A DNA stretch of 64,000 nt, taken from NCBI GenBank assembly GCA_021647315.1, contig JAKIUY010000004.1, forward strand, positions 1 to 64,000, given 5' to 3'. The position numbers and the translations under genes were made by a program. The stretch's first letter is position 1; each line of letters opens with the position of its first letter. Origin of the DNA: Victivallaceae bacterium (lineage in GTDB: Bacteria > Verrucomicrobiota > Lentisphaeria > Victivallales > Victivallaceae). Of the stretch, positions 1 to 64,000 are shown piece by piece. The notes under the pieces were generated by a model. The model did no database searches. It saw only the letters and a list, made by a program, of their open reading frames with translations, and had not been told where the DNA came from.

Positions 1-1
1 A

Positions 2-454
2 GTGAATACTTCAAAATGGTATCCACAGGAATTCAGGCTGGTTGAAGCTATGGTCGAAATTAATGGAAAGATGAAAAAAATGACGTTTATAACTAATAAT
101 TTCGTTTGGTCTGCTAATTCAATCTGTAACCTCTACAAGGCTCGTTGGGCAATAGAAGTATTCTTCAAGGAAATTAAGCAAACCCTAAAACTAGCTGATT
201 TGGGATACAATGAAAATGCAATACGTTGGCAGATATGGACTGCGTTACTCACTTATATACTCTTGCGCTTTATTGCATGGCAAAATAAATGGAGTCATAG
301 TTTCATGAGACTGTTTACCGTTTTGCGAGGAGTGCTGTGGAGTTGTCTTGATATGTCAAGCGTTCTTGAATGCTGTGGGACAGCAGGCAGGACAGTGCGA
401 ATGCGAGCCGCTCAAGAATTGGCATATTTGCCTGGATTGGCTCCAGGTGGATAA
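2..454 (+). CDS. IS4-type transposase, C-terminal part (cut by window edge)
   Basis: The frame is open from the window edge, so the true start lies outside; base 2 is not the real start. The segment around residues 43-66 (YKARWAIEVFFKEIKQTLKL) matches the C-terminal catalytic block of IS4-family DDE transposases, the Y-R-W-x-I-E-x-F-F-K-x-I-K motif that carries the last acidic residue. A hydrophobic stretch and an Arg-rich tail follow, ending in a stop at about 454. The upstream DDE residues are not visible. It is probably the right-hand end of an insertion sequence. Whether the full element is intact cannot be judged. Confidence 0.8.
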   Translation: MNTSKWYPQEFRLVEAMVEINGKMKKMTFITNNFVWSANSICNLYKARWAIEVFFKEIKQTLKLADLGYNENAIRWQIWTALLTYILLRFIAWQNKWSHSFMRLFTVLRGVLWSCLDMSSVLECCGTAGRTVRMRAAQELAYLPGLAPGG

Positions 455-895
455 GTTCAAGATTTTAAAAAACGAAAAATGTGGTATATTGATAATAAGA
501 CATGCTGTCCTCAAAAAAAGATCTAGATTAGTAGTTTTTAAGAGTTATGGGATGGTAGTGATTACAAATTAAAAACTTGAGAGTCAGCGGTAAAGAATTT
601 AAATTATTTCGCATGTATTCTATGAGTTTTTTTGAAAAAATCAATAAAGGACAATTTCAGGCTAAATTAGCGCGAATAAATCTATGTTCCTTTAGAGTTT
701 GTATTATTTAGGCACTTTGCGCCTAACATGTACAAAACTTTCGACATAATTATATTTGTGCCAAAAAAATAAGTCAGATGCTCCTTCCGCAGGAGCGTAA
801 CCATGCTTTATGCATGGTAAAAGACGGTGCAGGAGCAACCGTCATACCGATTGCATCCACAGGAGGCAATTTCAAAACTCTCCATGGCATATTTT
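455..895. repeat. Gene-free stretch with hairpin repeats downstream of the IS
   Basis: I see no convincing gene here. At about 705-753 there is a hairpin (TTAGGC / GCCTAA arms) followed by a CATGTACAAAACTTTCGACAT segment that recurs inverted at about 50191-50230. At 780-843 three hairpins follow one another: 780-796 (GCTCC/GGAGC), 800-818 (ACCATGC/GCATGGT) and 823-843 (GACGGT/ACCGTC). At 861-889 there is a left-end fragment resembling the element at 26305-26468 (AGGCAATTTCAAAA). This is a typical REP-like intergenic region. One of these hairpins could end transcription of the minus-strand GH26 gene, but none has a clear U-tract. Confidence 0.6.
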
Positions 896-1999
896 TTATA
901 TCCCTAATCCGGCATCTTTCAATACAGTAATTAAATCTTTGAGAATATCAACTTGAGTGATGATCCGCCAATCAACAACCGTGTTCTTAATTGAAGATTC
1001 TGGTTTAAGCCATTCAAACCAAATAATCATTTTAATTTCAGGAAATTGAGTTCGACTTGCCTGTGAAAACAACTGGTTCCACCATTCTTGTTTGATCAGT
1101 GACTCCAATTCAGATGGACTACCTAATGAAGGAACAAAAAATGCAGCCGTCTCCGGAATTGCCATAGGTTTACCTTTATCAACCGCATAAGCCTGATAGA
1201 AATCAGGAAGCATGGTATTATCACCTGCAAATCCATTATATGTTCCTGTAATCTGAGCAGCAAATTTACCAACTTCCGGTATCTCATTCTCACCCCAGGG
1301 ATAACTGCTACCCCAGTGATACAATGACATTGCCACCCAGTCTACTGCACCATCCCCAGGATAATAAGGCTCATAAGGATTATCATAAGCATCAATAATA
1401 CCATCTGAGTTTGTATCAAGAACCTCAAAATCAGGTGAATTGGAAGTTATACTATATGCTCCACCAGTGAATGGATAACCGCCGCCATAGTTTGGTGACC
1501 AAACCATCGCTACCCGACCTCTTGTCAACCGGTGAATGGCATCCGCTATCATAACAAATGCTTGCTTGTATTCAGTCGGTTGCTGGCTCCATGGGTACCA
1601 TGATCCATTCATCTCATGTCCAAAACGAAGAAATATACTGGCTCTAGTCTTTTTAAAAATATTAGCATGTCTTTCCGCCTCTGCAAGAGTAACCGAAGAC
1701 AACCCTCCCCAAGGTTCCAAAGTAACAAATAAATAAGCTCCCTGTGCTTTAACAAGTGCTACAGTTTTATTCAGGGTTATAACGTCAGCCTCACTCATAG
1801 GAAATGCAAAGAACCGAGCATATACTTTTGGTTTAATCCCCAATCTATTGACAACTGCTTCAGGCGAATCAGAGTTCCAGTCAAGACTAAATCCAAAATA
1901 ACCACTTACAGGGGCGACAGAGACGTGTTTTTTAGCATTTGCACTAAATGTAAACAGGGTGACAACGAGAAAAAACAAAAGTAAAAAGTATTTAGTCAT
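896..1999 (-). CDS. Secreted GH26-like glycoside hydrolase (copy 1)
   Basis: This 367-aa protein has a signal peptide (residues 1-22, ending SANA). The GH26 hallmarks are present: HEMNGSWYPW with the acid/base Glu at about 129, and a second Glu at about 283 in AIPETAAF as nucleophile candidate. Known GH26 enzymes cleave beta-1,4-mannans and some beta-1,3- or mixed-linked glycans. Residues 195-206 (DTNSDGIIDAYD) form a dockerin-like calcium loop inserted in the barrel. It is a close paralogue of the gene at 27768-28889. An SD (GGAG) lies 7 nt before the ATG, and the palindrome TACCCATTATGGGTA lies 19 bp upstream of the start. The gene sits at the edge of a c-di-GMP signalling and exopolysaccharide island, so it may trim a self-made polymer instead of degrading food glycans. 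The substrate is not known. Confidence 0.82.
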   Translation of the reverse strand: MTKYFLLLFFLVVTLFTFSANAKKHVSVAPVSGYFGFSLDWNSDSPEAVVNRLGIKPKVYARFFAFPMSEADVITLNKTVALVKAQGAYLFVTLEPWGGLSSVTLAEAERHANIFKKTRASIFLRFGHEMNGSWYPWSQQPTEYKQAFVMIADAIHRLTRGRVAMVWSPNYGGGYPFTGGAYSITSNSPDFEVLDTNSDGIIDAYDNPYEPYYPGDGAVDWVAMSLYHWGSSYPWGENEIPEVGKFAAQITGTYNGFAGDNTMLPDFYQAYAVDKGKPMAIPETAAFFVPSLGSPSELESLIKQEWWNQLFSQASRTQFPEIKMIIWFEWLKPESSIKNTVVDWRIITQVDILKDLITVLKDAGLGI

Positions 2000-2010
2000 T
2001 TTACAGCTCC

Positions 2011-2105
2011 GTATTATATACCCATTATGGGTAAATTTTAGTTAGTTTATCTGGCAAATCAAGCTCAAATGTACAGAATAAAAGTTTAGCATTCAACCTA
2101 AACGA
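2011..2105. promoter_or_regulatory. Conserved ~90-bp block B with 15-bp palindrome
   Basis: The palindrome TACCCATTATGGGTA (7-bp arms, one central base) is at 2019-2033, 19 bp upstream of the GH26 start. About 70 further bases to the right match blocks at 20272-20360, 26060-26152 (inverted) and, more loosely, 12738-12850 (inverted). The palindrome could be an operator for the GH26 gene. The non-palindromic part runs away from that gene, unlike the copies upstream of the HlyD and REC-GGDEF genes. The binding protein is unknown. Confidence 0.5.
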
Positions 2106-2130
2106 GTACAGAAAATATTCGCAAAATCTT

Positions 2131-2157
2131 ATTGCGTTATTATAACAATAACGCAAT
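2131..2157. other. Perfect 11-bp inverted repeat between GH26 and HD-GYP genes
   Basis: Arms ATTGCGTTATT and AATAACGCAAT are separated by 5 nt. It lies about 125 bp downstream of the HD-GYP stop codon on the minus strand. No strong T-run follows, so it may be a weak terminator, an RNA processing hairpin or a protein-binding site. Confidence 0.4.
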
Positions 2158-2280
2158 ATGCTGCAAAATCAAACCCCATCAAGAAAAACTGTTAATTTTT
2201 CTTGATACAGATAGCAGCAATGCCAAAACCTAAATTCACAAAGGAAATGGGAATATGATCATTAAAACTAACATATTGAC

Positions 2281-4668
2281 TTAACATTTAGCATGGTCAT
2301 CTAAATATAACTCCACGTCTATCTCATCAATCTGCCTAATTTCGAGATACTCTTCAGCGTATATTTTATAAACACCTGAGCGTAAGAAAAGCGCAAAAAG
2401 ATCAGCATCAATATGCTGATCTTTTTGCATAAAACTCATAATTTTCAGTGCCTGAGAAATGGTCTTACCTTTTTTATAAGGTCTATCCGAAGCCGTTAAT
2501 GCCTCAAAGATATCTGCTATTGCCATAATTCTAGCAGGAACCGAGAGGTTATCTGCTGTCAGCGCACGCGGATAACCAGTTCCTATCAGAGTTTCATGAT
2601 GAGTACCTGCATATTCCGGTACACGCTTCATATCATCAGTCAAAGGCAGTTCTTCAAGCATTCTTATCGACATGATCACATGCTCTTGAATTTTAAAGCG
2701 CTCTTCCATGGTCAAAGTTCCGCGCTCTATGCAGAGATTATAGATTTCACCATAGTTATAAAGGTGAGTCGGCACCTCTAATTTAAAGCCAGATTCTTTA
2801 TAACTCTTTTCATCAAACCCCACCCGTTTTATCATATGTTCAGCGCGATCACAGAGCAGTGCTTCCTTTGCTGGAAGTGACACGGCATCATGCTCTTCAT
2901 AACGCATTAGTTCATCATTTGAAAGACCTAACCGATTATCAAAATGGCGCATCCAGGATTTAGCAGCAATAGTTACTATGTGTTTTTTGTGCTCTTCACT
3001 CATAAACTCTCCACCGATATTGACCTCTGCGACAAAGTGAAAATCATCAATTAAAGCCTGGTGCTCTTTTGTTTTCCAAGCCTCAAGTTTTTCTTTTTGG
3101 TCACCTTTTATAATACCCTCAAGGTAGGTAATTTCAATATCACGCCATATAACCTCAAAACGGGTACGTATCTCATGGATTCGATTATAGATGGTCTCAA
3201 GTTTAGTTGCTTTATCAACAACATACTCTGGCGTTGTAATTTTCCCACAGTCGTGAAGCCATGCCCCTATTTCAAACTCTTCCAACTCAGTTTTTGTTGA
3301 AAACCGAAATGCTTTCAAAGTCCCAAAGTCAGCCTTGTCAGCCTCTTTAACCAACATCATTGCCAAAAGCGGTACACGTCTACAATGTCCACCGGCATAG
3401 GGAGATTTTGCATCAATCGCACCGGCAATGAGTCTGATAAAGGAGTTCATTAACTCTTTTTGTGACGCTTGATACGCCTGAATACTCTTCGACATTTTCA
3501 CTAGAGAATTAGATAATTCACTAAGCTCAATTATTTTGGTTTTAACCTCATTAACCTCATCAAATTTACGTTGAATGATCTTTTTATTTTCAACCATCAA
3601 AGCATTTATGGGTTGTACGATCAACGATGTTGCATAGATAATAAACGGTATACAGAGAATAAAAATAAGCAATGCTGCCAATAGTTGATAGGCTATGCTT
3701 TCAAGATAGGGTTTTAACATCTCAGCTTTATTCACACTGATGCCAAGATAAGTACTGACACCATTTTCACTGCTCAAGGCTGTCACCATTGCGAATCGCG
3801 GCTGGTTACTCACCTCGATTACAATGACTTTTTCTTTTTCACTTTGAAAAAAAAGTTTGCTGAGCTTTTTTCTATCCTTGTTACCTAAGCTATTTGACGT
3901 GGCAATGACCTGCCCGTTATGGTCAAACATAATAATTTCACTTGAATTGGAAAACTTCATTTCCTTCAGCAGTATATTCAATCTTTGCAGGGTAAAGTCA
4001 AGTGCCAAAACCGTTGATGTTGTTCCCACACGTTTTGAATAGGTAATGCCCTTTTGATTAAGGTTGCTGAAAGTGTAAGGGCTACTTCTTACAACCGCCT
4101 CAGTTTTCATGGCCTGCTGGAACCAAGGTCGGGAGTTTACCATGTAGTTTGATGGTTCATCCCGACTTAAAATCAAAGAAAACGCTGCATCAAAGTAATA
4201 TAAGTTCTTTTTCCTATTATCGGACGCCCCCTCGATTTTGATAATGAGCCATCTTGTCGTCGCCGGTGCCTTGAAGTGGCTATAGAGTTGTGGGGAGTTC
4301 TTCATATTGATTACTTCAAGAAAATCACCATTTTTTTCACCGCTGTAGATCGCATACATATTATTATAACGTTTCAAAGTATAGATATATCGTTTAATAA
4401 CATTTATGGGCAATGATCCGCTGCCCGGTTTGCTGATATCAGGGAAACGCTGCATCTGATAAAGAATTTCTTTTGCTACTTGATCGCGACTCTGGATGTC
4501 GGCAGTAATTTTTTCAACGGTCTGGCGAAATGCACGTTCAGTTGCGTCAAATGCTATCTGCTTGCCGAAATAGTACTGCACCACGGAAAAAACCAGTGCT
4601 ACCAAAGCGACAATAACAATAATATAAGTGATAATATGAATTCGCAGTGTAATCTTATTTAAAAACAT
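2281..4668 (-). CDS. Membrane-bound HD-GYP signalling protein (c-di-GMP phosphodiesterase-like)
   Basis: This 795-aa protein has TM1 at about residues 9-33, a large periplasmic dCACHE-like sensor region, TM2 at about 325-350 and a HAMP/coiled-coil linker. An HD-GYP domain occupies most of the C-terminal half. The HD motif is clear (GGHCRR, then HDCGK), and the second block reads HHETLIGTGYP followed by IMAIADIFEALTA and RPYK. The usual consensus is HHExxDGxGYP; here the Asp before Gly is Ile, which might reduce activity. A long insertion separates the HD and GYP halves. HD-GYP proteins hydrolyse c-di-GMP or related dinucleotides. It is the last gene of a minus-strand run with the histidine kinase 61 bp upstream, suggesting that it ends a signalling operon and counteracts the neighbouring GGDEF enzymes. 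Confidence 0.85.
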   Translation of the reverse strand: MFLNKITLRIHIITYIIVIVALVALVFSVVQYYFGKQIAFDATERAFRQTVEKITADIQSRDQVAKEILYQMQRFPDISKPGSGSLPINVIKRYIYTLKRYNNMYAIYSGEKNGDFLEVINMKNSPQLYSHFKAPATTRWLIIKIEGASDNRKKNLYYFDAAFSLILSRDEPSNYMVNSRPWFQQAMKTEAVVRSSPYTFSNLNQKGITYSKRVGTTSTVLALDFTLQRLNILLKEMKFSNSSEIIMFDHNGQVIATSNSLGNKDRKKLSKLFFQSEKEKVIVIEVSNQPRFAMVTALSSENGVSTYLGISVNKAEMLKPYLESIAYQLLAALLIFILCIPFIIYATSLIVQPINALMVENKKIIQRKFDEVNEVKTKIIELSELSNSLVKMSKSIQAYQASQKELMNSFIRLIAGAIDAKSPYAGGHCRRVPLLAMMLVKEADKADFGTLKAFRFSTKTELEEFEIGAWLHDCGKITTPEYVVDKATKLETIYNRIHEIRTRFEVIWRDIEITYLEGIIKGDQKEKLEAWKTKEHQALIDDFHFVAEVNIGGEFMSEEHKKHIVTIAAKSWMRHFDNRLGLSNDELMRYEEHDAVSLPAKEALLCDRAEHMIKRVGFDEKSYKESGFKLEVPTHLYNYGEIYNLCIERGTLTMEERFKIQEHVIMSIRMLEELPLTDDMKRVPEYAGTHHETLIGTGYPRALTADNLSVPARIMAIADIFEALTASDRPYKKGKTISQALKIMSFMQKDQHIDADLFALFLRSGVYKIYAEEYLEIRQIDEIDVELYLDDHAKC

Positions 4669-4729
4669 AAAAAATCCTCATGATATTTTTTGCCGGTGTC
4701 TCATATTCTTTCAACCATCAGCATTTGTA

Positions 4730-6775
4730 CTAATACTGCTTCAACATCACACTAGCTTCATTCTGCCATTTAATTGGCAGAGTTACAGTAAATGTGGATC
4801 CTTTGCCCAATTTACTTTTAACATCGATAGCACCGCCGAGTAGTTTTATCATTTTATCAGCGATACTAAGCCCGAGTCCAGTCCCTCCGTATTTTCGTGA
4901 TGATGAACCGTCAACCTGTTTAAACTCGTCAAAAATATACCCCAAATAGTTTTCAGAAATGCCGATACCAGTATCTTTAACCGCGAAATAAACATTGTCA
5001 GAATCATATTTCAAGCTGACATTAACCGAGCCCCCGTCTGAAAACTTAATCGCATTGCCTACCAAATTTAACAATACCTGATGCAGTTTTATTGCGTCTG
5101 TTTTTACGCGAGGTATTTCATCCGGAATTTGCAGACTGAGTGTCACACCATTTCCTTTTGCCAAAGGAGTTAAATTTTCCTCTATAATATCCAATGCTAA
5201 ACCGAGCGAAACATCAGTAAGCGTGACATCCATTCTGCCAGCTTCAATTTTAGCGAGATCCAGTATACCGTTGATAAGCCGAAGCAGATCCTGGCTATTG
5301 CGTTCAACGATTTCAAGATAATTATTTTCTTCAATACTGAGTTTATCCTTAGTCTGGACAATTAAGACATCCGAAAGCGCTATAATAGAATTCAGGGGAG
5401 TGCGCAGTTCATGGCTCATATTAGAAAGAAATTCACTTTTAAAACGGTTCGAATCTTCCAACGATTGACGCTGTATTTCCAATTCAAGGTTCTGGTGCTG
5501 TAATGCATCGGCTTGAGTTTCCAGTTTTGTATTTGATAAACTAAGTTCTTCCCGTGATTCATTCACATCTTCCAGTAAATAGGTCAGCGCTTGCTGAGAC
5601 TTTTCCAAATCGGCTGTCCGCTCATAAACCAGCTCTTCCAGTTGTCCTCGATGTTGCCTCAGTTCCTCTTCAATCCGCTTTCTCTTGTCAATGTCAATAA
5701 GTAAATTTTGAGACATTTGATTAAATGACTGTGCCAGCAAGCCGATTTCATCATGTGACTTAATTATGATTTTTTCATCTAAGTTGCCGTTGCTTATAGC
5801 TTCGGCAAAATGCGCCAGATGAACAATGGGTTTAACAAGGGAGTTTGCCAGGATTAATGAAAGTACCATAATTAAAATAACCGATATTATTATGATGGTG
5901 ATCATTATGTTCCTCAAATAAAATAATTTCGCAAATGCTTCAGCATAATTTACGCGCACATTTAATCCGAAACCGACTTTTTCAAGAAAATTACTTACGG
6001 CTATTACTCTTTTGTTTTGACTGTCAATAACATCTTCAAAGACAAACACATCTGGCTGCAATGATCTTTTAGAGATAACGCCTATTGTTTTAATATTATC
6101 AAAATAAATAATCGGCTGATTTGTATTACGATGAGCTGAGATCACATAAGCGTCTCCAATTTTCTTTATGATCCGGGTATATCCAGTTTTGCCTAAACCG
6201 GAATAATCAGTAATAAAAGCGACAATTTTATCTGCATTAGCATCAATTGCAATAACCCCGAGAAGTTGATTATCATATATTAATGGACCTGATAAATACA
6301 TCATTAATTCATTCGTATTACTTAAAAAAAAGCTGCCAATAACATCTTCTTTTTGTCCTTTGACAAAAAAATCTTTAGCGGCATAATCCAGCCCTATTAC
6401 CTTGCTATCGGTAGACGCAATAACTTTCCCATCCAATGTTAATACAGAAATGGTCTCGAATTTTGCAATTGAAGTTTTAGCATCATTTAAAATAGTGTTA
6501 ATTTTATCAATATTCCGGTGTTCTCCACTCTTAATATAATTTTTCAAGCTGATACGCAGTTGGGTTCGACTCTTTATCAGTGCGATCCTCTCGCTATTTT
6601 GCTCAATTAAATTATCCAATCGCTCTTTTTGAATCTTCGCAATTTCTATTAAATTACCAGTAATTTCTTCGGTTAAAACTATTTTCATCGAAATATATGA
6701 GGTAACCCCGAGAAGCATCAATGCTATTAATGAAATCACAACCGTTATTAACAATATTTTATATTTTATTTTCAT
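4730..6775 (-). CDS. Membrane sensor histidine kinase (dCACHE-HAMP-HisKA-HATPase)
   Basis: This 681-aa protein has TM1 at about residues 7-29, a periplasmic dCACHE-type sensor, TM2 at about 292-314 and HAMP at about 315-370. A coiled coil leads into HisKA with SNMSHELRTPLN (phospho-acceptor His at about 458). The HATPase_c domain has the N box (HQVLLNLVGNAIKFS), G1 (DTGIGI) and G2 (GGTGLGLSI). There is no receiver domain, so the phosphoryl group probably goes to a separate receiver such as the REC domains encoded just upstream (9436-12738 and 12825-14648). The PAS gene start lies 30 bp beyond on the same strand. The ligand is unknown. The C-terminal half closely resembles that of the hybrid kinase at 15134-18790. 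Confidence 0.9.
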   Translation of the reverse strand: MKIKYKILLITVVISLIALMLLGVTSYISMKIVLTEEITGNLIEIAKIQKERLDNLIEQNSERIALIKSRTQLRISLKNYIKSGEHRNIDKINTILNDAKTSIAKFETISVLTLDGKVIASTDSKVIGLDYAAKDFFVKGQKEDVIGSFFLSNTNELMMYLSGPLIYDNQLLGVIAIDANADKIVAFITDYSGLGKTGYTRIIKKIGDAYVISAHRNTNQPIIYFDNIKTIGVISKRSLQPDVFVFEDVIDSQNKRVIAVSNFLEKVGFGLNVRVNYAEAFAKLFYLRNIMITIIIISVILIMVLSLILANSLVKPIVHLAHFAEAISNGNLDEKIIIKSHDEIGLLAQSFNQMSQNLLIDIDKRKRIEEELRQHRGQLEELVYERTADLEKSQQALTYLLEDVNESREELSLSNTKLETQADALQHQNLELEIQRQSLEDSNRFKSEFLSNMSHELRTPLNSIIALSDVLIVQTKDKLSIEENNYLEIVERNSQDLLRLINGILDLAKIEAGRMDVTLTDVSLGLALDIIEENLTPLAKGNGVTLSLQIPDEIPRVKTDAIKLHQVLLNLVGNAIKFSDGGSVNVSLKYDSDNVYFAVKDTGIGISENYLGYIFDEFKQVDGSSSRKYGGTGLGLSIADKMIKLLGGAIDVKSKLGKGSTFTVTLPIKWQNEASVMLKQY

Positions 6776-6805
6776 AGGTGTTTTTTATTTCGATTTTACT
6801 TTGGA

Positions 6806-7312
6806 CTACAATGATTTAATTTTATCTCTGAGTTCCTTTATTCTGAATTCACGACCGATAAAAAGTTTATTAAAACGTTTCAGTTCCGCATTTTTATCTT
6901 CCAACTCCAATGTCCTCGCCTTGACCAACTCTTCCAAATGTTCGCGATGTTGTTTCAGCTCTTCTTCTGCCTGCTTGCGCTCAGTGATATCCATAGTAGT
7001 AAAAATCACTCCCTTCGCTAGATCCTTGCTGTCGACCGGTGTCGATGCTAGCAAAACGTCAATTATCGATCCATCCTTTTTCTGCCAACGAGTTTCAACA
7101 ACTCCTGTTCCATGTTCGGCAATTTGGCGATATTTTTCTTTGCCGACAAATTCAAAATCTTCCTGAGTCGGGTAGAGCATTCTTGCGCATTGTCCAATAA
7201 GTTCTTTCTTGGTATAGCCTATTATATCACAAACCAGTGGATTCATTTCAAGCAGTACTCTATCTTTAACGATGCCAATGCCGGTCGGGGCAACACGAAA
7301 TATACCCCGCAT
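6806..7312 (-). pseudogene. C-terminal PAS piece of a frameshifted multi-PAS sensor
   Basis: Its 168 residues hold a PAS domain (VAPTGIGIV through FTTMDITERKQAEEEL), a coiled coil and a tail reading FIGREFRIKELRDKI. The similar tail at 19118-20182 (FVGRELMIKTLQEKI) ends another PAS-only sensor. The piece begins exactly where the upstream frame (7243-9357) loses PAS homology. One extra A in the A8 run at about 7312-7319 would join them as SEKKMRGIFRVAPTGIG, the normal start of a PAS repeat. It is therefore most likely the continuation of that gene, not a separate one. The ATG at 7312 is an internal codon and no SD is evident. Confidence 0.75.
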
Positions 7313-9357
7313 TTTTTTTCACTGTCCCGCAACGCCATTTCGACCTGTTGCTGTTTAGTAATATCGCGAATAATTGCCTGTGTTCCGATAATTTTATCAT
7401 GCTTGATGATTGGCACAGCAGATAACATGATACTGGCCAAAGAGCCATCTTTTTTAATAAAATCGGAGTAATCCTCTTCGATATCCCTGCCTGCTCCAGT
7501 AATCCTAAAGGTCTCTTTTGCATGGGAAATCTCAGATTTGGAAACCAATTCTGTAATATTCCTGCCAATAAGTTCTTCCGGTTTGTAGCCAAATACTCGC
7601 ATAACAGAAGGGGATACATAGGTAATATTATCCTCAAGGTCAATTGACACAATCAGGTCGTAGATGCGTTCAGTTATACTCTTAAACTTATCCTCACTTT
7701 CACGCAACGCTTCTTCAGCCTGTTTGCGCTCAGTAATGTCTTTGGCAATCGCGCAAGTAATCTCCCGGCCACCAAAATTGATCAAGTTGGCAGTTATTTC
7801 TACCGGGAAAGTAGTTTGATCCTTTCTCCGGTGAGTAGAGTGAATGACAACTGATTTATGTGTTTTCAAACCACTCCAATTTGCGCCCCAACGCTCTTCC
7901 GAAAGTTCAATATCTATATCGTATACGGTCATGGTAAGCAGCTCTTCTTTGGAGTATCCCAACGTCTCAGCTGCCACATTATTCACATAAATCAATTCCG
8001 CATCCAAGCCCATCCAGTAAACCGCATCCAGCGAATGATCAACCGAGAACTGCGTAAGTTGCAGTGTCTCTGCGGTCTGTTTACGTTTAGTGATATCTTG
8101 GGTAAAACCAATAGCTGTAAGCGGATTTCCATCTGTATCAAATGTAATATCAGCTTTTTCTCTTACCCATTTTACTTTATCATCAATAATCATGCGATGC
8201 TCAATATCATAAGGCTCTCCATTAAGCCCGGCACGCCATTCTTTAGCAACGTAATCCCTGTCAGCAGGATGAATACAGTCTAAAAACAACTCATAGTTCA
8301 TTTCCGTTCCAAGCGGCACGTCGAAAATTTTATAAGTTTCATCAGTCCATATCAAAGCATTCTGCTGAATATCCAGTTCCCAGGTGCCAAGCTTTCCTAT
8401 TTCCTTAGCTTTAGTTAAATAATACTTATTTTTTAAAAATGCTCCTCCCGCCTGCTTGCACTCGTTGATATCGCGGCATGATTCGATAATTTGGACCACC
8501 TCGCCTGCATCACCTAAGATCGGTGTCGCCAAAATCTCAACGATTATTTCATTGCCATCCACATCATAGTGCAAATGTTCAACCTTAACTGCCTGCCGGG
8601 TTGCAATAACTTTTGGCAACGGACATGGGTGCAGCTCATCATCACATGGCAGTTGACGGTTATGAGAAACTTCATAGCATTTCATGCAACCAGAGATCGG
8701 ATCACTCGCCGTCAACCGCTGTACGGCCTGATTTGCCAGAGCAATCGTATAATCACGGTTAATCACCATCAGCATCTCGGGAAATCCATCAATTACCGTC
8801 TGTAAAAAATCGTAAGAACGCTCACGCTCAGTTTCCAACTGTCTGCTTTCGATGACATCGGTACCGATACTGAGGATGCCTGCGATTGTTCCTTGATCGG
8901 TTTTCAATACGGTATTTGCCCAACTGACCAACCGCGCTGAACCATCCCGGCATAAAATATGATTTTCATAGGAAGATACTTCCGGCATCTCTTTGAGGAC
9001 ATCCTGAAAAATTTCGGGAATCACGGTAGAGTTATCTTTGGGAATGAACAGCTCAAACCAGTTTTTCCCGATTACCTCCTGTTTTTGATAACCTGTGAAT
9101 TTTTCCGCGAAGCCGTTAAACAGAATAATATTGGCATCGGTATCTAATGTAACAATGATGACATTAGCGGTTTCCAACAGGGTTTCAGCAAATTCTTTTG
9201 TCTGTCGCAGAGGTTGCTGGTTGGCGATAAGTTGCTTGTCAGCCTTTAATCCTGCTGCTTGCCGATGAGATAATACTGCTTTAAATTCACTGTTTTCAGC
9301 CCTTAAGAGCTCCAGTTCTTTAAAAAGTTGTTCTCTGGATTGATCAGAATTATTCAT
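7243..9357 (-). CDS. Multi-PAS sensor protein, frameshifted near its 3' end
   Basis: This 704-aa frame has about five PAS/PAC repeats, each ending with a TERKQ-like PAC motif, and no kinase, GGDEF or other output domain. The second PAS has a Cys-rich segment (MKCYEV ... LPCDDELHPCPL, about residues 225-248) that could hold a cofactor. Coding similarity stops at SEKK, after which the frame runs about 23 foreign residues to a stop, while the sixth PAS continues in another frame (6806-7312). Cause and position fit a one-base loss in an A8 run. It is probably soluble and signals by protein contact with the adjacent kinase or REC-GGDEF proteins. It starts 79 bp after the REC-PAS-GGDEF gene and 30 bp before the kinase gene, so co-transcription is likely. 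Confidence 0.8.
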   Translation of the reverse strand: MNNSDQSREQLFKELELLRAENSEFKAVLSHRQAAGLKADKQLIANQQPLRQTKEFAETLLETANVIIVTLDTDANIILFNGFAEKFTGYQKQEVIGKNWFELFIPKDNSTVIPEIFQDVLKEMPEVSSYENHILCRDGSARLVSWANTVLKTDQGTIAGILSIGTDVIESRQLETERERSYDFLQTVIDGFPEMLMVINRDYTIALANQAVQRLTASDPISGCMKCYEVSHNRQLPCDDELHPCPLPKVIATRQAVKVEHLHYDVDGNEIIVEILATPILGDAGEVVQIIESCRDINECKQAGGAFLKNKYYLTKAKEIGKLGTWELDIQQNALIWTDETYKIFDVPLGTEMNYELFLDCIHPADRDYVAKEWRAGLNGEPYDIEHRMIIDDKVKWVREKADITFDTDGNPLTAIGFTQDITKRKQTAETLQLTQFSVDHSLDAVYWMGLDAELIYVNNVAAETLGYSKEELLTMTVYDIDIELSEERWGANWSGLKTHKSVVIHSTHRRKDQTTFPVEITANLINFGGREITCAIAKDITERKQAEEALRESEDKFKSITERIYDLIVSIDLEDNITYVSPSVMRVFGYKPEELIGRNITELVSKSEISHAKETFRITGAGRDIEEDYSDFIKKDGSLASIMLSAVPIIKHDKIIGTQAIIRDITKQQQVEMALRDSEKKCGVYFVLPRPALASLKIEYCLK

Positions 9358-9365
9358 TTTACCCC

Positions 9366-9466
9366 CAGTTTACACCTTACTTTTCTTGGCCTTATACATC
9401 TTCCCGGCTTAAGGCCTTCGGCACTGTAAGCCAGTTTACACCTTACTTTTCTTGGCCTTATACATC
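9366..9466 (-). repeat. Duplicated GGDEF gene tail (35-bp direct repeat, 66 bp apart)
   Basis: Bases 9432-9466 encode the last codons of the REC-PAS-GGDEF protein (MYKAKKSKV and stop). The same 35 bases recur at 9366-9400, just downstream of its stop codon. The second copy is a relic tail with its own stop, probably left by a tandem duplication or slippage event. Confidence 0.75.
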
Positions 9467-12400
9467 CGTCTATCAGCTTCCGCAAGCGCTTCTTCCAGTG
9501 AAATATTATCTTTAAGATGCCAGTTTACCGCTCCGATGGAAATTCTGACTTCCAATAAAGCAATATTACGTTCTTCTACTGCCTTCTGAATACGTTCCCT
9601 TATCACCTCAGTCTCGGTTTCAGTCTCAGTCTGAATAAGCACAATCAGGAACTCATCGCCGCCGTAGCGAATAACTATATCCGTATCCCTGACCTGTTCG
9701 ACCAGCAGATCAGCTACCTTTTGCAGTATCCGATCCCCGGTTTCATGCCCGTAGGTGTCATTGATCTGCTTGAAATTATCAATGTCAATCATCATAAACC
9801 CTATCTGGTGGCCGTAACGATTGGAACGGCTGATTTCCTGTTCGATTACCCGGTTAAAGTAACGCCTGTTGTAAACATTGGTCAAAGGATCGAGGGTTGC
9901 CTGCTCTTTAAGTTCTTTTTGCAGACGAATACGTTTTATAGCTTCCCCGGTGTGATCTAGCAACAGTTCAAGTTGTCGCGCATCTTCCTGACTGAATGCC
10001 TGTTCTGTTGTCGCTACGACCTGAAAGACCCCGACATGGTTAATTGGCGCGATAATTCCCGACTTAAAAACTTCAAGCGGTGTTTTCCCATCAGATATAT
10101 CTGCCAGGCAACCATAAGCAGCGGTTTCTCCATGATGATAAGCTCTGGCTACTAATCCATCATCATCAAGACAAGCTTCTCTGCCACTACAGGCCAGCAT
10201 TTTGCGTGAAGCACTCTTCTCCACCAATATATCCCCCTCTGCCATAATCAATGAAACCATGCTGAAACCAAGTACCATCTCCGCTGCTTCTACAGTCATC
10301 CGATAGACATCTGCTTCTGCTTCGCAACCGACAAGATAAGCGGCTACTTCATGCAGATTCTCGATTTTCTGTTTTGATTCCTGTAACTCGTTTTCTGCCT
10401 GCTTGCGTCTGGTAATATCTTTGGCAATTGCACAGTTAATCTCTTTTCCATCAAATATAATAAAGCTCGCCGTTATCTCCACCGGAAAAATTGTTTTATC
10501 CTTCCTTTGATGGGTAGTATTAAAGACCAATGATTTTTTCTCTTTCAGTTCAGCCCAATGTACAGGCCAAATTTCTGCTGGAAAGTCAGGCCCTATATCA
10601 TGTACGCTCATAGTAAGCAGTTCTTCTTTTGAATAGCCTAAAGATTCAACCGCAGCATTATTTATATAGATGAATTTAGCATCAGCACCCAGCCAATAAA
10701 CTGCATCAGTCGAATTATCAACTGCGAACTGGGTTAGGCGTAATGATTCTTCCATTTTTTTATACGTTGTAATGTCCTGAGTAAAACCGATAGCCATGAT
10801 CGGAAGATCATCCGCATCAAAGGTAATATCAGCCTTTTCTCTTACCCATTTAACTTTACCACCAGCAACTACCCGGTGTGTGATATCATAGGGTTCGTGC
10901 TTAAGCGCATTTGCCCATTTTCCATCAACGTAATCCCGGTCATCAGGATGAATACAGTTTATAAATTTTTCATAGTTTATTGCGATACCGCTCGACACCC
11001 CGAAGATTTTATAAATTTCATCGGTCCATGTCAGAATATTCTGTTGTATATCCAGTTCCCAGGTGCCAATCTTACCAATCTCCTGAGCTTTGCTCAGATA
11101 GTACTGTTGCTTAAGTAAATTAGCCTCAGCTTGCTTACTGCCGGAAATATCACGCCAGACGGTGTAAAGAATTTTACCTTCACTATCATCTGAGATAGCG
11201 GTCAACATTACCTCAACAGGAAAAATTTCTCCATCAGCTTTCTTATGATACCATTCAAAACGGTGACTGCCGTTTTTTAACGTTACCTCGACTATTTTAC
11301 TCGCTTTATCAATCGAGAATTGTCCGTCCGGCTGTTTTTCCGGGGATAATTCAGATGGTGTTTTATTTAAAAGCTCAGCTTTATTATTGTAACGCAGTAT
11401 ATCAGTTGCAGCCTGATTGCAATCCACAAACTTGCCATCATGAATAATTAGAACCGCATCTCTGGATTTCTCAAATAACTCCCGATATTTTTTCTCTGAT
11501 TTAACTAAACGATTCTCAATATGCCTACGCTCAGTAATATCTTCAGCAACTTTAATAAAATTAATAATGTTACCCTGCTGGTCAAAAATTGGTGCAATCG
11601 TCGCTGACTCCCAAAATAATTCTCCGTTTTTCTTTTTATTATGGAACTCGCCGCGCCACACTTTACCGGCACAAATGGTCTCCCACAGCTCGCTGTATAT
11701 TTCATCTGAAAGCTCGCCTGATTTCAGAATTACAGGTTTTTGTCCGATAGCCTCTTCTAAGGTATATTCTGTTACCTCGGTAAATTTAGGATTCACATAG
11801 TCCAAATTACCATTCAGATCAGTAATCGCAATCACCGCGGGACTTTGTTCCACTGCGGCCGACAGTTTACTGATCTCTATATCTGCCTGTTTGCGTTCGG
11901 TGATATCTTCACTCATCTGAACAATATTTATCACCTCACCGTCACTATTTTTCACTGGAAAAAGGCGCAATTGAATCCAGATATTATTACCCTCTATTTT
12001 AGTTAAATCGAGGGTTTCCATCATATTTAATACATTATATTCAATTGCCTGTAAAGTGACTGCCTCTCCAGCGAAAGCTTTTTCAATCAGCGGCATAGCT
12101 CCTGCCGCTTTGAGTTGCTCGTCTTCAAGCAGATTATAATTTTCATAAACCTGATGTAATCCTATACGGGAAATATTCCATAGATTCATAAAAGCTTGAT
12201 TAACTCGGTTAATATAACCGGCAGGGTCTATTATCTGTATCGCCAGCGGCGACTGTTCCATTAAATTTCGGAACTGTTCTTCGCTTGCTTTCAATTCATT
12301 TGTCCGTTCAGCAACGAGTGCTTCAAGATTCACATTCTTATCCCGCAATTTATCTTCAGCCGCCTTTATGCGCAGCATTACATTGACCTGAGCCGAAAGT

Positions 12401-12738
12401 TCCGCAGGATCAATGGGTTTTGCGAGAAAGGCATCCGCACCGTTTTCAAGCCCTTTTATCCGGCTTTCGGCATCAGTTCTGATTGCGGTGATTAAGATCA
12501 CCGGGATGTGTTTAGTCAATTTATCTGTTTTTAATCTCTGGCAGACTTCATAGCCATCCATTTCAGGCATAATAATATCCAACAGGATTGTATCAGGTAA
12601 CTCTTGTCGCGCCGCGCTAATCCCTGCTGCTCCTGACTGGGCAGTTATAACAGTACAGTCAGGCATAAAGCTTTTAAATAATGCCTTAATTGAAGTCAGA
12701 TTATCCTTTTTGTCATCTATCGCTAATATTTTTTTCAT
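9436..12738 (-). CDS. Response regulator REC-PAS(x5)-GAF-GGDEF diguanylate cyclase
   Basis: In this 1100-aa protein REC is at residues 1-120 (acidic IDDK, phospho-Asp in LLDIIMPEMDG, Lys in AKPID). About five PAS/PAC repeats follow (150-775), then a GAF-like domain (about 785-930) and a C-terminal GGDEF domain. The active motif is RYGGDEF, preceded by RDTD exactly five residues upstream, the RxxD inhibitory I-site. An active, product-inhibited c-di-GMP synthase is therefore predicted, phosphorylated by one of the neighbouring kinases and tuned by PAS/GAF ligands. The block with the TACCC(A)TGGGTA palindrome lies about 95 bp upstream of the ATG. Its PAS repeats 4-5 closely resemble those of the PAS protein at 7243-9357, suggesting domain duplication between neighbours. 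Confidence 0.9.
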   Translation of the reverse strand: MKKILAIDDKKDNLTSIKALFKSFMPDCTVITAQSGAAGISAARQELPDTILLDIIMPEMDGYEVCQRLKTDKLTKHIPVILITAIRTDAESRIKGLENGADAFLAKPIDPAELSAQVNVMLRIKAAEDKLRDKNVNLEALVAERTNELKASEEQFRNLMEQSPLAIQIIDPAGYINRVNQAFMNLWNISRIGLHQVYENYNLLEDEQLKAAGAMPLIEKAFAGEAVTLQAIEYNVLNMMETLDLTKIEGNNIWIQLRLFPVKNSDGEVINIVQMSEDITERKQADIEISKLSAAVEQSPAVIAITDLNGNLDYVNPKFTEVTEYTLEEAIGQKPVILKSGELSDEIYSELWETICAGKVWRGEFHNKKKNGELFWESATIAPIFDQQGNIINFIKVAEDITERRHIENRLVKSEKKYRELFEKSRDAVLIIHDGKFVDCNQAATDILRYNNKAELLNKTPSELSPEKQPDGQFSIDKASKIVEVTLKNGSHRFEWYHKKADGEIFPVEVMLTAISDDSEGKILYTVWRDISGSKQAEANLLKQQYYLSKAQEIGKIGTWELDIQQNILTWTDEIYKIFGVSSGIAINYEKFINCIHPDDRDYVDGKWANALKHEPYDITHRVVAGGKVKWVREKADITFDADDLPIMAIGFTQDITTYKKMEESLRLTQFAVDNSTDAVYWLGADAKFIYINNAAVESLGYSKEELLTMSVHDIGPDFPAEIWPVHWAELKEKKSLVFNTTHQRKDKTIFPVEITASFIIFDGKEINCAIAKDITRRKQAENELQESKQKIENLHEVAAYLVGCEAEADVYRMTVEAAEMVLGFSMVSLIMAEGDILVEKSASRKMLACSGREACLDDDGLVARAYHHGETAAYGCLADISDGKTPLEVFKSGIIAPINHVGVFQVVATTEQAFSQEDARQLELLLDHTGEAIKRIRLQKELKEQATLDPLTNVYNRRYFNRVIEQEISRSNRYGHQIGFMMIDIDNFKQINDTYGHETGDRILQKVADLLVEQVRDTDIVIRYGGDEFLIVLIQTETETETEVIRERIQKAVEERNIALLEVRISIGAVNWHLKDNISLEEALAEADRRMYKAKKSKV

Positions 12739-12850
12739 TTATTTAAACTCATATTATACTTGTTTTGGTTGATATTTAAACTTTTATTTTTTACTTTTAA
12801 CCTTCAAATAGCCAAATAAACGAACTAAAAACTACCCAAAATGGGTATAT
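12738..12850 (-). promoter_or_regulatory. Conserved block E upstream of REC-PAS-GGDEF gene
   Basis: Read on the minus strand, a palindrome (TACCCA-TTT-TGGGTA, 12833-12847) is followed by about 85 AT-rich bases with the same landmarks as block D upstream of the HlyD gene (AAAAGTTTAAA, then a Lys/Asn-rich leader). The palindrome lies inside the last codons of the gene at 12825-14648. It is an operator or activator-site candidate. Confidence 0.5.
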
Positions 12851-14648
12851 TTGGGTTGCCATTTTTTTTGCTTTTTTTGCTTTTTTTGCTTTTTTTGCTT
12901 TTTTTGCTTTTTTTGCTTTCATACATTTCATTATCAGCTTCGACAAGAGCATCTTCCAATGATCTATTGCTTCCAGGTTCCCAGTGTGCCACTCCAATGG
13001 ATAGCGTTACCGGAAAAGAGGCAATTGATTTTGTCTGATTTAATTCATCGACTGCCGTCATAATCCGCTGCTTGACCATACTGATTTCCTTATCAGGTTC
13101 AATAAGAACAAGCAGAAACTCATCACCGCCATAACGAACCACGATATCCGTATCCCGTACCTGTCGAATCAGCAGATCCGCGACCTGCTGTAATACTTGA
13201 TCACCGATTTGATGCCCGTAGAGATCGTTAATCTGTTTAAATTGATCAATGTCAACCATAAGGAAACCAATCTGATGATCATAACGACTGGCACGGCTGC
13301 TCTCCTGTTCGATTATATGGTTAAAATAACGCCTATTGTAGGCGTTAGTAAGTGGATCATGGATTGCCTGCTCCTCAAGCTTCTTCCATATACGGATACG
13401 TTTTACCGCCTCCCCGGTGTGATCAAGCAAGAGCTCAAGCAGTCGCATATCTTCCTGACTGAATGCCGCCTTTTCTGCAGAACAGACGCGAAAGACACCA
13501 ATATCTTTGATTGCCGCAATAATGCCTGACTGAAACTGTGCCTGATTTGCCCCAACTAAGAAAGTGCTTATTCCTGTACGGTATATTTCCAGTGCCATCT
13601 TTTCAGTATCAGGACAGCTCTCCCGTTGACTGTCTGATGCCATATCAGATGAAAAGGCTTTTCCCACCAGGCTCTCCCCTTCGGCAATACTCAAGGATGC
13701 CAAACTAAAATGGAGCACACTATCCGCGGCTTTAATTGTCGTACGATAAACCTCCATTTCGCTGGTGCATTCCTCGAGCTCGTGAGCGATGCCATGCAGG
13801 CGCTCAATTTTCTGTTTAGAGTCGCACAGTGCCATTTCCGCCTGCTTGCGCTCGGTGATGTCTCTGCCCAAACCGATAATTTCAACAACTTCGCCTTGAT
13901 CATTTAAAATCGCAGTATCAGTCCACCCAAACCATCTCAAACCATTCATTGTTTTTACTCTTTGTTCTACGTGACATGTATAAGGTGGCTGATATAATGC
14001 CTCCATACTTTTCATGGTATGTTCCTGATCTTCTTCATAAATTAAAGGCATAAATTTATTATTGAGCAGTTCTTTTTCGGTTTTTCCGAATATTTTACAA
14101 TAAGAGGGGCTGACAAAAAGAAAACGTCCCTCAAGGTCTACTTTTACAGTTAAGTCTGTCTGATTATCAACTAACAGACGATATTTTTTTTCGCTTTCCT
14201 TTAATTTTGCCGTTCTTATGCTAACAAGTTTCTCAAGATTAGCTTTTTCCGCACGTAATTTATCTTCTGCTGTTTTTATCCGCAGCATAGCGTTCACCTG
14301 CGCAGACAGTTCAATCGGATCAATGGGTTTTGCAAGAAAAGCATCAGCACCGAGTTTAAGCCCCCTCACGCGACTCTCAATATCAGTTTTTATCGCCGTC
14401 AGCATTATTATAGGAATATGCTTAGTCCTATTATCATGCTTCAACTTAGCGCAAACCTCATAACCATCAATTTCAGGCATGATAATATCCAGCAGAATCG
14501 TATCCGGCAACTCTGCCTGCGCTGTACTGATCCCTGCTGCACCTGACTGGGCGGTTATAACCGTACATTCAGGCATAAAGGCTTTAAACAATGCGTCAGT
14601 TGAAATCAGGTTATCCTGTTGATCATCTATCACTAATAATTTTTTCAT
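12825..14648 (-). CDS. Response regulator REC-PAS-GAF-GGDEF diguanylate cyclase with Lys/Ser repeat tail
   Basis: REC is at residues 1-120 from the chosen start (MKKLLVIDDQQDN, phospho-Asp in LLDIIMPEIDG), PAS at about 150-275, GAF at about 290-420 and GGDEF at about 425-590. RYGGDEF is preceded by RDTD at I-site spacing. It should synthesise c-di-GMP under phospho-REC control. An upstream in-frame ATG at 14708 would add 20 residues that look like a GGDEF tail relic, so I prefer the ATG at 14648 with GGAG about 9 nt before it. The C-terminus ends in six SKK repeats from a 9-bp minisatellite, then about 11 residues (NGNPNIPILGSF) encoded by the regulatory block of the next gene. This suggests that the original stop was lost by repeat expansion. 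It is a paralogue of the 9436-12738 gene. Confidence 0.88.
   Translation of the reverse strand: MKKLLVIDDQQDNLISTDALFKAFMPECTVITAQSGAAGISTAQAELPDTILLDIIMPEIDGYEVCAKLKHDNRTKHIPIIMLTAIKTDIESRVRGLKLGADAFLAKPIDPIELSAQVNAMLRIKTAEDKLRAEKANLEKLVSIRTAKLKESEKKYRLLVDNQTDLTVKVDLEGRFLFVSPSYCKIFGKTEKELLNNKFMPLIYEEDQEHTMKSMEALYQPPYTCHVEQRVKTMNGLRWFGWTDTAILNDQGEVVEIIGLGRDITERKQAEMALCDSKQKIERLHGIAHELEECTSEMEVYRTTIKAADSVLHFSLASLSIAEGESLVGKAFSSDMASDSQRESCPDTEKMALEIYRTGISTFLVGANQAQFQSGIIAAIKDIGVFRVCSAEKAAFSQEDMRLLELLLDHTGEAVKRIRIWKKLEEQAIHDPLTNAYNRRYFNHIIEQESSRASRYDHQIGFLMVDIDQFKQINDLYGHQIGDQVLQQVADLLIRQVRDTDIVVRYGGDEFLLVLIEPDKEISMVKQRIMTAVDELNQTKSIASFPVTLSIGVAHWEPGSNRSLEDALVEADNEMYESKKSKKSKKSKKSKKSKKNGNPNIPILGSF
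12860..12918. repeat. 9-bp minisatellite (AAAAAAAGC)n inside a GGDEF gene
   Basis: About six 9-bp units, each an A7 run plus GC on the coding strand, encode SKK repeats at the end of the diguanylate cyclase. Whole-unit changes keep the frame, while slippage within an A7 run would change the C-terminus. Confidence 0.9.
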
Positions 14649-14745
14649 CTCTTCAGACTCCAATATTCGTGGTGCATATTGCTTCTCATGTTTGGCCGCA
14701 TACATCATTCTCTCAGCTTCAGCAATAGTATTTTGCGATCTAAAA
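14649..14745 (-). pseudogene. Relic of a GGDEF domain C-terminus
   Basis: Translating upstream of the REC-GGDEF start gives IAEAERMMYAAKHEKQ, matching the typical GGDEF ending (xADxxMYxAKxxGRN). It is in frame with the downstream gene and is preceded by a stop codon. The upstream border is TTTTAGATCGCAAAA, a 15-mer also found at the border of the transposase fragment near 27172. It is probably what remains of a third tandem REC-GGDEF gene removed by insertion or deletion. Confidence 0.6.
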
Positions 14746-14768
14746 ATTTAAGCAGGCACTGAAAACCA

Positions 14769-15121
14769 GTGTCGCTCGGCATAAATAGCTGTACCACCAG
14801 TATGGCTCTTTTATTTCAGGTGTCGCTGCGCTCGCCAGGCCAAAAGAGCCAAATGACGATTAACTCGCGAATTATGCGTAATTATTGCTGAATATAACCA
14901 GCTTTGCCGGAACTTTAAAAGTAGCCTGCGACTTCTAAGACACGTTCGTAGTCACGTGCCAGGCGCAACGGCAAACTACTAGAAAATACCTACCCGAACG
15001 TAGTGACAGACGAAGTAATTTCCTATTAGGTTAAAATATTAACGTGCAACAAACACTCTTAATGCCAGTTTTGGCAAAACTTGCATACTATGGTGGTCTA
15101 TAAACTTACGCCGAATGACAC
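14769..15121. mobile_element. MITE-like element, 353 bp, related to the GTGTCG family
   Basis: The ends are inverted copies: GTGTCGCTCGGCATAA ... on the left and ... TTACGCCGAATGACAC on the right, and the pairing continues inward (accaccag / ggtggt). TA follows the right end; the left flank is CA. The interior carries a hairpin with TGGCTCTTTT / AAAAGAGCCA arms, a CAGCTTTGCCGGAAC hairpin motif found elsewhere in the window, and an AACGTAGTGACAG ... TTCCTATTAGG segment recurring near 29601-29640. No transposase is encoded. It fills the gap between the REC-GGDEF and hybrid kinase genes. Confidence 0.65.
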
Positions 15122-15133
15122 TAGCTTAAACGA

Positions 15134-18100
15134 TTACTCTCCGCATAACCATTCATCCAGCTTCAACAGCAGCATTTCCGGATCAACTGGTTTAGCAACA
15201 AAGTCATCGCAACCTGCTCTAAGGAAAATTTCTTTATCATCCTTCATGGTGCGGGCAGTTACTGCAATAACCGGGATATGTGCAGTCGCCGCGCTGCTTT
15301 TGAGTACTTTCACGACCTCTATCCCATCCATTTTAGGTAACGACATATCGAGCAGAATAATATCAGGTAAAATATCAATTGCCTGCTTCAGCCCCGCCTC
15401 GCCATCTTCAACCTCAAATATGCTGAAATTATCTTTAAGAATAGCTCTTACAGAGGTCATATTGTCGGGATTATCTTCAATAACCAACACCTTGGGTAGA
15501 TTTGCCGCCGATATTTTTTTCTTTTTCCGCGGTGTTGCCGTTACATTAACGGGTGGTTGCTCTTTTGCATCCAAAGTCTCCAGCTCGGCTAAAACACGTT
15601 TTATTTCATCCGCCAACAGACGTGGTGTCGCATCACTTTTGGCGATAATCGAAGAAACGTTACCACTTAACTTCAATTTATCTTTTACTGTCAGGTCTTT
15701 TGCCGTTACAATAATCGTCGGCAGCTCCCGGGTTGAAGGTTTTTTTCTGATATTATCAAGCACCTGAAACCCGTCCATACCCGGCATAAGCAGATCCAGC
15801 ACCAGCACATCCGGCAGTTGTTTGTCAAGCAAGCGCAGACATTTACTGCCACTTTCAGCCAGAACAGATACTATATTTTCCGCTTTCAGGATCTCGCCCA
15901 TATTTTCCCTATCCAGCTTATCATCATCAACAATCATCACCGTGCGGGGGTTTTCATGCAGTTTTCTGATCTCGGCAATAAGCAATTTACTGTCAAGCGG
16001 TTTATGAATATAACCGACTGCGCCCAGTGCGAACCCGGTTGCGCTTTCAGAGACAATAGAAACTACAATAACCGGGATATGTTTGGTTTTTGGGTTATTT
16101 TTAATTTTCTGTAACACTTCCCACCCATCGACATCCGGCATAATTACATCAAGAGTTATCGCAAATGGTTGATATTGTTCCGCCAACTCAAGTGCTTTCA
16201 ACCCTGATGTCGTACCAATCGGGTTATAACCTGCCTGTGCCAGATGTTTCGAAATTTCTTTTATCATCGCCGGATTATCATCAACCACCAGAACGGTTTT
16301 AGCTGAAAGTTGCGGCAGCACAGCTTCAATTTCGGTACACTCAGGGTCAACAATTTTATCCGGCCACTTGATTGGTAGCGTTATCGTAAACAGCGAGCCC
16401 TTATGCAAGGTACTTTTTACATCAATATCACCCCCTAGCATTTTTATTATTTTATAAGCAATGGCAAGTCCAAGTCCAGTTCCCTCATATTTTCGCGATG
16501 AGGAGCCATCCACCTGCCTGAATTCATCAAATATATAGGGTATATCATCCGTATTAATACCAATTCCTGTATCTTCAACTTCAAAATAAATATTTACTGA
16601 ATCTCTTTTCAATGTGAGATTTACCGCACCTGTTTCAGTGAATTTAACCGCATTGCCGATGATATTCGACAATACCTGATGCAGTTTTATGGCATCCGTT
16701 TTAACATCAGGCATATCTTCAGCAACTTGCAGGTTAATTGCTACTCCCTTTTCATTTGCCAGCGGCTCCAGATTTTCTTTGATGACACCCAGCATTAAAC
16801 CAGGAGAAATATAAGTTGGCGAAAGCGCTACTTTACCAGATTCAATTTTGGCAAGATCAAGGATATCGTTAATCAGCCGGAGTAACTCCTTACCATTTCG
16901 TTCAACGATTTCCAGGTAATTATTTTCTTCAGCATTAAGTTTATCTTTTGTCTGCATCATCAATACGCGCGACAGAGCCATAATAGAATTCAACGGAGTA
17001 CGCAACTCATGACTCATATTCGACAGAAATTCACTTTTTAAACGATTGGCGTTCTCAATCTCTTTCCGTTGTATTTCCAATTCAAGATTCTGTTCATGCA
17101 ATTCCTCGGACCTGCGTTGCAATTCTTGAGATTGAGCATCTAATCGCTGATTAGTCAGTGTCAGTTGTTCAGCAAGAATTCGGGTGCGTTCACCGGCCAG
17201 CAAATTGGCGTAAGAGGTATTTATTCCTGCCCAGGATTGTTTAATAATATCATAACATTCATCACGGAATTTATGCATATTAACCAGCGAAATAATTGCC
17301 ACAACGCTGTTTTCAACTAATATAGGCACCGTAATTATTTCTTTAGGTATTGCGTCGCCGGCAGTAGTCTTATAGCTGAAAATTGTGTTTTCCGGAATAT
17401 CACGCAGGTAGTAAATATTTTTATTCGACAGTGCATTACCAACTTCCCCTGCCGGATATTCCGCATCAAAAGGTTTAAGTAACTTTTCATTGGCGCCTAT
17501 AGAGACAAAATGTTCATATTGTGCTGTAACTTCATTCAGGATATAAAAAGTACCCATATTCGCTTGGGTAATGGACATCAACTGCTTAAGCAACTCAGTG
17601 CCAAACCCCTGCATTGACATTTGATTTATCATGATGTCAGAAATGGCCGCCACGCCTTGCTGGGTATTGATACGAGTTTCAATTGACGCGGTCATTTCAT
17701 TGATAGATCCAGCCAAAGATGCCAGTTCATCGCTGGAGTTAACCTCCGCTCTGACGGAGTAATCACCGCATTTGATCTTCCGGGTTGCAATATCTATATT
17801 GATAATAGGTTTTGAAATCCGGTTAATAACCCATAATAGAACCAATACAACCATGATAACAGAAGCAATAAACAGGATAACAATATTTTGAACCAAGTCA
17901 CGAATCGGTGCATTCAATTCATACATATCCTGTTTGCAGACAAATCCCCAGCCCGTTAGAGGAAGCGATGTATATGCTGCCAAAACCTCTTCACCCCGAT
18001 AATCTTCAGTCTTAATAATCCCGGTTTTACCCGCAGCCGCAGCTCGCGCCGGGATTGCCATTATTCTAAGTTTCAGCGGAGCATTCGCGTAATTTCGCAA

Positions 18101-18790
18101 CTCATTTAACGCCATCGCGCTGTCATCTACAATCAGCGTCTCTCCAGTTTCTCCGAGGCCAGTTCTGTTTGCCAATAACTGATAAAGCGATTTTTCAAGA
18201 TTTATCCGGGCAACCAAGATGCCGATAATATGAGTATTATGGGTTGAACAATATACCGGAATTGAAATCGTCATTGCGTGGCGTCCCAGCTCTTTTGAAT
18301 AATAGATATCTTTTATATAGGTTTTGCCGGTTTTAAACGGCACGGAAAAAGCTAGGTCATGAGATTTGTTAATTCTTTCAAACTCTATGTTATCTGAAAG
18401 TTCAGCTAAGCCGGTTTTGGCATCAATAAAACCTATTTCATCATAAACTATATCAGTCTTTGAATATCTGTTTAAAAGCTTTCTGGCAAGCTCAATTTTT
18501 TTTAGATCTTCAGGCGTCTTTGATGATTTTTCAAAGATATTTTCAAGTCCTCTGATCTTAGAATCGCCTGCCATCGTCTGCAAATCACTAATTCGTTCAG
18601 CCAGCCAATTGTTTACCTGCTCAACTTTTAAATCACGAATTGCCACAAGTTTAGCAAAAGTTTTCCGTTCAATTGAACGTTTCTGCAGGTTATAGGTTAT
18701 CAAAAAGCCAATCAACAGGGGGGACAGTGCTATGATAAAAAACCAGAAACTAAGCCGGGATTTTATGCTTTTAAATGATATTTTTTTCAT
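15134..18790 (-). CDS. Hybrid sensor histidine kinase with three receiver domains
   Basis: This protein is about 1218 aa from the ATG with GGAG 6 nt upstream (18790; an ATG 18 bp earlier lacks an SD). TM1 is at about residues 15-36, followed by a periplasmic dCACHE sensor, TM2 at about 305-325, HAMP, a GAF domain (about 385-535) and a coiled coil. HisKA has SNMSHELRTPLN and HATPase has IGNAVKF, DTGIGI and GTGLGLAI. Three REC domains follow: phospho-Asp in LDVIMPDVDG, LDLLMPGMDG and LDMSLPKMDG, with about 115 residues each. Multi-REC hybrids usually work in phosphorelays or scaffolding, but no Hpt domain is visible here or nearby. The second REC ends SSIIAKSD instead of the usual KP motif. The stop codon lies about 10 bp from the end of the 14769-15121 element. 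Confidence 0.92.
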   Translation of the reverse strand: MKKISFKSIKSRLSFWFFIIALSPLLIGFLITYNLQKRSIERKTFAKLVAIRDLKVEQVNNWLAERISDLQTMAGDSKIRGLENIFEKSSKTPEDLKKIELARKLLNRYSKTDIVYDEIGFIDAKTGLAELSDNIEFERINKSHDLAFSVPFKTGKTYIKDIYYSKELGRHAMTISIPVYCSTHNTHIIGILVARINLEKSLYQLLANRTGLGETGETLIVDDSAMALNELRNYANAPLKLRIMAIPARAAAAGKTGIIKTEDYRGEEVLAAYTSLPLTGWGFVCKQDMYELNAPIRDLVQNIVILFIASVIMVVLVLLWVINRISKPIINIDIATRKIKCGDYSVRAEVNSSDELASLAGSINEMTASIETRINTQQGVAAISDIMINQMSMQGFGTELLKQLMSITQANMGTFYILNEVTAQYEHFVSIGANEKLLKPFDAEYPAGEVGNALSNKNIYYLRDIPENTIFSYKTTAGDAIPKEIITVPILVENSVVAIISLVNMHKFRDECYDIIKQSWAGINTSYANLLAGERTRILAEQLTLTNQRLDAQSQELQRRSEELHEQNLELEIQRKEIENANRLKSEFLSNMSHELRTPLNSIMALSRVLMMQTKDKLNAEENNYLEIVERNGKELLRLINDILDLAKIESGKVALSPTYISPGLMLGVIKENLEPLANEKGVAINLQVAEDMPDVKTDAIKLHQVLSNIIGNAVKFTETGAVNLTLKRDSVNIYFEVEDTGIGINTDDIPYIFDEFRQVDGSSSRKYEGTGLGLAIAYKIIKMLGGDIDVKSTLHKGSLFTITLPIKWPDKIVDPECTEIEAVLPQLSAKTVLVVDDNPAMIKEISKHLAQAGYNPIGTTSGLKALELAEQYQPFAITLDVIMPDVDGWEVLQKIKNNPKTKHIPVIVVSIVSESATGFALGAVGYIHKPLDSKLLIAEIRKLHENPRTVMIVDDDKLDRENMGEILKAENIVSVLAESGSKCLRLLDKQLPDVLVLDLLMPGMDGFQVLDNIRKKPSTRELPTIIVTAKDLTVKDKLKLSGNVSSIIAKSDATPRLLADEIKRVLAELETLDAKEQPPVNVTATPRKKKKISAANLPKVLVIEDNPDNMTSVRAILKDNFSIFEVEDGEAGLKQAIDILPDIILLDMSLPKMDGIEVVKVLKSSAATAHIPVIAVTARTMKDDKEIFLRAGCDDFVAKPVDPEMLLLKLDEWLCGE

Positions 18791-18817
18791 ATAATACTCC
18801 AATTTCATTCCAGTTTA

Positions 18818-19118
18818 GTGTCGCGCGACTTAAATAACTATACCCCCATTTTCGGCTCGACGGAGTCTCGCCCTCCAGTATCAAAATACAGTTCAACAAT
18901 GGAGGGCGAAAGTCCCTTGAGCTTTTTGTCTGTGCATTATGATCTGGGGATCACAAACTTATGTCGCGCGACTTAAATAACTATACCCCCATTTTCGGCT
19001 CGACGGAGTCTCGCCTTCCAGCATCAAAATACAGCGCAACGATGGAGGGCGAAAGTCCCTTGAGCTTTTTTGTTAGTCCATCATGAACGAGGGGGCATGA
19101 ACTTACGCCGAGCGACAC
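18818..19118. mobile_element. Two tandem copies of the GTGTCG MITE-like element
   Basis: Copies span about 18818-18970 and 18966-19118, fused head-to-tail through a shared GTCGCGCGAC junction. Each has the core pair CTCGACGGAGTCTCGCC / GGGCGAAAGTCCCTTGAG, which folds back around CCTCCA/TGGAGG, and outer ends GTGTCG/CGACAC next to TA. The right end supplies the stop codon of the PAS gene: TAG is made from the flanking TA plus the first G of the element. The whole 310-bp space between the hybrid kinase and PAS genes is this repeat. Confidence 0.75.
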
Positions 19119-20182
19119 TAGCCTAAAACATTAATTTTCTCCTGTAAAGTTTTTATCATCAGCTCTCTGCCAACGAATACTTTTAAGGTCTTATCGAGTT
19201 CTCTGTTTTTGTCTTCCAGTTCGCTGGTTCTTACTTTAACCTTTTCTTCCAGGGTTTCGCGGTATTTTTCTAATTTTGCTTCCAGACGCTTACGCTCAGA
19301 TATATCCTGGAACATGGCAACCATCTTGCCGGGCAAAGTCTGAAACGCATAAACCTCAAACGCCCCGCTAATGGCTCCGCTCTCATAAGTCACCTGTTCG
19401 GATTGCCATTTTCTCCCTTGAGATGCCACTTCCCGGTATATTTCCGGTATTTCAGTGTTGACTAATCCGGGAAAGGCTTCTTCTATATTTTTCCCAATGA
19501 ATTGACTGTTATCGACTCCAAGCAGGTGATCTGCAGCAGGGTTCGCACCAGTAAAAATTAGCTTGCCGTCTACTTCAAGGGAATAGATATGTATCCCCAT
19601 GGGGGTAGACTCCACAATGCTGCTAGCTTTTTTCTCACTCTCTTTGATTGCCGCTTCGGTCTGCCTGCGCTCGGTGACATCGGTGCCGATACTAAGGACG
19701 CCTGATATGGCTCCGTGTTCGTTTTTCAACACACTATTCTGCCAACTGATCAAGCGCTCTGAGCCATCCCGGCATAAAATATGATTTTCATAGGAAGATA
19801 CTTCCGACATTTTGCTGAGGACATCCTGAAAAACTTCTGGAATGACAAAGCCGTTACGTTTGGGAATGAACAGCTCAAACCAGTTTTTCCCGAACACTTC
19901 CTGCTTTGTATAACCGGATAGTTTTTCCGCAAAGCCGTTAAACAGCATAATATTGGCATCGGTATCTAATGTAACAATGATGACATTAGCGGTTTCCAAC
20001 AGGATTTCAGCAAATCCTTTTGTCTGTGGCAGAGGTTTCTGATTGGCGATAAGTTGTTTATTGTCGGGTTGTAGTTTTACTGCTGACCACCTGGCAACTG
20101 ATGCTTTTAATTCAACAATTTCAGCCTTTAAAATATCTATTTCTTTTAACTGTTGCTGGCTGGACTGATCAGTTTTTTTCAT
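19118..20182 (-). CDS. PAS-PAS sensor protein without output domain
   Basis: This protein is about 354 aa from the ATG at 20182, which has a clear GGAGG 4 nt upstream; an ATG 24 bp earlier is less likely. A coiled-coil N-terminus is followed by two PAS domains (about residues 60-170 and 185-305, with PAC motifs TDVTERRQ and QDISERKR). A coiled coil and the tail FVGRELMIKTLQEKINVLG end the protein. The N-terminal 160 residues are nearly a copy of the start of the 7243-9357 protein. No kinase or GGDEF domain follows, so it is probably an accessory sensor for the hybrid kinase encoded next (18790). Its last codon abuts a MITE end that provides the TAG stop, so a few original residues may be missing. 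Confidence 0.82.
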   Translation of the reverse strand: MKKTDQSSQQQLKEIDILKAEIVELKASVARWSAVKLQPDNKQLIANQKPLPQTKGFAEILLETANVIIVTLDTDANIMLFNGFAEKLSGYTKQEVFGKNWFELFIPKRNGFVIPEVFQDVLSKMSEVSSYENHILCRDGSERLISWQNSVLKNEHGAISGVLSIGTDVTERRQTEAAIKESEKKASSIVESTPMGIHIYSLEVDGKLIFTGANPAADHLLGVDNSQFIGKNIEEAFPGLVNTEIPEIYREVASQGRKWQSEQVTYESGAISGAFEVYAFQTLPGKMVAMFQDISERKRLEAKLEKYRETLEEKVKVRTSELEDKNRELDKTLKVFVGRELMIKTLQEKINVLG

Positions 20183-20271
20183 TTTTCCTCCATTTATAAG
20201 CATCAAATCATGCGTCTATCCAGTTTTTATAAAATTAATCAATAAATACTGAAAACGTCTTACAGACTGTT

Positions 20272-20360
20272 TATACCCATTATGGGTAGTTTTCAGTTAG
20301 TTTATCGGGTAAATTAAGCTCAAATGTACAGAATAAAAGTTTAAAATTCAACCTAAACGA
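20272..20360. promoter_or_regulatory. Conserved block C with palindrome TACCCATTATGGGTA
   Basis: The palindrome at 20274-20288 lies about 90 bp upstream of the PAS gene start. The following 70 bases are almost identical to block B at 2034-2105, including AAGCTCAAATGTACAGAAT and CAACCTAAACGAG. The long arm points away from the PAS gene towards the 3' end of the GGDEF gene, so either the palindrome acts alone or the block is a dispersed copy of a promoter. Confidence 0.5.
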
Positions 20361-20458
20361 GTTTACAACATACCTATTTACAAATTCCCTCTCCATAAAA
20401 ATTAACATAACCGCTATTCAATCATTTGTCAAAACATTTTTATTAATTCTGCGACATA

Positions 20459-22093
20459 TCAACCGTTAAAAATTATATCATCATGAGTTTTTATAATATT
20501 CTTACCTGATTGCTTGGCTAAGTACATGGCTTCATCAGCTTTTTTCAGTAAAATATCTTCGCTGTCATTCTTATCCAAAAAAAGTGCAATACCAATACTG
20601 GCACCTACACTTTTCTCTCTACCATTCAGCAAATATGGTTTCTGTAAAGATTTCAATATTTTTTGGGCCGTTATTTGGGCATTTTCAAGCGTCTCTACAT
20701 TTTGTAATATTACCGTAAATTCATCACCGCCAAATCTTGCAACCGTATCGGATTTACGCAATGTGCTACTAATTCTTTTAGCCGTTTCCCGCAAGACTAC
20801 ATCACCTGCATCATGACCAAGTAGATCATTTATCTGTTTAAATCCATCTAAATCAATAAATAATACCGCCAGCATCAGTCGATTTCTCACGGATAATTTC
20901 ATCGCTTGAGTCAAGCGGTCAAGAAACAGTTTACGGTTTGGAATAGCAGTAAGTTCATCAAAGTTGGCCATATGGCGCAGACCAAATAAATATAGCTTTT
21001 TATTTACTACTGATTGAGCAAGGAGCCATAAAATAACGCCAGCAATGACTATAAAAACTGCTGTAAGCCATAATAGATTAAAAAGCGAAAATCTACTCAT
21101 TTGCGCTTTGATCACTTTATCAGGGATGAAAGATATTAATTTCCAGTAGTAGCTTTGACTGCCAAAACTTTTACTACTTGCCCCGCCAGTAATTGCTGAA
21201 CCATTGCTGGAAATAATTTTATCAGCAAAAGGTGAGACCGTAGTCGAAGTAAAAATACCGCGGGAATTTCTGAATTGAGTCGCATTTTTTATGGAAATCT
21301 GCGCCCATTCATCAGTAAACTGCATGGAAAACTTACGTTTTTTTCTGTCGCTGAACATAAAACCCCATTCATTGCCCTTTTCCGAACAGTATAACCAATA
21401 ACCATCTGAATTAACCAGCATGGCTTCACCATTTGATAACTCAGCTATTTCAGTAATACTGGTTATAATATCTGCCGCCAAATAATTTAAGATGACTATA
21501 CCACTTTTATTCCCGTCAGGATCTGTTACCGGTGTCCCCACACGTATCATGGGCTTTAAAGGAAGTTCGACCTTACCTTTTTCAATATTTAAGTCCAGCG
21601 GTGAAACAAACATCTGACCAAACTCAAGGCGAATGGTATCTTTAAAATAATAGCGTTGGCTTTTTGATTGAAGCTTTTGTTCAGCCACAATATATGGGTT
21701 ACCGTTATTATAGTTGACTCTATTTGTTTCCATGCCATTTTTATCAATAAAGCGCACCTGATCATATATCGCCTTTGTTCTACAAAAAATCAGGTATTCA
21801 TTACTTTGATGCTTATGATTACAACAAAAACGCTCTCTATAAAGTCCAACCAAAAAACTCAAATCCGAGAATATGCCTGAAAGTTTTCTTTGAATACTTT
21901 GCTTCTCAAGTTCGATCACCGCACGATCTTTAAACATCAAATTATTTTCAACATCACTCAATTCAATATTATATAATACTAAAACAATAATGATAAAAAT
22001 TATATTGATCACACAAAACATTAAAATAAAGTATTTTAAAATACTTTTATTCTTATTATTTAAAACTGAAACATTCTTTGCAGAACTCGTCAC
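20459..22093 (-). CDS. Membrane diguanylate cyclase (dCACHE-GGDEF)
   Basis: This 544-aa protein has TM1 at about residues 20-42, a periplasmic dCACHE-type sensor (45-330, with RVGTPVTDPDGNKSGIVILNY), TM2 at about 343-366 and a C-terminal GGDEF domain. RFGGDEF is preceded by RKSD five residues upstream, the I-site. A catalytically active c-di-GMP synthase inhibited by its product is predicted, sensing a small extracellular molecule. Upstream lie a 248-bp inverted-end element and a 151-bp segment almost identical to one upstream of the HlyD-GT2 operon, so the two units may share a promoter region. Confidence 0.9.
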   Translation of the reverse strand: MTSSAKNVSVLNNKNKSILKYFILMFCVINIIFIIIVLVLYNIELSDVENNLMFKDRAVIELEKQSIQRKLSGIFSDLSFLVGLYRERFCCNHKHQSNEYLIFCRTKAIYDQVRFIDKNGMETNRVNYNNGNPYIVAEQKLQSKSQRYYFKDTIRLEFGQMFVSPLDLNIEKGKVELPLKPMIRVGTPVTDPDGNKSGIVILNYLAADIITSITEIAELSNGEAMLVNSDGYWLYCSEKGNEWGFMFSDRKKRKFSMQFTDEWAQISIKNATQFRNSRGIFTSTTVSPFADKIISSNGSAITGGASSKSFGSQSYYWKLISFIPDKVIKAQMSRFSLFNLLWLTAVFIVIAGVILWLLAQSVVNKKLYLFGLRHMANFDELTAIPNRKLFLDRLTQAMKLSVRNRLMLAVLFIDLDGFKQINDLLGHDAGDVVLRETAKRISSTLRKSDTVARFGGDEFTVILQNVETLENAQITAQKILKSLQKPYLLNGREKSVGASIGIALFLDKNDSEDILLKKADEAMYLAKQSGKNIIKTHDDIIFNG

Positions 22094-22135
22094 AATCGAA
22101 TTTCTCTCTTTTTAATCAATATTATTGCTCTCTAG

Positions 22136-22379
22136 AGGCAATTGCAAAAGTCGCCACGGCAGATTTTAACTTTTGAACGGCAGATTTTGATTTTGAGCTC
22201 ATTCATCCAGCACCTAAATGGATAGTTAACCATGATTTATTTAATGCATAGTATTTAGGTGCGGGACTCACTTTGCGCAGGCTGAGCCTAAGCGTAGTGA
22301 AAGGCAATCGCACAAGAGCTAGAATCGACTCGCCAAAAACGCTAAAAATCATGCTCACGCTGGACTTTTGAAATCACCT
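22136..22379. mobile_element. MITE-like element with GAGG-CAATTTCAAAAGTC ends (copy 1)
   Basis: The left end GAGGCAATTGCAAAAGTC pairs with the right end GACTTTTGAAATCACCTC. The flank is TA on the left and TG on the right. Inner landmarks (CCACGGCAGATTTT, GATTTTGAGCTCATT, CATGCTCACGCTGGAC) are shared with 26305-26468; this copy is about 80 bp longer in the middle. No coding capacity is visible. Confidence 0.7.
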
Positions 22380-22381
22380 CT

Positions 22382-22532
22382 GTTAATATAATATTTTTAC
22401 ACAACAATCTCCAAAAAATAATCTCGTCTTTATTATAACAATACTTTTCACTAAAGTCAAGTAAAAATAATAATATACCAACAACAAAGAATCAGACTTT
22501 ATAAAAATGTTGTTCAGTATTTTTTTGTGTAT
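22382..22532. repeat. 151-bp direct repeat, copy 1 (partner 26639-26787)
   Basis: An AT-rich segment nearly identical over its length to 26639-26787 and in the same orientation, with the common core CACTAAAGTCAAGTAAAA. Both copies sit immediately right of a GAGG-type MITE and upstream of a minus-strand signalling or EPS gene. It could be a duplicated promoter region or a mobile-element remnant. Confidence 0.8.
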
Positions 22533-22652
22533 TGTGCTGGTTCAGCGGTACCCATAATTTTACATGTTGAACAAAGCCGGCTATGCCGGAACGTCGAACA
22601 GCGAACTTTCAACAGCGAACGTCGAATAAACAGGGCCCCTGCGCTGACACTA

Positions 22653-22810
22653 GTGTCGTCCGGCGTAAGTTCGTGCCCCCCCTTTCTAGCTCGACGGAGT
22701 CTCGCCCTCCAGTATCAAAATCCAGTTCAACAATGGAGGGCGAAAGTCCCTTGAGCTTTTTGTCAGTGCATTATGATCTAAGGAGGTCACAAACTTATGC
22801 CGAGTAACAC
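22653..22810. mobile_element. GTGTCG MITE-like element, 158 bp
   Basis: GTGTCGTCCGGCGTAAGTT at the left end is inverted as AACTTATGCCGAGTAACAC at the right, with TA on both sides (22651-22652 and 22811-22812), consistent with a TA target duplication. The interior fold-back is CTCGACGGAGTCTCGCC / GGCGAAAGTCCCTTGAG. The bases just left (GACAC) mirror the element start, possibly the end of an earlier copy. A CCGGCTATGCCGG hairpin at about 22575 precedes it. Confidence 0.75.
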
Positions 22811-22892
22811 TAGGAATCTCTATGTGAGCAAGTAATAAAGGTATTTGCAATTGCCTCAATAGTCAGAAAATTACTTCAAGCAACGGTCATAA

Positions 22893-24848
22893 TCATTCCA
22901 TCTCTTTACCGAAAGCGCGTAGAAACAATTGGGAAATTACACTATATATGTGCTGTACACCAGCTACCTGATTATTATATTTACCCGTGAACAGCTTGGC
23001 AATAATTTCATCTCTCTGCTCGGAAGAAGTGTTAATAAATTTCACCATAAACGCCGCTTTATTAGAATTTATTATTTCCATAGACAGCAAACCTGAAATA
23101 TCTGGAATATGAATATCAGCTATATCACCACGCTGAACGATGCGTTCACCGGCACCGTGTCTGATTTTACAGCCGCCAAGCGAAAGATCCTCAATCACCA
23201 CCTTATGACCTCGAAAATCAATTTCTTCTTCAATTGGGAATCGCTCTTCAAGCCGTTTGCGTGGCGCGTCAATACAGATTAAAGCGCATATCCCAAGTAA
23301 CAAAATATTGAAAGTAGCCCAACCTATTGCATAGGGAAAGAACTGTTTGGTAGTTAATATCTGATACTCCGGCACCAGATTAATCATTATGCCTGCCAGT
23401 GTCAGAAAGATAAGGGTTAAAACTATGTATAGAATATAATAGTCAGTTCCGGTATCTGAACCCGAGCCCTTCGGGGTTACCTTAAACGGCACACCAAATG
23501 GCTTAATAATACTGGCAACAACTACCGGTAACATCCTAAACATACTGAAAACTCCAACTGCCGTAGAAATCAGCGGGATATATCTATTAGACGCTAACCA
23601 GCGTATTGCCAAAACAAACAGCAGCAGCATTGGCAGCTGATAGAACAGAATATCTCCGATATGAATAAAGTACATTGGCGACAGTCCGGTCCATAAATAG
23701 ACAATAGGAGTCATCAGCAGCATAAAACGGGTAATCGGCTGCACTAACCAACCGTAAGGAGCAAACAGCAGGCGCTGTAACGGTGACAGTCCTTTGGCGC
23801 GCAGTGGACCTTCCTTGACAAAGAAACATTGAATACCGCCTTGACACCACCTTGCCCGTTGCACAAAAAAACCTTCAACAGACTCCGAAGACATTCCCTG
23901 ACTAAGCTTTTCATTGAGATATATCGTGCGATAGTTAAAAGTCAACAAAGTCAGGGTTGTCAGCAAGTCTTCTGTAATTGATGATGTCGGTATACCACCT
24001 GCTTTTTCAATCGCTTCCCTACGAATAATCGAACATGAACCACAGCAAAATGCCGCATTCCAACTGTCCCGGCATGGCGCCATGGCATCAAAAAACAGCC
24101 GCTGTTCATCCGGCCAGACTTTACTCAGGTAAAGATTGGATTGAATAGGATCTTTATTGAAAAAATGCTGCGGTGTCTGGACTATGCCAATATCATCATT
24201 GTGAATAAAGAAACCAATAGTTCTCATCAGAAAATTTTTTGCGGGAATAAAATCAGCATCAAAAATAGCAAAGAGCTCACCGGAAGTATGCTTTAAAGCA
24301 CTATTCATATTGCCTGCTTTGGCATGTCTGTTATCCGGACGGGTTAAATACCCCACCCCCTTTTCAGCACAATGTTCTTTCAGCCACTGGCGTCTTGTAT
24401 CATCGAGAACCCAGACCTTAAAATTAGGATAATCAATATTTTTAGCACCAATAATAGTTTTTTCCAGAACATCGATTTCTTCGTTATAAGTTGGAATAAA
24501 AACATCAACAGATGGAAATCTGAAAAGATCTTTTTGATAATGATCAGCTTCTTTGTGACGTTCATTTGTTCTACTCATGATTAACAGGAAAATGACGACC
24601 TCAACAAAAGCCAGAACCTCGACACTGAACACAAATAATACCCAGAAATACCCTATGTCAAAATTTTTTTCACCCGGGGTAACGGTATAAAAATATCTCC
24701 ATAAAAGATAACGAATACCAATAACTACCGCAAATACTGCAACAATAGCACGATGCGCATTGTGTTCTTTATCTAAAAATGGTTTGACTAACAACCAGAA
24801 CGCAATAATAAATAACATCGGACTAAGAGAAAAAAGACTAAAAGACAC
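22893..24848 (-). CDS. Cellulose-synthase-like GT2 glycosyltransferase with PilZ domain
   Basis: This 651-aa protein starts at a GTG inside the last codons of the HlyD gene (11-bp overlap), indicating translational coupling. It has N-terminal TM helices, a GT2 domain with VFIPTYNE, the DD of WVLDD, the DxD motif in FDADF, TED in SITEDLLTT, and QRARW, the Q-x-x-R-W signature of processive beta-glycan synthases. Several TM helices follow, then a C-terminal PilZ domain (RKRLEERFP and EDLSLGGCKI, matching RxxxR and DxSxxG) that binds c-di-GMP. The layout equals BcsA. It should polymerise and export a beta-linked glycan across the inner membrane when c-di-GMP is high. The sugar is unknown. No BcsB, BcsC, Alg44 or AlgE homologue is visible; HlyD may replace the periplasmic partner. 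Confidence 0.9.
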   Translation of the reverse strand: MSFSLFSLSPMLFIIAFWLLVKPFLDKEHNAHRAIVAVFAVVIGIRYLLWRYFYTVTPGEKNFDIGYFWVLFVFSVEVLAFVEVVIFLLIMSRTNERHKEADHYQKDLFRFPSVDVFIPTYNEEIDVLEKTIIGAKNIDYPNFKVWVLDDTRRQWLKEHCAEKGVGYLTRPDNRHAKAGNMNSALKHTSGELFAIFDADFIPAKNFLMRTIGFFIHNDDIGIVQTPQHFFNKDPIQSNLYLSKVWPDEQRLFFDAMAPCRDSWNAAFCCGSCSIIRREAIEKAGGIPTSSITEDLLTTLTLLTFNYRTIYLNEKLSQGMSSESVEGFFVQRARWCQGGIQCFFVKEGPLRAKGLSPLQRLLFAPYGWLVQPITRFMLLMTPIVYLWTGLSPMYFIHIGDILFYQLPMLLLFVLAIRWLASNRYIPLISTAVGVFSMFRMLPVVVASIIKPFGVPFKVTPKGSGSDTGTDYYILYIVLTLIFLTLAGIMINLVPEYQILTTKQFFPYAIGWATFNILLLGICALICIDAPRKRLEERFPIEEEIDFRGHKVVIEDLSLGGCKIRHGAGERIVQRGDIADIHIPDISGLLSMEIINSNKAAFMVKFINTSSEQRDEIIAKLFTGKYNNQVAGVQHIYSVISQLFLRAFGKEME

Positions 24849-26061
24849 GAATAAACCTACTTAAAAAGTTCCAATGGCTCCACTTGCGTGGGAATTTAAC
24901 AGTTACTCTTCGTCCAACCTGAGAAAATGCATTATCACTCATAATAACATCTCCCGAATCGGCTTTCACCCAAATTCTAAACTCTTTTTTAGGATCTTTC
25001 TTGAGTGATGCCGCTAAATTGACATCCCCCTGAACAATACCAGACCCCCGCGTTGTAAAAACCACCCCATAGTGCGTTTTCACCTCACCTTTCAATTGAA
25101 AAGAGACCTTTGTCCCAGGAATAATATTATCAAACTCAGATTCAGAAACCGTGATGTCCAGAAATACGCTCTTAAGCTCCAGCAAAATTATTGTTTCAGA
25201 GTCAATTACCATGGTACTGCCACTGCTCGACGGCATACGCCACACTAAGCAGTCAAACGGAGCTATTATGAGATACTTCCTCATCCGTTTAATTCGCTGC
25301 TGCTCTTCTACAATTTGCTGTTCAATTCCTTGCAGGCGATTAACCGACTCGTTGTATACAGTTTCAGCCAATGATATTTCAATCACCAATTGATCCCACC
25401 GCTGTTTAGAATATGGCGAATCTTGATTACCTTCTTCGAGAAAAATACCAGTTTTTATCGCAGCCAGTGAATTATCAAGTTCTGCCAAACGCCCCTTGAT
25501 CTGAGTTAAACGGGCACTGGATTCCACAAGATTGGCTTCATGCCTTTCCAATTCACGATCGCCTATAGCCTTTTTCTTAATTAGAAAACGTGAAGATTCA
25601 TATTCAGCTTTAGCCCGTATATTTTCAGCTAATTCCGCTGCTAATCGCTGTTTCTCCTGGTCAATTTGTAAAGAAAAACGTTGCTGTGAGAATTTTTGAT
25701 GGTCAGCTGTCTTCTTTTTAAGAGAAGCACTTAATTCAGAGAAAGATCTAATTCTTTTCCTTATACTGTCAATTCTGGCTTGCAACGTTTTCGTTTCGGT
25801 CCGCAATTCATAGAGAAAACTATTATTAATTCTGTCATTGGTTATCGCTCCAATCACTTCACCTTTTTTAAAAAAGGTTCCATATTCAGTTGCTTTTGCA
25901 AATTGCAGTTTACCCTCAATAGGACTGTGTAAGGTTAATATTCTACCATTAACAACCCCATCCGCAGAGTTAAACAAATACAATTTAGGCGCAATGGCAA
26001 AAAAAAGCACTACAATCACCATTAAACCTATAAAAATGCGGGTTTTCTTTTTATTTAACAT
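24838..26061 (-). CDS. HlyD-type membrane-fusion protein partnered with the GT2 synthase
   Basis: In this 407-aa protein an N-terminal TM helix (about 9-28) is followed by a lipoyl-like half (GRILTLHSPIEGKLQFAKATEYGTFFKKGEVIGAI). A long coiled-coil hairpin (about 85-265) comes next, then the second lipoyl half (YLIIAPFDCLVWRMPSSSGSTMVIDSETIILLE) and beta-barrel region. HlyD/EmrA-type adaptors bridge inner and outer membranes in secretion. The 3' end overlaps the GT2 gene, so the pair is one operon and the protein probably carries polymer through the periplasm, as Alg44's HlyD-like region does for alginate. A conserved block with a 15-bp palindrome is directly upstream. Confidence 0.85.
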   Translation of the reverse strand: MLNKKKTRIFIGLMVIVVLFFAIAPKLYLFNSADGVVNGRILTLHSPIEGKLQFAKATEYGTFFKKGEVIGAITNDRINNSFLYELRTETKTLQARIDSIRKRIRSFSELSASLKKKTADHQKFSQQRFSLQIDQEKQRLAAELAENIRAKAEYESSRFLIKKKAIGDRELERHEANLVESSARLTQIKGRLAELDNSLAAIKTGIFLEEGNQDSPYSKQRWDQLVIEISLAETVYNESVNRLQGIEQQIVEEQQRIKRMRKYLIIAPFDCLVWRMPSSSGSTMVIDSETIILLELKSVFLDITVSESEFDNIIPGTKVSFQLKGEVKTHYGVVFTTRGSGIVQGDVNLAASLKKDPKKEFRIWVKADSGDVIMSDNAFSQVGRRVTVKFPRKWSHWNFLSRFIRVF

Positions 26062-26152
26062 ATACTCGTTTAGTTTGAATTTTAAACTTTTATTATGTAT
26101 AATTTAGCTTAATTTGCCAGTTAAACTAATTAAAACCTACCCATAATGGGTA
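26062..26152 (-). promoter_or_regulatory. Conserved block D: putative operator and promoter of the HlyD-GT2 operon
   Basis: On the minus strand the palindrome TACCCATTATGGGTA (26138-26152) is followed 13 bp later by TTAACT (26124-26119), a 17-bp spacer and TATACA (26101-26096), a plausible sigma-70 promoter about 35 bp before the ATG. A palindrome just upstream of -35 suits an activator. The whole block matches blocks B, C and E. Confidence 0.55.
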
Positions 26153-26304
26153 TAAATTCAGATAACTCTATAATATTAAAGACCGAAATGAATATCGATG
26201 AAATATAATTAACCACCAATAATCAAACGACCTTATTTTACCCTGACAGGTTAAGCTTTTTACCTGCCACAACACTTGTCATTATTGTAATTAGTTTATT
26301 ATAG

Positions 26305-26468
26305 AGGCAATTTCAAAAGTCTCCACGGCAGATTTTTAATTTTGAACGGCATCTTTTGATTTTGAGCTCATTTACATACCTACCGGTATGCTCAATCGCT
26401 AAAAAATCAAAATCTACTCGCCCAAAATGATAAAAAATCATGCTCGCGTTGGACTTTTGAAATCACCT
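26305..26468. mobile_element. MITE-like element with GAGG-CAATTTCAAAAGTC ends (copy 2)
   Basis: The ends GAGGCAATTTCAAAAGTC and GACTTTTGAAATCACCTC are inverted, flanked by TA on both sides. It is 164 bp and shares its interior with copy 1 in the same orientation. A small ACCTACCGGTATG palindrome lies inside. No ORF. Confidence 0.75.
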
Positions 26469-26638
26469 CTATAACGCAAAACTGACCACTTTATTCAACA
26501 GTCACACTCTTTCAAAATAACGATAAAACTATTTGTCAAAAGTTGCCGCCATCTAAAGCTGAAACCGCTGGGTTTAGCAAGTCAATACTATATAAACACA
26601 TAATAGGTGTCAATTAAATATCTTATTTTTACTGTTAA

Positions 26639-26787
26639 GTTAATATAATATATTAACACAACAATCTCCCAAAAGTAACATCGCCTTTATTATAACAATA
26701 CTTTTCACTAAAGTCAAGTAAAAATAATAATATACAGCAACAAATAATCAGACTTTATAAAAATGTTGTTCAGTATTTTTTGTGTAT
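26639..26787. repeat. 149-bp direct repeat, copy 2 (partner 22382-22532)
   Basis: Almost the same sequence and orientation as 22382-22532. About 170 bp of unique DNA separates it from the MITE copy to its left, whereas in copy 1 the two are adjacent. Together with the flanking elements it brackets the HlyD-GT2 operon. Confidence 0.8.
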
Positions 26788-26832
26788 GTATTAAAAACCT
26801 AGGGTCGAGTAATCACTGGCGCATGTGCGCTT

Positions 26833-27172
26833 TCATTTTTTTTCGGTTGTGACGGAGGATATGCGCAGTACATTTTGATTTGCATAAAGGCTGTCAAGCA
26901 ATATGTACAACGACAGCCTCGGAAGGCGTTCTTTCAGGATTTCAGCAAGACGATAAAAAGCATTGAGTTCACAGTCCTCTTTGTTATATTCTTCTTCAGT
27001 TTCAATGAATACCGTTGCCAGGGAAAGTCCCATTCCCTCTTCTGTTACAATTTTAGCCTCAAGAGCATAGCAGCAACTGTATTTTTCCCCATTGATTGTT
27101 TTTTTGGTGGAGTTTTTATGTTCGCCTTTGCGGGTAAAAAGGTGCACTCCATCTATTGCAACTAATACCGTT
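26833..27172 (-). pseudogene. Transposase fragment, truncated at both ends
   Basis: The frame is open upstream of 27147, reading TVLVAIDGVHLFTRKGEHKN, then KYSCCYALEAKIV ... GLSLATVFIETEEEYNKEDCELNAFYRLAEILKERLPRL, and LYILLDSLYANQNVL near the end. This is the central DDE core (first Asp in AIDGVH, second in LLDSLYA) of a transposase family often found in environmental genomes; I cannot name the IS family. The N-terminus is cut at the 15-mer TTTTAGATCGCAAAA and the C-terminus ends in unrelated residues (ISSVTTEKK). Not functional. Confidence 0.7.
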
Positions 27173-27330
27173 TTGCGATCTAAAAGCTATTAAAGAGCTG
27201 CGCAGTTGAGCTTAAATAGGCGCAGTAAACTAGCTAAAAGAATGCACTTGTGTATAAGAATTCTCCATTTGAGTTGCGGTATAAGATAAATTGCCAATTT
27301 CAATAGCAGAACTTATGGGACACGGTACTA

Positions 27331-27484
27331 GTGTCATCAGGCGTAAGTCCGTGACCCCCTTTTCGGCTCGACGGAGTCTCGCCCTCCAGCATCAAAATCC
27401 AGCTTAACAATGGAGGGCGAAAGTCCCTTGAGCTTTTTGTTAGTGCATTATTAACAGGGGTCACATACTTACGCCGAGCAGCAC
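27331..27484. mobile_element. GTGTCG MITE-like element, 154 bp
   Basis: GTGTCATCAGGCGTAAGT at the left end is inverted as ACTTACGCCGAGCAGCAC at the right, with TA on both sides (27329-27330, 27485-27486). It has the same orientation and core fold-back as the copy at 22653-22810. Confidence 0.75.
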
Positions 27485-27490
27485 TAGTTA

Positions 27491-27764
27491 GACGCTGCTC
27501 GAAAAGGTTTTCGGAATACCGAAACCTTTTCAAACATCGTCTGTACCTCAAAATTAAAATTTTGCGGCTTGTTTTTTAGAACTTTTTTAGTTTAGAAATA
27601 TACTTCTTATGTTATTTTATCAATAACTATCTAAAAACGAGTAAGAAGTATATTTTTAATGCCTCAATTTCTAAGAAAATTCTTTGAAATTAATATATAC
27701 GGAGCGGAGAAAAGCCTTTAATTTCCGCGATGCGGAAAATTCAAAAATCTTTTCGAGCACCATC
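27491..27764. mobile_element. Third MITE-like family, 274 bp, at the end of the GH26 gene
   Basis: GACGCTGCTCGAAAAGG at the left is inverted as CTTTTCGAGCACCATC at the right, flanked by TA on both sides. The left part holds a second hairpin (GAAAAGGTTTTCGG / CCGAAACCTTTTC). It directly abuts the preceding GTGTCG element and ends 3 bp from the stop codon of the second GH26 gene. Confidence 0.65.
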
Positions 27765-27767
27765 TAG

Positions 27768-28889
27768 TTAGTCTTTCAGTTCAACTCCTAAATCGGCCTC
27801 TTTTAAAACAGCAATAAAACTCTCCAGTATATCAAATTTATTGCTTATCCTCCAGTCAACCACTGTTCCACCAAGCTCTGATTCCGATTTTTTCCATTCA
27901 AACCAGTTAATCATTTTAATCATTGGAAACTGCGTGCGACTTTCCTCTGAAAAAACCTGATTCAACCAATTTTTCTTAATTTGGTCCTCTAAGTCTGCGG
28001 TCCCGATTGAAGGAACAAAAAGTGCAGCTGTCTCCGGAATTGCCATCGGCTTCTCATTGTCGACCGCATAAATATGATAAAAATCAGGAATCATGGAGTC
28101 ATCACCATTTAAACCATTATAGGTTCCTGTAAGCTGGGCAGCAAATTTTCCATCCTCGGGGATCTCATTCTCACCCCATGGATAACTGCTTCCCCAGTGG
28201 TATAAAGTCATAGCCACCCAGTCAACAGCATCGTCCCCCGGATAATATGGGCCGTAAGGGTCATCGTAAGCATCAACCTTCCCGTCTGAATTAGTATCAA
28301 GAACGCCAAAATCAGGATCACCTGGCTTTATCCCGTACTGACCACCTACAAACGGATAACCGCCACCATAGTTTGGTGCCCAAATCATTGCAGCCTTGCT
28401 TTTAGCCACCCTGTGCAGAGCATCCGCCATCATTTTAAATGCTCGCTTATATTCAGTCGGCTGTTGGCTCCAAGGATACCAGGAACCATTCATTTCATGT
28501 GCGAAACGAACAAAAATACGAACTCCAGCTTTTTTAAAGATTTCTGCGTGCCTGTCAGCTTCTCCCTCAGTTATTGAAGCTAATCCATCCCAAGGTTCGA
28601 GAGTAACAAGCAGATACGCCTTATGCTTTTTCACCAACTTAGCTGTCCGCTTAAGCGTTTTAACATCCTCTTCATCCATAGGAAAAGCAAAAAAACGAAT
28701 ATAAACTCGGGGACTGAAACCCCATCGCTTGTAAATTTTATTGGGAGTATCATTTGCCCAGTCAAGATTCAAGCCAAAATACCCCCCATTTTTCGGAGCA
28801 AGCCTTGCCTTGTTATCCGAAGTTGCAGCCTCAATATCAACGATAAATTGAGAAATACACAAAAAGAACAATATTAAAAAAAACTTCAT
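27768..28889 (-). CDS. Secreted GH26-like glycoside hydrolase (copy 2)
   Basis: This 373-aa protein has a signal peptide at about residues 1-21. It shows HEMNGSWYPW with acid/base Glu at about 132, nucleophile candidate Glu at about 286 (AIPETAAL), and the same dockerin-like calcium loop (DTNSDGKVDAYD, about 198-209). Most of the length is identical or similar to copy 1 at 896-1999, so the two arose by duplication and now sit at opposite ends of the c-di-GMP/GT2 island. The tail is about five residues longer than copy 1 (ELKD), just where a MITE-like element begins. No palindrome block was found upstream. Known GH26 members are endo-beta-mannanases and related enzymes; the substrate here is not determined. 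Confidence 0.82.
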   Translation of the reverse strand: MKFFLILFFLCISQFIVDIEAATSDNKARLAPKNGGYFGLNLDWANDTPNKIYKRWGFSPRVYIRFFAFPMDEEDVKTLKRTAKLVKKHKAYLLVTLEPWDGLASITEGEADRHAEIFKKAGVRIFVRFAHEMNGSWYPWSQQPTEYKRAFKMMADALHRVAKSKAAMIWAPNYGGGYPFVGGQYGIKPGDPDFGVLDTNSDGKVDAYDDPYGPYYPGDDAVDWVAMTLYHWGSSYPWGENEIPEDGKFAAQLTGTYNGLNGDDSMIPDFYHIYAVDNEKPMAIPETAALFVPSIGTADLEDQIKKNWLNQVFSEESRTQFPMIKMINWFEWKKSESELGGTVVDWRISNKFDILESFIAVLKEADLGVELKD

Positions 28890-29109
28890 AAAAACACCTC
28901 ATATCTAATACATACGTAAGCTATTTTTACAGAATCCAGCTTACATGCTTCTATCTTCACAGAAATTCAGGATTACATTTAAAATTTACCGCAAACAGGC
29001 TACAGTTTTATACAAAACAGTACTAAATTAAGTATTCAGACACATAGCATCAATTCTCGTGGGGGTAATATGTTTATTGCAAATACGTTATCAATCTCTT
29101 ATCTCTAAT

Positions 29110-29388
29110 TTACTTGAGAGTACCGAGTTCTTGAGCATCAAGAATCATTCTCCTTATCTTATCAGTTAATTTAGCATATTCAATAGACAAATCAATCATT
29201 TTTTTACACAAATCCTTAAACTTCCTGTGATTTTCAATTTCTATTTTTATTTTCTCGTAATTTTTATCGCTCACATAGCCGGTACGTCCTCTGCCTCGGT
29301 GAGTATAACTTATTTGCCAGTATTCCTTACCCCAGCTTCTGATTTGTCTGGTCAATGATCCCGGGCGCATATCGCCAAGCTCATACAT
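29110..29388 (-). CDS. Small conserved protein, DUF6788-like
   Basis: This 92-aa protein begins MYELGDMRPGSLTRQIRSWGKEYWQISYTHRGRGRTGYV, then a helical part (KIKIEIENHRKFKDLCKKMIDLSIEYAKL). The pattern MRPGSL...W...YYQLSYT...GR(T)xxV and a following ENYRRFR-like helix resembles the small proteins grouped as DUF6788, often seen beside transposases. The function is unknown. The CxxC pair found in some relatives is absent here. It stands alone between the GH26 gene and the AraC regulator. Confidence 0.6.
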   Translation of the reverse strand: MYELGDMRPGSLTRQIRSWGKEYWQISYTHRGRGRTGYVSDKNYEKIKIEIENHRKFKDLCKKMIDLSIEYAKLTDKIRRMILDAQELGTLK

Positions 29389-29664
29389 TTTTAATTCAGG
29401 CTTAATTTAGGGGATATTCACGGTAACTTTGTTGGTAATGAATGACTTAATTTTTTATTTTAGGCGTAGCGATGCGATTAAATCAAATATGCTAAGTAAG
29501 AGCGATTCGATTTAAGCATTTATTGGGAAGGGGTATTTAAAGAATATTTTGTTTGTGCCGAGCTGGGTCTCAGCGTTCCCGGGGTAAACTGCTTCCCAAA
29601 CGCAGTGACAGCTGAAGCGCAGCATAATAATTTCCTATTTAGGTTTAAAAAATATAAACATTAG
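29389..29664. repeat. Intergenic, repeat remnants only
   Basis: No gene seen. Bases at about 29601-29645 (AACGCAGTGACAG ... AATTTCCTATTTAGG) match 14993-15035 inside another element, so this is a dispersed repeat remnant just past the AraC stop codon. Confidence 0.45.
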
Positions 29665-30525
29665 CTACAACGGCTTATCACCGCGATTGCGATATTCGGT
29701 CGGCGTTATACCATTATATTTTTTGAACAGGCGACAGAAATAGGCGGCGGAACTAAACCCGACAGCCAATGCCACTTCATCCAATGTCTGATTATAACTC
29801 TTCAATAAAAAACAGGCTTTATTGAGCCGAAGTTTATTCAGATATTCAGTGAAACCGATTCCGCTCTGCTGTTTAAATAAAAATGAAACATAATTCGGTG
29901 CCAACTTAAATATGGCTGCAACATCTTCACGACTGATATTTGCGTCATAATACTCTTCAAGGTAACCTGTCATCATCCCCCAGGTATGATAAGCTTTGCC
30001 ACGGGGCGAACTACCAACCGGACTGCGTATCGTATCAAGAATGTAGTACATTAATAATTTTATCATAATTCCACTACGGGCATCTTGATGTTCGACAAAA
30101 CAGGGTTTAAACAGTTTAAACAGTGCATCGCCATCAGTACAAAGTCCCGGCACCACAATTCTAACTGCCTGTTTATCACTATTACCATAACATTCTACCA
30201 AACTTATCCATATTTCATCTTCTTCAAACCCGAATGTCGCCGTTTTAACTGGCAATATCCAATCTGGATGATTCCAGATTCCCTTCGGCATAAAAGTTAC
30301 GTCACCAGGGCCTGGACAAATTGTAGTAATTTTTCCACCGGTGAAAATTTCCATGCGATGACACCCCGACAACGGCACCGCCAATCGGTCACATCGACTG
30401 ACATTGCTACCTAACGAAATCTGTTCACTCGGTTCAGCAAAGTAGACCTGAAATTTATCATAAACAGTCAGCAATTCTGCCAATTGTAATATTAATTCCT
30501 GTTTTTTTGCTTCAATATTAATCAT
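29665..30525 (-). CDS. AraC-family transcriptional regulator
   Basis: The protein is about 286 aa from MINIEAKK; an ATG 18 bp upstream is possible and neither has a good SD. The N-terminal half is a cupin-like ligand domain (DRLAVPLSGCHRMEIFTGGKITTICPGPGDVTFMPKGIWNHPDW). The C-terminal 100 residues hold two HTH motifs: SREDVAAIFKLAPNYVSFLFKQQSGIGFTEYL and LDEVALAVGFSSAAYFCRLFKKYNGITPTEYR. It is transcribed divergently from the sulfatase at 30772, with a hairpin-rich repeat between them, so it probably activates the sulfatase and perhaps the esterase in response to a sugar. Confidence 0.9.
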   Translation of the reverse strand: MINIEAKKQELILQLAELLTVYDKFQVYFAEPSEQISLGSNVSRCDRLAVPLSGCHRMEIFTGGKITTICPGPGDVTFMPKGIWNHPDWILPVKTATFGFEEDEIWISLVECYGNSDKQAVRIVVPGLCTDGDALFKLFKPCFVEHQDARSGIMIKLLMYYILDTIRSPVGSSPRGKAYHTWGMMTGYLEEYYDANISREDVAAIFKLAPNYVSFLFKQQSGIGFTEYLNKLRLNKACFLLKSYNQTLDEVALAVGFSSAAYFCRLFKKYNGITPTEYRNRGDKPL

Positions 30526-30612
30526 AATATTATATATATACAACGAATATTACCTTTTTGCTATTTAAAAAGTATAAAATATGTGTTTAATTATATAATT
30601 AGTTGTTATTTT

Positions 30613-30730
30613 GTTTGTAGTTCCGCCTTTAGGCGGTGTCTTTGTGAACTTTAGCGAACAAACTCGCAGGAATCTGCGAGTAACGCATCTAAAGATGCTG
30701 AAAACACCCACTAAAGTGGGAACTACAAAC
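30613..30730. repeat. Four-hairpin inverted-end element in the araC-sulfatase gap
   Basis: GTTTGTAGTTCC at the left is inverted as GGAACTACAAAC at the right. Inside are four successive hairpins: CCGCCTTTAGGCGG, CTCGCAG-GAAT-CTGCGAG, GCATCTAAAGATGC and CCCACTAAAGTGGG. It is REP-like, non-coding, and lies between a regulator and its likely target, 42 bp before the sulfatase start. Confidence 0.75.
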
Positions 30731-30771
30731 GAGCACTACTATATTGTTTTATAACAAACAAGGAGACTATT

Positions 30772-32133
30772 ATGTCAAAACAACAACCAAATGTAATTAT
30801 TTTTTTCACCGACCAGCAACGTGCCGATACCACCGGTGTTCATGGCAACCCGATGGGAATAACTGATAACTTCGACCGCATGGCAATAACCGGCACGCAC
30901 TGTTATAACGGTTTTACCTGCCAACCGGTCTGCGTTCCTGCCAGACTTTCACTGCAAACCGGCAATTATGCCTCACACTACGGTAGCTATAACAATGGTG
31001 TAGGACTGCCGCTCGGCACCCCTACCCTCGGTCACTATTTCCAAGATGCCGGCTACCACACCGGTTACATCGGCAAATGGCATCTGGCTAAAGAAAATCC
31101 GGTACCGACGGAATGTCGCACCGGTTATGACTACTGGCTCGGTGGTAATGCAGTTGAAAGCTTCTCTGATGCCTACGCCAGTCATCTCTATGATAATGAC
31201 GGTAATCGAGTCGATATGCCAGGTTATCGCGCCGACAGTTATGCTGATGCGGCAATAAAATTTATTGATAAAAACCGGGATAAACCATTTTTTCTAATGA
31301 CCTCATGGCTGGAGCCTCATTTCCAGAATACCAGTGATGATTTCCCTGCACCTGAAGGCTATGAAGAAAAATATGCTAAAAACTGCTGGACTCCGCCGGA
31401 TCTGCAAACTATTGATGGTACCGCCCCACGCCACCTGCCCGGTTATTACGGTATGGTAAAACGTCTTGATGAATGCCTCGGGCGGATTCGCGATACCCTG
31501 CGCAGCCTTGACCTGCTCGATAATACTATTATTGTTTTCACCTCCGATCATGGTTGCCATTTCAAAACCAGAAACAGAGAATACAAACGTAGCTGTCACG
31601 ATTCATCAACCCGTATTCCACTGGCCTTCAGCGGCCCGGGCTTTGATCAGGGTGGACGGTTGAATGAAATGATCAGCTTGGTCGATGTTCCCCCTACCCT
31701 GCTTGATGCCTGCAATATATCAGTGCCTGAAACTATGCAGGGACGTTCAATTCTACCATTGATTAATCGTGACCAGACCGCAAAAGAAAACTGGCCTGAA
31801 GAGGTGCTGATTGAATTCTGCGATAATCCATTCATCGGCAGAGTAGTCCGCACCCACCGCTGGACCTACAGTGTCAAACGCACCGTCGCGGGCAATGATG
31901 TCAGCAAAGACTGGGAGTTCACCGAAGAATATCTCTATGACAACCAGGCCGATCCATGGCAGCTGGATAACCTGATAAATAATCAGAGTTTTATAAAAGT
32001 AAAAAAAGTTATGCGCGAACGGCTCTTGAAACGCATGGCTGAAACCGGCGAACCGAAACCCCAAATAATTATTGTAGAAAGTAGTCAGAAAAGCGGACAA
32101 CGCCTTTTCGCTGAAAAAGCAATGTATATGTAG
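30772..32133 (+). CDS. Sulfatase, Cys-type (formylglycine-dependent)
   Basis: This 453-aa protein has AAGGAG before the ATG. It has the N-terminal metal site IIFFTDQQRAD, the sulfatase signature C-V-P-A-R-L-S-L-Q-T-G with Cys at about 54 to be converted to formylglycine, GYIGKWHLAK, and FTSDHG for the second metal-site half. No signal peptide is visible, so a cytoplasmic enzyme acting on imported sulfated sugars is likely. The maturation enzyme (anSME or FGE) is not in this window. The AraC regulator is divergent. It would remove sulfate esters from algal or mucin-type glycans; the substrate is unknown. Confidence 0.92.
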   Translation: MSKQQPNVIIFFTDQQRADTTGVHGNPMGITDNFDRMAITGTHCYNGFTCQPVCVPARLSLQTGNYASHYGSYNNGVGLPLGTPTLGHYFQDAGYHTGYIGKWHLAKENPVPTECRTGYDYWLGGNAVESFSDAYASHLYDNDGNRVDMPGYRADSYADAAIKFIDKNRDKPFFLMTSWLEPHFQNTSDDFPAPEGYEEKYAKNCWTPPDLQTIDGTAPRHLPGYYGMVKRLDECLGRIRDTLRSLDLLDNTIIVFTSDHGCHFKTRNREYKRSCHDSSTRIPLAFSGPGFDQGGRLNEMISLVDVPPTLLDACNISVPETMQGRSILPLINRDQTAKENWPEEVLIEFCDNPFIGRVVRTHRWTYSVKRTVAGNDVSKDWEFTEEYLYDNQADPWQLDNLINNQSFIKVKKVMRERLLKRMAETGEPKPQIIIVESSQKSGQRLFAEKAMYM

Positions 32134-32220
32134 GGAGTTAGGAGTTAGGAGTTAGGAGTTAGGAGTTAGGGCCTTGGTACTTGGTACTTGGTACTTGGTA
32201 CTGGGGGCTTGGTACTTGGA
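32134..32220. repeat. Two heptanucleotide tandem arrays after the sulfatase
   Basis: About five copies of the 7-mer GGAGTTA (32134-32170) are followed by about six of CTTGGTA (32173-32220, one imperfect). These are the short tandemly repeated repetitive type known from filamentous cyanobacteria. Other heptamer arrays occur at 53251-53311 and 60625-60645, and a 14-mer array at 43182-43221. Confidence 0.85.
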
Positions 32221-32413
32221 AAACTATTACAAGAACCACAGAGCAGACACAGAGATTCACAGAGAAAAAACTTTGCGCTATAATGTTCGCTGTTAACAAG
32301 AATTGCCTTCAAATTAAAAATTGAAGGCAATTTTTTTACCTGACTGCCGTTAAATGTATAACTAATTAAAAAACTTACAGGCTCATACGAAATGCTGCTT
32401 ATTATACGTTTTT

Positions 32414-32479
32414 GTCGGAGTTCACAGCTTTAGCGTGCAAACAATACGTTCAAAAGACACGCTAACTGTGAACTACAAC
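32414..32479. repeat. Inverted repeat around the esterase upstream region
   Basis: GGAGTTCACAGCTTTAGCGTG at 32417 is inverted as GACACGCTAACTGTGAACTACAAC to 32479. It is of the same hairpin style as 30613-30730 (GTAGTT ends). It lies 55 bp before the esterase start and could affect its expression. Confidence 0.55.
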
Positions 32480-32533
32480 AGGAAACTGTACATTTCGCAC
32501 GACTCTATCAAAACTCAATCAAGGAGCAGTCAG

Positions 32534-34477
32534 ATGTTGAAACAGGTTATTGCAATGCTTACTATTGTTACGCTATTGGGATTCGGGAAAGATATTTCAG
32601 CTAGAACTATGCGAGTGCCGGCTGGAGTAAAAGTTTTACGGAATCTCGAATATGCCAATTTTGACGGTCACTCTTTACGGCTTGATCTTTACCTACCGGA
32701 AAACCAGACCACTAAACCTAAATTATTGGTCTGGATCCATGGCGGTGGCTGGAAAAACGGTTCAAAATCAAGAATCAACCCGACAATTATTCGACTGACG
32801 GCTGACGGTTATGCGGCAGCAAGTATTGATTACCGTCTACTCGGTCTACAATCACACCCTGCTCAAATTAATGAATGTAAAGCCGCCATCCGTTGGTTAA
32901 GAGCTCATGCCGAAAAATATGGTTATGACGCAACAAAAATCGGCGTGGGTGGTGGTTCTGCCGGTGGACATCTGGCCCTGTTACTCGGCCTTTCCGGCGA
33001 CGTCAAAGAGCTTGAAGGAACCGTTGGCGGTAATCTCGACCAATCATCACGGGTTCAGGCCGTCGTTGATCTTTTTGGTCCAAGTGCTCTGGTCAGATTT
33101 TCAAAAACCAGTAAACGGTTCATGTATAAATACAAACAAGACACTGACTTTCTCAATTCAGCCAGTCCTATCACCTACCTGAGCAAGGACGATCCGCCGG
33201 TATTAATTCTCCAGGGGGACCAAGACCGTGTTGTCCCCAAAGATCAGAGTGAATATCTACACAAACGTTATCAGGCCGCCGGCCTTGATTCTGAACTCTA
33301 TATTATTAAGGGTGCCAGCCATGGCGGCAGACAATTCAGCGATAAAACCAGACATGCACTGATTAAAACATTCCTGGATAAACATATCAAAGCTGGCTCG
33401 ACTGCTGTTACCCCAAACGTAACAGCGGATAAAGCCACGGTAAAAAAAAACTCTGAAACCAAGCCAATAGCATCAATTCCACATAAAATTGAACAGCAAC
33501 GTTTAATGCATGGTATATACTGGATGGGAGGAACTGGGCGTGGTTTATCAAAAGACAATGCCTATTTTGAACGTTATTTCAAACGCTTCAAACAAAACTT
33601 AAAGCAAAACCCCTATGTTACCGGCGTCTACCTGGCAATAAGATGGAACGATTTTGAGCCACAGAACAATAAATATAATTTTGATCGTCTAGACCGTTTA
33701 ATTCAAGCCATCCGTGACGCTGGCAAAACCTATAAACTAAGTTTAGTTCCCGGCATTCATACTCCGAAATTTGTTTATCAGAACGGAGCCGCCAAATTAT
33801 CGACCAAAGTTTCCAATAAATTCAGACCGAATTATGGTGAAGAGGTAAATATTCCATTGCCATGGAATAAAAAATATCAAACCTATTTCTTCCAAGCTGT
33901 GGGTGAACTTGCGCAACATTACGCCAGCGACAAACAACTGATAGCCGTCAGTATGACAGTCGCCAATTTCATGAGCCCTGAACTGCACCTGCCACGCTCA
34001 AAAGCAGATATTAAACAGTGGCAGCAGCATGCAGATTATCAGCATAAAATTGCCCAGGCGTGGCGAACATCACTTGACCGTTTTGCGACACTGTTCCCTG
34101 AACAGCAGTTATGTGTCGAACTTGCTATGCCGATAACCGGCATGGGTGACGATGTAGAAGATATGATTGAATACGGTATAAAGCAGTATCCGCAACGCTT
34201 TACCATTCAGAGCGATCAACTTAACGGTAAACACGACAATATGAAAATATTCAGCTACCAGACAATTCTTAAATATAAAGATCAACTGCATAATGGCTTT
34301 CAAAATGTTGCAGGGTGGAGATATCCAAAATCACGCCAACGTCAAGGCTCAATGGAACAGACTGTAACAAACTATAACCGTACCGGAGCCGAATATTTTG
34401 AAATATGGTATGGTGATGGAGAAAGTATAGAAATATGCAGAAAATTAACCAAAATACTCACCCCTAAAAAAAAGTGA
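32534..34477 (+). CDS. Secreted alpha/beta-hydrolase (BD-FAE-like esterase) fused to a second catalytic-like domain
   Basis: The protein is about 647 aa from the ATG preceded by AAGGAG; the longer frame from 32435 overlaps a repeat and lacks an SD. The signal peptide (MLKQVIAML to ISA) is followed by an esterase domain with HGGGW oxyanion motif, nucleophile Ser in GGSAGG, Asp in QGDQDRVVP and His in ASHGG. A linker is followed by a second domain of about 310 residues (MHGIYWMGGTGRGLSKDN ... YVTGVYLAIRWNDFEPQNNKYNFDRLDRLIQAIRDAGKTYKLSLVPG) that looks like a TIM-barrel of beta-galactosidase-type folds. The family is not certain. The protein may deacylate and cleave a decorated polysaccharide outside the cytoplasm, alongside the sulfatase. 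Confidence 0.82.
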   Translation: MLKQVIAMLTIVTLLGFGKDISARTMRVPAGVKVLRNLEYANFDGHSLRLDLYLPENQTTKPKLLVWIHGGGWKNGSKSRINPTIIRLTADGYAAASIDYRLLGLQSHPAQINECKAAIRWLRAHAEKYGYDATKIGVGGGSAGGHLALLLGLSGDVKELEGTVGGNLDQSSRVQAVVDLFGPSALVRFSKTSKRFMYKYKQDTDFLNSASPITYLSKDDPPVLILQGDQDRVVPKDQSEYLHKRYQAAGLDSELYIIKGASHGGRQFSDKTRHALIKTFLDKHIKAGSTAVTPNVTADKATVKKNSETKPIASIPHKIEQQRLMHGIYWMGGTGRGLSKDNAYFERYFKRFKQNLKQNPYVTGVYLAIRWNDFEPQNNKYNFDRLDRLIQAIRDAGKTYKLSLVPGIHTPKFVYQNGAAKLSTKVSNKFRPNYGEEVNIPLPWNKKYQTYFFQAVGELAQHYASDKQLIAVSMTVANFMSPELHLPRSKADIKQWQQHADYQHKIAQAWRTSLDRFATLFPEQQLCVELAMPITGMGDDVEDMIEYGIKQYPQRFTIQSDQLNGKHDNMKIFSYQTILKYKDQLHNGFQNVAGWRYPKSRQRQGSMEQTVTNYNRTGAEYFEIWYGDGESIEICRKLTKILTPKKK

Positions 34478-34521
34478 AAACTGACATTGAAGACGCACCA
34501 TTGAAGTGAAAAGAATGGTGA

Positions 34522-34899
34522 AAAAACAACTGTAACAAAAGTCAAGAGAAATGGATCGTTGACGGATTCGCAAAACATGGAATCATCGTTAATATCGACG
34601 GGACTATCGATGATAATAATATACTTGCTAAAGATAAAGAGTTAAGAAACGGGTTATACAGATTTTACCTTTACTTAAAATACGATCCTCCCGGAGAGAA
34701 TGCTGGAGCTCTCAGTTCTGCTCGGTGGGCTGATCCTTGAGGAGAACAACTTCCGTGGTTTGTAAAGCCAAGTACCCAGATTGTGGCATGCACAACTATT
34801 GGCTTACTGTTCCTTATAGGAATTATTTGTCTGGGCTGTTCTATGCAAAAACTACTGCAGCGCATAACTGAGAAGTTTATTTTGCGAATGAAGAAATAA
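34522..34899 (+). pseudogene. Decayed membrane-protein gene with in-frame TGA
   Basis: One reading frame is open from 34522 to the TAA at 34897-34899 except for a TGA at 34738-34740. Before it reads KWIVDGFAKHGIIVNIDG ... ALSSARWADP. After it reads GEQLPWFVKPSTQI and a clear TM helix (ACTTIGLLFLIGIICLGC), then a Lys/Arg-rich end (FILRMKK). There is no ATG or SD at the 5' side. TGG to TGA (Trp to stop) is the simplest explanation. I do not recognise the family. Confidence 0.5.
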
Positions 34900-35437
34900 A
34901 CGAAATATTCTTATTTTATGCTATTTGGGAGTTGAAATACAAAATAACATAAATAATATGATTACACATTTTACCATATGACTTTTATGATGATATTTTA
35001 TTTTTACGTACGACTTTTGTGATAGTATGCCATTTTTACGTACGTCTTTATAAACCTTACCACGATATTTTCAGTTACAACTAGAGAAGGCAACATAGCG
35101 TCAAATAATGATATTGAGAGTATCGCTGGTTTGTCAAATACCGGATTCATCGAAACGCTGGCAATACTTGTTTCCAGCTCTATGTAGTTCTAATCTCAAG
35201 CGTGGATGGTTAAGCGACATCATGACCAAAGCTCCGTACTCAGCTCCAATTTGGACATCCTTTTTTATGTCGCCACCTAACGGGGCTTAATTACTTTTTT
35301 GAATGAAATACCACGGGCTCACGCACCGTGGCTACCAAACATCCACGCTTCGCAGGGCAAAAAATAGCGATCAATTAGACAGTTCTTTCTGTTTATGCAA
35401 AGAGTTCTAGGACACAACCGGAACGGTTATGCTACAT
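34900..35437. other. Gene-poor interval upstream of the ileS terminator
   Basis: About 540 bp, AT-rich. Only short frames are present (for instance minus strand about 35120-35290, LGGDIKKDVQIGAEYGALVMM), and none has a start, SD or recognisable family. A hairpin CACGG/CCGTG sits near 35311-35331. It may hold eroded gene ends. Confidence 0.4.
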
Positions 35438-35463
35438 CAAAAAAAAAGCCCCGACCGGGGCTC
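35438..35463 (-). terminator. Rho-independent terminator of ileS
   Basis: On the minus strand a GC-rich stem (GCCCCGGTCGGGGC, 35461-35448) is followed by about nine T residues. It is 30 bp after the ileS stop. Confidence 0.92.
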
Positions 35464-35493
35464 TTCATTCGTAATTTTTAATTCGTAATTAGA

Positions 35494-38400
35494 TTACGCT
35501 TTGACAATTGTCACCTTACATTGTTCACCGTTCAGGTCAACTTCCAGGCCATTTTCAGTTTCAGCTAATTCGAGGTTTAATGCCAGAATTTCATTGCTTA
35601 TATATTCACTGAATTTTTCAATCGCAGCTTGAGCTATAGGTGTTGCCTGGTAGGTAACATTTATCCGGTCTGAAACCTCAAACCCGGTATCTTTACGCAG
35701 ATTCTGCACCTTGCTGACAAATTCACGCGCCATGCCTTCCTGCGTTAATGCATCATCAAGGACTGTATCCAGCGCCAAGGTAATACCGCTTTCAGTCGCT
35801 ACCGTCATACCGGCTTTCTCTTCACGTTCGATCAGCAGATCATCAGAGGTAATATCCATAACAGTACCGGAGGCAAAAGTGATAGCGACCTTGCCACCAT
35901 CAAGCACCGTGGCAATTGCCGCAGCATCAAGCTGAGCAATCAGAGCAGCGCCCTCTTTCATATCTTTACCGAGTTTGCGACCGAGTACTTTGAAATTGGC
36001 TTTCGCTTTGCGGGTAACCAACTCTTCTTCGTCCTCACCGAAAACAATCTGTTTAACATTGAGTTCTTCAGCAATAATATCTGAAGTTTCACTCAGCATT
36101 TTTGCGATTTCCTTATCATGAACCACAATAATTGCCTTAGCTAACGGCTGACGAACTTTCAATGAGTGTTGCGTCCGCAGGAAACGTCCCAAGGTTACGG
36201 CAATCATGGTGTTTTCCATCTGCTTTTCCAGATAAACATCACGTCGTGTAGTTTCAGGTTGTGGGAAGTCACAGAGATGAACTGATTCAGGCATTTCAGC
36301 GGTGCGCAAATTGCGATAAATCGCTTCCGTAGTGAACGGGATAAACGGTGCCGCTGTTTTGGCAAAAGTCAGCAAAACATAATGCAGCGTCTGATAGGCA
36401 TCCTGTTTGTCATTGTCGTTACTGCTCTTCCAGAAACGTCTCCGGCTACGGCGAATATACCAGTTAGTCAGGTCTTCAACAAATTTCTTGAATCGATTAG
36501 CCGCTTTCTGCAAATTATAATTATCCATTTCACTGCCGATCTCCTCGGTCATTTGTGACAATGAACTCAAAATCCAGCGATCAAGCGGATTTGCGGGATT
36601 TTCAGGTCCTGACGCAATACCCGAATCCGGTTCCCAATTATCAACATTGGCGTAGGTAACAAAGAAACTATAGGCATTCCAGATCGGCAACATGACGCCA
36701 CGCAGGACATCCATGATACCATCTTCAGTAAACTTAAGATCTTCGCCCCGCACCACCTGCGAACCGAGCATAAACAATCGCAACGCATCTGCGCCATATT
36801 TTTCGACCACCTCTTTCGGGTCAGGATAATTTTTCTTACGTTTAGACATTTTCTGACCATCTTCAGCCAGAATCAGACCGTTTACCACGACATTGGCAAA
36901 TGGCGGTTTATCAAACAGTGCCGCGCCTAAAACGACCAAGGTATAGAACCAGCCGCGGGTTTGATCGAGACCTTCAGCAATAAAACTGGCTGGGAAGTTG
37001 GCTTCAAAATGTTCTTTATTCTCAAACGGATAGTGATTCTGGGCATAAGGCATTGAACCGCTCTCAAACCAGCAGTCCAACACTTCAGTCACCCGTTTAA
37101 GCGGAGATTTACCAGTCGGCGAAGGAATTTCCAGTTTATCCATAAAATGTTTATGGATATCATCAATTTTTTCACCGGTAAGCTCTTCAAGTTCAGCCAC
37201 CGAACCAATACAGATAACCTCACCTTCGTCATTACGCCAGATAGGCAATGGAGAGCCCCAGTAACGATTACGGCTGATAGACCAGTCGCGGGCATTCGCA
37301 AGCCATTTACCGAAACGGCCGGTTTTAATATGTTCAGGCGTCCAGTTAATTTTACTGTTTGCATCAAGCATTTTCTGTTTAATTTCAGCAATATTAACAA
37401 ACCATGAGGGAATCGCGCGATAGATCAATGGTGCGTCATCCCGCCAGCAGTGCGGATAACTATGTTTAATCTGACCACGATGTACCAGTTTGCCCTCTTC
37501 TTTCAGGCGGCGGATAATATCCTTATCACAATCTTTAACATAACGTCCAGTGTAATCAAATACTTCACTATTAAAGCAACACTGTTCGTCAACCGGACAG
37601 ACTTCAGGTATGCCGTTGGCTTTACAGACAACACTGTCCTCTTCACCAAATCCCGGAGCGTTATGAACAATCCCGGTACCATCTTCAGTACTGACATAAT
37701 CAGCTTCAAGCACTTTAAACGCGCCCTGTTCCGCCAGATCCGCAAAATATGGGAAGAGCGGTTCATAGTTGATGCCAACCAGAGCTGAACCTTTCATTTT
37801 TTCAATAATTTCCGGCTGTTCGTCACGGTAATATTCACTTAACCTTGATTCGGCAAGAATATAATAGTTATCCCCATCTTTGATTTTTATGTAGTCAATC
37901 CCTGGTCCGACCGCCAGCGCAAGGTTGGAGGTTAATGTCCATGGTGTTGTAGTCCAGGCCAGAAGATAACAGTTAGCTTCATCTTTGCAGGCGAATTTAA
38001 TGGTAATCGCCGGATCCATTACATCAGCATAGCCCTGATTGGCTTCAAAGTTAGACAATGGAGTAGCACAGCGTGGGCAATATGGCAGAATCTTATACCC
38101 CTCATAGATAAGGTTTTTATCCCAGAGCTGTTTAAATACCCACCAGATGGATTCCATATAATCAAGATCCATTGTCCGGTAACCATTATCAAAATCAACC
38201 CACCGTCCCATCCGAGTTACAACATCTTCCCATTCGGCAGTATAACGCAACACAATACCGCGACATGACTCATTAAATTTATCAATACCGTAGGTTTCAA
38301 TATCTTTTTTACTGGTTAGGTTGAGTTCTTTTTCCATCTCATTTTCAACGGGCAGACCATGACAGTCCCAGCCGAAGGTGCGTTCAACATATTTGCCGCG

Positions 38401-38622
38401 CATGGTCTGGTAACGTGGCACCACATCTTTAATCGTCCCAGCTAACAGGTGTCCATAATGGGGCAGACCGGTAGCGAACGGCGGTCCGTCGTAAAAAACA
38501 AACTCTTCTTCGCCTTTACGGTTTTCCAGTGATTTTTTGAAAGTTTTATGCTGCTTCCAGAATTCGAGCACCTCGTGCTCCATTTCCGGAAATTTCGGCT
38601 GATTACTTATTGGTTTAAACAT
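35494..38622 (-). CDS. ileS: Isoleucyl-tRNA synthetase
   Basis: This 1042-aa class I synthetase charges tRNA-Ile. The HIGH motif is HYGH (residues 55-58, PPFATGLPHYGHLLAGT), KMSKR is at about 600, and the editing domain (CP1) and anticodon-binding region (DRWILSSLSQ) are present. The GWDCHGLPVENEMEKEL block and the longer C-terminus without a terminal zinc-finger Cys set fit the eukaryote-like type (IleRS2), which is known to be less mupirocin-sensitive. That assignment is inferred by eye. The terminator at 35438-35463 ends transcription. Confidence 0.97.
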   Translation of the reverse strand: MFKPISNQPKFPEMEHEVLEFWKQHKTFKKSLENRKGEEEFVFYDGPPFATGLPHYGHLLAGTIKDVVPRYQTMRGKYVERTFGWDCHGLPVENEMEKELNLTSKKDIETYGIDKFNESCRGIVLRYTAEWEDVVTRMGRWVDFDNGYRTMDLDYMESIWWVFKQLWDKNLIYEGYKILPYCPRCATPLSNFEANQGYADVMDPAITIKFACKDEANCYLLAWTTTPWTLTSNLALAVGPGIDYIKIKDGDNYYILAESRLSEYYRDEQPEIIEKMKGSALVGINYEPLFPYFADLAEQGAFKVLEADYVSTEDGTGIVHNAPGFGEEDSVVCKANGIPEVCPVDEQCCFNSEVFDYTGRYVKDCDKDIIRRLKEEGKLVHRGQIKHSYPHCWRDDAPLIYRAIPSWFVNIAEIKQKMLDANSKINWTPEHIKTGRFGKWLANARDWSISRNRYWGSPLPIWRNDEGEVICIGSVAELEELTGEKIDDIHKHFMDKLEIPSPTGKSPLKRVTEVLDCWFESGSMPYAQNHYPFENKEHFEANFPASFIAEGLDQTRGWFYTLVVLGAALFDKPPFANVVVNGLILAEDGQKMSKRKKNYPDPKEVVEKYGADALRLFMLGSQVVRGEDLKFTEDGIMDVLRGVMLPIWNAYSFFVTYANVDNWEPDSGIASGPENPANPLDRWILSSLSQMTEEIGSEMDNYNLQKAANRFKKFVEDLTNWYIRRSRRRFWKSSNDNDKQDAYQTLHYVLLTFAKTAAPFIPFTTEAIYRNLRTAEMPESVHLCDFPQPETTRRDVYLEKQMENTMIAVTLGRFLRTQHSLKVRQPLAKAIIVVHDKEIAKMLSETSDIIAEELNVKQIVFGEDEEELVTRKAKANFKVLGRKLGKDMKEGAALIAQLDAAAIATVLDGGKVAITFASGTVMDITSDDLLIEREEKAGMTVATESGITLALDTVLDDALTQEGMAREFVSKVQNLRKDTGFEVSDRINVTYQATPIAQAAIEKFSEYISNEILALNLELAETENGLEVDLNGEQCKVTIVKA

Positions 38623-38689
38623 AATTATTTTTATCTATTCTCTTTATTTTATTTATTTTTAGGTTCCGCATCTGCGGGATTTTTTCATC

Positions 38690-39106
38690 TCAAGCACTTC
38701 TGTTATATTCCAAACGGTACTTACGTTGTATTTCATAATCCACCAACTGCGATTCATATTCTCTGCAAGTCAGTGAAAAAAAACTGTGATATAACTCATC
38801 GTCACGCGTAAACAGCAGACGTCCGGTTAGAGCCTCAAACCGATAAACAGGGTCTTCTTTATTTAGAATTCCGATGTCCGGTTCAGCAATATCATCTGTT
38901 GCACGTGATACTACACTTGCTATTCTGCTATACAAATCAAGATCAATCGGTCGATCAAGATAGACTGCAATATCAATATCACTACCAGGCTTAACAAGCC
39001 CGGATTCAGCTGTTGACCCATGCAACAGTACAAATAAAACTTCTGGACAATCATTTTCCATAGCTGCCGCAAGTTTGTCTGGATCAAAATATTTTATATC
39101 AATCAC
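38690..39106 (-). CDS. mntA: MntA-type nucleotidyltransferase (antitoxin)
   Basis: The protein is about 138 aa from a GTG at 39106 with AGGAG 10 nt upstream, overlapping the hepT stop; the longer frame to 39142 would overlap hepT by 44 bp. It carries the minimal nucleotidyltransferase motif LLHGSTAESGLVKPGSDIDIAVYL (GS-x10-DxD). In known HepT-MntA (type VII) pairs, MntA adds AMP to the HepT toxin and neutralises it. The adjacent HEPN gene supports this role. Confidence 0.82.
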   Translation of the reverse strand: MIDIKYFDPDKLAAAMENDCPEVLFVLLHGSTAESGLVKPGSDIDIAVYLDRPIDLDLYSRIASVVSRATDDIAEPDIGILNKEDPVYRFEALTGRLLFTRDDELYHSFFSLTCREYESQLVDYEIQRKYRLEYNRSA

Positions 39107-39509
39107 ACTTATCAAGCTCCTGCATAAAACTATCAAAATCACTCAATTTAGCTGTAGCAATAGTATAAAGCAATTCCGGCTCGATTGCTTCATAACGATG
39201 AACGATAAGATTTCTGAATCTTACCATATCTACATAAGGATCTGGTTTAGTAATAACTTTCAGTTCGACTAGTTTTTCAATCGCCCTTCCTGCTGTCTCT
39301 GCCGGACCGGCATTTTCAATTGCAATAACTCTTTCTGCTATATCAATTATTATTTCAATCATCACCTGAAGGCTACGCTCTGTCATGCGCTGCATTGCCC
39401 AGTTACTGTTGAATCTGGCAAATGTCACGTCATTCAATTCACTGCGTAACCTAGTTAAATAATCAGCAAGTAGTGCAGTTTTTTTCTGAATAATTCCGTT
39501 ATATTTCAT
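39099..39509 (-). CDS. hepT: HepT-like HEPN ribonuclease (toxin)
   Basis: This 136-aa all-helical DUF86 protein has the HEPN RNase motif R-x4-H in VRFRNLIVHRYE, the RxxxxHxY form modified by MntA in the characterised system. It ends within the mntA start (GTGATTGA overlap), so the two are co-translated. The toxin-first order matches known hepT-mntA operons. Confidence 0.85.
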   Translation of the reverse strand: MKYNGIIQKKTALLADYLTRLRSELNDVTFARFNSNWAMQRMTERSLQVMIEIIIDIAERVIAIENAGPAETAGRAIEKLVELKVITKPDPYVDMVRFRNLIVHRYEAIEPELLYTIATAKLSDFDSFMQELDKCD

Positions 39510-39521
39510 AGCGCAACCTGT

Positions 39522-40277
39522 TTATACCGGGCGTTTGTCAAACGAAGCAATATTTTCATATTTTATTCTGATCCGTTTAGTTCTGCCATTATGGTCTGTC
39601 ATCTCAAAAATAACCACGTCATCCAACGTGCCGACAATTATTTCAGCAACCACTTTATTCCCACTCTTCAGTTCCAGATCAAACGGACCTTCACGTTCGC
39701 CGATCTGATTAACCGCAATTGAATCAAAATAATCTTTATCCATTTTTACCGGTGCTGTTTCACCATCTGAAAGCTCTGGCTCTGGCTCAACAGAAGTCTC
39801 TTCCGACACCACTGCCAAAGGTTCAGGATCGACTGTTCCTGTATTATGATGCTTTTCAAATAACTGTTCTTCCTGAGCAAATATCTCCTTACCTGCTTCG
39901 CTGTCAGCATCCACTCCGAGTTTATCAAGCTTTTTATTAATCCGATTCTGTTTTATTTTTTCTGTAATTTCATAACTGGCAACATCCAGACGCGCCGCTG
40001 AACGGTCAAACCCGCTCTCTAACGCATTTTCACCAAATTTTTCATCCAAAACAAAAATAATGGTAATCGGATAAGCATACGGTAATAAAAGTCCACCGGC
40101 AAAGTGCAACATTACACTGTGCCCTTTCATTTCAGCGATAGTCGCTGCCAGAAAACCGCTGGCAGCCCAGATCACCGCCAGCACAAAACTTTGGATCAAC
40201 GTGCCTAAATATGGGTACAAGCCGACATGAAAAAACAGCCTGATCCATTCATAAATCACAATAAAATATTCATCCAT
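39522..40277 (-). CDS. Membrane protein of unknown function with C-terminal soluble domain
   Basis: In this 251-aa protein, two TM helices are clear (about residues 25-48 and 55-77; FHVGLYPYLGTLIQSFVLAVIWAASGFLAATI and HFAGGLLLPYAYPITIIFVL). A charged helical linker with an acidic Glu/Pro-rich part (about 145-180) follows. The C-terminal segment of about 60 residues (LELKSGNKVVAEIIVGTLDDVVIFEMTDHNGRTKRIRIKYENIASFDKRP) looks like a small beta-barrel. It lies 12 bp upstream of hepT on the same strand. Family not recognised. Confidence 0.7.
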   Translation of the reverse strand: MDEYFIVIYEWIRLFFHVGLYPYLGTLIQSFVLAVIWAASGFLAATIAEMKGHSVMLHFAGGLLLPYAYPITIIFVLDEKFGENALESGFDRSAARLDVASYEITEKIKQNRINKKLDKLGVDADSEAGKEIFAQEEQLFEKHHNTGTVDPEPLAVVSEETSVEPEPELSDGETAPVKMDKDYFDSIAVNQIGEREGPFDLELKSGNKVVAEIIVGTLDDVVIFEMTDHNGRTKRIRIKYENIASFDKRPV

Positions 40278-40497
40278 ATCAAAACCTCATCCGCTTAGTG
40301 TTGACAATCCATAAAGACAAATCAATTAGTCACCATTACAATACATCCTGTTTAGAGAAAAACAATATTTACAGAGCCTGAATCCGCGCGAAAAACATAA
40401 CAATTGCACTGCAAAGGGTGCGTTCAAAACAGGCTGGGGAGTTTTGCACCGGCAACGAACTGCTGGTCAAGGCATAAAAGTTTTTTATAAATCCTTA

Positions 40498-40696
40498 ATG
40501 CATCGCGGTCATGATGCTGCAACCAGTTCCTGCCCCAAATGCGGCGGTGCAGGTAAAATGATCCCAGTTATTGATCCGGTAAAAGTATATTCATATAGAT
40601 ACCTGCACGCTCTGCTACGGTCATTGGCTTGATGGTGGAGAATATGAAAAAATGAAACAAAGCTCAATGCTTGACATGTTCAGAAACCTACTATAG
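40498..40696 (+). pseudogene. Frameshifted zf-TFIIB-type zinc-ribbon gene
   Basis: The first half reads SSCPKCGGAGKMIPVIDPVKVY in one frame. The second half, DTCTLCYGHWLDGGEYEKM, runs in another frame from 40598 to a stop at 40696. Joined, they give the CPxCGG ... C-x2-C-x-G-x-WLDxGE pattern of small zf-TFIIB proteins. A one-base shift near 40590 breaks the gene. The rest of the 530-bp gap (40278-40806) holds a GGTGCTCC/GGGAGCAACC hairpin at about 40755-40795 and no other gene. Confidence 0.6.
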
Positions 40697-40806
40697 ACAA
40701 TTGCAGAAATCCTTGTAGCAGAGGCTACATTTATCCAAAAAGCATGAGGACGGCGGTGCTCCTCCACCATCAAAATGTGTCTGTGCGGGAGCAACCAACC
40801 TGCTTT

Positions 40807-41745
40807 TTATCCAAGCCTGGTGCGACGATATTCGCGGGCAAACTGGTCACCATCATACCCCGGATCATCCTGACGCAGATCAGTTAAAAAGACTTTTTGA
40901 CCATCATTAATCCAGGACTGACGGGCAGCAATAGCAGCCAGTTCAGGTTCCAGAATTTCGTCAGCACTTAACGGTAATTCATCTGTCATACCAGTCAAAT
41001 ATGGTAATTGTGCTTCCAACAAACTACGGTATATTTTTGAGTTATCGACACTTATCTGGTAGGCATTTTTATCAGTAACGGCGGTAACATTAAACGGCAA
41101 CCAGAAATTTTTACCGACTGTCATCAAAACAATGCGTCCATCATTCCATTCCAACATCAACTGTTTCTGACTTGAACTGCCTAGATACTGAACTGAATGA
41201 ATACCCGGGCCCATCAGTCCTGAAACAATCGCATAACCATGAATACCGTAATTCATATCGTCTACACCAATTGCAGTATAGGCAGTATGAACAGTTCCAC
41301 GCTCGTCTACTGGCAAAACTAGCAACTCTTTAACTTCCTGACAAAAACGCAGGCTTGAACCACCGGTAACCCGTTTACCCTGCTTCATCCAATCAAGGAA
41401 GGTATTAGCATCCTTCATATTGCCGACAATCGGTTTATCAATCAAGACAGCTTTATCGGCCTCGACAAATGGCACTGCCTGTTCAATATGTTTGTCCCAG
41501 TTAGTAGTATGAACGATCACACCATCCACCATATCAACCATATCGGTCAGATTTTCAACAACATGCGGAATATTATGATTCTTGCAGAATTCAGCGGCAA
41601 ATCCCGCCTCACGCGTCTCGCCTGAATCCCATGCGGCAACAATTTCAATATCAACCAAGCCCTCTTTGCTCATTTCTCTGATAATCGGCACCCAAGTATC
41701 CGGGTGAGAAGTACACAATCCAACCAATCCAAGTTTAAAACTCAT
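40807..41745 (-). CDS. Gfo/Idh/MocA-family oxidoreductase
   Basis: In this 312-aa protein, the N-terminal Rossmann part (KLGLVGLCTSHPDTWVPI), the EIVAAWDSG strand and the family Lys-Pro motif in AVLIDKPIVGNMKDA point to an NAD(P)-dependent sugar or inositol dehydrogenase. A C-terminal dimerisation domain follows. The substrate is not clear. The MDR dehydrogenase and GntR regulator further right on the same strand suggest a shared sugar-oxidation role, though 256 bp separate the coding regions. Confidence 0.85.
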   Translation of the reverse strand: MSFKLGLVGLCTSHPDTWVPIIREMSKEGLVDIEIVAAWDSGETREAGFAAEFCKNHNIPHVVENLTDMVDMVDGVIVHTTNWDKHIEQAVPFVEADKAVLIDKPIVGNMKDANTFLDWMKQGKRVTGGSSLRFCQEVKELLVLPVDERGTVHTAYTAIGVDDMNYGIHGYAIVSGLMGPGIHSVQYLGSSSQKQLMLEWNDGRIVLMTVGKNFWLPFNVTAVTDKNAYQISVDNSKIYRSLLEAQLPYLTGMTDELPLSADEILEPELAAIAARQSWINDGQKVFLTDLRQDDPGYDGDQFAREYRRTRLG

Positions 41746-41756
41746 TTTTCTATTCC

Positions 41757-42001
41757 TTTATTTTTATGCGATATTTTGAATATAACCGGCTACGCCGGAA
41801 CTAAGTAGCGCCAGTGTCTCGATGAGACCGGCATTCGGAGCACCGGCGACGCTAATAAAACGTTATCTAGCCACTGATACGCCAGAGGTGCCCTAAATAC
41901 AATTCCCTATTAAATCGAGATATTCTGCCGGTCTGACAACCGACCGCCGCACCAAGTAAAGACTAAGGACTCACTCAAAAATAACTTGGTGAGTCCTAAG
42001 C
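41757..42001. repeat. Intergenic CCGGCTACGCCGG hairpin repeat
   Basis: The motif ATAACCGGCTACGCCGGAACTAA near 41770-41795 also occurs, with variation, at about 14886, 22570, 45724 and (inverted) 46515. A longer fold-back (GCGCCAGTGTCTCG ... CGGCGACGC) follows. No gene. Confidence 0.55.
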
Positions 42002-43057
42002 CTAATGAGACATCTGCAAAATTATACCCATAGCCGCATCTGGATGGTCGACCAACAGATCAGCGGCCTTGCCGACATCTGCCAAAGCCATCCGATGAGT
42101 CGTCATTGGATCGACCAGCAAACGACCTGCGTCGAGCAATCTAATGATCTCCTTGAGATTACGTTGAGTCGTGAACTGAACGAACGCTGCCGGATAATCT
42201 TTGCCCACTTCGTATTCCGGATCATGATACCCTGCCCCGGTTCTTGAGGAGGCCAGAATATCCAGATTTCCACTGTAAGCTCCGCCACCGATTTCAACCT
42301 TGCAGCCACCAATCAGGATTACCCGCCCCATTTCATGGCCATCAGCAGATACTTTCATACAATCTTTCAATGACGCAAATGTTTCAGTCGCATTACCGCC
42401 AAAAGCCATCATACCGAAATCCAGACCATAAGGCGCTGCAAATTCTTTAGTTACTTCAACCGTATCCTGAGTCTTAAAATTGGCAAAATCTTTCAAACCA
42501 CACTGTTTAGCCATCTCAATCCGATTATCCATTCCTTCCCAGAGAATAACATTAGCACCGCTGAGCTGATAAAACTGTCCAGCCAGGTTGCCAACAATAC
42601 CAGCACCGAGTACCGCGCCATATTCCCCTAACTGCGGGATAGTACGTCTGACGCCCTGCAACGCGGTAGCAGCCAGACAGGCATAGGTAGCCTGTTCACA
42701 GGTAACACTGTCCGGAATTGGCACAACTAAATTCACCGGAACATTTGCATAATTGGCATGTGAAGCTTTACCGCCACCCATTGCCGCCACCCGCATACCA
42801 ACTTTCAGTTCTTTACAATCACCTTTAACTTCAATAATTTCTCCGGCATTAGCATAACCGAAAGGATCCAGTTTTCTATCTTTATCTTCATCCGGGGTTT
42901 CACGTAGTGCCTTAACACCACCCATTTCAGTTCCGGGACTGATAAGTGAAGCGTGAACTTTAATCATTACTTCATTATCCAGCAATTCAGGCATCTCCTG
43001 TTCAATCGCTTTCACTTCACCATTCCCCATAATCACTGCTGCCATTCTTTTCATCAT
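42002..43057 (-). CDS. Zinc-type medium-chain dehydrogenase/reductase (MDR family)
   Basis: The protein is about 351 aa from the ATG at 43057 (AAAGG 4 nt upstream); a 24-bp upstream ATG is less likely. It has a GroES-like N-terminal domain (EVMIKVHASLISPGTEMGGVK ... GYANAGEIIEVKGDCKELKVGMRVAAM) and a Rossmann domain (GAVLGAGIVGNLAGQFYQLSGANVILWE). The SPGTE start resembles MDR enzymes of threonine/sorbitol dehydrogenase type that often accompany Gfo/Idh proteins. The structural zinc Cys cluster is not visible. It is probably expressed with, or under control of, the GntR gene upstream. Confidence 0.8.
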   Translation of the reverse strand: MMKRMAAVIMGNGEVKAIEQEMPELLDNEVMIKVHASLISPGTEMGGVKALRETPDEDKDRKLDPFGYANAGEIIEVKGDCKELKVGMRVAAMGGGKASHANYANVPVNLVVPIPDSVTCEQATYACLAATALQGVRRTIPQLGEYGAVLGAGIVGNLAGQFYQLSGANVILWEGMDNRIEMAKQCGLKDFANFKTQDTVEVTKEFAAPYGLDFGMMAFGGNATETFASLKDCMKVSADGHEMGRVILIGGCKVEIGGGAYSGNLDILASSRTGAGYHDPEYEVGKDYPAAFVQFTTQRNLKEIIRLLDAGRLLVDPMTTHRMALADVGKAADLLVDHPDAAMGIILQMSH

Positions 43058-43181
43058 CGTACCTTTTTTATTGTGAGGCATTTTGCCTCGGTTATGTTTA
43101 TATCCTATAGAACCTACCTAGAACCTATGGGACTTATGGCAAAACTTATAGTTTTTGTGCCTGAGCAGCATCTACCTAGTG

Positions 43182-43221
43182 CTACCATCAAGCATCTACC
43201 ATCAAGCATCTACCATCAAGC
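43182..43221. repeat. Tandem 14-bp repeat (CTACCATCAAGCAT)
   Basis: Three near-perfect copies between the GntR stop and the MDR gene. The unit length is twice seven, like the heptamer arrays elsewhere. It is preceded by AGAACCTA repeats near 43110. Confidence 0.8.
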
Positions 43222-43241
43222 ACCAGCATCAGCCCCAATCA

Positions 43242-44258
43242 TCAATTTTCAATTCTCAAATATCCTGAAAGATAGATTCTTCTTGGACTGTTGCCAGGAT
43301 TATTAATCCGACGCAGGCACTCATCAAATGCGACTTCGCCGACCTGTTCCCAGTCCAACATAATCGCTGGCATAGAATAATAATTCGGATACATAAAATT
43401 CTTACCATCCATGCCAAGGATTATATTATCGGGCAAAGCCCCATTACGACGTTTAAAACGCTCTAAATAATGTTGCATCGTCGAACAGGTTGCAAATAGA
43501 TAACCTATGCCTTCAATAAACTCAAATTCTTCATCGCTATCACCACCATCATAATAATGTTCAGAGACCAAACCACCAACGTTACGCCAAGCTTCAGCAA
43601 ATACCGTTGCCCGGTGACAATAGGCGGGATGTTGCGGAGCGATAATTTCAATGCGTTCAATATCGTGCTGCTTGAAATATTCCATACTCTGCTGGGCACT
43701 ACTCCACGGATCAAGATTGACAAACGACATACTGTTACCTACCGGCAGGTGAACACAAACTCCAACTGACGGCAAATTAAGCGGCAGAGCGGATAGAACA
43801 GCATCAACTTCATGCAAAAACAGTATACCATCTGTGCCACCACTCTGTTTGGCGATATAATCAGAGGTCAGATCACTAAGCGGCAATGGATTTAATTGCA
43901 ACTGACACCCATTGGCATCAGCCGCCCGCATCATACCCATCAACACCGAAGCATAAATCCCCTGTTCATTAGAAGGATTAACCGAACCAAATACCGCTAT
44001 ACTCTTTGTTGAATCGCCATCAGAGTGCCCAGAGCACGAACTATGACGTTTGATAAAAGTACCGGAACCATGAATGGTTTCAACCAACCCCTGTTCTGCC
44101 AGATAATCAATACCTTTTTTGACCGAACCATTGGAGAGCGAAAATTCAGCCATTAACATTCTGATAGAGGGCAAACGCTGCCCGCTGGAATAGCTGCCGG
44201 CAAGAATTCTTTCTCGCAGCAAACGAATCATATTCCGTGATTTTTCAGGTATTACCAT
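43242..44258 (-). CDS. GntR-type regulator with LacI-like effector domain
   Basis: This 338-aa protein has an N-terminal winged helix (residues 1-70; MIRLLRERILAGSYSSGQRLPSIRMLMAEFSLSNGSVKKGIDYLAEQGLVETIHGSGTFI) typical of GntR. A periplasmic-binding-like sensor domain follows (SIAVFGSVNPSNEQGIYASVLMGMMRAADANGCQL ... GTDGILFLHE), ending RRIYLSGYLRIEN. This AraR-like layout usually binds a sugar and represses transport or catabolic genes. The adjacent MDR and Gfo/Idh genes are the likely targets. Confidence 0.88.
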   Translation of the reverse strand: MVIPEKSRNMIRLLRERILAGSYSSGQRLPSIRMLMAEFSLSNGSVKKGIDYLAEQGLVETIHGSGTFIKRHSSCSGHSDGDSTKSIAVFGSVNPSNEQGIYASVLMGMMRAADANGCQLQLNPLPLSDLTSDYIAKQSGGTDGILFLHEVDAVLSALPLNLPSVGVCVHLPVGNSMSFVNLDPWSSAQQSMEYFKQHDIERIEIIAPQHPAYCHRATVFAEAWRNVGGLVSEHYYDGGDSDEEFEFIEGIGYLFATCSTMQHYLERFKRRNGALPDNIILGMDGKNFMYPNYYSMPAIMLDWEQVGEVAFDECLRRINNPGNSPRRIYLSGYLRIEN

Positions 44259-44463
44259 CTATCAACTCAACTATTGTTAATGTTTAAGACTGTTTTATCA
44301 AGATACAACAATGCAAAACAATTTCAAACACTATTTATGTAAAACTCTATGATTTTTCTGAAAAAGCACCACACTACCAAATCACAGAGCCGTAAATCTT
44401 TGATCCCGGGATCTCCGAATTTAGTAAAAAGTAAAAAAATGTGCATTTTTTGGAATAAAACGG

Positions 44464-44491
44464 TTGAAATTGGCACATAATGGGTTATAAT
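44464..44491 (+). promoter_or_regulatory. Sigma-70 promoter of mraZ
   Basis: TTGAAA (44464-44469), a 16-bp spacer and TATAAT (44486-44491) lie 30 bp before the mraZ ATG. It is the best consensus promoter in the window. Confidence 0.75.
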
Positions 44492-44521
44492 GAATTATTA
44501 TGGAACAGAAAGGATTATAAT

Positions 44522-44998
44522 ATGCTGCCATTTTGCGGACAGGATCACAGTTTAGTTGATGCCAACGGACGAATAAAATTCAGTCCGCGAGTAATTGCCG
44601 ATTTTACGGCTGAATGCGAAGGAGAGATTGTCATCCACTGCCTACCGGAAGGAGCGATAGCTGTTTATCCGGAAGAGACCTATCTGGAGATGCGTCAATC
44701 AGAAACCGCTGCGGCAGCCCAGGCAGCATCAAGCCTGCTGTTAAGACGTTCAATGCGGCGTTTCGGAGCACTGAGCAAATCTGAAAATATATCCAGGCAG
44801 GGCAGAATAACCCTGCCGCCAGCCTACCGGCAGTATGCCGAAATTCAGTCTGGCAGCGAAGTTATTGTTGTCGGCACAGAGATAGGCGTTGAAATTTGGA
44901 ATGCAACCCGCTGGACTGAAGAACTTGAAAAAATGAATGAACATGTTGTTCTGAAAGGCAAACAGGAGCTGAATGCCGACTTGCAGGGCACTGATTAA
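44522..44998 (+). CDS. mraZ: MraZ-like transcriptional regulator
   Basis: The protein is about 158 aa from the ATG with AAGGA 9 nt upstream; the longer frame would start inside the promoter. Two SpoVT/AbrB-like repeats are present: HSLVDANGRIKFSPRVIADF and SRQGRITLPPAYRQYAEIQSGSEVIVVGTEIGVEIWN. MraZ normally leads the division-cell-wall cluster and represses its own promoter. Here no rsmH, ftsL or ftsI follows. It heads a short unit with a small exported protein and an alkyltransferase gene. Confidence 0.85.
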   Translation: MLPFCGQDHSLVDANGRIKFSPRVIADFTAECEGEIVIHCLPEGAIAVYPEETYLEMRQSETAAAAQAASSLLLRRSMRRFGALSKSENISRQGRITLPPAYRQYAEIQSGSEVIVVGTEIGVEIWNATRWTEELEKMNEHVVLKGKQELNADLQGTD

Positions 44999-45020
44999 CG
45001 ATTAATATGGAGGCGGAAAA

Positions 45021-45287
45021 ATGAAAACTAATCTGGCAAGAACTTTACTATTCTCAAGCATCGCCATGATGTCACTTTTTCTGCTGGGTTCAGCCGATCA
45101 CAATCAAGTTGCTAATCAGGAAAACAAAGCCAAGCAACTGCAGGAAATCGCCTTTGACTTTCAGGATATTCCAATTGCCAACCGCACAGCGTGGAACAGT
45201 GCAATAATTGACAATCCAGAACTACTTATCAGACTTTCTACCAGTAAATTGGTCGGAATCGCGGATAAGGGTTCGATCAGTCGCTAG
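45021..45287 (+). CDS. Small exported protein of unknown function
   Basis: This 88-aa protein has GGAGG 8 nt before the ATG. A hydrophobic N-terminus (ARTLLFSSIAMMSLFLLGSADH) suggests a signal peptide or anchor, followed by a charged helix (QENKAKQLQEIAFDFQDI). In this position after mraZ a small TM protein such as FtsL would be usual, but no FtsL-like coiled coil is evident. The stop is 2 nt before the next ATG. Confidence 0.65.
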   Translation: MKTNLARTLLFSSIAMMSLFLLGSADHNQVANQENKAKQLQEIAFDFQDIPIANRTAWNSAIIDNPELLIRLSTSKLVGIADKGSISR

Positions 45288-45289
45288 AT

Positions 45290-45604
45290 ATGACCGAGTT
45301 TCAAAACATAGTATACAATGCAACCATTAAAATTCCCTGTGGGCAGGTAACCACTTATAAGTTACTTGCTCAGTATATTAACTGTGGTTCATGTCAAGCG
45401 GTCGGCCAAGCTTTAAAAGTAAATCCCTTTGCGCCAAAAGTTCCCTGTCATCGGGTTATTTCCAGCAGCAGAACAATTGGTGGTTTTGCCGGCAGTACCG
45501 ATGCAAAGGTGCTTGCTAAAAAATATGCTCTGCTCGCCAGTGAAGGTATAGTGTTTAAAGATGGTAAAGTACCGAAAAAATTCATATTTCACTACACAAA
45601 GTAA
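45290..45604 (+). CDS. Methylated-DNA alkyltransferase domain protein (Ogt/ATL-like)
   Basis: This 104-aa protein is the compact DNA-binding half only. It has IPCGQVTTYKLLAQYI, then SCQAVGQALKVNPF and VPCHRVI with the acceptor Cys, and GGFAG. Active Ogt/MGMT enzymes usually have Arg in the (A)RAVG position that flips out the base; here it is Gln. The protein may repair O6-alkylguanine by self-alkylation or, like ATL proteins, act as a lesion sensor. It is only 2 nt downstream of the small exported protein, so it is in the mraZ operon. Confidence 0.85.
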   Translation: MTEFQNIVYNATIKIPCGQVTTYKLLAQYINCGSCQAVGQALKVNPFAPKVPCHRVISSSRTIGGFAGSTDAKVLAKKYALLASEGIVFKDGKVPKKFIFHYTK

Positions 45605-45785
45605 AATCAATATTTCCCCAACAATAAAATCAATTTATCCTTGCATTTCTTATATATAAGTATAGTTTGTGAGTTATAAATTCAGTAAAATATAGAATCA
45701 CTTAAAAGTGATGAACAAAACCGGCTTTGCCGAAACTAATAAAAACAAAAAACGTTAGATGCACGAATAAAAAAAAGGAGCAAAT

Positions 45786-46265
45786 ATGTTTGTAGCTATA
45801 TCATCAGCCCTGACGTGGAATTTGATTGTCATTTGTCTAGTCTGGATTACTGGAATAATCATCGTTCAAATAATTAAACTTTCATTGCTCAAATCGCTGA
45901 ACGCTGCAGCTGAAAGTGAAAACAGTCCTGAAGACTCCAGTATATCAGATAAGATTCTCGCGCAAAGAGTTAGGGTTAAACAGACCGCCAGGATATTCAG
46001 TGCGATAATTACTGCAACCGCAATAGTGACCCTATTAGTTTTTGCGCTGTTTATGAATAACAGCCGAGTAAAACCAGAAAGTGAAGTTGAAAAGATTCAG
46101 CAAGCACCGTTACCTGAAGACTTCAAACCTCAGACGACAAAAGAGATTGAACAATCAAACAAACAAGCCGTAACGGAAAAATCTGAAGAATTGCAGCAAA
46201 AAGCAACTGAAGCAAATACCAAAGCCATAAATGATGGCATAAATATTTTTAAAAAAGCAAAATAG
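45786..46265 (+). CDS. Bitopic membrane protein of unknown function
   Basis: This 159-aa protein has AAAGGAG before the ATG. It has two TM helices (about residues 10-33 and 70-90) and a Gln/Glu/Lys-rich coiled tail (about 100-155). No family recognised. A GAACAAAACCGGCTTTGCCG hairpin repeat lies just upstream (45724). Confidence 0.65.
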   Translation: MFVAISSALTWNLIVICLVWITGIIIVQIIKLSLLKSLNAAAESENSPEDSSISDKILAQRVRVKQTARIFSAIITATAIVTLLVFALFMNNSRVKPESEVEKIQQAPLPEDFKPQTTKEIEQSNKQAVTEKSEELQQKATEANTKAINDGINIFKKAK

Positions 46266-46560
46266 ACAGACGTTCGTCTGATGTATAATGCTTCAAACTC
46301 CGCGACTATTGTCGCTACGGAAGCAGAAAAAGCAAATTACAATAAAAAAGCTTGGCATTTTATAGTTTTTTAATGATATCCGATGTTTAGATTTTTGCGG
46401 AGCACAAAGGTAAACATCTTTTCTTGCTTTTAAAATTCGTTAAATTCGCTTAGTCCGTTGACTAACGTTTTTATTTTTTATTCGTGCATTCGTGGCTAAA
46501 GTTTTTTGTTTTTAAGTTCCGGCAAAAGCCGGTTATGTTCATGTTAGGCGTCAAGTGCCT
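46266..46560. repeat. Dispersed hairpin repeats before the SPFH gene
   Basis: CAGACGTTCGTCTG and the hairpin GCTTCAAACTCCGCGAC / GTCGCTACGGAAGC (about 46268-46330) recur at 50130-50190. An inverted GAACATAACCGGC hairpin and a TTAGGC/GCCTAA fold (about 46510-46560) match parts of 705-753 and 50210-50230. No gene in this 325-bp gap. Confidence 0.65.
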
Positions 46561-46589
46561 AAAACAACCCCAAATAAGGAGTAGGTAAG

Positions 46590-47495
46590 ATGAAAGTTTT
46601 ATGTTTAGCAGTATTATGTTTAGGAGTAGTTATCGGTGGAGCAGGTTGTGGTAAAGTTGTACCTCCGGGCACTACCGTTATTATCCTGAGTCCCAGCGGT
46701 GAATCAACAATTATCCGTAGTGGAGTCTATAAAGGCTGGGGACGCGACAAGGTCTATTTTGTCGATACGAAACTAAAATCATATTCCAAAAGCCTGAAAA
46801 TTTTATGTGCTGATGACATCAATATGGATGTCGTAGTAAAATGGATCGGCTCATTTGCGGTCGATGAAAATACCATTGATATCATTAAAGCAAAAGTTCC
46901 GGCGACTAGAACCAGACGTGGCGACATTGACGGCTTTGAACTCTCGCTTGATCAATTCTACAAAATTGCCATGGATGATATTGTCTCATCGATTACCAGA
47001 ACTACTATTTCAGCCTATAAAACTGACAGTATAAGAGAACAACGCGAAGCGATCCGTAATACAGTCAAAGAGAAAGTCATTGCCCGTCTGAAAACATTAA
47101 AATATCCGGTTGAAACTGCCGATGTTCTCATTACAAATCTTGATTACCCGATTGAAATAACCGCTATGCGGAAAAGAATCAAGAATGCCGAACTGAAAGA
47201 CCTTGAGAATGCCGCCATTGCCAAAGCTGAAGTTGCTAAAGCCAGACGTGATGCAGAATTAGCCGTAGAAAAAGGTAAAGCCAAACTGGTTCAGGCTGAA
47301 GCTGATGCAGCGGCCAACCGAGTGCGTTCTGCCAGCCTCACCCCTGAAATTATCATGATTAAACAGATTGAAATGTATGAAAAGCTGGCTTCCGGGCCGA
47401 ACAATACCGCCGTACTGATCCCATTTTCAGCCCTTGGTTCAGGTATTGAAAAAACCATGCTGCTGAAAGATTCTATAGATAAGTTAAAGAAATAA
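46590..47495 (+). CDS. SPFH/prohibitin-domain lipoprotein
   Basis: This 301-aa protein has AAGGAG before the ATG. A lipobox (VIGGAGC, Cys about 20) is followed by an SPFH domain (GTTVIILSPSGESTIIRSGVYKGWGRDKVYFVDTKLKSYSKSLKILCADDINMDVVVKWIGSFAV) and a long Ala/Lys/Glu coiled coil (about 190-250). SPFH proteins form oligomeric membrane scaffolds; lipid anchoring in place of a TM helix is a less common variant. The partner is unknown. Confidence 0.82.
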   Translation: MKVLCLAVLCLGVVIGGAGCGKVVPPGTTVIILSPSGESTIIRSGVYKGWGRDKVYFVDTKLKSYSKSLKILCADDINMDVVVKWIGSFAVDENTIDIIKAKVPATRTRRGDIDGFELSLDQFYKIAMDDIVSSITRTTISAYKTDSIREQREAIRNTVKEKVIARLKTLKYPVETADVLITNLDYPIEITAMRKRIKNAELKDLENAAIAKAEVAKARRDAELAVEKGKAKLVQAEADAAANRVRSASLTPEIIMIKQIEMYEKLASGPNNTAVLIPFSALGSGIEKTMLLKDSIDKLKK

Positions 47496-47661
47496 TAGTT
47501 AATCTGTAAGTTGCTCATGCCCGTCAAAAGCGGTGAAAAATCACCACACTCCAAAGCGACTTCGTCGCAAAATAGTTGAGCAGCAGGCTCTTTGGATTCA
47601 CTGCGTGGGTTTTGACAGGCGGTAAAAAATCACCGTTTTTTCAATTGAAGGTTGATCTACT

Positions 47662-48366
47662 TCAGACAACCAGAGATGAGAAATAATCAGGAAGCTTTGC
47701 CTCAAAAGTCATCTGCTCTTTGGTATAGGGGTGTGATATGGTCAGTTCAGCAGCATGCAGGGCAAGTCGCTTGATACCATACTCCTTTACTCCATACATT
47801 TTATCGCCGACAACCGGGTGCTCTTTATCGGCAAGATGAACTCTAATCTGGTTTTTTCTACCGGTAAAGAGTTCTATTTCAAGCAGACTGTATTTCGCTG
47901 ATTCCTTAAGGACTTTATAACCGGTCTTGGCAAACTTACCTTGTTTAGGATTATCAACAGAGTACATTTTATGAATCCTATTTTCTGCCAGATATGAGGT
48001 GATTACAGCTTCCCGCTCCGGTAACCTGCCATGTACTACGGTATAATATTTTTTGGTGAAATTCTGCCACTCATCCTGCAGATAACGTTTGGCAGGTTCA
48101 TTTTTAGCAAACACGATAACCCCGGAAGTATCCCGATCCAGACGGTGAACAATAAATATCCGGTTTCTTGATTTATGATTACCTTTGCGCACATAGTCAG
48201 TTAAGAGGTAGTAGGCAGTAGCTTCCCGTTCATTATCAGTGCTTACAGTCAGTAGACCGCTCATTTTATCCACCACCAGGATATCATGATCTTCATAGAT
48301 AACCTCAAGCCCTCTGGGCTGATATTTCTTCGGGGGAATTTTAAATTTTTTCTGAATTTTATTCAT
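47662..48366 (-). CDS. RluA-family pseudouridine synthase
   Basis: The protein is about 234 aa from MNKIQKKF; an upstream ATG at 48459 would translate through a hairpin array and is rejected. The catalytic motif HRLDRDTSG has the active Asp, and YYTVVHGRLPE, GRKNQIRVHLA and VGDKMYG are typical of the RluA/RsuA superfamily. It isomerises uridine in rRNA or tRNA; the target site is not predictable. No S4 domain is visible. Confidence 0.9.
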   Translation of the reverse strand: MNKIQKKFKIPPKKYQPRGLEVIYEDHDILVVDKMSGLLTVSTDNEREATAYYLLTDYVRKGNHKSRNRIFIVHRLDRDTSGVIVFAKNEPAKRYLQDEWQNFTKKYYTVVHGRLPEREAVITSYLAENRIHKMYSVDNPKQGKFAKTGYKVLKESAKYSLLEIELFTGRKNQIRVHLADKEHPVVGDKMYGVKEYGIKRLALHAAELTISHPYTKEQMTFEAKLPDYFSSLVV

Positions 48367-48373
48367 AAACCTG

Positions 48374-48520
48374 CCCCGTAGGTTAAAACCTACGGCTATT
48401 ATTGTAAACCCCTGCCGGGTTATATTTTTTTGCCCAACGGGCGATACAGCAATAGCCACGGGTTTTAACCCGTGGTAAATATCATCATATTTAACAACCC
48501 CGAATGGGGTTGCACAATAA
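48374..48520. repeat. REP-like hairpin array upstream of the pseudouridine synthase gene
   Basis: Successive hairpins are CCGTAGG-TTAA-CCTACGG, AACCCCTGCCGGGTT, GCCCAACGGGC, CCACGGGTT-TTAACCCGTGG and AACCCCGAATGGGGTT. They share a palindrome-with-AT-loop plan with 780-843 and 61360-61510. Confidence 0.7.
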
Positions 48521-48598
48521 CCTATGAGTCGAAATGCAGTGCACTTCGCACATTAACAAAATATGAATGTTGGTCTTTTCACTTCAACTTTACTATGG

Positions 48599-49591
48599 TT
48601 ACCTGCCCAATCTTGCTTTTAATAATTGTTTGAGTTCTTCGAAATCACCACCATGCTCCGCGCTGATCGGAATAAGTTCCCATTGGCCGTCAAGTTCATG
48701 CTCAAGCAGTTCAAAATTTTCCGCACTTTCGGGTAGATCCATTTTATTAGCCAATACTATGGCTGGACGCTTAGAGAGTCCTTTCATATAGAGTTCCAGC
48801 TCATTGCGCAAGTTATGAAAATCTTCCCATGGAGTTCGGCCATCAACACCGGCCATATCAAGCACATAAGCCAGAATACTGGTACGTTCGATATGCCGCA
48901 GGAATTCATGACCGAGACCAATATTTTCATGGGCGCCATCAATCAAGCCCGGAATATCCGCAACAGAAACCCGGGTAAAATCAGGAAAGTCGATAACTCC
49001 GACGACAGGATGCAACGTAGTGAAAGGATATGGAGCAACCTTGGGTCTGGCATGCGACAGAGCTCGGAGCAGGGTGGACTTACCGGCATTGGGAAACCCA
49101 ACCAGACCGATGTCAGCAATAGTTTTCAGTTCCAGAAAGACATTGAGTTCTTCACCCGAATAACCAGCTTCGCAATCCATCGGTGCCCGATTAGTACTGG
49201 TAGCAAAACGCGGATTACCTTTTCCACCCTTGCCGCCATGAGCAATAATAAATTCCATATCCTGCTCATCCATATCAACAATAAATTCTCCAGTGTCAGC
49301 ATTGGTGACAATTGTTCCAATCGGAATATTCAGGTAAATATTATCAGCTCGGCGGCCATGAAGGGTTTTACCTTTACCATGCGGACCACGGGGAGCTTTA
49401 AAATGGCGATTATAAATCAACGTAACCAAACTCTGTTCACCAGTAACAGCACGCAGAATAACATCTCCACCACCGCCACCGTCACCGCCGTCAGGTCCAC
49501 CTTTAGGAACATATTTTTCCCGGCGAAAACTGCAACAGCCATCACCGCCATCGCCACCTTTAACCATTATTTTTGCTTTATCTACAAACAT
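48599..49591 (-). CDS. obg: Obg/CgtA GTPase
   Basis: This 330-aa protein has the Gly-rich Obg domain (residues 1-158; GGDGGDGCCSFRREKYVPKGGPDGGDGG) and a G domain with GFPNAGKST (P-loop), DIPGL (G3) and ANKMDLPES (NKxD). It has no C-terminal OCT extension. It acts in late 50S assembly. Downstream of rpmA on the same strand as in most bacteria, but with a terminator between them. Confidence 0.97.
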   Translation of the reverse strand: MFVDKAKIMVKGGDGGDGCCSFRREKYVPKGGPDGGDGGGGGDVILRAVTGEQSLVTLIYNRHFKAPRGPHGKGKTLHGRRADNIYLNIPIGTIVTNADTGEFIVDMDEQDMEFIIAHGGKGGKGNPRFATSTNRAPMDCEAGYSGEELNVFLELKTIADIGLVGFPNAGKSTLLRALSHARPKVAPYPFTTLHPVVGVIDFPDFTRVSVADIPGLIDGAHENIGLGHEFLRHIERTSILAYVLDMAGVDGRTPWEDFHNLRNELELYMKGLSKRPAIVLANKMDLPESAENFELLEHELDGQWELIPISAEHGGDFEELKQLLKARLGR

Positions 49592-49609
49592 ATTTACCTA
49601 TGTATGGGC

Positions 49610-49672
49610 GAACAGCCGTTCGCCCATACGATTATTTATCCATGTACGGGCGAACGGCTGTTCGCTCCTACA
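49610..49672. repeat. Pair of GGGCGAAC hairpins upstream of obg
   Basis: Two related inverted repeats, GTATGGGCGAAC / GTTCGCCCATAC and GTACGGGCGAAC / GTTCGCTC, sit between the rpmA terminator and the obg start. They are REP-like. Confidence 0.7.
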
Positions 49673-49687
49673 AATTTAATTTATATA

Positions 49688-49718
49688 TAAAAAAACCCGG
49701 CAAAACCGGGTTTTTTAT
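49688..49718. terminator. Bidirectional terminator after rpmA
   Basis: A stem AACCCGG/CCGGGTT with loop CAAAA is flanked by A6-7 on one side and T6 on the other, so it can work in both directions. It is 23 bp past the rpmA stop. Confidence 0.88.
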
Positions 49719-49740
49719 TTAATCACCTGCAAATCGACTA

Positions 49741-49992
49741 TTATGCCGATACAGGAATGATATTGACGCAACGTTTGCTTTTATTAAATTCAACCGTACC
49801 GTCTTTAAGAGCAAACAGAGTAAAATCTCTACCGCAACCTACATTTTTTCCCGGATGGAATTTAGTCCCACGCTGACGGATAATAATACTTCCAGCTGTA
49901 ACCAATTCGCCACCGTATGCTTTAACTCCAAGCATTTTCGGATTACTGTCACGTCCGTTCCTGCTGCTTGACTGACCTTTCTTATGTGCCAT
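49741..49992 (-). CDS. rpmA: 50S ribosomal protein L27
   Basis: This 83-aa protein has the L27 signature: [56 protein letters not shown]. It binds near the peptidyl-transferase centre. GGAG lies 8 nt before the ATG. The usual upstream partner rplU (L21) is not present within this window; a 230-bp repeat-bearing gap precedes it. Confidence 0.97.
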
Positions 49993-50127
49993 GATAGTGT
50001 CTCCTAAAAAACATTTTATTTAAAATAATTGTAAATAATTCTTATAATACCAAAATCAGAAACGTTAATATAGTATCAACAGCATAAAACGCAAATAAAA
50101 TCAGTAAAAAATCAGCAAGATTCTACA

Positions 50128-50230
50128 GACGTTCGTCTGGCTTATACTGCTTCAAACTCCGCGACTACGTCGCTACGGAAGCAGAAAAAGCAAATTATGT
50201 CGAAAGTTTTGTACATGTTAGACTTCAAGT
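50128..50230. repeat. Composite hairpin repeat overlapping the ispG 3' end
   Basis: It contains CAGACGTTCGTCTG, the GCTTCAAACTCCGCGACTAC / GTCGCTACGGAAGC hairpin, ATGTCGAAAGTTTTGTACATG and the TTAGAC...GCCTAA fold. The last part covers the ispG stop codon at 50225. Related copies lie at 46266-46345 and 705-753. Confidence 0.65.
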
Positions 50231-51313
50231 GCCTAAAAGCAGTCTTTCCAACTCTTCAAAGGCTTCAGCTTCAGAGTAAACCCCGATTTTTTTGCCATGC
50301 CTGAACAATATTACGTTTTCTTTGCCACCGGCAATGCCAATATCGGCATCCTGCGCTTCTCCCGGACCATTAACAATACAACCCATAACCGCGATTTTTT
50401 TCATGTTGATAATATGACCGTCAGTCTTCAACTGTTCAACCAAACCCTCGACCTTTTCCGCCAAGCTGATTAAATCTATTTCGGTTCTGCCACAGGTCGG
50501 ACATGAGACAATTTCCGGATATGCCTGACGTATTCCAGCACACTCCAGAATGGTTTTCGCCAGCTTGACCTCTTCGATCGGTGCTGCCGTTAAGCTTACA
50601 CGCAACGTATCCCCTAACCCATCAAGCAAAAGTGCACCAATCCCCACTGCTGATTTAATGGTACCGCGCTTTAATGTTCCCGCTTCAGTAATCCCAATAT
50701 GCAGTGGATAGTCGCTTAACTGGGCAAATTTACGATAAGCCTGCAAGGTTACCGGTACATCAGAAGCTTTCAAGGATACTTTTATGGCATTAAACCCATA
50801 GTTTTCCAGAATATTACACTGCTCCAAAACGCTTTCAACCAATGACTCCGCCAGGGCATCAGCATGGGACATCCCATTTGCCAGCTTAGATTCCAGTAAA
50901 TCTTGAGGTAAACTGCCGGAATTAGCGCCAACCCGGATAGGAATGCCGGCTTCACCAGCGCACTCCGCCACCTTGGCAATTTTAGTTTGATCACCAATAT
51001 TGCCGGGATTGAGTCGCAAACCATGAACACCGGCCGCAATTGCACCGAGCGCAAGTCGGTAATCGAAGTGAATGTCTGCCAGGACCGGTATCGGAGATTG
51101 GGCGATAATTTCCGGTAGGACGGCAACTGCGATCATATCCGGTACAGCAACGCGAATGATTTGACAACCGACACTGAAGAGTTCTTCGATCTGCTGTAAA
51201 GTTGCATCTGCATCACGAGTATCGGTATTGGTCATTGATTGAATCGATACCGGTGCCCCGCCACCAATCAAAATATTGCCAACTGTTATCTGTCGCCGTT
51301 GCTTGTAAGTCAT
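50225..51313 (-). CDS. ispG: 4-hydroxy-3-methylbut-2-en-1-yl diphosphate synthase (IspG/GcpE)
   Basis: This 362-aa enzyme reduces MEcPP to HMBPP in the MEP isoprenoid pathway. It has the TIM-barrel part (SIQSMTNTDTRDADAT ... LRLNPGNIG) and a C-terminal [4Fe-4S] domain with Cys in SCPTCGR and MGCIVNGPGEAQDADIG. The length is that of the standard bacterial form. rseP lies upstream on the same strand, a frequent pairing. Confidence 0.97.
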   Translation of the reverse strand: MTYKQRRQITVGNILIGGGAPVSIQSMTNTDTRDADATLQQIEELFSVGCQIIRVAVPDMIAVAVLPEIIAQSPIPVLADIHFDYRLALGAIAAGVHGLRLNPGNIGDQTKIAKVAECAGEAGIPIRVGANSGSLPQDLLESKLANGMSHADALAESLVESVLEQCNILENYGFNAIKVSLKASDVPVTLQAYRKFAQLSDYPLHIGITEAGTLKRGTIKSAVGIGALLLDGLGDTLRVSLTAAPIEEVKLAKTILECAGIRQAYPEIVSCPTCGRTEIDLISLAEKVEGLVEQLKTDGHIINMKKIAVMGCIVNGPGEAQDADIGIAGGKENVILFRHGKKIGVYSEAEAFEELERLLLGT

Positions 51314-51457
51314 CGGTGATTACTCCTTGACTGCTGGCGGTGATTATAGAGTCTTTCAGTGAAACCACCATGTTTAGGAATTAGGTTATTTGCCATAATT
51401 ACTCCTAATTGTAAAAAACGGATACCCCGTCCGTGTCTGTCAGTGTCCGTCAGAGTC

Positions 51458-53242
51458 CTACTTTTTACTTTTCAGGGGTTCTACTTTTTCTGCTGGCTTT
51501 ATAGCTTTTTCAGTGGTTTCCTGCGTCTGCTCAACATTTGAAAACTCCCAGTTTTCAGCCTTTTCCGTTGTGGCCTCTTTTAACCCCATAAAACGCAGAA
51601 TATCATAAAATGTGACATAAACCATCAGGCTGACCAGCAATGCAACAAAAATAATATTAAGAAATTCAATACTCTTCTTATGCAACGGGCGACGAGTAAT
51701 CATCTCAATTCCAGCTACCGTGATATGCCCACCATCCAATACCGGCAGTGGCAGCAGATTAAAAATAGCCAAAGCAAATGAAATCAGCACGATAAAGAAG
51801 ATCCCATGACGTAAAGTACCACGATAGATTGACAGATAAATGGTTCTTCCCATACCTATCGGACCACTGAGATTGCTCGGTTTTATGGTACTGCCATACT
51901 TAGAAACTCCAGTTTTATTCATCACCCAGAATGCAATACTGCGCAAAGACTTATAGCTCAGGTCAATAACTCTGACAAACTGTTGAATAGGCGTTGGATA
52001 ATCCATCGCCGACAGCTGAGTTTTAATGGTATAAAACTCGATTTTCTTTGCTTGCAGTTCAATCTCCAGTGTTTTATCGCCACGTTTAATAGTCAACGGG
52101 AAGCGTTTCCCGCTGTTCTTAGCTTTATTAAGCTGTTCAATGAACAATTTAATATTTTCAAAACTTTTACCATCAATTTTTTCGATAACATCGCCTGATT
52201 TCAATCCTGCCATCGCTGCTGGATAACCAGGATTTACTCCACTAACTGTAATTGGCAAAACAGGATTATAACTAACTCCAATCAGATAAATATTACTGTC
52301 TTTTTCAGGAATACTTGTATCAATAATTGGCGTGACATCCAAAGTAATATTTTCTCCTTTGCGTAATACAGTCATCTTAATCGGTTTACCGTCACAATTA
52401 TTGAGTAACATATAAAATGAAGCAAAATTATAAATCTTCACACTATTCATTGAAACTAAAACATCACCATTTCTCACTCCAGCTTGCCGGGCCGGCCCCT
52501 CGGGATCAGGATAAAAAATTATTGGAATACGTGGAAGGAAGAATGGATAGGCAATTTTTTCCCGTCTCAGTGCTCCCGGTGCATTAGGATTCTCCTTGGC
52601 AACATAGCTAATATCAAATTCCTTGCCGTTTCGATCAACTTTCAGATCAACTTCACCTATTGTAAAGATAATCTGCTGAACAAAATCTTCCCAAGTACAG
52701 TAAAAACTGCTACCGTCAATTTTAACTATCTTATCCCCTGCCCTGAGTCCAGCCTTGAATTCAGGACTGGTTTTATCGATGGCCTCAACCACAATTGCCC
52801 GCATTTTCGGGGTGCGTTGCGGCACTCCGTAAACCCAGATAACACAACCGAGCGCCAAGCCAAAAAGAATATTGAAAAACGGACCGGCAAATGCGGTAAT
52901 CATTCGATCCAGCGGCTTAGCCTGTTCCAATTCTTTACCATCTTCAGTCGTTATCTTATCCTGTGTAGTATCAATCTGGGGTAAATCAACATAGCCGCCA
53001 AACGGGAGCCAGCCAATGCGATAATCAATGCCGTTAACGGTTTTACTCCAAGCTTTTTTAAAGCCGAGAGAAAATGCGACAATATGTAAGCCACGCCATT
53101 TAGCTGCCAGAAAATGACCAAGTTCGTGAATAAAAACACAAAACCCGCCGAAAAACAGCATAAAAAGCGTCGCCAATATACCTAAAATAATCTTATTTTC
53201 CAATAAACTTTCCAAAATTAACTCCGTTGTTGTTATACCCAA
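51458..53242 (-). CDS. rseP: Site-2 intramembrane metalloprotease RseP
   Basis: In this 594-aa protein the zinc motif HELGHF is in the first TM helix region (about residue 40), with NILFG and a final LPLPVLDGGHI carrying the third ligand. Two PDZ domains lie between (about 165-245 and 245-390; RAGDKIVKIDGSSF and KSGDVIEKIDGKSFENI). A charged cytoplasmic tail of about 45 residues ends the protein. It cleaves membrane-bound anti-sigma factors or signal peptides. It is longer than the usual 450 residues because of linkers and the tail. Confidence 0.95.
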   Translation of the reverse strand: MGITTTELILESLLENKIILGILATLFMLFFGGFCVFIHELGHFLAAKWRGLHIVAFSLGFKKAWSKTVNGIDYRIGWLPFGGYVDLPQIDTTQDKITTEDGKELEQAKPLDRMITAFAGPFFNILFGLALGCVIWVYGVPQRTPKMRAIVVEAIDKTSPEFKAGLRAGDKIVKIDGSSFYCTWEDFVQQIIFTIGEVDLKVDRNGKEFDISYVAKENPNAPGALRREKIAYPFFLPRIPIIFYPDPEGPARQAGVRNGDVLVSMNSVKIYNFASFYMLLNNCDGKPIKMTVLRKGENITLDVTPIIDTSIPEKDSNIYLIGVSYNPVLPITVSGVNPGYPAAMAGLKSGDVIEKIDGKSFENIKLFIEQLNKAKNSGKRFPLTIKRGDKTLEIELQAKKIEFYTIKTQLSAMDYPTPIQQFVRVIDLSYKSLRSIAFWVMNKTGVSKYGSTIKPSNLSGPIGMGRTIYLSIYRGTLRHGIFFIVLISFALAIFNLLPLPVLDGGHITVAGIEMITRRPLHKKSIEFLNIIFVALLVSLMVYVTFYDILRFMGLKEATTEKAENWEFSNVEQTQETTEKAIKPAEKVEPLKSKK

Positions 53243-53250
53243 CTGGTATA

Positions 53251-53311
53251 TATGAATTATGAATTATGAATTATGAATTATGAATTATGAATTATGAATT
53301 ACGAATTACGA
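53251..53311. repeat. Heptanucleotide tandem array (ATGAATT)n
   Basis: About eight units of ATGAATT, the last two as ACGAATT, fill the space between the rseP start and the carA stop codon. Confidence 0.88.
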
Positions 53312-53312
53312 A

Positions 53313-54470
53313 TTATGAGTTAGCTATAAGTTCCTTGAATTGATCGAACAGATATGCCGGATCATGCGGTCCCGGTGAGGCTTCAGGATGATACTGGACC
53401 GCAAACATCGGTTCAGTCTTATGTTTAATGCCTTCAGTCGTATTATCATTCAAATTAATATGGGTCACTTCAAGACAATCAGGCAATGAATCTTCTCTAA
53501 TCGCAAAATTATGATTCTGCGAGGTAATCTCAACCGCACCAGTCGCCAAATTTTTCACCGGATGATTACAACCGTGATGACCAAATTTAAGTCGGTAACG
53601 TTCAGCCCCACAAGCCATCGAAAGAATTTGATGACCGAGACAGATACCCATTATCGGCACTTTGCCGATTAACTCTTTAGCCGCTTCTACAGCATAGTCG
53701 ACGGCCGCCGGATCAGCGGGACCATTAGAGAAAAAGACGCCATCAGGTTTCATTGCCAGAACTTCCGCTGCCGGAGTTTGAGCCGGAACGACAGTCACAT
53801 CAAATCCCTGCAAGCGCAAGCTACGCAGAATATTCCATTTAATGCCGAAATCATAGGCAACAATATTATATCCTATCTCTGGTAACTCATCGGCAATCCC
53901 CCAGGTCAAAGTCAACTTACCATCCGGATCCCATTGATAAGTCTCCTTACAACTGACCTTTGAAGCATAATCCTTATTGTCAAGACCATCCCACTCCCGA
54001 GCTTTGGCAATACCTTCAGCTTCACTCATTTCAGTTGCTGAACAGTGCATATAACCTTTAAGCGTACCGCTGTCACGCAACATAGTAGTCAGCAACCGAG
54101 TCTCAACTCCAGCAATACCGGGAATACCGGCCGCCTTCAGAGTATCCGATAATGATTGTTCAGAACGCCAGTTACTAGGTTCGTTAATGTTATGAACAAT
54201 AAAACCGTTCAAAAACAGCTGGCATGACTCCATATCGCCAGCATTGATGCCGTAGCTGCCGATTTCCGGATAGGTCATAGTTACGAACTGTCCGGCATAA
54301 GAGGGGTCACTGATAATTTCCTGATAACCGCTCAATCCGGTATTAAAAACCACTTCACCTTCACGATCAAGTTCAGCACCAATAGAATATCCCCGCAAGA
54401 CTGTTCCATTCTCAAGTGCTAGAAAAGCCTGTTTTTCCCGTTGTTTTTTCCAATCGTATAATTTACTCAT
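53313..54470 (-). CDS. carA: Carbamoyl-phosphate synthase small subunit
   Basis: The protein is about 385 aa from the ATG at 54470. It has an N-terminal CPSase domain (ALENGTVLRGYSIG ... TGLSGYQEIISDPSYAGQFV) and a class I glutaminase with nucleophile Cys in GICLGHQILSMACG, FGHHGCNHPV and HPEASPGPHD. It supplies ammonia for pyrimidine and arginine synthesis. carB is not in the window. purF is 44 bp upstream on the same strand, so a nucleotide operon is likely. Confidence 0.96.
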   Translation of the reverse strand: MSKLYDWKKQREKQAFLALENGTVLRGYSIGAELDREGEVVFNTGLSGYQEIISDPSYAGQFVTMTYPEIGSYGINAGDMESCQLFLNGFIVHNINEPSNWRSEQSLSDTLKAAGIPGIAGVETRLLTTMLRDSGTLKGYMHCSATEMSEAEGIAKAREWDGLDNKDYASKVSCKETYQWDPDGKLTLTWGIADELPEIGYNIVAYDFGIKWNILRSLRLQGFDVTVVPAQTPAAEVLAMKPDGVFFSNGPADPAAVDYAVEAAKELIGKVPIMGICLGHQILSMACGAERYRLKFGHHGCNHPVKNLATGAVEITSQNHNFAIREDSLPDCLEVTHINLNDNTTEGIKHKTEPMFAVQYHPEASPGPHDPAYLFDQFKELIANS

Positions 54471-54513
54471 ATTATTTCCCAAAGTTAAGCCCCAATTAAG
54501 GGTAATTCATAAT

Positions 54514-56412
54514 TTAGTAGGCCCGTGCATTACTGCCTTCATAATAGTTGATAAAAGATTGATTAACGACACGGACTCCGCCAGGCGTCGGGTAATCACC
54601 GGTAAAATACCAATCGCCGGAATGTTCAGGACAGGCAAGATGCAGTTTATCAACGGTCTGATAAATAAAACTTACTTCAGCCTGAATACTCTCCGGAGTC
54701 AGTAATTCCATAATTTTATTTGAAACCTGTTCATAAGTGAACGGTTCATAAATTTGTTTTGTAACATTATTTTTCTTGGTATCTGGTAGTTTTATTTGTG
54801 CTTTTGCCGCCAGATAAACCTCTTTGATAAGCTGTTCCTGCCCATTTTCTTTCAGGAGCGCGATGGCAGCATCAAATGCAATAAACCGACCCATTCTCGC
54901 CATATCAATACCGTAACAATCAGGATAGCGAATCTGCGGTGCGGAGGAGACGACAACGATTTTTTTCGGATTAGTACGGTCAAGAATCCGCAAAATACTT
55001 TCGCGCATAGTGGTACCACGGACGATTGAATCATCAATTACCACCAGATTATCACCGGCTCGTACAGCACCATAGGTAATATCATAAACGTGAGCCGCAA
55101 GTTCGTTACGCTGTGAATCATCTGAAATAAAAGTTCTGAGTTTGGCATCCTTAATCGCGACTTTTTCAGTACGCGGTCTGAACTTCAAAACTTGGTCAAG
55201 TTTTTCAGGCGTAATATCGCTACCGAGTTGTAATATTTTTTCACGTTGCTGTTCAACACAATAATCCTCCAAAGCATCAACCATCCCCAGATAACAGGTT
55301 TCCGCAGTATTGGGAATATATGAAAATACGGTATTCTCCAAGTCGTAATCGACCTCTTTCAATACATCAGGAACCAGTAAAGCACCCAATTTCTTACGCT
55401 CAAGATAGATGTCCCGATCGGAGCCGCGAGAAAAATAGATGCGTTCAAATGAACATGATTTCTTTTTAAGCGGTTTGATATACTGCTCTTCCGAAACTTT
55501 ACCGTTTTTCCTGATAATCAGAGCATTGCCGGGACCGAGCTCTTTAACCGAGTCTATCGGCACATTAAACGCCGTCTGAATCGGGGGGCGTTCAGATGTG
55601 ACCACGACCACTTCATCATCCTGGTAATAGAATGCGGGTCTGATTCCGGCAGGATCGCGAATAACAAAAGCATCCCCGTGGCCGATAATGCCGCCAATAA
55701 CATAACCGCCGTCCCATTTTCGACATGAATGTTTAAGGATTTTCAGAATATCAATTTCCCGGGCAATAGTCGCGCTAATTTCACGCCGGTCCGCAATTTT
55801 TGTTCTCATACTACGGAACAGCCGGGTATTTTCCTCATCGAGAAAGTGACCGATTTTTTCCAGCATAGTAACAGAATCAGAATACTCTTTGGGTTGCTGT
55901 CCAAGCTCGACTAAATGATTAAACAGCTCATCAACATTGGTCAGGTTAAAATTACCCGCAACCACCAAACTACGGGTCATCCAGTTATTTTCTCTGAGAA
56001 AAGGATGACAGGCTTCAATACTGTTACGGCCAAAAGTTCCGTAACGTAAATGCCCCAACAACAGCTCACCGAAAAAACGGACATTATTTTTAACTTCGGC
56101 GGCATCCTTTGCTGCTTCTGGATGCGCTGTTTTAAACTGTTCATATTCACGTCCAACCTGTGCAAAAATATCCTTAATCGGTGTCGAGCTAACTGAACGT
56201 TCACGCGATATATAGTGGTTACCCGGTTCAATATCAAATTTAACTCCGGCAATTCCGGCACCATCCTGACCACGATTATGCTGTTTTTCCATCAACAGAC
56301 ACAGTTTACTGATGCCATAACTCAGGCTGCCATATTTCTGCTGATAGTATTCCAACGGTTTCAACAGCCTGATCATGGCTATACCACATTCATGTTTTAT
56401 TGCTTCACTCAT
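54514..56412 (-). CDS. purF: Amidophosphoribosyltransferase (PurF), long form
   Basis: This 632-aa enzyme catalyses the first step of purine synthesis (PRPP plus glutamine). An Ntn glutaminase domain is suggested by HECGIAMI (catalytic Cys at residue 9, needing removal of an 8-residue leader), NRGQDGAGI and GHLRYGT. The PRT domain has VVIDDSIVRGTT. It is about 130 residues longer than E. coli PurF, mainly from an insertion around residues 95-240 and a C-terminal extension (PEHSGDWYFTGDYPTPGGVRVVNQSFINYYEG). Some bacterial groups carry this long class; the glutaminase chemistry should be intact. Confidence 0.9.
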   Translation of the reverse strand: MSEAIKHECGIAMIRLLKPLEYYQQKYGSLSYGISKLCLLMEKQHNRGQDGAGIAGVKFDIEPGNHYISRERSVSSTPIKDIFAQVGREYEQFKTAHPEAAKDAAEVKNNVRFFGELLLGHLRYGTFGRNSIEACHPFLRENNWMTRSLVVAGNFNLTNVDELFNHLVELGQQPKEYSDSVTMLEKIGHFLDEENTRLFRSMRTKIADRREISATIAREIDILKILKHSCRKWDGGYVIGGIIGHGDAFVIRDPAGIRPAFYYQDDEVVVVTSERPPIQTAFNVPIDSVKELGPGNALIIRKNGKVSEEQYIKPLKKKSCSFERIYFSRGSDRDIYLERKKLGALLVPDVLKEVDYDLENTVFSYIPNTAETCYLGMVDALEDYCVEQQREKILQLGSDITPEKLDQVLKFRPRTEKVAIKDAKLRTFISDDSQRNELAAHVYDITYGAVRAGDNLVVIDDSIVRGTTMRESILRILDRTNPKKIVVVSSAPQIRYPDCYGIDMARMGRFIAFDAAIALLKENGQEQLIKEVYLAAKAQIKLPDTKKNNVTKQIYEPFTYEQVSNKIMELLTPESIQAEVSFIYQTVDKLHLACPEHSGDWYFTGDYPTPGGVRVVNQSFINYYEGSNARAY

Positions 56413-56607
56413 AGATATAATTCATTATTTTATTTGCTGATATTAAGAACTCTATTAAAAATAATTTGACAACTTCAACCATCTTTCCTGTGCTTTTATA
56501 TAAAGCCATCAAACATCGTTTATTGCACAAAAAATAATTCAATCTATAATATCCTCTAAAAACTGTCATTATTCAACGCTGTCCACAACTTTTTTGCCGA
56601 TTTTATT

Positions 56608-58545
56608 TTACTGCATCAATTCATTCCATGGCGATTGTGTTTCTAACCGTGTTCCCAATGCGGTATAAATATCCGGTAGATCAAACTTTTCAAGAATACC
56701 GCGCGGCATAACTGACAGCGGCCACAGATAACGTTGAGATTCAACCAGTAACTGATAGCTCGGCAGGTAATTGATTAGTTTCACCTCCGGTTTTGATTCA
56801 TGCAGCAGCCCAGCGAAAGCGGCGGTAACCGCCCCGACCCCACGACCAATAAGTTCAATTTCAGTCGCACCCTGTTCAATCAATAGATCCATAACGTGCA
56901 GAATATCAAAAACTCGCTGGCCTAAATAATTCTCATCAAACATATCAGCCGTGACAGCATAAAGGTAATCACTGCCGTATTGTGAAAAGAAATCTTTCAT
57001 ATTGCAACTGCAAGCCTCAGACTGACCAATGCCACGCGGATCAGCCACAATTAACGCTATGTCATCCCGAACCAATGCTTTAATTTCAGGAATTTCGGCA
57101 ATATCCTGTTCGCCACTAACATTACCAACGTAAAGTCTGACTTTCCCCTTCGGCAAACGAACAAACGAATGTTCAACACCATAACTAGTCAGCAATACTT
57201 TAATCCCGGGCTCCGTTTCTACCGTAAACTGCGTATAGGCTTTCTGTTCGTCCCACCGTTCTATTGTAAATAAATTCCTCAAACACGAATAATGGGAAGC
57301 AACGCGTTCAAGTGGAATATTTAACAATTCAGCCGCACTGTTTGTCAGTTCATTATAGTTTAGGCTAGAGCGTAACGTAGCCAACTCAGCCGCCCGCTGG
57401 CAACTGAAATCAAATACCCTGCAACTACCGTTCTTATTGACATTGCCGTCCACGGTCACCCACAGTTGTTCAGCCGGCAACAGTTCTATCGCTGTTTCTT
57501 CAGCTGAACCGCTAATCCCGGCATGTTGCATGAAAAATGCGGTCATCGCTTCACGGTTTTCCTGGTGATAACCATGCGTCATCGGTCCCATAAAATAGGC
57601 GGCATCTTCAGTCGTGCCCAGCAGTTGATGGATTTTTTTCAATTCCTGATGCGCCTGACGTGCATAACGTTCATCAAAGAAGTCATGTTCCTGTGATAAA
57701 ATCATCGTTGGTCGTGGATAGGCGATCAACAGGTCAACTTCATCCAACCCTGCCGCGAGTAACCCCGGTGGACACTGTTCAGCATCAGCCGGCAGTTCAT
57801 TTTCCATATTTGCCTGCCATGAACAAATATAACACGACGGCGCAACCATGGTCGGACGCGGATCAAGGGCGGCAACGAGTGAAGTCAATGTTCCGCCGCC
57901 AGAATTACCGGTAACCCCGAGCCGGGTGCTATCGACTTCAGGCCGGGACAACAGATAGTCGAGGCCGCGAATCGCATCCCATACTCGCCATGACCCGAAA
58001 AAATCATTGAGCAGTATTTGTTGATTACCCATCAGATTGTGAGCATCACAGAGTCCTGGACCAGGATCATTTGCCGCTTCATCATGCTGCCAGCGTTCAC
58101 CTTGACTAATTGGGTCAATAATAAATACAATAAAACCTTTAAGCGCCAAGCCTTGACAAAAGCTCTGATATGGTTCAGCTGCTTTACCTTCAAGATCATG
58201 TCCGCACAGACCGAGTACCGCTGGTGCTTTAGCGCCGGAAGTTGATGATTTGGGAATATAGAGATTACCGGTTACCTGAAATCCGGGACGACTTTCAAAA
58301 ACTATTTTTTCAATCGAAAAATTTTCCTGTTCAACTACACCGGTAGACTTAACGTTTAACGGTGTCCGTTCCGGTAGCACAAAAGCTCCGGCAACAGCCT
58401 TTCTGACCCGCGCGACATAAGCTTCCGCATCAGCTTTGGTTTTCAATGCAGCAAGGCGTGCTTTGCGTTCTGTTATAATATTACGCACTCGCGCAGTATA
58501 ATATTCATGCACCATGTGCGGATAACGATTAAGATAGTCTGCCAT
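56608..58545 (-). CDS. Acetyl-xylan-esterase-like alpha/beta-hydrolase, double-length
   Basis: This 645-aa protein has an alpha/beta-hydrolase domain with nucleophile Ser in GVTGNSGGGTLT, Asp in SQEHDFF and His in GPMTHGYH, the pattern of AXE1/cephalosporin-deacetylase-type esterases. The C-terminal third repeats a hydrolase-like region (LLTSYGVEHSFVRLPKGKVRLYVGNVSGE ... DPRGIGQSE ... ELIGRGVGAVTAAFAG) where GRGVG replaces the nucleophile Ser motif, suggesting an inactive copy. No signal peptide, so it is cytoplasmic. It is divergent from fucI, which suggests deacetylation of fucose- or xylose-containing oligosaccharides. Confidence 0.8.
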   Translation of the reverse strand: MADYLNRYPHMVHEYYTARVRNIITERKARLAALKTKADAEAYVARVRKAVAGAFVLPERTPLNVKSTGVVEQENFSIEKIVFESRPGFQVTGNLYIPKSSTSGAKAPAVLGLCGHDLEGKAAEPYQSFCQGLALKGFIVFIIDPISQGERWQHDEAANDPGPGLCDAHNLMGNQQILLNDFFGSWRVWDAIRGLDYLLSRPEVDSTRLGVTGNSGGGTLTSLVAALDPRPTMVAPSCYICSWQANMENELPADAEQCPPGLLAAGLDEVDLLIAYPRPTMILSQEHDFFDERYARQAHQELKKIHQLLGTTEDAAYFMGPMTHGYHQENREAMTAFFMQHAGISGSAEETAIELLPAEQLWVTVDGNVNKNGSCRVFDFSCQRAAELATLRSSLNYNELTNSAAELLNIPLERVASHYSCLRNLFTIERWDEQKAYTQFTVETEPGIKVLLTSYGVEHSFVRLPKGKVRLYVGNVSGEQDIAEIPEIKALVRDDIALIVADPRGIGQSEACSCNMKDFFSQYGSDYLYAVTADMFDENYLGQRVFDILHVMDLLIEQGATEIELIGRGVGAVTAAFAGLLHESKPEVKLINYLPSYQLLVESQRYLWPLSVMPRGILEKFDLPDIYTALGTRLETQSPWNELMQ

Positions 58546-58811
58546 TTTCTCATATTCCTTATACTATAAATATTAAATAAAATCATATCCGTAGTGGGAA
58601 CTACGAACATATCAACATACCTCTTCATCGATAGTCCAACTTATCAGCACCCAGTTTCCAGTTTCAATGTTCCAACCCCATACTTTACATCTTAACATCT
58701 TTTTGTAAACTTCTTATTGTTTTTTTTTACGGTTAAAGTATATTCATTAATCGTAATAATACTCGCGGTAAATGCATATAAAAATATAAACCTTAACTAT
58801 CGGAGGATAAG

Positions 58812-60623
58812 ATGGCTGATTTAACTGGAATGAATTGTGTTCAACCTGTAAATAGAATGATGGGCGAACTGCCGAAAATAGGGATCCGTCCAACCATTGA
58901 CGGACGTCGTGAAGGTGTTCGTGAATCACTCGAAGAACAAGTAATGAATATGGCTCAAGCGGCAGCTGAACTGATCAGCTCAAAACTTACCCACGCCTGC
59001 GGCCTGCCGGTTGAATGCGTTATCGCTGACAGTTGCATCGGTGGAGCAACAGAATCGGCAATGTGCGCGGATAAATTTGAACGCGAAGGTGTTGGTGTTT
59101 CACTGACCGTAACTCCATGTTGGTGTTATGGGGCCGAAACAATGGACATGAACCCTTACCTGCCCAAAGCTGTCTGGGGCTTTAACGGAACAGAACGTCC
59201 GGGTGCGGTATACCTGGCAGCGGTTCTGGCCGGACACAGTCAGAAAGGGCTACCGGCTTTCGGTATTTACGGTAAAGATGTCCAGGATAAATCAGACACC
59301 TCGATCCCGGAAGATGTTGAAGAAAAAATTCTCCGTTTTGTCAGAGCCGGACTGGCTGTTGCCACCATGCGCAACAAATCATATCTCTCTATCGGCAGTG
59401 TCTCCATGGGTATCGCCGGCTCTATTGTCAATCCGCAGTTCTTCCAGGACTACCTCGGAATTCGCTGCGAAGCTGTTGACATGACTGAAATTATCCGCCG
59501 GGTGAATGAAAATATATTCGATCCGGAAGAGTTTGCCAAAGCCATGGAATGGACTAAAGCGAACTGTATAGAAGGCGAAGATTATAACAAATCAAACGAA
59601 AAGAAATCAGCTGAAGAGAAGGCTGAAATATGGGAATATGTAGTCAAGATGACCATTATCTGTCGCGATCTGATGATCGGCAACCCACGTCTGGCAGAAA
59701 TCGGTTTCGGCGAAGAGGCTCTCGGACATAATGCCATCGCTGCCGGATTCCAAGGCCAACGCCAATGGACCGACCACATGCCGAACGGCGATTTCATGGA
59801 AACCATCCTGAACTCTTCATTTGACTGGAACGGCATTCGGGAATCATTTGTTATGGCAACCGAAAATGACACCCTCAATGCCGTACCAATGTTATTCGGG
59901 CACCTGTTGACTGGAACTTCTCAGGGCTTCTCTGATGTCCGAACCTACTGGAGCCCGGAAGCGGTCAAACGGGTCAGTGGATTCGAACTTGACGGTCTGG
60001 CAGCAAATGGGATTATTCACCTGATCAACTCAGGTTCAACCACCATGGATGGCACCGGCCAGCAGGAAATTGACAACAAAGCCGCAATGAAACAATATTG
60101 GGAAATAACCCCGAAAGAGGTCGGCAAGTGTCTCGATGAAACTAAATGGTGCGCGGCAATTACCGAATATTTCCGTGGCGGTGGTTTCTCTTCACAGTTT
60201 ACCACCAAAGCCGGCATGCCGATGACCATGTCAAGAATAAACCTGATCAAAGGACTCGGACCAGTATTGCAAATCGCTGAAGGTTATACAGTTGAACTAC
60301 CACCCGAGGTTCACGATGTGCTAAACGAACGTACCAACCCGACTTGGCCGACCACCTGGTTTGCTCCTCGTCTGACCGGCAAAGGTGCTTTCACTGATGT
60401 TTATAGTGTGATGGCTAACTGGGGTGCCAATCATGGCGCATTCAGTTACGGCCATATCGGTGCCGACCTGATTACCTTGGCGTCAATGCTACGGATTCCA
60501 GTCTGTATGCACAATGTAACTGAAGAAAAAATTTACCGCCCAAGCACCTGGTCGGCATTCGGTATGGATAGCGAAGGTTCGGACTACCGCGCCTGCGAAA
60601 CATTCGGACCACTGTATAATTGA
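58812..60623 (+). CDS. fucI: L-fucose isomerase
   Basis: This 603-aa protein has CGGAGG 7 nt before the ATG. Family landmarks include [54 protein letters not shown], and [24 protein letters not shown] with the metal-binding Glu and Asp. It converts L-fucose (or D-arabinose) to the ketose using Mn2+. Downstream fuculokinase and aldolase genes are not in this window. With the sulfatase, AraC and esterases it points to use of fucose-containing sulfated glycans. Confidence 0.96.
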
Positions 60624-60624
60624 G

Positions 60625-60645
60625 GCTTGGGGCTTGGGGCTTGGG
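60625..60645. repeat. Short heptamer array (GGCTTGG)
   Basis: Three copies immediately after the fucI stop, the same type as the arrays at 32134 and 53251. Confidence 0.75.
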
Positions 60646-60696
60646 TTACATCCCATCAGTCCAATTTAAAAAAATCTAACACTAGGAAAAAATAAA

Positions 60697-61332
60697 ATGT
60701 ATTTAGGCAGAATAGTTGGAGTCGGCATGACTCCGTCAGGTAATGGTACAGTTATGTACCGCGTTTCATCACGCTCATTCCCAAACCGCGAAGCTGTTGC
60801 CAATGGTGATGCAATCGCCATTATGCCACGTGCAGGTTTCGAGGATGATCTGAAAAAAAGTCCATATATCACCTATAACTGTTTTAGGACTGCTGGTAAT
60901 TATGCCATTGCCAGCAATGGCTCACATACCGATCCGATAACCGAAAAAATTGCGATGGGTATGTCGCCACGCGATGCTATTTCACTGGGACTACTCGCCA
61001 TGGATTACGAAAAAGATGACTATGACACCCCGCGTATTGTCTCAGTTGTCAGCAAAACCGAAGCCAGAGGCTGGCTCGGCATTATTCGCAAAGATGGCTT
61101 AATCGTCCGTGAATTTGCCTTGACTCCGGGTGAAGTATATTATGTTTCAACCTACGAGCACAGCCTACCATGCGCACATTATATGGACAAAGCATTTTCA
61201 GCTGAAACCGCGGCAGAAGTCTGCCAGTACAGTGTTAATGGCGGGGTATTCGCGGACTTCGAGTTTCCAGTTACCGCAGCATCAGCAGTAGTAGTTGACG
61301 GCAAAGTAACAACAGCCACGCAAACAGTGTAG
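60697..61332 (+). CDS. purO: IMP cyclohydrolase, archaeal PurO type
   Basis: This 211-aa protein has MYLGRIVGVGMTPSGNGTVMYRVSSRSFPNREA, YITYNCFRTAGNYAIASNGSHTDPITEKI and DTPRIVSVV, which match the PurO family that closes the purine ring (FAICAR to IMP) in archaea and some bacteria. The usual bacterial enzyme is the fused PurH. PurO implies a separate AICAR transformylase elsewhere. It is not in an operon with purF, which lies 4 kb away on the other strand. Confidence 0.92.
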   Translation: MYLGRIVGVGMTPSGNGTVMYRVSSRSFPNREAVANGDAIAIMPRAGFEDDLKKSPYITYNCFRTAGNYAIASNGSHTDPITEKIAMGMSPRDAISLGLLAMDYEKDDYDTPRIVSVVSKTEARGWLGIIRKDGLIVREFALTPGEVYYVSTYEHSLPCAHYMDKAFSAETAAEVCQYSVNGGVFADFEFPVTAASAVVVDGKVTTATQTV

Positions 61333-61359
61333 GTTAGTCGTTGATCGTCAATCGTTGAT

Positions 61360-61510
61360 AATTGTCGCTCTTTCAGAGCGGGGTTATATGAGGGCTATGA
61401 TACCCCAGGTGTTACCTGGGGCTGATGATTATCAGGGCTTTGCCCTTAGCCTAATTAAATAAAGCCTGACAATCAGCAGCCTAGGCAACGCCCTAGGTAG
61501 GGCAACACTA
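61360..61510. repeat. REP-like hairpin array between purO and the helicase gene
   Basis: Hairpins are GCTCTTTCAGAGC, CCCCAGGTGTTACCTGGGG, CAGGGCTTTGCCCT and CCTAGGCAACGCCCTAGG. Their design is the same as 48374-48520. Confidence 0.7.
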
Positions 61511-61533
61511 TTAATCATTAACCATTAAATTAT

Positions 61534-63561
61534 ATGAATATAAAAAAAGAACTAAATCCCGAACAGGGTAAAGCTGCAACAACTATCAACGGGCCGGTTC
61601 TCGTCCTGGCAGGGGCTGGAACTGGCAAAACCCGGGTTATAACATTCCGCATCGCCTATATGCTAGAGCATGGCATCGCGCCTGAACATATCCTCGGTCT
61701 GACTTTCACCAATAAAGCAGCTAGAGAAATGAAAGAACGCCTGGCGCAACTGGTTAATGACACAGCGTCTCGCCAAGTCACCCTCGGGACATTTCACTCT
61801 TTCTGTATCAAAATTCTGCGCAAAGAGATCCGGGCACTTAACTACACAGCTAATTTCACGGTTGCCGACGATACAGATCAACGTGGTCTGGTCAAACAGG
61901 CCATGGCTGACCTGGGGTTTAACAGTGAAATCATTGACCCGAAATCGGTTTCAGCCTATATCAGTGATCTGAAAAACCGCCTAATTGAACCGGATCATGC
62001 AGCAAGAATTGCCGATGGCGTTGTCGATTCGCGTAAAGCGGCAATCTACCGGGGCTACCAGGAATTGCTCGAAAATCAGAATATGATTGATTTTGATGAT
62101 ATGCTGATGTTTGTAGTCAAAATATTTGAAGAAAATCCAGATGTTCTCGAACGTTATCGTACAACCTATAAATATGTTATGGTTGATGAATACCAGGACA
62201 CTAACGACGCGCAGTTCAAACTGCTGAAAATGCTGGTCGAAAAACATCAGAACCTCTGTGTCGTAGGTGACGACGATCAGAGTATCTACGGCTGGCGCGG
62301 GGCCAACATCAGCAATATCCTTGATTTTCCACAGATGTTTAACAATACGCAACAGGTTAGACTTGAACAGAATTACCGTTCAACCAACAATATTCTACAG
62401 AGTGCAAACGCGGTTATTTCCGGCAACAGTAACCGTTACGATAAAAAGCTATGGTCAAACCGGGGTGACGGAGAAAATGTCAAATTAGTAAAAAACAACA
62501 ATGCCGATAGCGAGGCACAGTTCATTGCGGATTATATCGAAGAACTCAGATCGAATAATTCACTGCTGAAATATAGTGATTTTGCCCTGCTCTATCGCTC
62601 AAATCACCTCTCACGGGTACTCGAAAATGTTATGCGCCGTTCATCCATTCCATATCGCTTGGTCGGGGGACAGGAGTTTTTCAAACGCAAAGAGGTCAAA
62701 GATGCCGTTGCCTATCTCAAACTGATAGTCAATCCCAAAGAGGATCAAAGCCTACTGCGAATTCTCGGCACCCCGCCACGCGGACTCGGCAATAAAGCGG
62801 TAACCCGCCTGAAAGAACTTCAGCATGTTGCGTTTATACCATTCTCTGAATTAATGGCAGACGGGGCGTTTCTTAACTCAATGTCAGCTAAAGCAGCAAG
62901 TGCCGCGCGGGCATTTTCACAAACCCTAAAAAAGCATCAGGCTCTCTTTGCCGACCCCGGCAATCTGACAGCAAAAGTAAGCAATTACCTCGATGAGATT
63001 GGTTACCTGCACGGACTCCAGCGTATCTACAAAGATATTAAAGATTCCCAGAAACGTCAGGACAATGTGTTGGAATTCATCAGTGCTATCGCTGACTTCG
63101 AACGCAATGCAGACCAACCACCAACCCTGGATGAATACCTGGAAAGCTATGCCCTGCTCGAAGAGAATGATCGAACCGAAGATGAAGAAGGAAATGGTAA
63201 CAGCGTAACCTTATCAACCATTCACGCTTCAAAAGGACTGGAATACCCGGTCGTCTTTCTGCCTGCGATGGAAAAAAATATTTTCCCCCATGAACGCTCG
63301 GAAATGGAAAACCGTCTGGAAGAAGAACTACGGCTCTTCTATGTAGCAATCACCCGGGCAAAAGACCATCTGATTATCAGTTATACCTCCGAACGCACCC
63401 AGCGAGGGCGCACCAGCCGACAACGCCCATCACATTTTCTCGAGGGATTACCAAGCGAACTATGTGATAGCTGCAAACCAGACGAGTTAATCAAACCGCT
63501 GGATGAAATGGCGATGCGCGACGGCATCAGCCAGATAATAGCCATGCTTGGCAACAACTGA
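61534..63561 (+). CDS. UvrD/PcrA/Rep-type DNA helicase
   Basis: This 675-aa superfamily 1A helicase has the Q motif (NPEQGKAA), Walker A (AGAGTGKT), TFTNKAAREMKER (Ia), VDEYQDTN (II), GDDDQSIYGWRGA (III), LEQNYRST (IV), TIHASKGLEYPVVFLPAMEKNIFP (V) and LFYVAITRA (VI). It unwinds DNA in repair and replication restart. It is somewhat shorter than UvrD (720) because the C-terminal tail is reduced, closer to Rep. The start follows AATTAT with no strong SD. Confidence 0.93.
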   Translation: MNIKKELNPEQGKAATTINGPVLVLAGAGTGKTRVITFRIAYMLEHGIAPEHILGLTFTNKAAREMKERLAQLVNDTASRQVTLGTFHSFCIKILRKEIRALNYTANFTVADDTDQRGLVKQAMADLGFNSEIIDPKSVSAYISDLKNRLIEPDHAARIADGVVDSRKAAIYRGYQELLENQNMIDFDDMLMFVVKIFEENPDVLERYRTTYKYVMVDEYQDTNDAQFKLLKMLVEKHQNLCVVGDDDQSIYGWRGANISNILDFPQMFNNTQQVRLEQNYRSTNNILQSANAVISGNSNRYDKKLWSNRGDGENVKLVKNNNADSEAQFIADYIEELRSNNSLLKYSDFALLYRSNHLSRVLENVMRRSSIPYRLVGGQEFFKRKEVKDAVAYLKLIVNPKEDQSLLRILGTPPRGLGNKAVTRLKELQHVAFIPFSELMADGAFLNSMSAKAASAARAFSQTLKKHQALFADPGNLTAKVSNYLDEIGYLHGLQRIYKDIKDSQKRQDNVLEFISAIADFERNADQPPTLDEYLESYALLEENDRTEDEEGNGNSVTLSTIHASKGLEYPVVFLPAMEKNIFPHERSEMENRLEEELRLFYVAITRAKDHLIISYTSERTQRGRTSRQRPSHFLEGLPSELCDSCKPDELIKPLDEMAMRDGISQIIAMLGNN

Positions 63562-63629
63562 TCTCAAGAGATAACAGGACGTATATGTATAGTTGATTAC
63601 AACATTTAAAGAGTGGGTTATCGCGTGAA

Positions 63630-64000
63630 TTGCCGGACGATCATTTCAATAAAAAGATCCAATACGGCAGTCTCAGTAATAACCTGAAATATTTATATCC
63701 ATCTATCATCAAACATTGGCGCATCGGGCTTACCAGTGTAACATTATTAATACTTGCCGCTGTTCTAACCTATCCGCAACCGATGATTATAAGATACCTG
63801 ATTGATGAAGTACTGCTCCCTAAAAAGATCGAAACGCTCATGCCGGTAATTATCCTGATAGTAATTATCGGTATAAGCTCATTTTTGACCGGTTTACTTA
63901 AACAGTACTACAATACACGTTTTGCCCAGGAAGTAATGCTTGATCTTCAGGAAAAACTTATCGCCAAAATTATGCCCCTGCCTAAACTGTTTTTTGATAA
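63630..64000 (+). CDS. ABC exporter transmembrane domain, N-terminal part (cut by window edge)
   Basis: An open frame runs to the window end with no ATG before it; the first in-frame start codon is TTG at 63630, so the start is uncertain. The translation includes NNLKYLYPSIIKHWRIGLTSVTLLILAAVLTYPQPMIIRYLIDEVLLPKKIETLMPVI, then a second TM helix and FAQEVMLDLQEKLIAKIMPLPKLFFD. That is the start of a type-1 ABC exporter (MsbA/LmrA-like TMD with the first coupling helix LRxxLxxKxLxLPxxFF). The nucleotide-binding domain lies beyond the window. The substrate is unknown. Confidence 0.8.
   Translation, partial: MPDDHFNKKIQYGSLSNNLKYLYPSIIKHWRIGLTSVTLLILAAVLTYPQPMIIRYLIDEVLLPKKIETLMPVIILIVIIGISSFLTGLLKQYYNTRFAQEVMLDLQEKLIAKIMPLPKLFFD

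Follow-up and report, generated by a model that had tools for sequence, protein, structure and literature searches.

A putative bgsBA-type glucan synthase locus with a canonical PilZ domain in a Lentisphaerota bacterium

Bacterial production of (1,3;1,4)-beta-glucan (MLG) is best compared here with the c-di-GMP-activated bgsBA system of the root-nodule bacteria Sinorhizobium meliloti and Rhizobium etli. A 2015 paper was reportedly the first to describe the S. meliloti MLG. The C-terminal domain of BgsA has been published as a novel c-di-GMP domain that lacks PilZ motifs. In the portions of the literature that we searched, MLG production is shown in few bacteria. A second point of reference is RiGT2 of the Gram-positive Romboutsia ilealis, a GT2 with PilZ that showed no c-di-GMP binding or response in vitro (PMC10374906). 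The third is the bacterial cellulose synthase BcsA-BcsB.

We analyzed a 64,000-nucleotide stretch of a Victivallaceae genome (the window), in which positions 896-28889 hold a cluster of polysaccharide and signaling genes. The whole is best explained, with a fair degree of probability, as a c-di-GMP-activated MLG system of the bgsBA type whose polymer would be trimmed by GH26 enzymes. The named genes are as follows.

896..1999, minus strand: GH26-a, a paralogue of GH26-b (65%; Pfam, alignment, tblastn)
2281..4668, minus strand: HD-GYP phosphodiesterase with a Cache-like sensor (HDCGK and HHETLIGTGYP in the translation)
4730..6775, minus strand: histidine kinase (HAMP-HisKA-HATPase)
6806-7312, minus strand: PAS fragment, apparently the frame-shifted end of the next protein
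7243..9357, minus strand: PAS-only protein, probably frame-shifted with 6806-7312
9436..12738, minus strand: REC-PAS-GAF-GGDEF diguanylate cyclase (RDTD I-site, then GGDEF, in the translation)
12825..14708, minus strand: REC-PAS-GAF-GGDEF diguanylate cyclase (RDTD I-site, then GGDEF, in the translation)
15134..18808, minus strand: hybrid histidine kinase with three REC domains
19118..20206, minus strand: PAS-only protein
20459..22093, minus strand: GGDEF diguanylate cyclase with a sensor domain (RKSD I-site, then GGDEF, in the translation)
22893..24848, minus strand: BgsA-like GT2 synthase with a C-terminal PilZ domain (Pfam GT2 and PilZ, BgsA identity, tree, model, motifs)
24838..26061, minus strand: BgsB-like HlyD/RND-type periplasmic adaptor (28% identity to the S. 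meliloti adaptor, adjacency in relatives)
27768..28889, minus strand: GH26-b, with a signal-peptide-like N-terminus judged by eye (Pfam, PDB profile search, alignment; Glu in HEMNG and PETAA)

The initial annotation had described a single-strand cluster with three GGDEF proteins, their GGDEF and RxxD motifs intact, one HD-GYP protein, two histidine kinases and two PAS-only sensors. All of these were recovered, together with the additional PAS fragment. The window contained no tRNA genes, and no Rfam family at gathering scores.

Judged from sequence, the adaptor-synthase pair is the equivalent of bgsB-bgsA of S. meliloti: the gene order is the same and the genes overlap in both, by 11 nt here and by 19 nt in S. 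meliloti. The synthase is homologous to BgsA over its whole length, with 46.5% identity to the pSymB synthase of S. meliloti 1021 over residues 14-648 (47% over 668 columns). The latter protein is BgsA, as 11 of 11 checked residues match the published letter and number (PMC5567048). The adaptor is 28% identical to the product of the S. meliloti gene directly upstream of bgsA (398 columns, E 1e-49 in a one-to-one comparison), and its homology to BgsB depends on this single full-length alignment. Pfam gave the adaptor no name, its one match (KIF9) falling below the cut-off, and NCBIfam returned weak EmrA/RND-type adaptor matches, also below cut-off. Across related loci, an adaptor gene lies directly upstream of the GT2 gene in 40 of the 43 that were informative. 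The absence of BcsB, previously noted for the locus, extends to the whole genome (0 matches to PF03170; genome 93.8% complete). The export route had been thought unusual; it is instead that of bgsBA, and not new.

The two similar GH26-like enzymes do bound the locus, as originally described. They are 65% identical over 350 aligned residues (tblastn), and both pass the Pfam GH26 cut-off of 20.2 bits, though by a small margin and in a short segment (20.8 bits for 896-1999 and 26.5 bits for 27768-28889). Both carry E132 and E286, which are invariant in 9 of 9 aligned GH26 sequences and which we take to be the two catalytic Glu of the family. The AlphaFold2 model was poor (pLDDT 47.6, from an alignment of 3 sequences). 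In a GH26 profile search of the PDB, the best match was Endoglucanase H (E 4e-10, with about half of the profile aligned), the next other GH26 entry scored 7.5e-6, and the first entries named mannanase scored 5e-5. Endoglucanase H is presumably CtLic26A, the GH26 lichenase of Clostridium thermocellum, which cuts MLG. Because it outranks the mannanases, it is plausible that the window enzymes act on the polymer of the locus. Between GH26-b and the adaptor gene lies a gap of ~1.7 kb that holds copies of genome-wide repeats, so the two do not form an obvious operon. Shared 101-nt and 109-nt sequences close to the genes were considered as a regulon signal and rejected because both recur across the genome as repeats (41 and 28 matches).

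That the GH26 enzymes lie outside the system, as digestive or mobile cargo that flanks the locus by chance, comes close to being an even proposition. In a survey of the family, the synthase occurred in 4 of 78 genomes and a GH26-b type enzyme in that of the window alone (1 of 78); the other three synthase-bearing genomes probably correspond to the MAGs L013-L015. None of the three named relatives that carry a 62%-identical synthase had a Pfam GH26 match. The six best GH26 homologues elsewhere in the phylum sit in genomes without a comparable synthase, five of them inside open frames of 900-1337 residues. Across the phylum, 12 genomes besides that of the window had a GH26-b-like match, and the best GT2 match among them was 37% over 434 of 651 residues. 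A third GH26 (60%) is found within a prophage-like element, and a transposase fragment and genome-wide repeats lie near the locus. On the other side, cargo would not readily account for two copies flanking the locus, for the preference of the profile for Endoglucanase H, a presumed MLG cutter, or for two distant loci in which a GH26-related ORF directly follows a BgsA-related GT2. In L055, adaptor, GT2 and GH26-like ORF are consecutive, the last being incomplete where the contig stops and placed with the L056 ORF by BLAST; in L056, the GT2 is followed by a GH26 recognized by Pfam. Two further GT2-plus-GH26 pairs (G125 and G344) were not counted because the GT2 there is of another type, a GH18/deacetylase-GT2 fusion. 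The proposed search for GH26 beside GT2 went against a conserved pairing, which the relatives lack; in its favor are L055 and L056. The relatives and the 78-genome survey led us to reject GH26 as a conserved partner of this synthase branch, and with it the earlier idea of a conserved design in which GH26 replaces GH8/BcsZ.

Within the preferred reading, a bgsBA-type MLG system, the nature of the product turns on the synthase. Its motifs are DDT 149, DAD 197, TED 292, QRARW 330 and FKVTPK 455. In a tree of 51 synthases, built without the PilZ/C-terminal domain and with L047 excluded, the window synthase clusters with three Victivallaceae/Lentisphaeria rows (support 100). This group adjoins the BgsA clade, with the CrdS-type and BcsA rows outside, although the tree is a quick one made by one method, with long branches, and the sister placement is a single support value of 91. 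The CrdS label belongs to L060, which we take to be CrdS from the crdASC layout; its annotation reads only cellulose synthase catalytic subunit, and it is flanked on one side by a multidrug transporter and on the other by a hypothetical protein. At the position of cellulose-synthase Glu299 the window synthase has Arg250 rather than a BcsA-type residue (Glu, or Thr in another cellulose clade). Arg occupies this position in 46 of 52 rows, the two BcsA rows not among them, and is also reported there in CrdS, BgsA and plant CslF6 (PMC6821405).

Synthesis of a cellulose-like (1,4)-beta-glucan by the pair, with no BcsB involved, is unlikely: the tree, the Arg, the BgsB-like partner and the lack of a BcsB match all speak against it. 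That reading does draw on the canonical PilZ, as in BcsA, and on fold and profile rankings. The AlphaFold2 model of the synthase (pLDDT 89.1) matches BcsA best in the PDB (634 residues aligned with c-di-GMP-bound 4p00, Z 38.2), with plant CslF6, an MLG synthase, further down the ranking (Z 23.8), and no bacterial MLG synthase appears by name among the 50 fold matches listed. The best NCBIfam model is cellulose synthase CelA, at 436.6 bits against a cut-off of 699.1, but BgsA itself scores likewise (408.4 bits). Linkage specificity is not safely readable from sequence, and MLG is the likely predicted product. The mannan-like polymer hinted at initially, with the GT2 as its synthase and GH26 mannanases to cleave it, would suit a family described as primarily endo-beta-1,4-mannanases (PMC13390465), but it is highly improbable and was rejected because the synthase is a BgsA-like glucan synthase by homology and Endoglucanase H comes ahead of mannanases in the GH26 profile search. 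What stands of the initial annotation as a whole is a synthase-dependent beta-glycan with PilZ, an adaptor and no BcsB; the mannan and the conserved GH26 design do not.

The C-terminal domain of the window synthase is a canonical PilZ (33.4 bits, Pfam cut-off 22.5, E 5.9e-8), with both RLEER (RxxxR) and DLSLGG ((D/N)x(S/A)xxG). The c-di-GMP contacts of S. meliloti BgsA, R599 and H615, are absent from it, though the domain itself is homologous. Within the BgsA clade of the family alignment, Arg stands at the R599 column in 4 of 22 rows and His at H615 in 2 of 22. Because canonical PilZ replaces the R599/H615-type domain, we regard the window synthase as a bgsBA relative and not a strict BgsA member. 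The rows without PilZ motifs make up exactly one clade of the synthase tree. Since the two groups were assigned by visual inspection of the motifs, the motif counts are not independent evidence in themselves, whereas the match to the clade is. Excluded from these groups were L010, L039, L045, L047, L050, L053, L055, L056, L060, L061 and two BcsA rows. By eye in the alignment, both motifs are kept in L010, L039, L045, L050 and L061 but not in L053 or L060, and L055 and L056 have no PilZ-type domain. From the family alignment, the rhizobial/Methylobacterium domain appears to be a decayed PilZ, and the window version suggests how the signal-sensing part of the bgsBA machine may have originated. 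We found no statement of such decay in the literature searched, which was covered in part and included few subscription papers.

We infer the following scheme. The GT2 synthase would polymerize glucose from UDP-glucose and push the glucan chain through its own membrane channel, with c-di-GMP on its PilZ domain opening the substrate gate by analogy with BcsA. The BgsB-like adaptor would carry the chain across the periplasm, and exit through the outer membrane would probably use one of the three TolC-like proteins of the genome. Neighboring GGDEF and HD-GYP proteins could adjust the c-di-GMP supply of the synthase up and down; the closest signaling gene is the diguanylate cyclase at 20459..22093. 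Trimming of the polymer, or its release, would fall to the secreted GH26 enzymes.

If the GH26 enzymes do cut MLG, a hydrolase would be common to a coat maker and a phage-like element. A broader reading, which we consider improbable, is that the organism has an MLG coat through which its phages need to cut, that GH26 depolymerases of one family passed between phage and host and so provided the host with a release tool, and that the ancestral PilZ was kept here and lost in rhizobial BgsA, where other c-di-GMP contacts arose within that domain to replace the lost switch. No phage relatives of the prophage-like GH26 were confirmed in IMG/VR (pattern scan), and none were found in INPHARED.

A bgsBA-type pair with intact PilZ in Lentisphaerota would widen the range of MLG makers; the literature searched, partial and with few subscription papers, yielded no statement of bgsBA in this phylum. 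As to the GH26 enzymes, they share HE-NG-WYPW and YPGD stretches with Endoglucanase H, but are distant from it and have an extra DTNSDG-type loop. RiGT2 resembles the synthase in joining GT2 to PilZ without BcsB, and its MLG product has been shown; it differs in its Gram-positive host, is likened here by description only, and its PilZ without c-di-GMP binding is a warning for that of the window synthase (PMC10374906). With BcsA-BcsB the locus shares the GT2 fold, the gating loop FxVTxK and PilZ, but it has an adaptor instead of BcsB, Arg at the Glu299 position, and a place outside BcsA in the tree. The likeness to bgsBA covers an overlapping gene pair in which the HlyD-type adaptor precedes the GT2 (28% and 47% identity), and, in S. 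meliloti, a diguanylate cyclase gene nearby; the differences are the canonical PilZ motifs, which are missing from BgsA, the nearby GH26 genes and the Lentisphaerota host. The system is thus of a known kind, with an uncertain role for GH26, and what is new is its phylum and its variant regulatory domain.

The island at 896-28889 is best seen as a bgsBA-type mixed-linkage beta-glucan (MLG) synthase pair beside a c-di-GMP signalling block. Every gene that the initial annotation named there was found, on the minus strand. The core pair and the enzymes at the two ends are:

896-1999, minus strand, GH26 enzyme
22893-24848, minus strand, GT2-PilZ synthase
24838-26061, minus strand, BgsB-like adaptor
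27768-28889, minus strand, GH26 enzyme

The host genome is a draft of 4.86 Mb in 217 contigs. Its isoleucyl-tRNA synthetase shares 71-73% identity with those of three Victivallaceae/Lentisphaeria MAGs (L013-L015) and 70% with those of the two own-family members included, which makes the host a Lentisphaerota bacterium belonging to Victivallaceae or close to it. All three GGDEF proteins carry intact GGDEF and RxxD motifs, as first described, and the HD-GYP protein has its own motifs. Several signalling genes have 300-nt stretches in common (68-83% identity), which suggests that PAS and kinase modules were duplicated locally. Shared strand and proximity suggest, short of showing it, that the signalling genes serve the synthase. 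A frameshift or an error in the assembly seems to have cut one PAS protein in two (6806-7312 and 7243-9357), and a transposase (DDE_Tnp_1) fragment lies at the island edge (2-454). Two dispersed repeats occur: a MITE-like one of ~92-101 nt (2017-2117, 20272-20372 and 26063-26154; 41 genome matches at no less than 78% identity) and one of 109 nt (18819-18927, 18962-19070, 22653-22761 and 27330-27438; 28 genome matches, full or partial). At 32435-34477, a BD-FAE esterase domain is fused to a GH42-like domain, adjoining a sulfatase (30772-32133).

A plasmid search with the GT2-PilZ synthase gave 601 records with some match, many from Rhizobium and Sinorhizobium and every one below 60% identity. 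The match on S. meliloti 1021 pSymB translates to a 664-residue protein. Judged by residue agreement, this protein is BgsA: 11 of 11 residues checked (E327, R535, R536, R599, D602, R605, D608, H615, Y633, G635 and R656) fit the numbering in PMC5567048, and an alternative start fits 1 of 11. BgsA and the window GT2 share 47% identity (311 of 668 columns), and the window adaptor is 28% identical, over almost its full length, to the product of the gene preceding bgsA.

In a tree of 51 synthases computed with the C-terminal domain excluded, the window synthase and three from Lentisphaeria form one group (support 100) that joins the BgsA, Methylobacterium and Azospirillum clade (support 91), with the CrdS-type and cellulose synthase (BcsA) rows outside. 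The tree was built quickly and its branches are long, which leaves the identity of the nearest clade less certain than the placement of BcsA outside. CrdS, BgsA and plant CslF6 are reported to carry Arg where R. sphaeroides BcsA has Glu299 (PMC6821405), and the window synthase has Arg250 there. Across 52 rows, this column holds Arg in 46, Cys in two (the distant loci L055 and L056), Ala in one (L010, a phylum genome) and a gap in one; the two BcsA rows have Glu and Thr.

A pattern scan of an 84,980-species genome collection found 44 loci with GT2 relatives, hosted by three Lentisphaeria, Methylobacterium and kin, Thalassospira and others; L010 made 45. With L036 and L056 set aside (fewer than 200 bases upstream), the adaptor lies immediately upstream of the GT2 in 40 of 43 loci. 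It lies ~1.3 kb upstream in the CrdS-type locus L053, and two loci (L035, L038) have no adaptor upstream. No further neighbour family was widely common to the loci, the next clusters being mostly Thalassospira synteny. Two Victivallaceae loci (L014, L015) have a small HD-GYP gene and then a GGDEF gene downstream of the pair (Pfam for L015 only); c-di-GMP enzymes thus recur beside the pair, although of types other than the window's.

The absence of BcsB noted initially extends to the whole draft genome (93.8% complete), where no match was found. The genome encodes three TolC-like proteins, one of which shares the synthase's contig at a distance of ~45 kb. The gene row of L056 (GT2, GH26, outer-membrane efflux protein) hints by analogy that the polymer might leave by a TolC-type exit.

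The role of the GH26 genes at both island ends is uncertain. The two enzymes are 65% identical to each other and 60% identical to a third, on contig 15 of the same genome, which by eye has no signal-like N-terminus. Among nine proteins scanned, its neighbours include an integrase, an anti-repressor, an internal-virion-like protein and a tail or virion-like protein; this segment (L108:6271-16647) appears prophage-like, its GH26 adjoining virion-like genes as a depolymerase would. No relatives of this GH26 were confirmed in two phage collections (IMG/VR, INPHARED). A profile of nine GH26 sequences best matched Endoglucanase H (E 4e-10), followed by GH26 entry 6hf2 (7.5e-6), entries named mannanase (from 5e-5) and a beta-1,3-xylanase (0.3); the top-scoring stretch spans under half of the profile and thus gives no more than a hint of the substrate. 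Both locus enzymes contain a calcium-site-like DTNSDG(x)xDAYD loop, partly conserved in the nine-sequence alignment.

The initial annotation took these enzymes as part of the system. Adjacency of GT2 and GH26 in two contigs from Gammaproteobacteria and Verrucomicrobia MAGs supports this: L055:3-3108 holds a cut adaptor, a GT2 and a cut GH26-like ORF, and in L056:1-3898 GH26 directly follows the GT2. Both GT2s, however, are only distantly BgsA-related and lack a PilZ domain. In the window's own branch the counts speak against a standing part. GH26 matches occur in 13 of 387 phylum-sample genomes, including this one, and the synthase's best match in the other 12 was 37% over 434 of 651 residues. 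Among 78 family genomes, 16 have some GT2 match, four the synthase itself (this one and three at 62%) and one GH26. In two families of this phylum, a GH18/deacetylase-GT2 fusion precedes a GH26-like gene (L112:6045-10396, L113:6116-10638); that synthase is of another type than the window's.

The predicted synthase structure (mean pLDDT 89.1, pTM 0.87; 23 sequences) matches BcsA structures including the PilZ domain (9b8v, Z 41.3 over 631 residues; 4p00, Z 38.2 over 634), and the window domain has the PilZ motifs RLEER and DLSLGG. The C-terminal domain of BgsA (C-BgsA), by contrast, is described as lacking PilZ motifs and differing in structure (PMC5567048). In the family alignment, both motifs are present in all 18 motif-bearing rows chosen; in 22 motif-less rows the second is always missing and the first in 21 (the L017 match is out of register). 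The two sets can be aligned all the way from the final membrane helix to the C-terminus, and the motif-less rows are exactly one clade of the synthase tree (support 100). Profile comparison between the sets gave 99.4% probability for the whole domain and 97.4% (E 1.5e-11; reversed control 1.0%) for the barrel part. For the barrel part, motif-bearing rows matched BcsA at 93.3% and motif-less rows matched two BcsA domains at 0.5%; C-BgsA is therefore connected to PilZ only by way of the motif-bearing relatives. Pfam PilZ was absent from the S. meliloti, Rhizobium, Methylobacterium and Microvirga C-domains (limit E 10, with filters dropping most matches above ~0.1), weak in Azospirillum (0.031) and clear in five motif-bearing domains scanned, the window's among them. 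The most plausible reading of C-BgsA is a PilZ domain that probably degenerated a single time and now escapes recognition when taken by itself, although the secondary-structure prediction in PMC5567048 speaks against a retained barrel. By eye, the synthases of L039 and L050 seemingly end in two tandem PilZ-type domains.

The published c-di-GMP contacts of BgsA are absent from the window domain; within the BgsA clade itself, where these columns are uncertain, Arg occurs at the R599 column in 4 of 22 rows and His at H615 in 2 of 22. BgsA G635 and R656, whose changes are reported to lower activity with binding kept (PMC5567048), are shared (G622, R644), and Y633 is Phe620. The PilZ domain of the Romboutsia MLG synthase reportedly bound no c-di-GMP in vitro despite conserved key arginines (PMC10374906), so c-di-GMP control of the window synthase is putative. 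In R. etli, a bgsBA-like operon with the S. meliloti layout is described, its BgsB being HlyD-like and its product sensitive to lichenase (PMC9495663).

Follow-up and report, generated by a model that had tools for sequence, protein, structure and literature searches.

The 64-kb stretch of DNA analysed here (the window) contains two copies of a 151-bp direct repeat that probably constitute a duplicated promoter module, one that would co-express a c-di-GMP-activated glucan synthase and a diguanylate cyclase, and the MITEs found beside both copies would be independent insertions. Promoter activity, co-regulation and duplication as an event are each something that we infer from the sequence. The genes, repeat copies and predicted promoters are as follows.

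20459–22093, minus strand: sensor diguanylate cyclase (Pfam HK_sensor_dom_bact and GGDEF; motifs intact)
22893–24848, minus strand: GT2 glucan synthase, BgsA-like, with a C-terminal PilZ domain (identity to S. meliloti, Pfam, motifs)
24838–26061, minus strand: HlyD-like membrane-fusion protein, BgsB-like (similarity to S. meliloti; conserved in three Victivallaceae genera)
22382–22532, minus strand: left 151-bp repeat, two-copy, putative promoter-bearing segment facing the diguanylate cyclase gene
26639–26787, minus strand: right 151-bp repeat, putative promoter-bearing segment facing the HlyD-GT2 operon
22432–22460, minus strand: predicted left sigma-70-like promoter, TTGACT-N17-TATAAT with TGn (motif scan and shuffles)
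26689–26717, minus strand: predicted right sigma-70-like promoter, 29-mer identical to the left (motif scan and shuffles)

The two copies of the repeat are 93% identical (E=7e-57) and occur at exactly two places in the 4.86-Mb assembly, 4.3 kb apart, both intergenic and each before a non-homologous gene (the cyclase gene and the HlyD gene). The segment is A+T-rich, and one explanation for the pair would be chance similarity of A+T-rich DNA; however, with 151 bp matching at this level in two places only, the probability of such an origin is negligible, and the left and right segments that the initial annotation had likened do align by more than chance. The assembly is a 217-contig draft (∼94% complete), and a repeat-collapse artefact is unlikely for this pair because the copies differ by 7% and lie well within one 86.7-kb contig. 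The longest perfect stretch shared by the copies, 51 bp, takes in the promoter core together with A+T-rich DNA on its upstream side, and clustering of the differences outside the core was weak (p=0.05). No full copy was found in 136 other genomes of the order, and a comparison with plasmids and phages gave no match. Weak partial matches (E of 1e-5 to 6e-4) in G026, G082, G032 and G121 were taken as A+T-rich chance, because they cover different stretches of the repeat and because the best of them (L127) would have the promoter pointing into the 3′ end of a gene. The three nearest carriers of the operon belong to other genera (GT2 62% identical), and all are without the 151-bp element.

The predicted promoter is an 11/12 match with a 17-nt spacer and an extended −10 element (TGn), and the same 29-mer is present in both copies. 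The initial annotation's suggestion that a promoter-bearing segment was duplicated is supported for the 151-bp part. Scores as high were reached by 3 of 1000 and 1 of 1000 shuffles for the two copies, and the only two sites in the window that combine this match, spacer and TGn are those within the repeat. Both predicted promoters are on the strand that faces the genes; the left one points to the sensor diguanylate cyclase, with 339 nt from the −10 to the start codon, and the right one to the HlyD-GT2 operon, with 628 nt. Both leaders now contain MITEs, of which the GAGG RNA is predicted to fold strongly (−54 kcal/mol, plus strand), and further promoter-like sites occur closer to the genes, for example at 26613–26585.

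A different account would make the 151-bp repeat a remnant of a low-copy mobile element, or an insertion-sequence end, with no regulatory role and with the promoter being the element's own. The surroundings are rich in repeats, and an ORF adjoining the right copy (26833–27147) had been proposed as a transposase fragment; however, that ORF had no Pfam or NCBIfam match, no plasmid relative and no other copy in the genome, and its identity as a transposase was not confirmed. Moreover, neither terminal inverted repeats nor a target duplication was seen at the ends of the 151-bp copies, no third copy was found in the genome, the genomes of the order compared, plasmids or phages, and the genes whose 5′ ends the two copies face are functionally linked. 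We consider a mobile-element origin unlikely.

Two further dispersed elements lie near the right copy. In the right interval, 27163–27257 is a fourth dispersed element of ∼95 bp with at least 40 copies at 92–100% identity, a young and very uniform family that is often found between convergent genes. The fifth, also ∼95 bp, is at 26061–26156, with ∼40 among the copies listed genome-wide; this copy is inverted and directly precedes the HlyD start codon, and others are at 20270–20365, 2017–2107 and 12755–12849. An Rfam search of 18.8–29 kb returned nothing near threshold.

The remaining repeats on the two sides of the operon belong to the GAGG and GTGTCG families.

22133–22381, plus strand: left GAGG MITE, old and diverged, with ∼100 bp of extra middle sequence
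26302–26471, plus strand: right GAGG MITE, young and near the family consensus
22648–22813, plus strand: left GTGTCG element, closest long copy at 18843–18966
27326–27488, plus strand: right GTGTCG element, closest copy at C158:21309–21430

Both families were assigned to the MITEs by the features in which they resemble them: they are 160–250 bp long, palindromic, non-coding, dispersed in tens of copies and for the most part intergenic, among genes in every sort of arrangement. The ends of GAGG elements are flanked by TA. GAGG members occupy at least ∼40 distinct places (40 of 151 candidates scored), and the 7 copies in a 400-kb sample extrapolate to roughly 85 genome-wide; for GTGTCG, 27 were among the matches listed, five of them long. 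Four of the few long GTGTCG copies lie within 9 kb (18844, 18987, 22649 and 27327), and two of these (18844–18969 and 18987–19121) are in tandem between PAS and hybrid-kinase genes.

The relationships among these copies bear on whether the left and right elements arose together. Copies on other contigs, 98–99% identical, are the nearest relatives of the right GAGG element, and private changes number 17 in the left copy and 1 in the right (p=1.4e-4); the GAGG tree is star-like with no supported fork, and the argument that the two are not sisters consists in this unequal decay and in the lack of clear shared changes. The left GTGTCG element is 90.6–91.3% identical to the copy at 18843, with which it has bases in common that are absent from the right copy, whereas the right one is 95–96% identical to the C158 copy; the grouping was decided by these identities and shared bases, the GTGTCG tree being unresolved, and the relative-rate counts for the left/right pair (11 versus 8 changes) differ little. 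Because co-duplication predicts sister copies with similar decay, which is not what was observed, we conclude that the MITE pairs were not co-duplicated; the left and right MITEs look independently inserted. The comparisons mark the 151-bp repeat as the one true pair among the three, the other two being dispersed elements.

The initial annotation had treated the three repeats as a single three-part direct repeat, and all three pairs are present left and right of the operon in equal order and orientation. This agreement would be expected if the operon and the whole trio had been copied together as a single segment that now served as a recombination substrate for the loss, amplification or exchange of polymer genes. 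The trio is also not scattered randomly over the genome: of 29 further GAGG loci that were examined, not one had a 151-bp or GTGTCG copy within ∼1.5 kb, and no local repeat pair (≥90 bp, ≥80% identity, within any 20-kb stretch) was present in 400 kb sampled elsewhere, against which the locus is a local repeat hotspot. The locus is special, and to find the trio on each side of it is an unusual coincidence for this genome. However, besides the unequal decay of the non-sister MITEs, the spacing differs between the two sides, since the GAGG element abuts the 151-bp repeat on the left and is 167 bp away on the right, and the distance from the 151-bp repeat to the GTGTCG element is 115 bp on the left versus 538 bp on the right. 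The DNA between the parts is also unlike, with no convincing similarity of the left and right flanks outside the 151 bp (the best of three comparisons gave an 11-point local score, reached in 23 of 1000 shuffles). The shared order arises in part from the gene layout, in that GTGTCG copies in this gene row are 3′ of minus-strand genes and GAGG copies are 5′ of the next gene. In addition, the 151-bp repeat being at two places only, no alternative junction was found in the assembly. We regard duplication of the trio as one unit as quite improbable, and the idea of a long recombination cassette was not supported, with the MITEs not co-duplicated, the perfect match within the 151-bp pair no longer than the stretch given above, and no trace of amplification or excision seen. 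Recombination between the 151-bp copies themselves is possible and would delete HlyD-GT2, leaving one hybrid promoter before the cyclase.

The HlyD and GT2 genes overlap by 11 bp, with HlyD directly upstream, in one operon. The GT2 protein shares 46.5% identity over 98% with the protein encoded at 403689–405629 of S. meliloti 1021 pSymB, and the HlyD protein is 28% identical over 398 residues to the protein encoded upstream of that GT2; the pSymB locus, unannotated in the sequence record, was identified as bgsBA by its published description (PMC9495663) and gene order. In S. meliloti, BgsA is SM_b20391 with BgsB upstream (PMC9495663), and bgsBA is responsible for a mixed-linkage β-glucan and is activated by c-di-GMP (PMC5567048, PMC9495663). 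The arrangement is the same here, an HlyD-like gene followed by a GT2 gene in one direction, and by analogy the product of the operon would be a mixed-linkage glucan. The GT2 protein contains the motifs LDD, DAD, TED and QRARW and a gating loop (FxVTxK, as FKVTPK), together with a PilZ domain (Pfam, E=1e-6) in which RxxxR (as RLEER) and DxSxxG (as DLSLGG) are intact. This host differs from S. meliloti in belonging to a Lentisphaerota lineage, and its synthase differs from BgsA, which is reported to be without PilZ motifs (PMC5567048). Because PilZ is present, in contrast to the non-PilZ C-terminal c-di-GMP-binding domain reported for BgsA, we named the GT2 protein BgsA-like rather than BgsA; a BgsA-like synthase with a canonical PilZ domain could be intermediate between BgsA and cellulose synthase. 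Upstream of the operon (27768–28889) is a gene for a GH26 protein whose only PDB matches, over ∼60 residues, were to Clostridium thermocellum endoglucanase H (GH26), a lichenase; such a match would fit a mixed-linkage glucan. In a related Lentisphaeria assembly (L072, 4758–6045) the HlyD gene is split into two frames, either by a real break or by a sequencing error.

In the sensor diguanylate cyclase, the GGDEF motif and the RxxD inhibitory site are intact. GGDEF proteins were found in 6 of 78 Victivallaceae genomes, that is, in all 4 carriers of HlyD-GT2 and in 2 of the remaining 74 (p=1e-5, uncorrected for relatedness), and they appear rare in this Lentisphaerota family except alongside the operon. 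Two other Victivallaceae records have the row HlyD-GT2-HD-GGDEF in one direction, and a third has HlyD-GT2 followed by the start of a GGDEF-protein-like gene that is cut by the contig end. In these relatives the synthase and cyclase genes share a single row, and the cyclase differs from that of the window, so the pairing seen here is not ancestral in this form. The minus strand of 2281–28889 holds a row of c-di-GMP and sensory genes, comprising those for an HD-GYP-like HD_5 protein, histidine kinases, PAS proteins, two receiver-PAS-GGDEF proteins, the sensor cyclase, GT2-HlyD and the GH26 protein.

These observations are consistent with a mechanism based on promoter duplication, in which one 151-bp copy would drive the HlyD-GT2 operon and the other the sensor diguanylate cyclase. 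A common signal acting on both promoter copies would cause the synthase complex and the sensor cyclase to be made together; c-di-GMP would then bind the PilZ domain and free the gating loop, as in cellulose synthase, and the HlyD-like protein would help to export the glucan. The GAGG and GTGTCG elements, both palindromic and dispersed, would have entered these same intergenic spaces by independent insertion. The functional steps of this scheme are modelled on known families, and what we observed are the sequence features. In S. meliloti the target of c-di-GMP is the BgsA protein itself, and bgsBA transcription in R. etli is not raised by c-di-GMP (PMC9495663), so that joint production of a cyclase and the synthase would make sense.

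Duplicated promoters are a known kind of arrangement, which is met here in a c-di-GMP and glucan context. Mobile promoters and promoter propagation in prokaryotes were described by Matus-Garcia et al. 2012 and van Passel et al. 2014, as cited in PMC9208149 and PMC8049555; in both those accounts and the present case, as far as these citing papers relate, a short intergenic promoter-bearing sequence is repeated before non-homologous genes in one genome, but here there are two copies only, close together and before functionally linked genes. The locus also carries a caution: where a genome is rich in repeats, three of them in a fixed order do not have to form a single unit.

Should the 151-bp copies prove to be active promoters, the locus would be a compact and clear natural example of how promoter duplication can couple regulation, the synthase and the enzyme that makes its activator being linked as separate transcription units instead of in one operon. 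A wider reading, which we consider rather unlikely, is that in a family almost without c-di-GMP signalling the glucan synthase and cyclases of its own have stayed together, with the copied promoter tying activator and target into one expression unit; the locus would then be a self-contained module that could be transferred whole. The locus points to c-di-GMP-controlled glucan synthesis in the Lentisphaerota, where GGDEF proteins appear to be rare.
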